Source of the DNA: Baffinella frigidus
Lineage: Eukaryota > Cryptophyceae > Cryptomonadales > Baffinellaceae
Assembly (NCBI GenBank): GCA_026770585.1
Contig: MU646892.1
Location: 45,893-84,435 of the forward strand
DNA: 38,543 bases
Direction: 5' to 3'
This document shows positions 1 through 38,543 of this stretch, in pieces. Position numbers and translations under genes: made by a program. The stretch's first letter is position 1. Each line of letters begins with the position of its first letter. The notes under the pieces are model-generated. The model was not told the DNA's origin. It saw only the letters and a program-made list of their open reading frames with translations, and searched no databases.

Positions 1-12
1 CTCCCCACCCCC

Positions 13-15
13 GTT

Positions 16-48
<33 letters not shown>

Positions 49-53
49 TTTGC
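13..53. repeat. GTCGCC hexanucleotide repeat
   Basis: About six tandem copies of the hexamer CCGTCG. It could lie in an exon (Val/Ala or Arg/Arg dipeptides) or an intron of the gene running off the left edge; nothing decides between them. Confidence 0.7.
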
Positions 54-244
54 CGTCGACCCCTCCACCATCACGATCCGCTTCTCGCCGTTTGGCGCGC
101 CGTGAAGCCCGTGTTAGCTGCCATGTATCAAGGTTCGGGGTTTAGAGTTTAGGTGAAAAGCGTAACGGAAGGGTTGGCAGCGGCGTTAGCTGCCAGCCGA
201 GGCACCCGCCCGCTGTCACCGTGCGGTCGCATGCACTACCTGCA

Positions 245-372
245 CCCTAAACTTTATACCTCAACCCTCAACCCTCAACCCTCAACCTAGCTAGCAGATG
301 CACGAAACCCCATACCCTAAACTCTAAACCCTAAACCCTAAACCCTCAACCCTAACCCGTACACCCTAAACC
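245..372. repeat. Telomere-like 7-bp repeats (CCCTCAA / CCCTAAA)
   Basis: A short degenerate array with CCCTCAA units followed by CCCTAAA units. It is interstitial, not a chromosome end, because coding exons lie on its right. It probably sits in an intron or flank of the minus-strand gene whose exon is at 556-629. Confidence 0.8.
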
Positions 373-555
373 AGCGTGACTGTCCCCTGCCCCTCCCCTC
401 TGTTCACGATCGCTCGCTCACTTGCTTCGGTGTGCCGGGGGGGGGTCAGGGGAGGGGGCAGGGGGTGCCTAGACTGCTGGATCACTCATCTCCAGGCTCG
501 AAAATAATAAATAGGAAGAAACAGGAGACGAAGAAGCAGGATGGGAAGAGAGTAC

Positions 556-3500
556 CTTTTCCCAGGCGCGTTTCGCGAGAGGCGCGACAAGTTTGAGCTC
601 CGCCTCCTTGTCACACCCTGCTTGCGACCCTGCCACCCCGCCATCGCCATGTGTCACTTGACTTATTCATGCCAGCATGCTCGTGTACGGCGGTAGCAGC
701 TGTGGTGCGAGCTCGGGGCTCCGCCATCGTCATGTGTCACGCACCGTAACTGCTGCGACCTAGCCTTTGTGAGGGAGAAGACATGGGGGCCATGTTTGCA
801 TCAATACATGCCACACGCATTTCAGGACCCTGCAACCACGCCATCGCCTTGTGTCACTCAACTTATTCAAATACATAATTGGATGGCGCAGGTGGCGCGT
901 ATTCAAATAAAGTATCGTAAGCATGAACTCTGCGAACGAGTCGCTCAAAGCACACGTGTCAGAGTGCATGCTCACAAATGCATGCTGATATGTCAGTATG
1001 CGTATACGGAAGTAGCTAGCAGATACACGAAGGCTGACACATGAGCGTGCGTCGGCTTCGTGTCGGGGGGACGTGGGGGGGCAGACTGGCGGTGTGACCA
1101 ATAGCCTTGAAAGGGGTGCCGCGTCTCGCTTCCAAGGTCAAGTCTTTCGGGGTTGCGAACGTTCGGGGGCAGACTGCCGGTTTGACAACATCACCTCTCT
1201 GACGTCGCGCCTTTCGGGGCTGGGGTGCATGGTTTCGCTTCCATGGTGCGTGGCTACGGTTGGCATTCGCGGACCCACTGTGGTCCGGCGAGAGAGAAAG
1301 ACAGACACAGAGAGGGGGATGATGTCTTGCTAGCGCTGCCTCGCTCGGGTTAACCCACCATTCTCAAGTTGACATGGAACATTTGCGTTACACATCCGTC
1401 AACTTTGGACCGGGAAACACCGGGAAACAGCCCGGGCTCCCCAAATGGTTGAGCCCAAATAGGCTGAGCCAAAGCTAGGAGGTAGAAGCCGGGAGATACC
1501 AGCAGCACACAACCTTGCCGCGCGAGCCACATCCCCCCTCTCGCTTCCAACCCCCCCTCCTCCCCCATCCCCTCCCCCATCTCCCCAACCCTCCCCCCCT
1601 CCTCCACCAACCCCCCCACCGTTGCCGGAATGGCCTTTGAGCCATTTCTGGACGAGGCGGGAGCTGCGTTGGCGCACCTGGGGTTTGCACGCGGGTAGGT
1701 GAGGGTCTGCCTCTGCCTCACTCGGCTTCACCGACTGCTCTCAAGATGACATGCTGGTTGCAGGCATGTTTCGCGGCCGAGAGCGCTGCGTTCTTGCTCT
1801 GTCTCAGTCTTGTTCGCCTCATCGATTAGACCAATTTCACCAGTTTGGTGAGCCCGGATCCATTTTCGCTTCAAAGATGACGGATTTGTACCACACACCT
1901 AGCATGTCAACTTGATAATAAACGGTGAATGCGTGTGAGGCAGAGCTGCCCGGCATTGTGCGGTTGGCGGGCACCTTCCGGGAAGGAGATGTCCGAGAGT
2001 GTCATCAATCAATCAGTGGCGAGAGAGAGAGTGAGAGAGAGAGAGTGAGAGAGAAAGAGAGGACCCCTCCCCCCGGGGTCCGCGCTGTGGTACCTGCCTA
2101 GCCAGGCTCTCACACGCTCTCTCATCCCCACCAGCGCACCGCCCCTGCTCCACCCGACCCTTCCTGCCCCCACCCTTCCCCCCACCCCGGGCCCTGCTTG
2201 AGGGTTTCAGGTTTAGCGTTTAGGGTTTGGTGTTGAGGGTTTAGGGTGTGGGGTTGAGTGTTGAGGGTTCAGGGTTGGACGGTTAGGGTTTTTGGGTTGA
2301 GGGTTTGGGGTTTGGGGTTTGGGGTTTGGGGTTTAGGGGTTTAGGGTGTAGGGTTTAGGGTTGGGGGTTTAGAGTTTAGGGTCTAGGGTTTAGGGTTTAG
2401 GGTTTAGGGTTTAGGGTTTAGGGTTTGGAGTTTAGGGTGAGGGTTTTCAGGGTGGAGGGTTTAGGGTTTAGGGTTTGGTATTGAGGGTTTAGGGTGTGGG
2501 GTTGAGGGTTGAGGGTTGAGGGTTAGCGGTTAGGGTTTTAGGGTTCAGGGTTTGGGGTTTGGGGTTCGGGGTTTAGGGCGTGGGGTTTCAGGGTTTAGGG
2601 TTTAGGGTTTAGGGTTGATGGTTGAGGGTCTAGGATTCGAGATTAAGGGTTGAGTGTTTACATTTCAGGGTTGAGGGTTTTATGGTTTACCCCGTCCCCG
2701 CAGCTGTGCGAGCATCGGAGGGCGCGGGCCTGGTGTAGGGTTTGGGTTTGAGGGTGTAGGACGTAGGGTTTAGGGTTTAGGGTTTCGGGTGTAGGTTTTA
2801 GGTTTTAGGGTTTAGGGTTAAGACATAGGGTTCCGGGTTCCGGGTTTCGGGCTTCGGGTTCCGGGGGTAGGGGTTTGGGTTTAGGGTTTAGGGTTTAGGG
2901 TTTAGGGTTTAGGGTTTACGCCGCGGAGGCGGGGGGGGTCTTGGGCGAGAGGGAGAGGGCCGCAGACACGATCATGTCGCGCGAGGCTCTGGCTTCGCGA
3001 TTCAGCTGCGCACACGAACCGCGTTACACTGCATGTAGACACACGCGTCTGCTTCCTAGACACACTCGTATGCTTCCGCGTGGTTCGCGATTGAGCTGCG
3101 CGAGAGGCTTGGTGGCAGGCTTGGTGGCAGGCTTTCTTGGCAAGAGGCCTCGCGCGGCACCTGCATGCCTGCGTGTCATCCATTCGGATGACACCCCAGG
3201 GTATGCATGTGTCACCTCTCTGGGCTCCGAAATGCAGTGACGGTCATCGCTCGTGGGGGGGGTCATTCGCAGGAGGCTTCGCGGCATGTGTTCTGGCATG
3301 CCTGTGCGTCATGGCTTGGTGGCATTCCGTGGTGGCAAGGCTTGGTGTCCGATTCGGGTGCGGGACACGCGCCCGATGCGCACATCAGGTTTCGTGTCAT
3401 GAGGGAGAGCCTCAGCCTTCGGCCTTGGGGCTTCGGGGGAAGGGCTTGAGGTTCATGTGGCTTTGTGTCAGGACTTGGTGTCATTCGCCAGAGGCATGGT

Positions 3501-4984
3501 TTCAAGAGGCTTCGTGGCATGGCTTTTGGCATGGTTTCTTGGCATGGATTCGTGTCATGCCATGGCTCCCTGTCGCGCGCGAGTGTGTGGACAGTGACCC
3601 ACCAAGGGTGCTTCATCTGAGGATTTATTCTCGACGAAACAGGCGCGCGACGCCGAGGCACAGCTCCCTTCCCAGCCAAATCCCTCCTCTGAGCTGTGAC
3701 AAATAGATTGGTGACAGGTCTCGGGGTCTGAACGGCATCGCTGGTGGCTGGAGTGGCGCACCTGAGCACGCGAGTCAGCGGAAGCGGCCATCGGATGGTT
3801 GCCGTGCACGATTCGCTCCACCCACCGCGGCTCCTGCGCCGACAGCCATCATCACGTCAGTGCACTGACATGGTACAGCACTGTCGTCGTCTACCTGCTT
3901 CCATGCTAGGACCGTGTCTCTTGTAGGGACCCTAGGGCCTACCTTGGTCCACTACCGTATCATGACTGTCCTAGTTCGCAACGTTACCATTAGCAGGGTG
4001 ACGTGAAGAGTTAAATGCCTTCAGTGTATTAGGGTGCTCCTGCGGCGACATCCGCGTGGTCACGTTCAACTCCTGACTGAGGAAGCTTTGGATGGCAATC
4101 AACTCTCCATGTTCGACATGATAGGAGCTATTCAGGCCTCGTCACTTGCAGCTCCTTACTCAGGGATCTTCTCAAGGAATTAGGTTCCATGTATGACAGG
4201 CTGGCACGTAGCTTGGGGCGGAAGCTGCCGATTGGAGGTTGAGATATGGGCTGTGGTCACTTTCAACACCGGACTTGGTTCCTTCCAGAAGGAAATCAAC
4301 TCGCCATGTTCGGCATGCTAGAAGCTAGGAATTAGCTATGGGGTGAGAGCTGAAGAGTGGAGGGTGATAAAGGGGCGTGACGAGGAGCTAGCAAGACCGA
4401 TGTTATCAAAGCCTCCGCACGTTTCTGTGAGGGGGTCAGTGGGCCTTGCTTTGATTCCCTGAAGTTGGCAGGTTGCCGCTCAGCGAAGAGAGGAGCACGC
4501 TCGTGAGGGTGAACGTTCCCAGGGAGGCAAGCTCCAGGGCCAAACGCGGGCCCGATGTGGTCGAGAACAGGAGGGGTTCGGCTCTGGGGGGAGCTATGCC
4601 TCGGCGTCGCGCGCCTGCTGCGTTTGAAAGAAATCCTCGATTGAATCTCGAGACGTGTCCGTTCCCTCGGACCCATCGCTCCACGTGGCATGGCTGTTGC
4701 ACGGAACCAGGAGCACCAGCGCCATCAGGACGGCCGCTGTGCTCCGTGAGCGGAGCCATGCGCTCGGCGCAGCCTTGATGGGGCCCATACAACCGTCGAC
4801 CCCCCCCCCAATCCACGACTGTAAAGCAACTCTCTACGAACGAAGGATCCAAAAATAGATTTTTCAGGTGCTTTCGTCCCCCCGCGCCACCAAGCACCTC
4901 CCTGGAACAGCGGTCCAAGGCTGCCCGCCGCTCGTCGCCGTTGCCACCCCCGTAGCGTAGCTTGTAGGTGATGGTCACTTCATC
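556..4984 (-). CDS. Unrecognised multi-exon gene, left part of the window (partial)
   Basis: I do not recognise the product. Four exon candidates are visible on the minus strand: 4984-4898 (begins DEVTITYKLRYGGGNG and ends at a GTGCTT donor, phase 0 in and out), 3005-2920 (contains ASRDMIVSAALSLSPK, donor GTAAAC lying directly on a TTTAGGG array), 1677-1620 (VRQRSSRLVQKWLKGHSG, between a CAG acceptor and a GTGGGG donor) and 629-556 (CDKEAELKLVAPLAKRAWEK, donor GTACTC). The first two join in phase, and so do the last two; the middle junction does not, so an exon is missing or a splice site is misplaced. The visible segments are basic and helical. Echo copies of acceptor regions support two exons: 828-873 and 716-745 resemble the start of the 629-556 exon, and 3078-3105 resembles the start of the 3005-2920 exon. 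The gene continues beyond base 1 in its 3' direction. Confidence 0.45.
627..873. repeat. Direct repeats of an exon acceptor region
   Basis: A segment of about 45 bases at 627-668 recurs at 828-873 with a partial third copy near 716-745. Shared bases include CGCCATCGCC and the run ACTTATTCA. Read on the minus strand the shared part carries a GGCAG or TGCAG acceptor, so the outer copies look like decoys of the 629-556 exon start. Confidence 0.6.
874..1619. other. Non-coding stretch, no gene seen
   Basis: Likely intron of the minus-strand gene. It contains a pyrimidine-rich C tract at about 1545-1620 directly beside the donor of the 1677-1620 exon. No credible exon or RNA gene was seen. Confidence 0.4.
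1837..1950. repeat. Dispersed repeat, copy 1
   Basis: This segment, from TGGTGAGCCCGG to GTGTGAGGCAGAGCT, recurs with substitutions at 29955-30056 in the same orientation. Both copies start beside a short inverted CACCA..TGGTG. It is probably a small non-autonomous mobile element or a fragment of one. Confidence 0.6.
1984..2062. repeat. GA-rich microsatellite
   Basis: GAGA-type dinucleotide tract with scattered interruptions. On the minus strand it reads as a TC-rich intron tract. Confidence 0.7.
2200..2919. repeat. Long degenerate TTTAGGG array filling an intron
   Basis: About 700 bases of TTTAGGG with variants (TTTGGGG, TTGAGGG, TGTAGGG, TTTCGGG). On the minus strand the array starts exactly at the donor of the exon ending at 2920, which reads GC|GTAAACCCTAAACC, so the intron body is repeat from its first bases. 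A non-repeat island of about 40 bases lies near 2695-2735. Confidence 0.9.
3270..3560. repeat. Irregular repeats of a GGCTTGGTG / GGCATGG motif
   Basis: Short units with GGCATG and GGCTTCG recur at uneven spacing. Open frames through it look repetitive rather than protein-like. Treated as intronic, with low confidence. Confidence 0.35.
3641..4616. repeat. Inverted repeat pair around GCGCGACGCCGAGGC
   Basis: The segment at 3641-3700 recurs in inverted orientation at about 4555-4616, with a well-conserved core of about 27 bases and looser similarity beyond. The arms are about 0.9 kb apart, inside the presumed intron of the left gene. They may be ends of a mobile element or two copies of a dispersed repeat. 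Confidence 0.55.
4057..4335. repeat. Direct duplication of about 85 bases
   Basis: 4057-4140 and 4250-4335 align over most of their length (shared TGGTCAC, then CATGTTCG and GACATG/GGCATG). It is a local tandem duplication in non-coding DNA with the copies about 190 bases apart. Confidence 0.55.
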
Positions 4985-5288
4985 CTCTCAATCCATCAGA
5001 GCGACTTCCGCTCTAACCCACTAGCACTCCCAGGTGGCTCAAATACCCTCCTAGAAATCAAGGGTCAGGAGATAAAACAAGTCTTTACTACACATTTGGG
5101 ACTCATCACGTCCAGACATGCAGACGTTTGACCCTACAGAAAAGAGGCGTTGGCACCTGGTCACGGACCACACCTGTCCTGGACACCTGGTCGCGTCCGA
5201 GATATGGTACAGACTTTGCGGGGTCGAGTCGACCCCGCTGCAAGGTAAAATCGAAGACCTTCCAGGGCACTTTTTTAGTTCTGGGTGG

Positions 5289-5637
5289 GCTTCGGAAACC
5301 TAATTTCGCGAATTTTATTCTCACAGGATCGCCACATAAATTTGGTCACGTCCTGACTTAATGAGAACTGTCCATCTATCAGAAGGAAAGAACATTCTTT
5401 GAAGGCTCCACTCGTGTGGTAAATTCCAGTTGAGGTTGCAAAAGTGAGTGAACGACACACCCTCTTGCGTCCTTCTACTTTTATTTGAGCTTAAACAGTG
5501 TGTCCATTTTTTATAAAACGCGAGCGACTTCGTGCTCGCGATTTGATAAAAATTTGCTGACAAGATAAAAGTTGCTGACGGGCAGGCCAAAATTTGGGGG
5601 GCGGGCCGGCTCCCAGGCCGAAAATTAGGTTTCCGAA
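5289..5637. mobile_element. AT-rich fold-back element (candidate MITE)
   Basis: CTTCGGAAACCTAATTT at 5289-5305 recurs inverted at 5621-5637. The interior is clearly more AT-rich than its surroundings and has a small hairpin (CGCGAGC / GCTCGCG) near 5518-5540. No coding sequence is seen inside. A target-site duplication is not obvious. Confidence 0.5.
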
Positions 5638-5924
5638 GGACGCCCTGGTGGACAGATACACTCTCTGTTCATATCTCTGACTAGAAACACAGAGTCCGTG
5701 TGGGTGCATTTAGGATGGAGGTTTCAGCAACAAACGGAAGCCACGATTGTAAAACAACTCCCGTTCTTCGAAATCTACGAACGAAGGATTCAAAGATGAT
5801 GTTCCAAATGCCTGGCATGGTGCCGTCAGGGTCTAGGGCCTCCCTCGTCCCATCTAGCCTCCTGGCTCGTGCGCGGTCGTGCTCAACAAGATACTGTTCC
5901 GGCCGTCGTGGTGTTGTACAGTTT

Positions 5925-5926
5925 TA

Positions 5927-5970
<44 letters not shown>

Positions 5971-6057
5971 TCGCTCGCTCGCTCGCTCGCTCGCTCGCTC
6001 TCGCTCTCGCTCTCTCTCTATGTCTCTCTTTCTCTCGCTCTCTCTCTCTCTCTCTGA
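5925..6057. repeat. CT-rich microsatellite
   Basis: TCTC and GCTC units over about 130 bases. Long Ser/Leu/Arg open frames across it are artefacts of the repeat. Confidence 0.85.
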
Positions 6058-6128
6058 CCCAGGAGACAGACACGAGGCCCACACGCTCTATTCTTGGTGC
6101 ACTCCTGACACACCCGGTCCCTGTCACG

Positions 6129-6151
6129 CCCGCACGTTTTGCACGTGCGGG
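6129..6151. other. Perfect hairpin
   Basis: CCCGCACGT, a five-base loop, then ACGTGCGGG gives a 9-bp stem. It lies downstream of the discoidin-domain gene's stop. No T tract follows, so I do not call it a terminator. Confidence 0.5.
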
Positions 6152-6189
6152 GTGGATGCGTACCTGCAGTCAAGACAGGGTCTTGCAGG

Positions 6190-6300
6190 GGTACCTGCCT
6201 CACAAGAAAGCGCAACCCCCTGTGACCCTACAGTAGGGCTATGCCTTGGTCCCTATGGTCATCCGTGGGGGGTTTATCTGTAAGACTCAGTCTCGTCTGT
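6190..6300. mobile_element. Degenerate relative of the 30146-30265 fold-back element
   Basis: The left part (GCAGGGGTACC, then CAAGAAAGCG and CCCTACAGTAGGG) matches the left half and centre of the well-preserved element at 30146-30265. The right arm is eroded, and GTCTTGCAG at the left is mirrored by CTGTAAGAC at the right. Confidence 0.45.
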
Positions 6301-6473
6301 ACGCGTCGAGGGGTTGTGAAACAGAAGGACAGCTGTCCCTGTGTACTTTACACACGCGGTACATGCATTCTTACTCACACAATCACGCGGAGACAGGGGG
6401 CGGAGGGTGGATTCTTTTCCCTTGACTCGAGAGCCCGAGGCGGGCTCATCCCACGTTGGTCCGCACACGGAGG

Positions 6474-9400
6474 CTAGCCTTCGAGCGTTTCAGTCAACAA
6501 AGAGGGTGCAATTCCGGAGATTGCAAGGCGGTGTGGCGAAGCGAGGCGGCGTCCGTAGAATTCGCAGCGAAGGGAGATGTGCTTGTGCCATGCCACGGGA
6601 TAGATCCGCACGAATCTGCACTCGGTCGCTTCCAGCACCTGTCCCATCTGCCAACCGGGGGGTGGCGCGGGTTTAGCCCTCAAGTGCCCAGTAGGCTCAC
6701 ACGCCCTACCGTAGGGCCCTGGGACCTGCCTAGGGCTTCGACGGGCGACTATTCGCCCGTCCGTCACGTGAGGGATAAACTGTCAAACACGGCCGCGGCG
6801 AGTGAGAAGAGACGTAAGGACCCTAGCAGCCCGCGACTACCCCTCCCTCTCAGCCGTCCCTCTCATCCCCCGGAGTGAAATCGCGAACAGCCGGGTCATT
6901 CGTTGCGTCGCCCGCCCGCGGAAAGAGGAATCAAGGTGAGTGCAATCACGGAGAGGCGTTAGCAAGAGAGGAGGCGCGGGAGACGGAGGGGCGGGAGACC
7001 GGGGTTTGGAGATCGGTGTTCCCCCCCAGGAGGGTTCCTTGTCTTCTCCAGTTTTCTTGCTCCGTCTTGCGCGTCTCCACCTTGTTGGGAGTTTGGGGTT
7101 TGGGAATTGGGGTTTGGGTCTTGGGGTCTGGGGGTTGGGGTTTGGGGTTGGGGGTTTGGGGTTTGGGGTTTGGGGTGTGGGGCGTAGGGTCTAGGGTTTA
7201 GGGTGTAGGGTTGAGGGTGTAAGGTTCAGGGTGTAGGGTTTAGGATGTAGGGTTTATGGTTTATGGTTTAGGGTGTTGGTTGTAGTGTTCAGGGTATAGG
7301 GTGTAGGATATACGGTTCAGGGTTTATGGTTTCGGGTTTCGGGTTTCGGGTTTAAGATGTAGGGTTTAGGGTGTAGGGTGTAGGGTGTAGGGTGTAGGGT
7401 TAAGGGTTTAGGGTCCAGGGTTTAGGGTTTAGGGTTTAGGGTTCGGGGTGTTGGGTTTAGGGTCAAGGGTCTAAGGTTTAGGGTTTGGAGTGTTGGGTGT
7501 AGGGTGTATGATGTAGGGTGTATGGTGTAGGGTGTAGGGTGTAGGATGGTGTAGGGTGTAGGGTGTAGGGTTTGGGGTGTAGGGTGTAGGGTGTAGGGTT
7601 TGGGGTGTAGGGTGTAGGGCACCTGGTAGGCCGTGACAAACTGGTCGAACCAACCGTTGACGTCGAGTGCCCGCCCCTGCCGCCAACCAATCACCACCTT
7701 CATTCCAGGCTTCGCACGACTCTAGCTGCCACGCCAATACAAGGTTTTCAAGGCATATGACGTCCGCAGGAAGGTGAGGCCTCGCAGCGGCATCAGGCCA
7801 GGCTAGTCAACCACAATGCGTGGCATGCGTGGCGCTGACGCTGCTTGTTTGGCAATACACTATTAATCTCTAGCCAGCCACGGCCTAACGTCGACATCCT
7901 CGAGTGACACAGTTGGCCGCACCTCCCCTTTGTGAATGGCAGAGGACCGTGGGGTGCATACCACACCAGGCGTTCTTGGGGGTGGGGGTTCTGAATCGCA
8001 AGTTGGGCTACATGTGCAGTGGCTTAGGGTTCGATGTACAGTAGCTCAGGGTGGAGCCACATGTACACTGGCGTAGGGTTCGAGTATCGTGGTCGGGCGC
8101 AAGGGTAAGGTAGGTAGGAAGCGGGCGAGAGAAAAGACGACACTCGATTCGGGTAGGGGGGTACCTGGGCATCCACGTGCGGCGCAAGGGTCAGGTGAAG
8201 AGGCCATCTGGGGTTCGCATCACAGGTCGGGAAAGCAGCACACTGCCGGTCTCGGGTTCGAACATCGTCAAGGGTAAAGAATGGCGTCAAGGGTACGGAG
8301 TGGGGCACCTGGGTAGCGACGCCGGAGACGAGGCACACCTCCCCGAGATCTACCTGCACCCAGTCACTCCCTCTCTGTCAGGCCCTTGCAAAACAGAGGG
8401 CGTTAACATTGTAATTTTAGATTATGTTTCATTGGTATGTAACGAGAACAAAGGTATAGATGTTTCAAATTGTCGGCACTTGATAAAACGCCGCAGGACA
8501 AGCCCGCCTCGGGAAGCCCATCACGTCCCCAAAAACATCTGCCGGGCGTTGTGTTGCTTTACAGTAAAGTCGACTTGTCCCTGAATCTTCTCAAACAATG
8601 ATGAGCCGTGGCATCCTGGGCGCATCAATCGAGCGAACAGGCGACGCATGTTGGTAGATAGGTAGGTAGGAAGGTATGCAGACACGGGGCGGGGCACGGA
8701 CCTGAAGCCATTGGTGAGGTGACGCGGTGGCCGCGACCCAACAGCCCTGCCACCACCCGCCACGTTACCAACGTCATCTCATCTTCTCATCAATGCCACG
8801 TCATCACTCTTCCACCACGTCACCACATGTTCGCATCAACACGTGCACTCCCCGGACACGCACGCGGCACGAGGTTCTACGGGAACCACTTGTTCCTCCC
8901 TTCCCACTCCTTCCTCCCTTCGATCACCACAATCCTCCCTAAATGGTGTCGGGTGTTGGGTGGGTGGATGCGAGGGTGTTGTGTTTTTGTGGGAGGGGGG
9001 TTGGGTGATGGGGTGGAGGGTGGTAGGGGGGGTGTTAGAGGGGGGCCAACCGCGAGGCCTTGCTTCCGGTTGAGCCGTGCGAAGTTCCCCCCCATCTGCA
9101 GCCCGCACCACAACACTTGAGCCGATGCCTTGTTCGTGGAACCACCGCATGCGATGCCTTGGCTTCACCACCCGTGCACCCGATGCACCGCATGTACTTT
9201 GATATGCTAGCGACGCCCCTTGATGGGATGCCTTGGGTGCCACCACCCCTTCATCTCATGCCTCGGTGGCACCACCGCTTGGCATTTATCCGATGTCTTC
9301 GGTGGTACCACCATACTACACCCCAGGTTGCCGAGACACCACCACACTTCACTTGGGTGGCACTACCATTTAATCCGATGAAGCGCATTTACTTTCAAAT

Positions 9401-11816
9401 ACTAGCCACACCCATTAATCCGATGGGCTACAGGGTTTTGTTTTTGTAGTCCCGCTCAGATGTTATTCCTCAATAAAGCAACTCTCTCAATTCATCTGAT
9501 GCCTTCGGTGGCACCACCGCAGGGAATCGGTCAAGCTCCAACAACTGCCACCCGCAAATTCAATCAAAAACAATATCTAGGTGTCGCTGTAGCTATAGGG
9601 TGGAGGAGAGGTTCTCACATCAAGAGCTCTCCAGTCCTGGGAATCCCACGTACTGCTCACCTGTTTGAGGCGGTTTGGTTAGAGGCAGTACTCATCACAT
9701 GTTCGAGAGTGCCCTACCGATGGGTGTCCCCGGGGCCGAGATGGTAAGGGATGCAGCCCGTAAACGGGAGGTCCCGAGTTCGAACCTCGAGGTGGGGAGA
9801 TCCGGGTGACGTTCTTTTTGGTCAAGCGTTAGCGCTCAGCGTTGGCGCATCCTTCTTTCATCCTTTCGAGTGAAGGATGGCGCAGTGCGGGGCAAGAGAG
9901 GATAGCACGTGCGGGTAGGAAATACGGGGCTGGAAAGGAGAGCACGCGCTGGAAGGAAGGAACGAGGCACCACCCAGATCTGCGCATCTCAGATCTTGCC
10001 ACGTCCCATGGGTTTCGGGTTTCGGGTTTCGGGTTTCGGGTTTCGTGTTTCTTGTTTCGTGTTTCGTGTTTCGTGTTTCGGGTTTTGGGTTTCGGGTTGA
10101 GTGTTGAGGGTGTAGGGCAACACCGAGATCTGGGCATCGGAGATTTTGCCGCTTTCCATCCCGAGAGGCTCCCCGAGCCGCGCCAGCGCTGTTGATCCTG
10201 CCATAATCACACCTTTGATTACCACGTTCCCAGACCCTGCCAGCACACCACGTTTCCACTTTGCAGCCACCAGGCGCTGCACCGGATACACTCCATTTCA
10301 TCGAATTGTACTAGAACGTTATCCATTGCCCTGGAATCTAAGCCACGTTGAATGCAAGGTGAAAAGGTCTTGGGTGGGTGCTAAGTGGTTGATGACCATT
10401 GGTCTCCCGAGGCACGCGAGCCCTGCTGTCCCAGCCAGCACCACACGACTGCTGTCCCAGCCAGCACCACACGTTGCATCATCGCATCACACACCCAACA
10501 CCGTTGTTAACTCACCGCGCTGCACTCCCTGCCAGAGTCCCACGTTGAATAACCTGATATATCACCGCGTTGATTCATCACGTGGCACGACCGCAGGGAG
10601 ACCAGAGTTACTACGCTAGACCTGAGGGGATGAAACCGCAAAAGTCAACTCACCATCACTCTCGAGTCAACTTTCGGCAGAATCCCCCCATTGGGGGGGG
10701 TTCTGCCCTTACGTCAACTTTTGATTGACCACCATCACGTCTAAAGTGGTAATGGTAATGGCACGTGCTCCCGGGGGGGGGGGCCTCGCTGATCTGCCCT
10801 GGCCAGGATCCAAGGGAACCGTGCGCGTGCGACTCAGCCTCTAGAGAGCCCCCAAACCCCAAACCCTGACCCTACACCCTAACCTCCAACCCATAAAGAG
10901 GGAGAGGTTTCTCCCCCTCGACCAAGACGCGATCTGGGCGGTCTGTGTGCCACAGCGCCTGCCGTGCTTCTCCTGAACCCTGAACCCTGAGCGAGCGCAC
11001 CTTCTCCTGAACCATTAACACTGAGCGGTCGTGCGACCGGACAATCGCGTTATCAGACAACAATCTAATTTCGGAAAAAGACATAATCTACCCCGCTATC
11101 TTAGGCTCCCCACGCGGAAGGTAGGGGTGTATATGCTAATTTGGGCATCAAATGATGCTATCTTGCGGCTTTGTATCAGGACATATTGTGGTATGTTCCG
11201 AGATAAAATGGATGAAGCGGCAAGGGCTCTGAGACCTGCGACGACGCGGCCGGGGCGACCTGTGTGCCACAGCCCCATGTTGCCTCCTGCCGTCCCACCA
11301 CCAGGGAGCGCCCTCAGTCATCAATGTGTGCCCCTTCTGTACCCCTCACTCTCTCTCGCTCGTTCTCCCGCGCGCTCTCTCTCTCCCTCCCTGTCTCTAT
11401 CTGCCTTTCTCTCTCCCCCCCTTTCTCTCTCGTTCTCTCTCTCTTCTCGAAGAACCCCCTCCCCCCCCTTTCTCACCCACAGGAGGGCGCGCCCCAGATC
11501 CTGGGAAATGCAAAGCATCCACCCTCCCGCAAGCCACATTCGGCAAGCTCTTGTTCTCTAACGAGAGGCCTGCCGCACCTTAACCCTTGACCCTACACCC
11601 TAAACCCTAAACCATAAAGCACGTAAGCCAGTCGGTCTGCTACCATCACCACCCACCTCCAAATCCGAGAAACGCACGCCGCATGCGAGAGATTGCCATG
11701 CCATGTCATGCCATGTCAGGAAGGCAATGGAATGGGAGGGGGGATTCTGCACACACCTTCGACTTCTTCCTGAAAGACGTTGAAATCTGTGAGTGCCGTG
11801 TACCACGCTGGCGACC
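6474..11816 (-). CDS. F5/8 type C (discoidin) domain protein, C-terminal eight exons
   Basis: The C-terminus is a complete F5/8 type C domain, a beta-sandwich fold that binds carbohydrate or lipid head groups. Exons: 11816-11757, 11286-11260 (27 bases), 10197-10124, 9128-9051, 8374-8309, 7676-7623, 7080-7000 and 6638-6474 (stop at 6474-6476). All junctions agree in phase, 201 codons in total. Family hallmarks appear in order: GEPLGMESGKISDAQIS and ASAQ at the domain start, NFARLNRKQG, DWVQVDLGEVCLVSGVATQ, FDQFVTAYQ, WRRQGTLLGGNTDLQTP, and RFVRIYPVAWHKHISLR near the end. The family's usual length is about 150 residues, and here it is about 146. Several splice sites are weak (ACAAG acceptors, GTTGGC and GTGCCC donors), but domain continuity supports them. 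The two most upstream exons are less certain. Ligand and cell location are not predictable. The gene continues upstream and may join the 13111-18256 exons. Confidence 0.85.
6672..6779. mobile_element. MITE-like fold-back element, family 1, copy 1
   Basis: About 108 bases with imperfect terminal inverted repeats (TTTAGCCCTCAAGTG against TTTATCCCTCACGTG) and an internal CCCTACCGTAGGG palindrome. It matches 31089-31197 along its length. It lies in the last intron of the discoidin-domain gene. Confidence 0.65.
7086..7619. repeat. 7-bp repeat array (TTTGGGG, TGTAGGG, TTTAGGG) filling a discoidin intron
   Basis: The array occupies essentially the whole intron between exons 7676-7623 and 7080-7000. 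In gene sense the donor runs straight into repeat: CAG|GTGCCCTACACCCTACA. TGTAGGG dominates near the donor, TTTGGGG near the acceptor. Confidence 0.9.
7950..8280. repeat. Short irregular repeats in a discoidin intron
   Basis: Units with GTAGGGTTCGA, GGTTCGAACATCG and GCGCAAGGGTAAGG recur two or three times. One, near 8240-8262, resembles a pol III B box (GGTTCGAA), but no full tRNA fold is present. A CCCAGGTACCCC near 8158-8171 echoes the donor region of the exon ending at 8309. Confidence 0.4.
8720..9050. other. Intron with CAC-rich and GGT-rich low-complexity DNA
   Basis: CACCACGTCAC-type units lie on the left and a GTGGGGG-rich stretch on the right. In gene sense the right part is a C-rich tract starting at the donor of exon 9128-9051. 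No exon was found. Confidence 0.45.
9129..9525. repeat. Array of acceptor-region echoes (GGTGGCACCACC units)
   Basis: At least five units combine a palindromic GGTGG..CCACC with GATGCCTT or GATGTCTT. Read on the minus strand they are GGTGGTGCCACCGAAGGCATC, the same arrangement as the acceptor of exon 9128-9051 (CCACGAACAAG|GCATC). A 42-base piece at 9190-9232 also recurs at 9386-9428. These look like repeated copies of one exon's 5' junction. Confidence 0.6.
9724..9818 (+). ncRNA. tRNA-like sequence with pol III promoter boxes (SINE-like)
   Basis: GGCCGAGATGGTAAGG resembles a pol III A box, and GAGTTCGAACCTC at about 9775-9787 a B box at normal tRNA spacing. A T5 run at 9814-9818 could terminate pol III. 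The acceptor and D stems do not pair properly, and the anticodon region folds as CCCG-TAAA-CGGG with a four-base loop, so this is not a normal tRNA. A tRNA-derived SINE head or decayed tRNA fits better. Confidence 0.4.
9977..10158. repeat. Exon 3' edge and its echo around a TTTCGGG array
   Basis: 10121-10158 is the end of the exon encoding GKISDAQIS with its GTGTTG donor. About 145 bases downstream in gene sense, 9977-10008 repeats it (an interrupted GKI.DAQI reading with a GTGGTG donor-like site). Between them lies TTTCGGG/TTTCGTG repeat. Confidence 0.7.
10009..10118. repeat. TTTCGGG / TTTCGTG 7-bp array
   Basis: About fifteen heptamers, mostly TTTCGGG with a block of TTTCGTG, on the intron side of the donor of exon 10197-10124. 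Confidence 0.9.
10198..11259. other. Intron with small repeats and hairpins
   Basis: It contains a tandem CTGTCCCAGCCAGCACCACA pair (10428-10478), a strong hairpin at 10676-10707 (GGCAGAA, C run, G run, TTCTGCC) and an echo of the 27-base exon near 10935-10965 (TGTGTGCCACAGC on the plus strand). No further exon was recognised. Confidence 0.4.
11340..11470. repeat. TC-rich microsatellite
   Basis: CTCT and TTCT units. On the minus strand this is GA-rich. Open frames here are low-complexity artefacts. Confidence 0.75.
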
Positions 11817-11843
11817 CTGCATCATCGTCATCATCATCAGCAG

Positions 11844-11876
<33 letters not shown>

Positions 11877-11985
11877 GGCCAAGAGTGTTGACACGGCGGT
11901 ATTGGTAGGCCTGAGCAGAGAGCACCAGCGCGAGGAACTCTGTGAGCGCGGTGTACCCAGCTGGCGACCCTGCATCATGCATCAT
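11764..11985 (-). repeat. Duplicated exon start with ATC/GAT triplet tract
   Basis: In gene sense a CAG acceptor followed by GGTCGCCAGC occurs at 11974 and again at 11816. The copies read SPAGYTALTEFLALVLSAQ and SPAWYTALTDFNVFQEEVE. A (GAT)n tract (11825-11876), which would encode poly-Asp, lies between them and keeps one frame open, so the two could also form one continuous exon. The downstream copy joins the next exon in phase. Confidence 0.6.
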
Positions 11986-12104
11986 CGTCATCATCAACAT
12001 CCATTGTCGTGATATGCCTTGAGCAGACAAGAGCGTTAACACGCCAGAATTCGTTGAGCTTGACAGAATGCACGAGAACGAGAGGTGGCGAGGTTGTCGC
12101 GTCT

Positions 12105-12260
12105 GTTGGCCACAGAAACGAATGAAACACAACCGAACGTTGACGATGCTGGTTGACGATCCCATCAAATTGGTTGATTGGCATTCTGGGGGCCCTCTGG
12201 CGGATTCGCTTGGAGGCATCATGCATGATTGGCAGAAACGAATGAAACACAACCAAATGT
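12105..12260. repeat. Direct repeat CAGAAACGAATGAAACACAA
   Basis: A near-identical segment of about 35 bases starts at 12112 and 12233. The DNA between it reads on the minus strand as RQRAPRMPINQFDGIVNQHR, a possible exon bounded by the repeats. I could not connect its phase. Confidence 0.5.
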
Positions 12261-12389
12261 CGACGATGGGCTCTGAGGCTCTGAGGAGGACGCACCTTCG
12301 ACAGCCCCCCCCCGTGCCAGCGCTGCTCGCTCCCCCGCCCAGTACGCCGACACCTTCGAGAGAGTGCAGAGGGATAACGCTTTCAGAAA

Positions 12390-12500
12390 CGAGTGAGAGC
12401 GAGCGAGAGAGAGCGCGCGAGAGCGAGAGCGAGAGAGACAGAAAGAGAGAGAGAGAGAGACAGAAACAGAGAGAGAGAGAGAGAAAGAGCGCGCGCGCGC
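12390..12500. repeat. GA microsatellite ending in a CG tract
   Basis: GAGA-type tract followed by (GC)8 or so near 12488-12508. Confidence 0.8.
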
Positions 12501-12693
12501 GCGCGCGCTGCGTAAACCGACATCTGCTCGATCGTGCAGAGGGGTTAGGGTGTAGGGTTACAGTTTCAGAAACGAGGGGTGGGCGAACGGGGAGTCCTGC
12601 TGCACGTGAGCAGGTCCCTGCACGTCCTGCCCCGATCCACTCGATTCACGCTTCAGATTATACGTTACGCATCGGGCAGGGCCCTGCTGATGT

Positions 12694-12752
12694 CGGTCCT
12701 TGCGTCCGGAGAGAGCGAACAACAACGCTCGCTCTCTCTCTCCTGACGCAAG
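12694..12752. other. Inverted repeat CCTTGCGTC / GACGCAAGG
   Basis: CCTTGCGTCCGGAGAGAGCGA is mirrored by TCGCTCTCTCTCTCCTGACGCAAGG, giving a stem of about 20 bp with a short loop, next to GA/TC tracts. Confidence 0.5.
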
Positions 12753-12809
12753 GAACAGAGCGTTGTAACGCTCTCATTGTTGACAACACCATATCAGATC
12801 CGGACTGCA

Positions 12810-13015
12810 TCATGCCTTGGGTCCTTGCAGGCAGGCAGGCAGGCAGGCAGGCGTGGGGTGCGGAACGGCACCCCCCAGACACGAGAGAGAGTCACCACAT
12901 CATGATTTGGGTCTAGGCAGAAAGGTAGGCAGGCAGTCAGGCAGGCAGGCGTGGAGTTTAGAGTGCGGAACGGGAAGCGTGAGAGAGGGGGCGGAATGGC
13001 ACCCCACAGGCGAGA
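12810..13015. repeat. Duplicated segment with GCAG/GCAGGCAGG tetranucleotides
   Basis: Two copies of a unit (ATCATG..TTGGGTC, a GGCA tetranucleotide tract, then GTGCGGAACG and ACCCC) start at about 12810 and 12899. In minus sense each carries an AG followed by ACCCAA, so they may be an exon start (near 12829) and its upstream echo. Confidence 0.5.
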
Positions 13016-13102
13016 GAGAGAGAGAGTGGGAGAGAGAGAGAAAGAGAGAGAGAGAGACAGAGAGAGAGACAGAGAGAGACAGAGACAGAGAGAGAGGGGG
13101 GA
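13010..13102. repeat. GA microsatellite beside a donor
   Basis: GAGAGA/GACAGA tract. In gene sense it is a TC-rich intron beginning just after the donor of exon 13155-13111. Confidence 0.8.
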
Positions 13103-13110
13103 GTTGGAAC

Positions 13111-16100
13111 CTCAGCGTTGCACTCCCAGGCGCGGCGGTACTCCGGTTTCGGGCCCTGCCAACATGCAACCATTCACGTCACCACCACACACGCCAACAG
13201 TCACCGTCAACACGCGCCGATCCACGTCAGCACGGTCCTGCCAACACACACGCGTCAGCACCCCAATCGGCAACACGCGTGTAAGAGAGAGAGAGAGAGC
13301 GCGCGCGAGCGAGATAGGGAGAGAGAGAGAGAGCGCGCGAGCGAGGGATAGCGTGAGCGAGCGCGAGAGCGCGCGCGAGAGAGAGAGCGAGAGAAAGAGA
13401 GAGAGAGAGAGAGAGAGCGAAAGATAGCGAGAACGAGCGCGAGAGAGAGAGCGAAAGAGAGCGCGCACCGGCCCTACGAAGTCAATTACCTCGAGACAAG
13501 TTGACTTTTGATGAAAGGTTTGAAGTCCACCGTGTGGATGGGCAGGGTGGCGCACCGGGCCGACGAAGGAGTGCTGCATCAAGCCGACACCGGCACACCA
13601 CGCCGTGTGTCTGTGTGTGTGTGAGAGAGAGAGAGGGAGGGAGGGAGAGAGAGTGGGAAGGAGTGCGAAAGAGAGAGAGGGAGTGAGTGCGAAAAAGAGA
13701 GAGGGAGAGAGGGAGGGAGAGAGGGAGGGAGGGAGAGAGAGAGAGGGGGAGAGGGAGAGAGAGAGAGGGCGCACCGGGCCGACGAAGGAGTGGTGCATGA
13801 AGCCGACAGCGGCACACCACGCGGTGTGGTAGTGGGTGAAGAACGTGTGGTGCGACCGCGTCAACCTGCCACGGTGTGAAACCTCTAATTCAGCAGAGAC
13901 GTCAAGCACTGACAAAGATGGACGCCGCTGCAGTGCGCGTGCGAGCGCGTCAACCTGCCACGTGCCCATCCCGTTACAGACCCCCAGGTGCGGACCTTTC
14001 TGAATCACCACGGCTCAGAGCAACGGCGCTCAACACTCACCATTTGGCACTCAGCACTCAGCACTCAACCACCGTTCCTCACTCCAAAGTCACCGATCCA
14101 GCATCATGCCTTCTCAGGTCCGGGATCATGCCTTTTGACTTGCCGATCCGGCATCGTGCCTTCTCACATCACTGCTAGCCAAGATGTTTTGTCATTTGGC
14201 TGATCCTCGGCAGTAATTTGCCAGGGAGGGTGCTCCCAGAGCACCCACTTGACTTCAGGCTCTGGCTCTGAGGGTCAGTTGGCTTCATTGAAATGTTCTG
14301 GTTGGAAGTGCATTTAACATTTGCCGGCTGTCAGATGGCATGCCAACTGAGTACGCAGGTGTCACTTGCTTTACACTTGCACTTACATAAACCCTGCACC
14401 CTGAACCCTGAACCCTGAACCCTGAACCCTGAACCCTGAACCCCAAATAAACCACACACACGGAACCCTGACCCCCAAACGCAGAAGATACCGGCCGGAG
14501 CAATCAGGGTCGCAATTCAGCAGGCATCCCTTTACCAGTAGGCGCAGACTCCCTACCGTAGGGCCCTAGGACCTGCCTAGGATCTCTTGGGGATCAATTT
14601 TGCCCCCCTCGCCACTGAACGTATAACCTCCCGCGGAACACGCACACGTCAGCCATTTGTTTAACCACTTGGGTTTGTACTAGTACCGCTATCGAGCGAA
14701 CTCGTCACATATAAGACAGCCATGTCCAGAATCTGGACATGGCTTCCAGGTAACAGGACTTTCAACGATGAAAGGTGTTGCATGTTCGCTCGGCAGCGGA
14801 TCCTTGAGGTGGACGCCTGACAGAATATAATCTAGTGTGGTCCGGGACTGGACCGGGCAGTGCAATGAGCGATCGAGGAGGTACGCTCTTCCGCGGAGCA
14901 CGCAGGCATGGCTTTGAACGCTGCGTAGTTAGTGGGTTGATCACTTCCCACTAGGATGCGGACACTGCAGAAAAGAAAAGAAAAAGAAGAAGGAGAAGAA
15001 GAAGACGAAGAAGGAGAAGGAAAAGAAGAGAAAAGAAGAAGAAGAAGAAGAAGAAGAAGAAGAAGANNNNNNNNNNNNNNNNNNNNNNNNNNNNNNNNNN
15101 NNNNNNNNNNNNNNNNNNNNNNNNNNNNNNNNNNNNNNNNNNNNNNNNNNNNNNNNNNNNNNNNNNNNNNNNNNNNNNNNNNNNNNNNNNNNNNNNNNNN
15201 NNNNNNNNNNNNNNNNNNNNNNNNNNNNNNNNNNNNNNNNNNNNNNNNNNNNNNNNNNNNNNNNNNNNNNNNNNNNNNNNNNNNNNNNNNNNNNNNNNNN
15301 NNNACCGGTGAGAGTGGGATCGAGGGGGTGGCGGAGTAGGTAGGTGCGATCGAGAAGGTACGCTCTTCCTTGGAGGACGCTACGGATAATCATGCCAGGC
15401 TGGGGTCCAGGGAACGGATCACGGCACGTACGATCATGGTGCGTAGTTGGAAGGTCACTTTCTACTATGCTGCGGGTTCTGAAGAAAAGAGAAGAAGGAC
15501 GGACCGGCCAGTGAGATTGGGATCGAGAGGGTGGCGGAGGAGGTAGGCGCGATCAAAAAGGTACGCTCTTCCGCGGAGCACGCATTTTACAGTGACTTCA
15601 CTCAAGATGTACGGTCGGTCGAGTCCGACCGTACATCTTGAGTGACTCAAGATGTACAGCCCCTGGGGGACGGACCGGCCGGTGAGATTGGGATCGAGAG
15701 GGTGGCGGAAGAGGTAGACGATCGAGGAGGTACGCTCTCTCGCGGAACACGTCGTCTTGCGTCGCGTGACAGGCCGGGGTCTAGGGAACGGATCAATTTC
15801 ACAATTGGCAAATGTCGACGGTTCTGGTACGAAAGTATCAACTTTTACCATTGTTGCATTATTTGATTTTTCTACGAGCACGGACCGGCCGGTGAGAATG
15901 GAGTCGTTGGGGTGTCGGCAGAGGCTGGCGCGATCGAGGAGGTAGGCTCTTCCGCGGAGCACGCACACGTCGTCTTGCGTCGCCCCTAGGATCACCAGGC
16001 AGTCCACAAACTCCCCCACCACCTAGTTGAGGGATTTGTAGTTTAGGGTTTGGGGTTTAGGGTTTGGGATGTGTGGTTTATGTCGGGGTGAACGCCGAGG

Positions 16101-18256
16101 ATCACCAGACAGTCCACAAACTCCCGCACAACCTGCGCGCGCGCCGCCCCACGCCACGAAGACCACCACGCTAGCTACGATCGATAGGGTGCGTCAACGG
16201 GAGGTCGCTCGCCCCCCGCGTGCCTAGGACCACCAGAATCTCCGTACACAAACTGCCCAACCACCTGTGGTAGCGGCTGGGGTTTCGGGTTCCGGGTTTC
16301 GGGTTTCGGGTTTCGGGTTTCGGGTGTGGGGTTTGGGGTTTGGGGTTAGCGCACGCCGCCCCTCAGGACGCACACGTCGTTGGGTTGAACGCCTAGGATC
16401 ACTAGGCCGTCCACAAAAACAACCACCACCTGTGTGTGGGTTTGGTAAGGGGTTTAAGGTTTACCGGTTTTCGGGTTTGGAGGTTTTCGAGTTTCAGTTT
16501 GAAAGCCTGGGATCACGAATCACAAGAGACTTCACAAACTCCCCCACTACCGGTGTTAGGGTTTAGGGTTTAGGGTTTAGGGTTCAGGGAAATTTCGGGT
16601 TTCGGGGTCAACTCCTGTGTGCGAGACATCCTACAGACTTCCCCATCACGTGCGCGCGCCGCGCTGGGTGGGTCAGAGGTCTTAGGGTTTGGGAGGTACA
16701 GACCTCGGGGTGCCCCCACCCACCCTTCCACTGGATCATTCCCGGGAAGAGGGACGAAAGAGGTCATGCGCACCCTACACTTTATGTACCAATGGCGATA
16801 GATAAGGATGTTCGAAACGTCTCGAGGGCGATGGACGGGAGGTGGGGCGAAGAAGGGACGAGCGGGCTGAGACGAGCATGCCGCCCTCGCCCTGAGCCAT
16901 GCCCTCCCCAAACCCTAGACCCTAAACCAGAGGTGCAGACCTCGGGGTGTCCCTCCCCACTACGCGATCATTCCCAGGATTTCCCACAACCCTGAACCCG
17001 AAACCCGAAACCCTGAATCCCACATCCTAAACCTCTAAACCCGAACCCAGAGGTGCAAGGTAGTCTGAGGGTCCACCCCCCCCCCCTTCGAGGCAATGAT
17101 TTCCGGCAGTTGCGCGCGCACGAAGCACCATAGGGACACACCGTTGTTCATACTCCGGTGACATCCCAACCCATTCACGGTGGCCCAACCGCCGAAAATC
17201 AAACGAGGGGGGGGTCCACCTCGGGGTGGCCCTCCCCCCCTTTCCACTCGATCATGCCAGGGAGTTCGGCGCGCATGAATTTCCACTCTGCCAGGAAATG
17301 GTCCCGCTGCAGCTGTTGCCTGTCAAGCGTGAGGGGGTTTGGTCAGGGGGTTGCCACCAGCGCTGGCCACCCTTGTTCCGGGCGGCAGCACACAAACAAT
17401 GCATCTGCCGCGCCCGGAGGCCAACACATCTACCAAATAGTCAACGGAAATCCCGGCTGGAGTCTTTCTATTATTTGTGATTCGTTGGTGCAAGCACGTG
17501 AAATGGAGGGGTGGGGCGACATACGTTCCGTACTGGGAGAGCGCGTAGATGAGATGCGTCACCATGTAGCACTGCCAGATGCAAAGTAACGCGGCGTTAA
17601 TCATGGTATCCAAGAGGAGATGGGGCGTCAATCCTGACGCATGGTGTCTGCCCGTCACGTTCCGGAGATCTTTTGGCGCGAAACACCAAAACAGCGCTCG
17701 TCTCTGGCACCTTGCTCGCACGTTGCAATCACGCACCATGCATGCACGGCGAACGCGATGTGAGGTGGACATTCTAGCTGTTTGGTACTGGCGGTTGTTT
17801 ATTTGGCGGATGCGGAGGAGGAGAAGGAGAGGAGGAGGAAGAGGAGGAGGAAGAGGAGGAGGAAGAGGGCGGGCAGAGACCTGATCGACGAAGATGGAGT
17901 CTCCGATCTTGTCCCGCGGAAGGTACGGGTAGATCTGGCCATCGCGGCACGCGTTACTCTCCTGCCGGCACGCGAGCAGGAGAGCAGGGCGGGCGCAGGC
18001 AGGAGGCAAGGCGATGGCGCGGCAGCGAGAGAGCGAGAGGAGAGAGCGCGAGAGCGCGAGAGAGGTAGATGCAGAGAGAGAGGGGAAGAGAGCGAGAGAG
18101 AGAGGGATCGACCTCGGGCCAGATGGCCAGCATATCAGTCAACTTCACGCCATTCACCCCCCCGAGGGTGATATCGAGAGCTTCGAGAAGAAAGGTCCAG
18201 ACAAGGGCGTCGGTGATGTCCGCGTAGGACGGGAGGTCGCGCCGCACCCACCCGCA
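13111..18256 (-). CDS. Unrecognised multi-exon protein, eight phase-matched exons
   Basis: I do not recognise the family. Exons: 18256-18113, 17961-17881, 17777-17711, 17633-17525, 17319-17220, 16022-15886, 13865-13775 and 13155-13111. Every junction agrees in phase, 258 codons in total. Segments include YADITDALVWTFLLEALDIT, DGQIYPYLPRDKIGDSIFVD, HIAFAVHAWCVIATCEQG, INAALLCIWQCYMVTHLIY (possibly membrane-embedded or a buried helix), FMRAELPGMIEWKGG, EFVDCLVILGATQDDVCVL and FTHYHTAWCAAVGFMHHSF. Donors include a strong GTATGT. An ATG at 18262, just upstream of a plausible CAG acceptor, could be the start, but an internal exon is likelier. The join across the N gap (15886 to 13865) rests on phase alone and exons may be missing there. 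The gene probably connects to the discoidin exons at 6474-11816 and perhaps to 19661-24023. Confidence 0.6.
13283..13470. repeat. GA / GC microsatellite
   Basis: GAGA with GCGC blocks; in gene sense a TC-rich tract in the intron between exons 13865-13775 and 13155-13111. Confidence 0.85.
13455..13608 (-). repeat. Two 3'-edge echoes of exon 13865-13775
   Basis: 13549-13608 repeats the last 58 bases of the exon and its GTGCGCC donor with few changes (reading HTAWCAGVGLMQHSFVGP). A shorter third copy at 13455-13480 keeps FVGP and the donor. Both lie downstream of the true donor in gene sense, separated from it by TC-rich tracts. Confidence 0.8.
13620..13768. repeat. GA-rich microsatellite
   Basis: GAGAGG/GAGGGA units between the true donor of exon 13865-13775 and its first echo. 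Confidence 0.85.
14080..14165. repeat. Triplicated CCGATCC.GCATCATGCC unit
   Basis: Three tandem units of about 28 bases with GATCCGGCATCGTGCCTTCTC-like sequence, preceded by CAGCACT heptamers near 14050-14070. Confidence 0.6.
14391..14470. repeat. CCCTGAA 7-bp array
   Basis: About seven pure CCCTGAA units then degenerate ones. In intronic DNA of the minus-strand gene. Confidence 0.9.
14525..14605. mobile_element. Partial copy of MITE-like family 1
   Basis: CAGTAGGCGCAGACTCCCTA, CCGTAGGGCCCTAGGACCTG and CCTAGG match the centres of 6672-6779 and 31089-31197. The outer arms are not clear. Confidence 0.5.
14970..15066. repeat. GAA/AAG trinucleotide tract at gap edge
   Basis: AAGAAG-rich sequence becoming pure (GAA)n immediately before the N run; the tract probably caused the assembly gap. 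Confidence 0.85.
15067..15303. other. Assembly gap (237 N)
   Basis: Unknown sequence. It lies in a presumed intron of the minus-strand gene and truncates an exon-edge echo. Confidence 1.
15601..15642. other. Perfect palindrome, 18-bp stem
   Basis: CTCAAGATGTACGGTCGG, six-base loop, then CCGACCGTACATCTTGAG. A further CTCAAGATGTAC follows at 15646. In a presumed intron between two exon echoes. Confidence 0.75.
16023..16590 (-). repeat. Four 5'-edge echoes of exon 16022-15886 with 7-bp repeats
   Basis: Copies of the exon start with an AG acceptor lie at about 16082-16134, 16211-16267, 16349-16433 and 16504-16551, all upstream of the real exon in gene sense. Readings include VVREFVDCLVILG, VVVFVDGLVILG and VVGEFVKSLVI. 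TTTAGGG, TTTGGGG and TTTCGGG heptamers separate them. Confidence 0.8.
16690..17135 (-). repeat. Three 3'-edge echoes of exon 17319-17220
   Basis: Copies at about 17071-17130, 16932-16985 and 16695-16750 repeat the end of the exon (FVRAQLPEIIASKGG; a copy with stops; PGMIQWKGGWGHPE), the last two with a GAG|GTCTG donor-like site. CCCTAAA/CCCGAAA-type heptamers lie between them. Confidence 0.75.
17810..17875. repeat. GGA trinucleotide tract
   Basis: GAGGAG/GGAAGA units; in gene sense a CCT-rich polypyrimidine tract in the 103-base intron between exons 17961-17881 and 17777-17711. Confidence 0.8.
18025..18108. repeat. GA-rich microsatellite
   Basis: GAGAGC/GAGAGA units; in gene sense a TC-rich intron between exons 18256-18113 and 17961-17881. 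Confidence 0.8.
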
Positions 18257-18299
18257 CTGCATGCATTACAGTCTATGCTTCAGGGTGTAGGCTTCAAGA

Positions 18300-18660
18300 A
18301 AAACACCCCCCATTCCGTCAGACAAACAGATAAACGCCGCCCCTAGAATCAGACAACCCAGGCCCCTTCCGCCAGAAAATCAGACAAATAACGCCCCTTC
18401 CGGGAGACAAGCAGCGCCCGTTCCGTCAGAAAAACGCCACCTCCTAACCAGACAGAGCCAGGCCCCTTCCGTCAGACAATCAGACAAACAACGCCCCTTA
18501 TGGGAGACAAACATCGCTCCTTCCGTCAGATAAACGCCGCCCCTTGTGCAAGACAAACCAGAGGCCCATTCCGTGAGACAAACGCCACCCCTTCTGCCAG
18601 AAAATCAGCGCCCCTTCTGAAAAGACAAAGATGGCCCCATGCGGGAGGCAACTGGCGTCC
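18300..18660. repeat. Minisatellite CGCCCCTTCCGTCAGACAAA
   Basis: Roughly ten irregular units with CGCC.CTTCCGTCAGA and CAGACAAAC over 360 bases. Open frames through it are repetitive and not convincing proteins. Confidence 0.7.
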
Positions 18661-18734
18661 CTTGTCTGACCGGCCGTGTCTCCTCGGAAAGGCTGCTCGG
18701 ATCGAGAGACCCCGCCGCGATTCAACCAGGGTCT

Positions 18735-19265
18735 GGGGGGGTGGGGGTCAAGGTTTGGGGTTGAGGGTTGAGGGTTGAGGGTTTGGGGTGTGAGGTTTGG
18801 TATGCAGGGTTTAGGGTTTGGGGTTGAGGGTTTACGGTTTGGGGTTTGAGTTGTGGGGTCTGGGGTTTGGGGTTTGGGGTTCGAGGTTTGGGGTTTGGGG
18901 TATGGTGTTTGGGGTATGGTGTTTGGGGTTCGGCGTTTGGGGTTCAGGGTTCAGGGTCTAGGGTGCAGGGATTAGGGTTGAGGGTTCAGGGTTGAGGGCT
19001 TGGGGTTGAGGGCTTAGGGTTCAGGGTTCAGGGTTCAGGGTTCAGGGTTCAGGGTTGAGGTTTGAGGGTTGAGGGTTCAGTGCTGAAGGCTTGGGGTTTG
19101 GTGTATGGGGTTTGGGGTTGGGGGTGTAGGGTTTGAGGTTTAGGGTTTAGGGTGTAGGGTGAAGGGCTTAGGCTTCAGGGTTTAGTGTTTAGGGCTTAGG
19201 GTTTAGTGTGTGGGGTTTGGGGTTTGGGGTTTGGGGTTTAGGGCTTAGGGCGTATGTTTGGGGGT
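18735..19265. repeat. Degenerate 7-bp array (TTTGGGG, TTCAGGG, TTGAGGG)
   Basis: About 530 bases with period 7 and blocks of different variants, including a pure TTCAGGG block near 19018-19060. Confidence 0.9.
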
Positions 19266-19289
19266 TCGGGGGGTGGGGTTGGATGGTGG

Positions 19290-19530
19290 TGCAGGACCTT
19301 GGGGCAGCGAAGGTGTTCTGTCTGGACGTCCTCTCCGCAGTGTGTGCACACCGTCCGTTGCTGTTGCCCCACGCAAATGTCAACGTGTCAACTTTCAGAG
19401 TGATCCACTTAGTGCGCTCCACTTGGCAGGGTCCACTTGTCGCCATGAGTGGCCAATGTTGGCCACCCAGACTCAGCTTCAGACGTTTCCAGCTTCAGAC
19501 AACGGTACGTTGCTGTTGGCCGCCCACACA
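19290..19530 (-). other. Possible exon with upstream echo
   Basis: GGCAACAG acceptor near 19366 followed by an open reading of about 60 bases; an alternative frame reads VCTHCGEDVQTEHLRC. A GGCCAACAG site followed by similar bases near 19499-19525 looks like its upstream echo. Phase does not link cleanly to the exon at 18256, so the exact exon is unresolved. Confidence 0.35.
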
Positions 19531-19660
19531 CATCTTCAGACTTGCCACATAGCGGTCTACCAAGGGAGTTTTTGCCGGATACTGGCCAAGAATCGGTTAG
19601 AATATCCAGCCTGTCCCTTCGGTATTGCCTACCGTAGGGTCCTACCGGGTATTAACTTAC

Positions 19661-22600
19661 GAAGTTTTCACGAAATTGGGTGGTAGCCCGCAGTGTTGCA
19701 ACACGGTGATCGCTGCTACCGTGCCCTCTCAGTCCGTGAGACTCTCAGGTGAGCAGGGGATCGCGTGTTGAGTTGAACCAGATCATTGCCTCGACTCACG
19801 AGATGACTGCACCAACTCATGAGCTCCATGATGCGTTTCCAGTCCTCCTTGAGATGAGAGTGCGGCACACTCCGAAAAGGCTTGCGAAACCACCAGCCAC
19901 CCGACGTTTACCAGATCGGGGTGGAGTTGAGTAATCCCCCCCCCCCCAGACTAAAGGCTGAGTCTTTAGTCCGGGTGAAATTTACTGAAGGTGACATTTC
20001 CCGATCTGGTAAACTGCATGTGGCTGGTGGGAGAAGCGAGCCTTGTGTGACTCCATCTTAGAAAACCCTTCCTACAAAGGGTTTCTCGCCAACCAAATTT
20101 ACTACAAAAACCGATTTACTATTGCTAGTGACATCAAATTGTGTAGTAAATTTCGTTGACATAAACCCTCTCTAGAAAGCTGTATTTGAGATTAGACTGT
20201 GTGCTTGCATGATGATGGCGCCTGGGTTGGTGTCCTGGCCACGATTCATAACCTAAACCACAAACCCGAAATCCCAAACCCTGCAACCCAAAAAAGCGCG
20301 TGTGGTGACGATTCAGGAGAGCTTTTTGCGTGGCGTGGAGCTGATCCAGGGATTTCAAATACTTTAATGAATGCGGGTAACGAAATTTACTACACAGAAG
20401 GCTCATACTAGAAATTGATAGAAATATTGATGGAATTGTGTAGTAAATTTCGTTGCCCAAATTCGTTTAATTGAATTGTTGTCCCGGATGAGAGCACACC
20501 TTTTTGGAAGACTTCTTGGATCCGCGAAAGCCTGTCGTCGTCGTCATCGGCAGCCTGCCACCCAGAGAGAGAGAGATTGGTGAGTTATTGCACATCAACC
20601 AGCGCCAGCGCCGCCCATGCCCTACGCATTGTGCTACTTACTATGCCCCGTGTCGGCCGCTCTTACGCGATGTGTCGGAGGCCTGCCATCCACTCCCCCC
20701 CTCGCCCTTCCCTTGCTTTTGCGTATGGTATATGGTATATGGTATATGGTATATGGTATATGGTATATGGTATATGGTATATGGTATATGGTATATGGTA
20801 TGTGGTACATGGTATATGGTATATGGTATGTAGTACATGGTACATGGTACATGGTACATGGTATATGTTCAAGTGTCGCGTTGGCCCGTGCGGTACCCGC
20901 CCTGACGCTGCAGCTTCGCACCCTGTCCTGAAGCGGGCCTGTCTTGTACCAAGGCGGAGCTATCACGTAGACACTCCAGGTCTCTCTCTCTCTCTTTATC
21001 TATCTATCCATCTCTCTATCTCGCTCTCTCTCTACATCCCTCCCTCCCTCCCTCCCTCCCTCCCTCCCTCCCTCCCTCTCCCTCCCTCTCTTGCACACAC
21101 GCACTCGCGCTCTCTCCCTCCCTCTCTCGCTACGGTGCCCTCTCACAGTCGAGCCTGAACCACTGCTCCGCTTGCCCTCCTCTCGACGACAAACTCCCTC
21201 GCCCCTCCTCTCTAGTCTTACCCAGCGTATCCGCAATCAAAATTTCGGCTAACACAATACTGACCAATGCATGCCAGAGCGATTTTTTCTCGCATCTGCT
21301 GGCCATTTTGTGTCTTAAATAAACCTGGCACACGGATGCGGATTAGTACCAGCACCGTCAATTTTTGGCAGTGGTTTGTTGTTTTCGTGTGGCCAACAGA
21401 TGCAAACACCGCTCGAACAACACAGTGGGCTACGAGGGTTTCGTTGACAACAGATTATGGGGGGAAATGTGACCAAATTGCCGCAAGGCAAGTTGACTTT
21501 GGATGAAAGGTTGGTGGTTGACCGTGTGGTGGCGGGAAGGAAGGGTACCCGGTAGTGTCGCATTTGCGGGGGTCGAAGACTATCACGGCCTTGGAGGACA
21601 CAGCGTCGTCCGCCTCCAGAATTGACTTGATCTGCGTGTACAGCGACGCTACCCCAGGCTCCTTGTCCCACTGTTTCAGGGTGTAGTGTGGGGGGTTAAG
21701 GGCCACACGGTCGACTACGGACCTTTCATCAAAAGTCAACTGGCCTTGAGGTATTTAACTTAAAGGATTTTCTGGTGCAAATTTGGTCACGTTGCCCCCC
21801 GTGATCTGGGGTCAACGAAACCCTCGTAGCCCACCGTATGGTGAGGGTTTCGGTATAACCCAACACAGCCAGCCAGCCATCGTCGCGCCACGCTAGTCAG
21901 CTCCATGCTACTGCTTCTTTCCAGCATTTCTTAATCAAGAGGGGGGGGGGGTAGCCCTCGAGTGACTGACGGTAAAATCGTTGAATAGTCCTCGATCGTA
22001 AAAGTTGACAAGTTTGTACCCCACGCCAGGTCGTTACTGGGAATTTCAGAACGCAACGTTTCATTCCGTGGTGCTGAATGAGTGTGTGGGCCCAGGTGAG
22101 ACGCAACTCCTCGTCCTTTCCACGTCTGATTTGTTACTTTGAATTTCAGATCCGGGTACAAAATGTGAAATAAGACTTGTATCTGAAATTTCCACAAATG
22201 ACCTGGCGTGGACTACAAGACCTCTTCGATTTTCTGTGTACGAGAAATCATTCATCACGGGTACTCGGAATCCGAGCAGTTTATGGGCACAAAGTGATCT
22301 TAAGTTGCCAAATTTACCCCCGTGTCCATTCTTGGCCGGTCCGCCCTTCCGCACTCAACCAGGAAACGGAGCGCGCTTTCCCAATCGTCCTTATCATCGC
22401 TATCATCCGTGTTGAAACTACTGGAAAGACTCAAGACGGGATTTACGTTGTACGATTTTGAGGACCTCGCCTCCGGTCGCGCGCGGGAAACCACACGAGC
22501 CTGCCAAATTCCCCATTCCCCATTCCCCATTCCCCATTCCCCATTCCCCATTCCCCATTCCCCATTCCCCATTCCCCATTCCCCATTCCCAATTCCCCTT

Positions 22601-22932
22601 TTTGAATGTTGGTCTGATGGTTTTGTGAGGAGTTGGTCACGTGTCGACCATTGAACGTGGTCGACACGTGACCAACCCAATAAAAATCACTACACAGTGA
22701 ATAAATTGTGAACTTTTGGACTTTTTAAATGGTGCCCCGATTAGCCTCGTGTGGGAAATGGACGCACCTTTTCGGGGTCCATCATTTTGAGAGACAGCAG
22801 GCCCTCGGCCAGCTGGAGGCTCTTGCCTTCGTACAGCTGCGGGTCCTCTCGCATCCCCTGCCAACGCCACACACATATTTACTGCGGTTCTCTCTCTCGC
22901 ATTCTCTCTATCTCCTCTCTCTCGCTCGCTCG

Positions 22933-22984
<52 letters not shown>

Positions 22985-24023
22985 AACACGACCCTCCTTG
23001 AGGTCGCCACCTGCACCCAGCCAGGTCGCCGTATTCACATTCCTAAACCCCAACCCCTAAAACCTAAACCATAAACCATAAACCATAAACCCTAAACCAT
23101 AAACCCTGAACCATGAACCCCGAAAGTTGGCACCTTGAGGGTAGAGCAGCCCTTGGTGGCATACTCCTTCTTGAAGATCGCGGCGATGGTGCGCCACCGA
23201 GAAGAGGCCTTCTTCTGCACGTTGCCTGTCGACCGCAGACACACCCCCGCCTGCCATCCACCAGCCACCCCAACTCTATCACATCGGGATCTGTCACCTG
23301 TTGCCAACTTCACCAGGGCTGAAGGCTGAGCCGTTGGTCCTGGGGGGGGGGATGAGTAGTTAGTAGTTTGATCACTTGTCAGAACGGCTTCACACGCTCG
23401 ACGTGTGTTATGAAGAACAGTTCACAGGACTGAATACAGAGGTTGACAACGAACAAACCGACCCCGCATGCCATCCCCCCATCCTTCGCGCGTCAGGGCC
23501 TACGTAAGTTGAGTCGTTGGGCTGTTGAAACTGCTCAGTCCGTGGGCTATCAAAACTTTGCGACGAAGGGATTTCGGAAGAAACTTTGTCTTTTGGGAGG
23601 GAGTGGTAGGGACCAGGAGGAAGATAGCGTCGCCGCCGTGGCGGTCGGATTTCGGGAGGGCTTCTCTGTGCTGGCAAGGATTTCTGGAGGGGTTCTCTCT
23701 CTTGAGGACGGTTGCAGGAGGGTTTGTCTGACCAGGAGAAACATGGCGTCGCCGGCGTGGCGATCGAACGGCCCGTGGAATTGAGATGTGCCGGGGGTCT
23801 TGGACCGGACCATGGTCTTGAACCCCCGGCACATGAACTGCACCGCTTTGTCCGCCTGCTCGTGGGAGGGAAGCGAGCTTGAATAAATCGTCAAACGCCA
23901 CCGCTGTACGCTAGGTGGAGAGGTGAGACGAGACGTGAGGGTTCGTGCGTCGTCCTTCCTATCAGACTTGGTCTTGCTAGCATGCTCGAGCATCGCCCGT
24001 CCCCTCAGATCGCCACTCGCCAT
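19661..24023 (-). CDS. Unrecognised multi-exon charged protein, eight phase-matched exons
   Basis: No family recognised. Exons: 24023-23733 (MASGDLRGRAMLEHASK to DRHAGDAMFLL), 23214-23134 (RWRTIAAIFKKEYATKG), 22857-22768 (REDPQLYEGKSLQLAEGLLS), 22500-22318 (an acidic DDSDDKDDWESALRFLVEC segment), 21670-21549 (YTQIKSILEADDAVSSKAV), 20554-20500, 19880-19800 (HLKEDWKRIMELMSWCSHL, strong GTGAGT donor) and 19725-19661 (GTVAAITVLQHCGLPPNF, strong GTAAGT donor). Each junction agrees in phase, 322 codons plus two bases. Exon 20554-20500 has two readable frames and the chain uses the one giving TTTTGFRGSKKSSKK, so that part is less sure. The ATG at 24023 follows a CAG acceptor; an upstream exon may exist (24990-25433). 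The strong last donor shows that the gene continues downstream, probably into 18256-13111. Confidence 0.6.
19879..20045. mobile_element. Fold-back element next to an exon acceptor
   Basis: Left arm GCTTGCGAAACCACCAGCCA.. with GTTTACCAGATCGGG; right arm carries the inverse (CCCGATCTGGTAAAC, GTGGCTGGTGG, GCGAGCC). An inner ACTAAAG / CTTTAGT palindrome lies at the centre. The left arm reaches the acceptor of exon 19880-19800. Confidence 0.6.
20088..20160. mobile_element. MITE-like element, family 2, diverged copy
   Basis: AACCAAATTTACTACA on the left and TGTGTAGTAAATTTCGTTG on the right, the same ends as 20376-20458. The interior is about 35 bases and AT-rich. Confidence 0.6.
20376..20458. mobile_element. 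MITE-like element, family 2
   Basis: Nearly perfect terminal inverted repeats: GGGTAACGAAATTTACTACA at the left, and the reverse complement with one difference at the right. About 83 bases in all. Intronic relative to the minus-strand gene. Confidence 0.7.
20725..20867. repeat. GTATATG 7-bp array
   Basis: About twenty heptamers, GTATATG then GTACATG variants. It gives long Tyr/Met/Val-rich open frames on both strands that are artefacts. Confidence 0.9.
20983..21130. repeat. CT, TATC and CCCT microsatellites
   Basis: CTCT, then TCTATCTATC, then (CCCT)n near 21040-21075. Confidence 0.85.
21421..21838. repeat. Large inverted repeat enclosing one exon
   Basis: Outer arms GTGGGCTACGAGGGTTTCGT at 21424 and its inverse ending at about 21837; inner arms GTTGACTTTGGATGAAAGGT at 21491 and its near-inverse near 21722-21743. 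Exon 21670-21549 sits in the middle. A related GTTGACTTTTGATGAAAGG occurs at 13500. Confidence 0.75.
22013..22219. mobile_element. Fold-back element (candidate MITE)
   Basis: TTGTACCCCACGCCAGGTCG and GGGAATTTCAGA on the left are mirrored by TCTGAAATTTCC and GACCTGGCGTGGACTACAA on the right. Interior about 120 bases, no coding sequence. Intronic. Confidence 0.65.
22508..22596. repeat. CCCCATT 7-bp array
   Basis: Twelve nearly perfect heptamers. In gene sense (GGGGAAT) the array ends about 8 bases before the TTTGGCAG acceptor of exon 22500-22318. Confidence 0.95.
22632..22676. promoter_or_regulatory. Perfect 19-bp-stem palindrome with CACGTG motifs
   Basis: GTTGGTCACGTGTCGACCA, loop TTGAACG, TGGTCGACACGTGACCAAC. 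Each arm has a CACGTG (G-box type) and a GTCGAC site. It lies in an intron; a regulatory role is only a possibility. Confidence 0.5.
22885..22982. repeat. CT then CA dinucleotide repeat
   Basis: CTCT/GCTC followed by (CA)n, in the intron between exons 23214-23134 and 22857-22768. Confidence 0.9.
23043..23122. repeat. AAACCAT / AAACCCT 7-bp array
   Basis: About ten heptamers beginning a few bases beyond the donor of exon 23214-23134 in gene sense. Confidence 0.85.
23606..23642 (-). repeat. 3'-edge echo of exon 24023-23733
   Basis: Reads RHGGDAIFLL followed by a GTCCC donor-like site, against RHAGDAMFLL and GTCAG at the true exon end (23733). About 30 of 33 bases match. Confidence 0.75.
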
Positions 24024-24056
24024 CTGCGAACAAATAGATTGCACCCAAGAACATCT

Positions 24057-24186
24057 GCTAACAACACAACGCCCGTCCCCTCAGACCTCTGCCCTGCATC
24101 TGAGAACAAAGTGGTAGAACCGAAGCAGGCTCGTTCAACACCCTCCCCCCTCAGACCGCCACGCGCCATCCGCTATCAAAGTGGTG
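24057..24186 (-). repeat. Two 5'-edge echoes of exon 24023-23733
   Basis: 24062-24116 keeps a TTCTCAG acceptor, an ATG and GGTCTGAGGGGACGGGCG; 24143-24186 is more decayed. Both lie upstream of the real exon in gene sense. Confidence 0.75.
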
Positions 24187-24269
24187 TAACTGAAGCACAC
24201 GCCGGAACCGAACCGGAGAATGCAATGGCTTGATGGGGTTCGGCAAGGACTGACGCGGCAGGCTGGCGC

Positions 24270-24380
24270 GAAACCCTCGTTTCGGGTTTCGAGTTTCGGG
24301 TTTTGGGTTGTGGGTTTCGGGTTTGAGGGTTCAGGGTTCAGGTTTCAGGGTTCAGGGGTTCGGGGTTCGGGTTCAGGGGG
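24270..24380. repeat. TTTCGGG / TTCAGGG 7-bp array
   Basis: About 110 bases of degenerate heptamers in the stretch between exon 24023-23733 and the possible first exon. Confidence 0.8.
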
Positions 24381-24989
24381 ACGTGCCGACACAGGGAGGC
24401 GCTTGTTGATCCACGCCTTTCTCGCCAGAGTGAGGTCAACGTCGTTTTCGCTTTTCGCTGGTTCTGGCCCACGGCCGTCGCACACGCACCGCTCTGAGTG
24501 TGCACACACCCTGCATCCAGTCACACAGGGATTACGACGGTGTGTTGATGGATTATGGTCTCACTCTCCTCCAGAGCCCCACTTGACCGCCAGCCGGCGG
24601 CCCTCGCCCGCCAGACAGCCGTTGCCGCCTGGTCCCTCTTCTGCTATATCTCGTCGCCGACCCGCCGGCGCTGCCCCTTCCCTGTTCTTCTCTCTCTCGC
24701 TCCCTCTCGCTTGCGCTCTCGTTCTCGCTCGCGCTCTCGCTGCCACCCGCTGCCAGTCACTCGGGTACACGATCCCTGTGTAGCACCCTCCACGCACACG
24801 CTCCATGGGTGGCACCCTCCACGCGGCACGCCACAGCACCCAGGCATCCATCACCGCTGGTCTGAAGAATCAAAGGACTATCGATGCTTTTGGCTGCCTG
24901 GCAATCGTCACATTGTCTCCTGATGGAGACTGGCAAACCCTAAACCTGAAACCTGCAGCTCTTCAGAAAATCAAAACACCAACCGAGAA

Positions 24990-25433
24990 ACCCTTGCTGT
25001 TTGCATCCAGAAACCTGCCGCCGCCTCGCAGCGCCGCATCCCGCGCCGCCCGCATCCTTTCCATCGCCTCTTGTGACATGTCAAGGACGAACGTCATCTG
25101 ACCGCCCGTCTCCCGCTTCTCGCCTCTGATCTCGCCCTTCTCGCTCCGCCGCTTCTTCGCGCCGCCGCCCCGCGTCTCCTCCCCGCTCAAGTCTTCCCCG
25201 CGTGTTCTCTCCTCGTCCGCTGGTGACCGTTCCCGCTTCCCACCTTTCTGCGACCCGCGATCATACCAGGAATTTCTCTTGGGCGATTCGCCGCTACCTT
25301 TCTGGATCCTCCCCGACGCCCGTCGCTTCCCCCCGCTGTCTCCGCCGCCAGTTACTTGTGGGCGCTCGCTTCCCCTTTCCGAAGCGCGTGGTGCCTTCGA
25401 GGACGAGCTTCCCCCACCCCCTCCTCCCGCCAT
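24990..25433 (-). CDS. Possible N-terminal exon, charged low-complexity region
   Basis: An open frame from ATG at 25433 starts with a Gly/Ser stretch, then a long Arg/Lys/Glu/Gly-rich segment with a nuclear-signal-like KKRRSEKGE, and ends in a helical MSQEAMERMRAARDAALR. Possible donors are CAG|GTTTCT at about 25014 or a GTTGGT near 24983, the second of which would join exon 24023 in phase. An ATG further upstream (25559) keeps the same frame. Function unknown. It faces away from the plus-strand gene starting at 25761, so the roughly 330 bases between would be a shared promoter region. Confidence 0.45.
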
Positions 25434-25760
25434 CGGGCGAGTGGCCACCACGGTGCGGCTTCCTACCGCAGTGCCTACGGATACAGTTGCCTGTCCGACC
25501 TTGTGGGGGGGTGGTGGCAGGAGGAGAACGCTGCGAACGAGCACAGCTTCCCTTCGCAAGACAACAATTCACCGACGAGCCTGTTTTGCCCTTCTGCCCT
25601 GAGAAATGGATTTCTGCATCCTCGATTTGGTTCGCTTTGGACCCGGAAAGTCATCCAGAACTCGACGGTTCAAACGTCCAGCCAGAGCTCCAGTGTTGGG
25701 CGACTTCAAGTCCAGGTGTTGGCGACTGGAGGAGAGAACAGCGCGGCTCGGCTGCCGGAG

Positions 25761-28700
25761 ATGAGCAGGAAATCAGGGGGCAAGTCCCGCGAGTCGGCCG
25801 AAAGCAAGGCGGAGCGGCTGGAGGGAGTGGTTCGCCAGCAGCATCTTCTCATCCAAGAACAGACGAGGTGAATGGCCCCTAGAGCGGGCGGGGTGGGTCC
25901 TGCGCAACAAGATGTGTGGGACGCGGCGCGGCGCCGGCGTGCCCAGTGCCGCCCTGATGCGCCAGCGTGTGCGAGAGGATGGGCCCTAGAAGGGGGGGCA
26001 CTAGGGGATATGGGGGGGTGGGTGGTTTTCCGGTTTGGTGGTGGGGGGGTNNNNNNNNNNNNNNNNNNNNNNNNNNNNNNNNNNNNNNNNNNNNNNNNNN
26101 NNNNNNNNNNNNNNNNNNNNNNNNNNNNNNNNNNNNNNNNNNNNNNNNNNNNNNNNNNNNNNNNNNNNNNNNNNNNNNNNNNNNNNNNNNNNNNNNNNNN
26201 NNNNNNNNNNNNNNNNNNNNNNNNNNNNNNNNNNNAGGGTCTAGGGGGTTGGGTTCAGGGGTTAGGGGTTATGGCGTGGCGTGCGCGTGTCCATGGGGGG
26301 AGAGGGAGTCGGCGTGCAGCACGCCGTAAACCCTCAACCCTAACCTCTGAACGCTAACCCCCAAACCCCACACCCTAAACCCTAAATCCCAAATCCTAAA
26401 CCTCGAACTCAAACTCGAACCCTGAACCAGAGGTCTGCGTGGTGGTAGAGGGGGTAGAGGAAAGGGTGGGGCCAAGGACCCACCCTAAACTCTCAAAACT
26501 ATACCCTACACCCCAAACCCTAACCCCTGGCCAAGGAGTAGAGGAAGGGGCAGGACCACTGATGCGTGAGGAACAAAGTGGCGTGCACAAACCTTACACC
26601 CTGGACCTCGAACCCCGAAACAGGGCAATCTGAGGCTTGATGGCACACGTCGGAAGCCTGCAGGAGGACATCCACCCTTCTCGGGGGTCACTGACAATCC
26701 CGAACACCTTGCGGTTCACGGTGGGTCACTGACAATCCCCCAACCCCTGACTCTGACCCTGTGGTTTTCAGGTCGATCGAAAGCTTGATGGCACACGTCG
26801 GCAGCTTGCAGGAAGACATTGCTGCCCAGGACCGCCAGATTGACGGCTTTCGCTCACAGGTCTGTCTATCTGCCATGTGATCTGTCTTTCTGCCGTTTGA
26901 TCTGTCTTTCTGCCCTTTGAGCCTGGATGAGGACATCGCGGCGCAGTACTGCCAGATTCACGGCTTCCGTTGACAGGTCCGTTTTTCTCTCCTTGAAAAC
27001 ACAAACAAGTGGCCGTGCAACCCACAAACAGGTTGCTGCGCACCTTTCAACAATCTTTCCATGCGGAAAGGCACCTGTGCGGCGTCGGTGCCGCCCTGGA
27101 GGGAACTCTGAAGCAGCTTGGACCTTTGCGTGGGCAGATTTTCAAGGGGATGTACTGGAATCGGACCTTTTCGATTCCAGCACATCCCCTTGAAAATTTG
27201 GTTGAGAGTTCCCTCCAGGGTGGCGTGCTTTTGGCGCACGGTCGCATCGCCTCCCTGGACACAAACCCTACAAGTGGCAAATTGCCTTGGGCCTTCCCAC
27301 TAGCCCTTGGAAGTGGCTCAAATAGTGGTCTGAAGCATTTTTGATTGACCTTGACAGACCCCCCGATCTGGGGGGTCTGCGATAACAGTTGACGAATTGT
27401 CGGTACAAAACTTTTGAAAAATAGTGCAGAGCACAATTTGAGGCATCATCTCCCAGGGTTAGTGGTCTGCGAGATGCCTGCAACCAGTCCCACGCTCCGC
27501 AGTGGCAAACCCCCCCCGGCACCGCAATCGCCTCTCGACGCTGCGCCGGACCCTCTCAGCCCTCCTCCTGGCACTCTCATCCGTACACATGCACCTCTTA
27601 GACGTACTCCTGATACCGCAGCGCTGTGGAACACGATGCTCTCAGCCATCAACCCTCAACCCCTCAACCCTAAACCCTAAACCCTAAACCCTAAACCCTA
27701 AACCCTAAACCCTAAACCCTAAACCCTAAACCCTAAACCCTAAACCCTAAACCCTAAACCCCGAACCCTAAACCCTAAACCCTAAACCCCGGGATGTTGC
27801 AGGTGGAAAGGCATCGGGAACGCGCAGAGGAAGAGGCGCGGCATCGACAGGTTATCTTTGAGCCTCCCCCACCTCAGGCGATTCGTTGCAGGGTTCCGAG
27901 TGTCGGGTGCAGGGTGTAGGGTGTAGGGTGTAGGGTGTAGGGTGTAGGTGTAGGGTGTAGGGTGTAGGGTGGGAGGCATCGCGAACGCGCGGAGGAAGAG
28001 GCAAGGCATGGACAGGTTATTCTTGAGCCACTCCCAACCCAAAACCCGAAACCTGAAACCCGAAACCCGAAACCCGAAACCCGAAACCAGAATCCTGAAA
28101 TCCTAACACGGCATTTTTCTGAACCTCTTTTACTCGCAGTATCCAACCCCCCACCTTTTTTTAAACGGAGTAACCACTCTGCAACGTATCCCGAACAAAA
28201 ACAGTGGACTGCTCAAGACAGTCAATGGATTCCTTCCAATCCCATCATGCATTGATGCGAGCGCAAGCAGGATTGGAGTTTTCAGTATCTCGTACACCCA
28301 CAGCATTGCATTACCGTACGATGCTACAACCTTACAGGCAACTGAGCCCGCACAGAATGCAACACTCCATCTCGTGATGTCAGCGCAAGTAAGGAGAAGT
28401 GGCACCAGGGAAGTACAAATGTGAGGCACGGCGTGGTACCGGGCCTTTCAAGGCGACTTTTCACAAAAACGAATTCCGCGGGGGCGTCTAACGCCTTCGG
28501 TGGAAGCAGGACTCGGAGATCCCATCATTTATTGATGTCACCGCACGCATCACCCTGAACCCTAAACCCTAAACCCTGAACCCGTGTTTTCCCCCAGGAT
28601 TGGGAGCGGCGGCACCAGGACGTATCAGAGCAGCTAGGCACAGCCGTGCGGGAGAGGGAGCGCGAGCGCGGGGGGTGGGGGAATGGGGGTGCGTCCCTCA

Positions 28701-31065
28701 ACACGAAACACTACTCCCTAATCCCGAAACACGAAACACGAAAAACGAAAAACGAAACCCTAAACCCTAAACCCACAACCACAAACCACAAACCACAAAC
28801 CACAAACCACAAACCACAAACCACAAACCACAAACCACAAACCACAAACCACAAACCACAAACCACAAACCACAAGCCCCAAACCAAACCCCAAACCGCA
28901 AACCGCAAAGCAGGCGCGTCCCTCGACTCGAGTGCAGACAACAGCCCGTCGAAATTCCTGAGCACGTCGTTGCTCAAGAGCGCGGCCAAGAGCGCGAGGG
29001 CCGCAAGTCCTGCCAGGTGCCCCCCCGCGCCCTGACACCCGGGTTCTCGATTCTTGATTTATGTAGAGAGGGATTCATCCGCCTGATTTTGCATTGAATT
29101 CCTTAGGAATTGATGCGCCGTATTTTGGCACAAATATGGAGTCGGCAATCCCCCGTGCGGAGCAGGCAGGGGAACGCTTGCGGCGGGGGTGGAGCCTGCT
29201 AGCCAGGGGTAGCAGACAGGCCTGTCTGGCGGTGCGGTGTCCCAGGGCGAACGAGGCTGGCCAGCGCTGTCAGTTCTTCTCTCGCTCCAGCTATTGCTGG
29301 CACGGCGCGGAGAGAGCGCGGGCCGTGCGCCTCAGCAGTGCCGCGGCCTCGGAACAGACACGCCCGCCTTGGGATGGATAGGCCCGCCTCGGGATGGATA
29401 GGCCCGCCTCGGGATGGATAGGCCCGCCTCAGGATAGAGGCGAGTGGGGGCAGCTGACGTGACGCTCCTGGGTTAGTTGGCTGAGGTGGGACGTGATGTC
29501 AGCTGCAACCAGGAGCCCAGCTGAGCGGCTGGTTGCAGCTGACGTCACGTCCCTCGGTTGGTTGAGAGCATGTCTTCAGGTGTGGCGGTTGACTGTGCGC
29601 GAGGGCGGTGGGTGGCATATGGCCTGTAAAGTGACTGAAGGGTGGTTGGTTCTGGTGGCAGTTCTGGTGGCAGTTGTGGTGATACGCGACTGACGGGTGG
29701 GTGCTTGTGGTTGGCTGAGGAGCTCCTCGGCTGGGGGATGCGGGCGGTGAGTGGCAGGTGGCCTGTTGGATGCGGGTGTTGGTGACTGACGGCTGATTGT
29801 TTGCGGTGGCAGTTCACTGTACGCGAGCGGGTGGCGCGCCCAGGACGAACAGATGAGCAAGGTCCTCCCTCCTCCCTCCTTCCTCCTCCCTCCGTTTGCG
29901 TCAGCCCTGGTCGACTTGGCCTGAACTAAATTTAGAAGAACTCAGTGTATTTGGGCTCACCACTCTGGTGAGCCCGGGCTCTTTTCCGCTCCAAACGTGC
30001 CTTACCTCAAAGCCAGCGTGCCGACTTGAGAAAAGTCGGTCAAGTGTGAGGCAGAGCTAGGACTTGCGGCGGAAAGCCGCCTCACAGAAGTTGCAGCGAA
30101 AAGCGGTCCGAGAGACGTTGCGGCAATGAGTAGTCTAAGAGGCGTTACAGGGGTACCTCGCTCATAAGAAACCGCCACCCCCTTAGGATCACCACAGGGC
30201 CCTAGGCATGGCCTACTGTAGGGTCCTAGGGGGGGGCGGTTTCTGATGAGCGAGGTACCCCTGTAGAGGCGTGCCAGGAGGTGCAACAGCGAGAGGCTTG
30301 ACATGTGTCTGGGGATACAGTCCCGTGTGGTAAAGTCACTCCGGTCATCCTACACGGAACTGTATCCTCCGACTTCTCTGCAGAAGGAGTTGCTCGCAGT
30401 GGCAAGGCGGGGGGAGGGACGTGGAGTGAGAGGAGATAGGGGGGGTGGCACTCAACCCTAAACCTAGACCCTACACCCTACACCCTACACCCTACACCCC
30501 ACACCCTACACCCTACACCTACACCCTACACCCTACACTCTACACCCTACACCCTACACCCGACACCGTAAACCCTCAACACTAAACACTAAACAGGTTT
30601 CGTAAACCTAACCCCCACGCCCTAAAACCTCCACCAGGTGCGGGACAACCAGAGATAGTCATCGAAACGCTCTGCACGCACACACCCTCCAACGCAGCCA
30701 GTTTTCGTGAACCGTACTGGCTCATGCGGAGGGTGGGTCCCGGCACTCACGGCGGTACTCAGCTATTGATCCTTTAGATCCTTTAGGTTCTTCGAGCTCC
30801 CAACATAGGCGGGCACCGGAACTTGTTCTGTAGAAAGGCCATGCTTCCTTTCGGATCACATCAAGCACCCCTGTACAGATATGTGCGCCCGTGATAACCC
30901 AACCCCTCAACCCCAAAGCAGGTGCGGGACAACCTGCTAGAAGCAGAGCTGGTGATAGAGAAGCTGTGCGCACAAGCCTCGCGCGGAACCATCCCACGCG
31001 GGGAACTCCGACAACAACGTACCCCGCACAAACCGGACCCGGCCACTATCCTCCCCGTGCCCTGA
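25761..31065 (+). CDS. Coiled-coil protein, multi-exon
   Basis: Exons on the plus strand: 25761-25867 (MSRKSGGKSRESAESK to LLIQEQTR), 26772-26859 (SLMAHVGSLQEDIAAQDRQ), 27803-27850 (VERHRERAEEEARHRQ), its duplicate 27968-28015, 28598 to about 28694 (DWERRHQDVSEQLGTAVRER) and 28914-29016 (NSPSKFLSTSLLKSAAKSAR). These join in phase. A likely last exon is 30922-31065 (DNLLEAELVIEKLCAQASRG, stop at 31063). It does not fit the phase of 29016, so at least one exon is missing; 30380-30430 (KELLAVARR after a good CTCTGCAG acceptor) is a candidate. The product is dominated by Glu, Arg and Gln helices typical of coiled coils, with a Ser/Ala/Lys-rich part near the middle. This suggests a structural or scaffolding role, but no family is recognised. 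ATG 25761 was chosen as the first Met after which coil character is continuous; longer open sequence exists upstream. Confidence 0.6.
26051..26235. other. Assembly gap (185 N)
   Basis: In the first intron of the coiled-coil gene, between G-rich and TTAGGGG-like sequence, so the missing part is probably 7-bp repeat. Confidence 1.
26236..26625. repeat. CCCTAAA-type repeats and a duplicated segment in intron 1
   Basis: Degenerate heptamers at 26236-26275, 26325-26425 and 26483-26530. A segment GTAGAGGAA.GGG.. GG.CCA occurs at about 26452-26475 and again at 26537-26565. Confidence 0.65.
26628..26976 (+). repeat. 5' and 3' echoes flanking exon 26772-26859
   Basis: 26636-26672 repeats the first part of the exon upstream of it (SLMAHVGSLQEDI). 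26926-26976 repeats the last part downstream with an in-frame TGA, a CAG and a GTCCG donor-like site (DEDIAAQYCQIHGF). Only the adjacent half is repeated on each side. Confidence 0.85.
27092..27220. mobile_element. Fold-back element with long inverted arms
   Basis: Inner arms 27138-27163 and 27172-27197 pair over 26 bp with one or two mismatches (ATTTTCAAGGGGATGT..). Outer arms (CCTGGAGGGAACTCT at about 27094 and its inverse near 27219) pair too, with extra unpaired bases on the left. Confidence 0.7.
27355..27379. other. Hairpin CAGACCCCCC / GGGGGGTCTG
   Basis: Perfect 10-bp stem around GATCT. Similar C-run/G-run hairpins occur at 10676-10707 and in the arms near 21800, each close to GTTGAC or GTCAAC, so they may be one family. 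Confidence 0.6.
27655..27789. repeat. Pure CCCTAAA telomere-type array
   Basis: About 17 nearly perfect copies, the cleanest canonical plant-type telomere repeat in the window, ending 13 bases before the GCAG acceptor of exon 27803-27850. Interstitial. Confidence 0.95.
27803..28015 (+). repeat. Tandem duplicated 48-base exon around TGTAGGG repeats
   Basis: 27803-27850 and 27968-28015 both encode 16 residues (VERHRERAEEEARHRQ and GGRHRERAEEEARHGQ), both in phase 0, both followed by GTTAT donors. The acceptor of the second copy is the TAG of the last TGTAGGG unit. Confidence 0.8.
28024..28110. repeat. CCCGAAA 7-bp array
   Basis: About nine heptamers immediately after the donor of the duplicated exon. 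Confidence 0.9.
28755..28905. repeat. AAACCAC 7-bp array
   Basis: About sixteen nearly pure heptamers in the intron before exon 28914-29016. The flanking exon ends share GCGTCCCTC (28691-28699 and 28916-28924), a direct repeat bounding the intron. Confidence 0.95.
29362..29439. repeat. 20-bp minisatellite, four copies
   Basis: Unit GCCCGCCTCGGGATGGATAG, nearly identical copies. Confidence 0.9.
29488..29553. other. 25-bp-stem palindrome
   Basis: Arms 29488-29512 and 29529-29553 pair with a single mismatch (GGGACGTGATGTCAGCTGCA.. against its inverse). One arm contains TGACGTCA. A partial third copy (CAGCTGACGTGACG) lies at about 29452-29465. Confidence 0.75.
29955..30056. repeat. Dispersed repeat, copy 2
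   Basis: Matches 1837-1950 from TGGTGAGCCCGG to GTGTGAGGCAGAGCT. Confidence 0.6.
30146..30265. mobile_element. Well-preserved MITE, hAT-like
   Basis: About 43-bp terminal inverted repeats starting TACAGGGGTACCTCGCTCAT with very few mismatches. The element is flanked by direct GAGGCGT (30139-30145 and 30266-30272), 8 bp if the preceding A is counted. A CAGGG-type end with an 8-bp duplication is typical of hAT elements, so hAT mobilisation is an inference. Confidence 0.8.
30305..30368. other. Inverted repeat GGATACAGTCCCGTGT
   Basis: GGATACAGTCCCGTGTGGTA is mirrored by TACACGGAACTGTATCC. Related motifs occur at 31193-31215 and 36565-36650, indicating a dispersed fold-back family. Confidence 0.55.
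30454..30618. repeat. CCCTACA 7-bp array
   Basis: About fifteen CCCTACA units then degenerate heptamers, ending near the echo of the last exon. Confidence 0.9.
30631..30690 (+). repeat. 5'-edge echo of the last coiled-coil exon
   Basis: CACCAG|GTGCGGGACAACC repeats the acceptor and start of exon 30922-31065 (GCAG|GTGCGGGACAACC), then continues with gapped similarity to CTCTGCACGCACA. Confidence 0.75.
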
Positions 31066-31088
31066 CACACGCGATGGGGGTTTGGGGA

Positions 31089-31197
31089 TATCCCTCCAGT
31101 GCCCGGTAGGCTCGTACGCCCTACCGTAGGGCCCTAGCTAGGACCTGCCTAGGGCTTCCGCAGGCGATTATTCGCCCGTTGGGTCACTTGGAGGATA
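31089..31197. mobile_element. MITE-like fold-back element, family 1, copy 2
   Basis: Ends TATCCCTCCAGTGCCC and (inverted) TATCCTCCAAGTGACCC. The interior has the CCCTACCGTAGGG palindrome and CAGGCGATTATTCGCCCG hairpin. Matches 6672-6779. Confidence 0.7.
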
Positions 31198-31449
31198 GTC
31201 CCGTGTAATAGCCGGAGAGATTTTACGGCGAGAGGCTGGGGGGGGTTCTACGCTATACTATTCGCAGGGTATGAGTCTAGGAGAACTTGCAGGGTAAGGG
31301 AACTGCTAAGATAGTTAAGTGGAAGGGTGCTTGGTGCTAGATGGTCAAAACGGCTCCAAGCCTTGAATGCGCCTCAGGACTTACCACGTGTTTCAGTAAA
31401 CCTAACGCAATAAACCGGGCTCTGTGTGACACGGGTCCTGTAGCGCTCA

Positions 31450-31622
31450 GAAGTGCGTGCTTGCTTGATCGAGTGCGTGCGTGCTTGCTTGCTTGCTTGC
31501 GTGCTGGCTTGCTTCGTTGCTTGCTTCCTTGCTTCTTTGATGGAGAGCGTGCGTGCTTGCGTGCGTGGGTGCGTGCTTGCGTGCGTGCGTGCTTGCTTGC
31601 ATGCTTGCTTGCTTGCTTGCTG
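31450..31622. repeat. GCTT / GCGT tetranucleotide repeat
   Basis: Interspersed CTTG and CGTG units. The Cys/Leu/Ala-rich or Ser/Lys/His-rich open frames are artefacts. Confidence 0.9.
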
Positions 31623-31795
31623 ACTTCCAAGGGTCGGAGCGCCGCCTCTCTCCAGCAAGCGGCTGGCACTGCCGTCCTGCCAGCCAGCCACCGAGCGGCA
31701 CTACCAACGCGCGCGAGTGAGAGTGACCCCACTACATGTAAGTAGACCGCACTATGTGGATCAAATATGCTGTCCTCCCAGCGAGTGGCTGCCAC

Positions 31796-31852
31796 TGCCT
31801 GCCTGCCTGCCTGCAAGCAGCCTGCCTGCCTGCCTGCCTGCCTGCTAGCGAC
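31796..31852. repeat. CCTG tetranucleotide repeat
   Basis: Two blocks of (CCTG)n with a short interruption. Confidence 0.9.
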
Positions 31853-32031
31853 ACTTCCTACCCACACGTGCGTCGTCTTGCTGGTCAGAGGTGGGCATGT
31901 CTGAAACGGGCATGTCTGAAACATGCACCACGTACAGATATCTGCCACGGACACACCACTCACCACACATCCTGTCCAGACAAGGCCCTCTGTATCCCGC
32001 AAGTTTTAATAATTACCTCTACTTCTAGTCC

Positions 32032-32036
32032 TTACA
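32032..32036 (-). terminator. Possible polyadenylation signal TGTAA
   Basis: On the minus strand TGTAA lies about 20 bases after the cyclin stop codon. TGTAA is the usual signal in several green algae; here it is only suggestive, since a 5-base match is easily found by chance. Confidence 0.3.
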
Positions 32037-32054
32037 ATCTCGGGCCCCCAGCGT

Positions 32055-32879
32055 CTAACAGTACACGAGAGCCATGCCGTTGGCCCCCCCACCGGCGCCT
32101 TGCTGCTGCGGCCGCGCGCCTGAGCTCGGTTGCCGTGCCTGCCCCCCGTCCCCCACCTCCCCCCCCGCCCCCACCGCGGCACCCGATGTGGAGCCCGACA
32201 AGGGGCGGAGGTGCGACCCACCCGGGATGTGGGGGATCGAGCTGCTGGGGGTGGTGTGCGCTGACAGGAGCGAGTCGCCATCCACCTCCATGCGCTTCCC
32301 TGAGTCGCCGGACGCAGGCATGGCGGGGGCGGCGTGGGAGAGGGGTGAGGGCTGCTTCTGCTGGTCCTCGACCACGCGCGCGTGCAGCTCTTCCGCGTAC
32401 CTGGGTTAGGGTTCGGGTTTTAGGGGTTGGGGTTTGGGGTTTGGGGTTTAGGGTTTTGGAAAGCGCTCAAGCCGAGGTGCTGTATCAGCGCCAGTGCGGG
32501 GAGATGCGCCGCGTGATGGCGGTGAGTGAGGTGGGGGGCATGCTGTGGTCCTGCACCGCTCTCGGCATGGTGCGGGTCAGCATTGCGCTGGTCGCTCGTG
32601 CGCTTACCTTCTTGGTTCGCATGGTCTGCGTGTTGTGACAAAACCAGACGAGCGCTGGACTTGGCAGAGCTGGCTGTGAGGACTGATTCCTGGGAAAGGC
32701 CCGCCTCGGGCAAGGAGACGGATCAACCTCTCGTACTAGTTAGTATGCTCAAATTGGGGGCCGGGCGCAAACCAAGAGTGCACTGGTTCGGGTGGTTTGT
32801 GGCGTGGCAAAGCACGTGAGCGCTGCATTTGGGGGACGGCTGGGTGACGCTGAGCCTCAAGACGCTAGAGCTGGATGCA

Positions 32880-32967
<88 letters not shown>

Positions 32968-33650
32968 GGGGGGGGCGGGATGCACACCCCAAAATAGCGT
33001 CTAGGGGTTAGGGGGGCGCACCAGTCGTACTCCTCGCGTTGCATGTGGAGGTTGAAGCCCATGCGGAAGAGGAACTCAAGCTCGAGCTTGTTGATCTCCT
33101 GCGTGGTGATGCCGCCCACCTCCGCCCAGTGCTTGTTCGAGTAGTAGAAGTCATCCAGGTACTTTGCGGCTGTCATCACCGACACCAGGAAGAGGCGCTG
33201 GAAGTTGGTCAGCGTCAGGCAGACGCCCGGGTCCCGCTTCTTCATCCGCTCCAGGTAGATCAACCCCACCGCGAAGCAGCACGGGCTCGCTCCGCTGTAC
33301 TTCGCCACACTGGGAAAGGGCGGGGGGTTAGCCCGGCCTGGCATAGATACAAACCGGTTCTCTTTGGTTTCTCGTGCAACAAGGGAGGGGCGGAGACGGG
33401 GAGGGATTGCCAACCGCGTGACAAATGCGGAGGCAGTAAGTGGTGGCCGGCGGCCATGGAAGGAGGGCAGCGTGCTCTTCTTCTGGTTCTGCTCGTTACG
33501 CGTGATGGTCTCCTCAAGCATCGTCGCGATGACCGCCACGAGGGGCTCCTGGCGCAAGGCGTCCTTCTTCATCAGCCCAGTGAGTTGGGTGTGCGACATC
33601 GCGTGCGGGTCGGGCACCACGTCTGTCGCCGCATCGCGCACCATGTCCAT
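32055..33650 (-). CDS. PHO80-like (P/U-type) cyclin
   Basis: A regulatory cyclin that would bind and activate a cyclin-dependent kinase, in this family often linked to nutrient signalling or cell growth. Exons 33650-33415, 33309-33022 and 32400-32055 join in phase to give 289 residues. The cyclin fold runs from about residue 25 to 150. Visible landmarks are ATMLEETITRNEQ, FHGRRPPLTASAF, then KYSGASPCCFAVGLIYLER, SVMTAAKYLDDFYYSNKHWA, GGITTQEINKLELEFLFRMG and FNLHMQREEYDWYAEEL, matching the family pattern of PPxS..YLxRIxKYxxxSPxCF and NxxxAxVGGI..xExNxLExxFL. The C-terminal 110 residues are Pro/Gly/Ser-rich and specific to this protein. Start 33650 is the nearest Met to the fold; an in-frame ATG at 33716 is also possible. 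The first donor is an unusual GTTGGC, and the second intron contains an 87-G run and 7-bp repeats. Confidence 0.9.
32404..32460. repeat. 7-bp repeats next to the cyclin acceptor
   Basis: TTAGGGTTCGGG, then TTTGGGG units. In gene sense the CCCTAACCCAG acceptor of the last cyclin exon is part of the repeat. Confidence 0.8.
32463..32521 (+). other. Exon-like plus-strand segment inside the cyclin intron
   Basis: Reads AQAEVLYQRQCGEMRRVMA between a GGAAAG and a consensus GTGAGT donor. It resembles the coiled-coil gene in character but is antisense to cyclin and cannot be linked in phase. It may be a stray exon copy or chance. Confidence 0.25.
32880..32966. repeat. 87-base poly-G tract
   Basis: Uninterrupted G followed by one A and more G. 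It lies in the second cyclin intron, so the pre-mRNA would carry poly-C. The exact length may be set by assembly. Confidence 0.9.
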
Positions 33651-34801
33651 TGCGCCTCCCTGTTTCACCGATGAGGCCGCTGACCTCCCCTCCCAGAACC
33701 GACCCCTCAAATTCAATGCCCTCCCCTCGACCTAGACCGCGGGCGCCTGCGCAGGAGTTGGACAGCTGGGCCGGAAAGCACGCGCGCCGGAGGTCGCGAG
33801 AGGATGTCGGAACGGCCCCTTTCGTCACGTGCAGCCCAGCCTGGTCCGCCCAACCACTCGCTCTGAAGGGTGGAGTGGCGCTAAATGTTTTTACAGACCG
33901 GTCGTTGACTAAATCCTGAAATCTCAACCGTTTCAGATCGAAATGAGAACTAAAATTCAAATCGGTTTGTTGGAGGGGGGGGACGTGACAAACATTCAAA
34001 CCGGTTTGTGACTCGAGAATGGTCAAATTGTTCCATTGGTCGAACGGACGGTCTGCGTATGTAAGGAATCTCTACTAGCTCGTCGGCTCCCGCGGCTGTG
34101 CTCACCACCGCGTTTCCGTCCACCGGACATAGAAACGTGCGTGCTGCTGTACAACGTTCATTAAAGCTCCATAAGCTCCATAAGTCAATTTGGGGCGTTC
34201 GTCCGACGAAAGAAGCAATGGATCTACTAACGAGAGGAGATGCGGCCGCAATGCGTTTTTCTCCGCGCCGGGGGGGGTTACCGTGGACCTGAGCAGCGCG
34301 TTCAGCCCGCACCGCGCAGGGGAACCTGGACCACCGAGCGGCGGACCCCGCCGCTTGGGCGGACGACCGCCAAAGGCCGTTCTCTCAAAACGAGTCAGAA
34401 TGGAGGCAGGTTTGGGGGCACTGCTCTGTGCAGGGCGTCCGTCGAAACGCGGTACGCTGAAAGGTCGTCGCGGTCGCCGCGCCTGACGGGGGGGTGGGGG
34501 GCTTCGAAGATACCGTGCTCGGTCAGTGCAGCTTGCTGTGCTGGCCTTCTGTGAGCACGAGGAGGTGGCGGAGCTTCTTCATCATGGGGGGTGGCCTTTC
34601 CTTAGGGGCAAGCCCCCAGCTGGCGGGCCCTCCCGGCCTCTACGACGTTGCCCGGCGATCGCCTCCGGGTGGGCGCTGACGCGCACGAGTGTTACAACGT
34701 GACGAGACAACGAACCCTCATCAGGCCGCATCACCTCCCTTCCCTTCATACTCACCGCCAACCTCCTAACATCTAACCCTGAAGGTTCAAGCGGACATGA
34801 C
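33651..34801. other. Upstream region of the cyclin gene, no sure gene
   Basis: Contains a direct repeat of ATTCAAA.CGGTTTGT (33955 and 33994) and a dispersed repeat copy at 34121-34165. A short minus-strand frame MMKKLRHLLVLTEGQHSKLH with stop ends at about 34526 and might be a terminal exon of the gene at 34802-35325. No clear promoter. Confidence 0.35.
34121..34165. repeat. Dispersed repeat ACGTGCGTGCTGCTGTAC, copy 1
   Basis: GGACATAGAAACGTGCGTGC followed by TGCTGTACAACGTTCATTAA; matched at 35716-35760 with few changes. Confidence 0.7.
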
Positions 34802-35325
34802 CTGGAGGGCAAGGCCTACTTCTCCTGCCACACACGAGCCCTCGCTGGACTGCAGCACCCCCCCTCCCCTCCCGATTGCTGTCGTCCTAGACTGCATCAC
34901 CCCCCCTCCCCTCCCGATTGCTGTTCTTGTATGTTGATGTTCTTTGAGCCCAGAATTCTGACGTGTACCTCGCTGACCTTTTGAAACCTGCAATTACCGG
35001 GTTTCTGAATGTCCACCCCCTTTGACCTTTGCAACCCGCACAACTTTACAACCACGCTGTATGTGTCGTTTTTGAGTTTTGTTTGCAAAATAAATAAATG
35101 GATTGACTTTATTGTGAATTGTACGCTCACCTGAGCCGGCGGCTCCGTGAACTTACTCAAACAACTTTTGGCCTTTGGAACCCGCACAACTCCACAACCA
35201 CACTGCATGTATTGCTTTGGTTGGCAAATAAATGAACTCAATGACACTATTTGTGAATTGTACGCCGCTCACCTGAACCGGCGGCTCCGTGCTTTTACTC
35301 AAAACACCATTTGGGGGTCCGCAGG
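34802..35325 (-). CDS. Partial minus-strand gene, two exons
   Basis: Not recognised. One exon ends at 35273 with GTTCAG|GTGAGCG and reads PPNGVLSKSTEPPVQ; its start is unclear (about 35325). The next is 34849-34802 (SSEGSCVAGEVGLALQ between GCTGCAG and GTCATG). Both are phase 0, so they join. A 3'-edge echo of the first (FTEPPAQ and a GTGAGCG donor) lies at 35131-35155, and a 5'-edge echo of the second (GATGCAG|TCTAGGACG) at about 34884. Further exons must exist on both sides. Confidence 0.4.
34849..34924. repeat. Tandem duplication of an acceptor tract
   Basis: GACTGCAGCACCCCCCCTCC and following bases to TTGCTGT occur twice, 41 bases apart. Confidence 0.8.
35022..35310. repeat. Tandem duplication of about 145 bases
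   Basis: Units 35022-35155 and 35166-35300 align along their length (ACCCGCACAACT, GCAAATAAAT, GTGAATTGTACGC, CACCTGA.CCGGCGGCTCCG). Each includes an exon 3' edge plus donor in minus sense. Confidence 0.8.
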
Positions 35326-36654
35326 TGAGGACAGCATGCATCATCGCCCGTCATCTGTGTGGAGGGGGGGGGCGCATCGCGGCGGCATCGCGGCTGCCTG
35401 TTTGCCGAGGGCCCCTTCCTGGGGCCCTCAGCATCTGAGGGGGGGGGGAGGCGCGTACGACAAGACAATTATGAGATCAAGAAGGGGGAGAGCGTTTTTG
35501 ATTTGCCAAGCACTGCTTGTATGATCAAAAACGGGGTTCCCATAGAAAAGCCTCGGGAGCGGCCCCTTGATGCAGACCAGGCGGTAGCCATCTGTCTACT
35601 CCATCTCGTGGGTAGGCAGTGGATAAAGTGGCAAACCCGACCGAGTCTGTTGATGGCACGGGCTGACACTGACAATCTTGTCTAAATAAAACGAAATAAC
35701 GAAAAAAATAACGGAAGGACATAAGAACGTGCGTGCTGCTGTACGACGTTCATTAAAAAGCTACAATAGCTCAAATAGTGGGATTCATCACGGTCGCCAC
35801 AGCGTGGGTCTCACTCAGGTTGCCCTTGGGAGGAGAGGAGTCATGGCCTCCTGCGAGGCCTGGGCGTCACCCGCGGGGCCCCCCTCCACGCGGCCCAAAG
35901 AGGAACAGGGGGGTAGCCGCCGGGGTGAGAGTAGGGGGGTCCCACGGTTTATGCGCTGCCAAGGGGTTGCTCGTGGGACACTATGGGGGGTAGACAGGGG
36001 ATGGGATGTACGCACGGCCTGTCTTGCTCTTCTTAGCTCCTTTCTTCTCATCAATTCTACTTCGACTGCTGAAGGGGGGCAAGCTGCTGCCCTGTCAGAA
36101 TTCTCTGGTCAAGCACTTTCCAGTTTGTTTGAGTCAAGTCGAGCACTGTCAAATCATGGCCAGGGGTTTGCCAACTACACTCGGAGCCACAACATTTCGC
36201 CTAAGTCAACTCCCCCTGAAAGCTAGCGCCTCAAGTCAAATGCCTGGTCCCAGACCAGGGTCCATCTGAACGAAATCAGGGGAAAGTTGATTTAGCTGAG
36301 GTGAGCTTCTGTGGGCGAGGGATTTCGTCTTGTCGGATGACAGCATCTAGTGAGGTGGCTAGGGGAACTGCGGGCTCTAATCTCTGCAGAACAGGGGACT
36401 GGCTAGGCGAGCATCAAGCAGACGGCAGGACCGTGTTGGCTTACTGATTCACTGAAGGGAAACGGAAGGGATCGCACGTGAAAGGATATCTCCGATGGAT
36501 CTCGCTCGGGCGATTCCGAGTGTCCGAAAGTAGACACTTGTCCTAAAGTGGACGACTTCTATGTAAAGTCGCTCCGGCTATGCCTACTAGGGGAAGTATT
36601 CCCCAGAGCTTCCTGTGTCAAGTCACACGGGGTAGTATCCCCAAAGAGATCAGG
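35326..36654. other. Region without a recognised gene
   Basis: Contains a GAGGGCCCC / GGGGCCCTC hairpin (35407-35429), a dispersed repeat copy (35716-35760), long but unconvincing open frames at 35729-36226, and fold-back motifs related to 30305-30368 at about 36565-36650. Confidence 0.4.
35716..35760. repeat. Dispersed repeat ACGTGCGTGCTGCTGTAC, copy 2
   Basis: Matches 34121-34165 in the same orientation; the similarity fades after the CATTAAAAAGCT. Confidence 0.7.
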
Positions 36655-38460
36655 GTGTAGGTTTTAGGGTTTAGGGGTTAAAGACTAGGGTTCATGGTTC
36701 AGAGTTTGGGTTGAGGGTTAAGGGTTAAGAGTTAAGGTTTGAGGGTTCAGGGTTCAGGGTTCAGGGAATAGGGTTTCTGATATAGGGTTCAGGGTGTAGG
36801 GTGTAGGGTGTAGGGTTTAGGGTTTAGGGTTTAGGGTTTAGGCGTTAGGGGTTAGGGGTTACAGTTGATGGTTTCAGGGTTTAGGGTTGAGAATTCAGGG
36901 TTGAGGTTGAGGGTTTATGGCCTAGGGTTTAGGGGCTTTAAGTTTTAAGATTTTGGGTTCAAGGTTCAGGGTTCAGGGTTCAAAGTTAAGGGGTCAGGGT
37001 TTAGGGTTTAGAGTTTATGGGTGATGGTTTCGGGTTGAGGGTTTCGGGTTGAGGGTATAGTTTCGGGTTGAGGGTTTACGGTTGATAGTTTAGGGTTTAG
37101 GGTTTTTGGTTCACGGTTTTGGGTTTCGAGGTTCGGGGGTCGGTGTTCAGTTTTGTATTTCGTGTTTGAGATTCAGGGTTCAGGGTTTTGGGGTTAGTTT
37201 CTAAGGTGCAGGGTTTAGGGTTTAGGGTTTAGGGTTTAGTGTTTAGGGTTTAGGGTTCATGGTTCAGGGTCTAGGGTTTGGGGTTATAGGCTTAGGGTTA
37301 AGTGTTAAGTATTCAGGGCGTAGGGTTTAGGAATTAAGGATATGGGTTTAGGGTTCAGGGTTTAGAGTTGAGCCTTCAGCATTTTTGATTTCTGTGTTAG
37401 GGTTTGGGTTTCGAGTTGAGGGTTTGGGGTTGACCTTTTACGGTTTAGGATTCAGGGTTTAGGGTTTAGAGTTTAGGGTTCAATTTTCAGGGTTAAGGGT
37501 TTAGTGTCTAGTGTTCAGGTTTTAGGGTGGACGGTTTACGGTTTACGGTTTACGGTTTAGGGTTTAGGGTTTAGGGTTTTGGGTCATGTTTGGGGTTAGG
37601 GGTCAGGGTTAAGGGTTCAGAGTTTTGGGTTGAGGGTTGAGGGTTGAGGGCTCAGGTTTCAGGGCTGAGGGCTGATGGGGTGAGGGTTTAGTGTTTTGGG
37701 TTTAGTGTTTCGAGATTAGTGTTAAGGATTTTGGGTTTAGGGTTTAGGGTTCAGAAGCTAGGATGTATGGTTTACGGTTTAGTGTTCAGAGTTAAGTTGT
37801 TAGTGTTCAGGGTTTTGGGTTCAGGAATTGGGGTTTCGGGTTCATGGTGTATGGTTCAGAGTTGAGCATTGAGCGTTTCAGATTTCTTTTTTGAGGGTGT
37901 AGGGTTTAGAGCTGAGGGTCTGGGGTGTAGGGTTTATGATTTTGATTTTGAGGGTCTGGGGTTTCAGTGTTTTCCTGATTCAATCCTCACGAGGGGAATT
38001 CCTACCCACACTACCCACAGAGTTTAGGGTTTATGGTTTTTTACTTGGGTTTGAGGGTTTAGGTTTTACAATCTAGTGTTAAGTGTTTAGTATTGAGGAT
38101 TGAGTGTTCACGAATTGGGGTTTAGGGTTCAGGGGTCAGGTGTAGGAGTTGAGAGTTGAGCGTTTCGGATTTCGGTTCCAGAGTTTTGAGGGGATTTGGA
38201 TTTTTGAGTTGATTGTTTGGGGTTTAGTAATTAGGGATTGGGGTTTGAGGTTAGGGTTTGTGTTCAGTGTTCAGTGTTTAGAGCTGAGGGCGTAGGGTTT
38301 AGGGTTGAGTGTTTTGGGTTTAGTGCTCAGGGTTCATCGTTTAGGGTTTGTGTTGAGGTGTGCAGTAGAGAGGCCATGCATCCACGCGCACGAGATCGCG
38401 AGGGCTTCAAGCCACAGACTCCACCAGGATGCGGTTTCAGGCTGCAAGACATCAGGTGTT
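36655..38460. repeat. Large degenerate TTTAGGG-family array
   Basis: About 1.8 kb with period 7 and many variants and shifts (TTCAGGG, TTGAGGG, TTTTGGG, TTTACGG), interrupted by two non-repeat islands at about 37975-38020 and 38365-38455. No genes. It may mark a subtelomeric or other gene-poor region. Confidence 0.9.
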
Positions 38461-38543
38461 GAGGGTGTTGGGTTTTGGGTTTTGGGTTTTGGGTTTTGGG
38501 TTTTGGGTTTTGGGTTTTGGGTTTTGGGTTTTGGGTTTTGGGG
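38461..38543. repeat. Pure TTTTGGG array at the window edge
   Basis: About eleven perfect TTTTGGG heptamers running to the last base. The motif differs from canonical TTTAGGG by one base, and homogeneity contrasts with the degenerate array beside it. Confidence 0.95.

Follow-up and report, generated by a model that had tools for sequence, protein, structure and literature searches.

The window, by which we mean the whole stretch analyzed (38,543 nucleotides of the Baffinella frigidus genome; contig MU646892.1, positions 45,893 to 84,435), carries exons of different genes on both strands, and in the introns beside many of these exons lie partial, decayed copies of the exon edges, here called echoes. 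Used as a query, the window sequence matched one genomic place. Exons are those called in a first-pass annotation, with splicing inferred from conservation and GT/AG signals. That annotation had claimed that the 5' part of an exon is repeated upstream and the 3' part downstream. Using each of ten exons that it listed as a bare query, at thresholds of E<=0.05 and E<=1e-3, we found echoes at seven (26772-26859, 24023-23733, 16022-15886, 17319-17220, 13865-13775, 10197-10124, and the exon ending near 35273), the same seven at both thresholds. The direct echoes numbered 19 at the first threshold and 17 at the second. All 19 obeyed the polar rule, upstream echoes matching the 5' part and downstream echoes the 3' part, and inverted echoes numbered 0. 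The exons and their echoes are as follows.

26772..26859, forward strand: called exon with a coiled-coil-like frame, intact between two echoes; AG/GT flanks read by eye
26628..26671, forward strand: upstream echo of the 5' part and acceptor of the 26772 exon (86% over 44 bp, E 6e-10), read as a copy of a target duplication
26672..26768, forward strand: insert separating this echo from the exon; one weak relative was seen, in locus L060 (71% over 65 bp, E 5e-4)
26920..26976, forward strand: downstream echo of the 3' part and donor of the 26772 exon (77% over 57 bp, E 2e-9)
23733..24023, reverse strand: called exon
23614..23647, reverse strand: downstream echo of its 3' part (85%, E 2e-6)
24124..24169, reverse strand: upstream echo of its 5' part (78%, E 2e-6)
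24067..24085, reverse strand: second, shorter upstream echo (95% over 19 bp, E 0.002)
15886..16022, reverse strand: called exon with multiple echoes on both sides
16095..16132, reverse strand: upstream echo of the 16022 exon (E 4e-9)
16223-16264, reverse strand: upstream echo of the 16022 exon (E 9e-5)
16365-16429, reverse strand: upstream echo of the 16022 exon (E 3e-11)
16519-16550, reverse strand: upstream echo of the 16022 exon (E 9e-5)
15676..15765, reverse strand: downstream echo of the 16022 exon (E 1e-17)
15505-15584, reverse strand: downstream echo of the 16022 exon (E 8e-17)
15305-15380, reverse strand: downstream echo of the 16022 exon (E 3e-14)
14869-14904, reverse strand: additional downstream piece of the 16022 exon, from a separate repeat search of the window
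17220..17319, reverse strand: called exon
17069-17124, reverse strand: downstream echo of the 17319 exon (E 1e-5)
16941-16983, reverse strand: downstream echo of the 17319 exon (E 9e-5)
16704..16747, reverse strand: downstream echo of the 17319 exon (E 3e-8)
13775..13865, reverse strand: called exon
13556..13619, reverse strand: downstream echo of the 13865 exon (E 8e-17)
10124..10197, reverse strand: called exon
9976..10009, reverse strand: downstream echo of the 10197 exon (79%, E 9e-5)
35112..35161, reverse strand: downstream echo of the exon ending near 35273 (87%, E 4e-12), within the repeat pair 35021-35171/35167-35314
30614..30700, forward strand: upstream, acceptor-side echo of the 30922-31065 exon (65% over 97 bp, E 4e-6), found with flank in the query
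809..869, reverse strand: upstream echo of the 629-556 exon edge, mostly its intron side (flank query, 79%, E 3e-11; pair 626-669/826-869, 88.6%)
706-740, reverse strand: second upstream copy of the 629-556 exon edge (flank query, E 2e-4)

The last three lines come from a second query of the three missed exons with 40 nt of flank on each side, the flank having been added after the misses were known. The echo of the 30922-31065 exon contains a 16-base exact match spanning the acceptor, at 30635 and 30919, and the 629-556 exon showed one weak inverted match besides its two upstream copies (E 0.03). The third exon, 9128-9051, for which five or more 5' echoes had been claimed, showed none at threshold even with flanks; its lone match is inverted and downstream (E 6e-4). 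Echoes are thus real at nine of the ten listed exons, seven by the exon alone and two more with flank. Both echoes described for the 26772 exon were found, as were those on either side of the 24023 exon, all three downstream of the 17319 exon and the one downstream of the 10197 exon. The four upstream echoes described for the 16022 exon were recovered in full; downstream, where four had likewise been described, the exon query returned three, the piece at 14869-14904 being additional. At the 13865 exon the downstream echo held up, separated from the exon by a GA-rich simple-repeat stretch, and the proposed 5' echo (13939-13954, E=0.03) was no better than chance. The downstream echo expected for the 35273 exon was also present, its side being weakly informative with the exon ends set in our follow-up at 35310-35245.

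The polar rule was then assessed at exon cores elsewhere in the B. frigidus genome, defined by conservation and so independent of the exon calls in the window. We examined 79 exon cores conserved in kinases and chaperonins; 26 had local same-strand copies, 52 in all, of which 50 obeyed the rule and 0 were inverted. In the first set, 42 kinase exon cores, 22 exons had 44 direct echoes (upstream/5'-half, 20; upstream/3'-half, 0; downstream/3'-half, 22; downstream/5'-half, 2) and 0 inverted ones. The second set of 37 cores, most of them long matches whose ends may fall short of the exon edge, contributed four exons with eight echoes, 8/8 on the rule and 0 inverted. Local repeats as such are common, since random segments of the window gave a direct echo in 15/92 cases and an inverted one in 8/92 (E<=1e-3); thus, the polarity is the unusual part. 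Random non-core segments, some of them possibly uncalled exons, had a local direct repeat in 94 of 300 cases.

The echoes decay as noncoding sequence would. Across 30 non-redundant exon edges, differences fell on the three codon positions as 18, 27, and 55; the third-position share exceeds 1/3 (p = 7e-6), and its excess over 1/2, the value predicted if one copy is coding and the other neutral, is not significant (p = 0.18). The same echoes contain three stop codons, and frame changes occur as well. This pattern fits a coding exon paired with a decaying echo. Constraint on the echoes, suggested by a count that included repeated echoes, was not borne out by the non-redundant count. Exon edges pasted locally into introns, or alternative exons in tandem retained for splicing, would be in keeping with the splice-site letters kept in the echoes and with the 22 of 42 first-set exons that have them; the near-empty off-rule classes among the 44 echoes, the stops and frame changes, and a codon pattern that fits one neutral copy all speak against this explanation, which we regard as highly doubtful. 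Beyond the splice boundary, pairs exceeded the null 95th percentile at 2/19 upstream and 5/21 downstream edges. The duplication looked strikingly pinned to the splice site at first sight, but any such extra effect was nonsignificant given length and detectable overlap (Fisher p = 0.25) in a test that used 19 of 25 edges, the other six being excluded because automatic placement of the splice site gave an exon part that was too short or an intron part below zero.

What lies between the copies bears directly on their origin. Among 189 repeat pairs, the gap separating the copies peaks at about 80 to 160 bp. At exon edges (n=25), the duplicated stretch, T, has a mean length of 59 bp; the median insert is 103 bp, and 16/25 inserts measure 60 to 200 bp. 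The first-pass annotation had suggested simple tandem duplication across exon-intron borders, which predicts the same polarity, and adjacent pairs do exist: 11/189 overlap or sit within 20 bp, with array members counted more than once, and several plain tandem repeats with 20- to 100-bp units are likewise present in the window. Copies that are 94 to 100% identical are, however, mostly separated by 53 to 285 bp of other sequence, and a tandem unit would have repeated that spacer too. Because the spacers are other sequence, we reject tandem duplication as the main route and regard it as highly improbable. Re-insertion of whole exons, raised by 5' and 3' echoes that abut one another at 26772 and at position 3735 of L061, was also rejected, as other exons show gaps or larger overlaps.

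The inserts are of many kinds. Compared with the rest of the sampled sequence, 73 of 109 spacers had some match (59 when simple repeats were excluded), 48 matched another locus, and 31 did so over at least 50 bp at E<=1e-8; the remaining 36 had no match within the sampled genome sequence. A 601-bp query containing the insert at 26672..26768 returned its self-match only. Inserts at kinase exon edges include a truncated family F repeat and a family A fragment, both in L061, and a minisatellite-like stretch in L060. End-to-end inverted-repeat scores averaged 4.87 in 127 inserts versus 5.00 in controls, with scores of at least 8 in 7.9% versus 4.8%. Inverted-repeat transposons were accordingly rejected as a general cause, insert scores being close to those of controls and the elements E and B lacking long T. 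We likewise rejected the L061 insert as an intact element with ends at the echo boundaries; it is a left-truncated fragment of an inverted-repeat element of about 152 bp (length by eye). Family F, present in L061, had at least 43 listed matches, with 40 scored out of 1092 first-look candidates. By the same criterion as applied to family D below, T adjoined the element in 2/20 copies, both left-truncated; five more (L082, L083, L092, L098, and L101) had a direct repeat farther out.

The same copy-insert-copy anatomy surrounds family D, a 92-bp dispersed element, of which we sampled the best 20 matches to a query that included the right end. Direct repeats of 15 to 77 bp flank 13 of 20 copies as called by program, or 14 with L076 added by eye, among them repeats identical over 77/77, 45/45, 61/61, and 42/42 bases. 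All 13 called copies also satisfy the criterion used for controls, which was satisfied at 25/1000 random anchors, 0/33 rows of the inverted-repeat element E, and 2/14 rows of element B, both being one copy. No long direct repeat was found at 6/20 copies, and one of these, L072, has inverted flanks. The length of T averages 44 bp (SD 16; 16 copies, two lengths set by eye). Since this anatomy also occurs away from called exons, both here and in the random non-core segments, the earlier idea of a process specific to exon edges is unsupported.

In 11/13 called copies, T2 begins 2 to 6 nt beyond ..CTGTT, right-end completeness being partly selected for by the query; in L066 and L067, the offset is 12 and 15 nt, respectively. 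Two departures from this end were noted: L055, found independently, has T and stops early at ..CCGGCG, and L061 reads CTGTTTCC. The left end is variable, with 2 to 41 extra bases partly common to several copies; other sequence has been added at the 5' ends, which are not truncated within the element. Shared extensions (13 bp in L066/L072, 9 bp in L068/L079) indicate that the extension travels with family D. About 60 bp left of the element are also common to L069 and L071, continuing into the T of L069, and are uninformative on extension mobility. The predicted fold is stable (z -3.15), no tail was seen, and an Rfam search with 12 of the 20 copies gave nothing above the gathering score.

One explanation for these features is a dedicated mobile element, a retroposon like family D or a one-ended DNA element, in which one end is fixed, the other varies, and the cuts lie about 45 bp from each other, other inserts being captured by the same machine. 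The right end near T2, the variable left ends, the T lengths, and the stable fold argue for it, and the pattern resembles target-primed reverse transcription. We nevertheless consider it rather unlikely: the same anatomy accompanies many kinds of insert, simple repeats and truncated fragments included; no common end motif was seen outside family D, nor by eye any target motif; and the reverse-transcriptase matches listed in the genome, at least 20, carry no class assignment. A second explanation is patch-filling repair of breaks, in which nicks on opposite strands, fill-in, and end joining would trap whatever DNA is at hand, such as repeat fragments and telomere-like or minisatellite DNA, with family D as a frequent passenger. 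It would fit the heterogeneous, often truncated inserts and the family D sites at which no target motif was seen by eye. It resembles the repair proposed for Daphnia introns (PMC4202315) and that also proposed for tandem duplications arising where opposite strands are nicked close together (PMC8355091). The near-constant right end of family D would be unexpected under random capture, however, and an insert is present in most pairs, with few plain T-T cases; we put this explanation at even chances.

We propose that the echoes are long target-site duplications left by the insertion of DNA, a reading to which we assign a probability of roughly 0.74. In this scenario, a site would be opened by two cuts on opposite strands, about 15 to 90 bp apart, and would receive a piece, often of about 60 to 200 bp, that may be a dispersed-repeat fragment, a minisatellite or telomere-like stretch, or family D. 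Fill-in of the staggered ends would then duplicate the stretch between the cuts, converting T to T-insert-T. Where T overlaps an exon border, one copy would rebuild the complete exon and its splice site and the other would stay on the intron side, so that the exon's 5' part would be left upstream only and its 3' part downstream only. Insertions that break the exon would presumably be lost through selection on splicing. The leftover copy would decay as intron sequence, and repeated events would extend the intron from the exon ends. Insertion with target duplication, combined with the need for a whole exon, would thus yield the polarity without any exon-specific process. More tentatively, there may be a genome-wide insertion system in which cuts about 45 bp apart are the rule, exon edges are self-healing, and introns grow from the exon borders; insertions at exon edges would then be tolerated, since the closest splice site often lies within one duplication length. 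We consider this broader reading less likely than not.

The cause of intron growth is a long-standing question, and harm is the expected outcome of an insertion at an exon edge. The Baffinella genome measures 534.5 Mb versus 87.2 Mb in its relative Guillardia theta, about sixfold more, and strain CCMP2045 is reported to be conspecific (PMC9756366). In so large a genome, the rate, target choice, and splicing consequences of insertion would become measurable. The length of the duplication would turn a hit on an exon into a harmless intron extension, and each event would leave, next to a reference copy under constraint, a trace that can be dated. If the genome-wide system exists, introns would have a new way to lengthen, and coding genes would preserve past insertions as a legible fossil record.

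A rice study reportedly described patch-mediated tandem duplications at nearby opposite nicks, mainly adjacent and without a 100-bp insert, and a 2009 paper in Science, which PMC3443670 cites, reportedly described staggered double-strand-break insertions in newly gained Daphnia introns. The literature that we searched contained no account of duplications this long at exon edges. Patch-mediated duplications are alike in their opposite-strand nicks, fill-in, and duplication of the stretch in between (PMC8355091). Introners are also short dispersed elements that enter genes with target duplications and use target splice sites, but the earlier characterized families have 3- to 9-bp duplications and the element becomes the intron, whereas in Baffinella the duplications greatly exceed that length, the echoes lie beside exon edges already in place, and the insert extends an existing intron (PMC9860276); words beginning with Baffinella or crypto- are absent from that paper's main text. 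Family D may resemble SINEs and LINEs in having a near-fixed end, a variable one, and direct repeats on its flanks, although the near-fixed end, seen in 11/13 called copies, was part of the query that selected them; LINE duplications are typically at most 20 bp, versus a mean of 44 bp in family D, for which no tail or target motif was seen (PMC13295347). Terminal inverted repeats with a short fixed duplication, as in miniature transposons, are not what we found. Duplications of 111 and 250 bp have been published for a human endogenous retrovirus, with pseudo-duplication by recombination discussed as an alternative; there they mark exceptional sites of one LTR family, whereas in Baffinella long duplications are usual for family D and many unlike inserts (PMC5488345). 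Within the literature searched, a cut spacing of about 45 bp would be well beyond usual published values, this retrovirus providing the rare longer cases. New introns of Daphnia are likewise inserts flanked by direct repeats from the filling of staggered breaks, and lengthening of young introns was proposed there, but the exon-end repeats measure 4 to 12 bp versus about 15 to 90 bp in Baffinella, and the new introns arise within exons, whereas the Baffinella insertions lie mostly at existing exon edges with the exon restored (PMC4202315).

Local copies of exon edges in the neighboring introns (echoes) were present at 7 of the 10 exons that the first-pass annotation had called from sequence alone, with the exon by itself as query (19 echoes at E ≤ 0.05, 17 at E ≤ 1e-3). 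The polarity claimed there was borne out: all 19 echoes lay on the expected side, and no inverted copy was seen. When the three missed exons were searched again with 40 nt of flank added, upstream echoes were recovered at exons 30922 and 629, and two inverted hits appeared. The five or more 5' echoes claimed at 9051-9128 (minus strand) were found neither with the exon alone at E ≤ 0.05 nor with 40 nt of flank, which instead gave an inverted downstream match at 8723-8763 (E 6e-4). Random window segments, as a control, had a direct local repeat in 15/92 cases and an inverted one in 8/92. Repeats of this local kind are frequent in the window, and it is the polarity that needs testing; moreover, these exons may owe their calling to the echo pattern, a risk of circularity.

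We avoided this circularity by choosing exons defined by conservation, searching the 382-Mb assembly that contains the window at G000:C578:45893-84435. From 108 kinase matches (PF00069), we took neighboring exons of one gene, a selection biased toward short-exon genes, giving 42 exon cores in 20 regions; 22 of the 42 had a direct echo at most 700 bp away. The 44 echoes comprised 20 of the 5' half upstream, 22 of the 3' half downstream, and 2 of the 5' half downstream; among them, no 3'-half upstream and no inverted echo was found. Both off-rule echoes lie at one locus (L058), where one match seemingly extends beyond the donor site, as judged by eye. Among 300 random segments outside the cores, 94 had direct copies and 28 had inverted ones. 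For further exons we turned to the 40 loci of the best chaperonin and kinase matches, dropping L002, whose flank was short, as well as L029 and L039, which had been covered before; these loci provided 37 cores, mostly long and possibly stopping short of the exon edge, of which 4 had echoes; all 8 echoes obeyed the rule. Pooled, 50/52 echoes from the two sets are on rule.

The anatomy is that of copy, insert, copy. At a kinase exon elsewhere in the genome (L061:3735-3848), an 84-bp copy (94%) of the acceptor side and first part lies 67 bp upstream, and a 91% copy of the last part, including the donor, lies downstream. Across 25 exon edges, the copied stretch averaged 59 bp and the insert had a median of 103 bp. 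Plain tandem duplication across exon-intron borders, one explanation offered in the first-pass annotation, is disfavored because the spacer itself is not repeated in high-identity pairs and because only 11 of 189 local repeat pairs (members of arrays being counted several times) overlap or lie ≤20 bp apart, the gaps peaking at 80 to 160 bp; plain tandem units of 20 to 100 bp nonetheless exist in the window. At the L061 exon and at 26772-26859, the 5' and 3' echoes of the same exon overlap by a few bases (5 to 8, by eye), as if an older copy had been split by one break; elsewhere this is not the rule. At L044:4114-5120, the downstream echoes of one exon have intron sequence past the donor in common, starting after about 6 differing bases beside the GT (by eye).

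A 92-bp dispersed element, family D, found through an L061 spacer outside the kinase exons, provided the decisive control, away from called exons. At least 44 matches were listed, and 40 of 905 first-look candidates were scored; we examined the 20 copies that came next, taking about 200 bp of flanking sequence along with each. Direct repeats of 15 to 77 bp flanked 13 of the 20 by program, plus L076 by eye, and several were perfect (77/77, 45/45, 61/61, and 42/42). Such long flanks were not found in 6/20; in one of these, L072, the flanks are inverted (GCCACACAGCGGGCTACG / CGTAGCCCGCTGTGTGGC). The duplicated stretch, T, had a mean length of 44 bp (SD, 16) in 16 copies including L061 and L055, with the lengths in L066 and L076 fixed by eye. 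The same direct-repeat criterion was passed by 25/1000 random anchors, by 0/33 rows of inverted-repeat element E, and by 2/14 rows of inverted-repeat element B (one and the same copy), palindromic elements possibly appearing once per strand in these counts.

Inverted-repeat elements used as controls
30146-30265 and 6186-6273, also in L051 and L013: element E, ~122 bp, terminal inverted repeats TACAGGGGTACCTCGCTCATAAG, without long flanking repeat
6674-6777, 14535-14581, and 31089-31197, also L013:2976-3087: element B, ~105-bp inverted-repeat element, TATCCCTTAAGTGACCA...

The right-hand T began 2 to 6 nt beyond ..CTGTT in 11 of 13 program-called copies (12 nt in L066 and 15 nt in L067), right-end completeness being partly selected for by a ranking query that included this end. 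The left end carries 2 to 41 additional bases, some of which recur in other copies (L066 and L072 share 13 bp, L068 and L079 share 9 bp). This extension thus appears to travel with the element, which would make family D the newcomer. The L055 copy has T but a shortened right end; in L076, the duplication covers an acceptor and so is itself an exon-edge case, as judged by eye. Three family D copies stand in tandem at L075 (G000:C196:523743-524032), with ~21-bp spacers.

The end of family D speaks for a mobile element making the insertions, a tentative and rather doubtful reading. The inserts are of mixed kinds, which favors the capture of DNA at staggered breaks, to which we assign a probability of about one-half. 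Those at kinase exons include a left-truncated family F repeat, a family A fragment, and a minisatellite-like stretch, and among 20 further family F copies, T adjoined the element in 2 (both left-truncated) and a direct repeat lay farther out in 5. Of 109 spacers compared with the rest of the fetched sequence, 73 matched something, 59 without simple repeats, and 31 matched strongly in another locus. A reverse transcriptase search listed at least 20 matches.

Insertion with duplication of the target probably accounts for the polarity. Where T lies across an acceptor, the arrangement T-insert-T would keep the exon complete to the right of the insert, with an extra copy of the exon's 5' part to the left; a donor would give the mirror image, and the remaining insertion outcomes would disrupt the exon. 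Keeping the exon complete in this way would yield the polarity, the same-strand orientation, and the decay. Across 30 non-redundant exon edges, differences at codon positions 1, 2, and 3 numbered 18, 27, and 55, the pattern of one coding plus one neutral copy: the third-position share was above one-third (P = 7e-6) and not significantly above the one-half that such a pair should give (P = 0.18). An impression of constraint on the echoes was gone in the non-redundant count, and an apparent pinning of echoes to the splice site was not significant once length and detection were accounted for.

The published Baffinella frigidus assembly is described as 534.5 Mb with 41% repeats (PMC9756366). In the window, degenerate 7-bp telomere-type arrays (TTTAGGG and variants) occupy 2201-2918, 7091-7619, 18752-19250, and 36652-37936, the longest 1.3 kb, besides many shorter ones; some such stretches are inserts between duplicated stretches. 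Two N assembly gaps and one 100-base poly-G/C run lie at 15067-15303, 26051-26235, and 32880-32979. An intron of ~98 bp near 33407-33310 (by eye), without obvious echo, belongs to the following gene.

33650-33042, minus strand: cyclin gene (PF08613, 2.3e-25)

Among known systems, staggered breaks leave exon-end repeats of 4 to 12 bp at new Daphnia introns (PMC4202315), duplications at previously characterized introners are given as 3 to 9 bp (PMC9860276), and direct repeats at intron borders are reported to average 11.4 bp, within a span of 4 to 30 bp (PMC11782384). LINE duplications are described as typically ≤20 bp (PMC13295347), and for one human endogenous retrovirus, duplications as long as 111 and 250 bp have been reported as rare cases (PMC5488345). 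The Baffinella pattern works in the same way as the break-insertion cases, but its duplications are larger as a rule and lie at the edges of exons, not within them.
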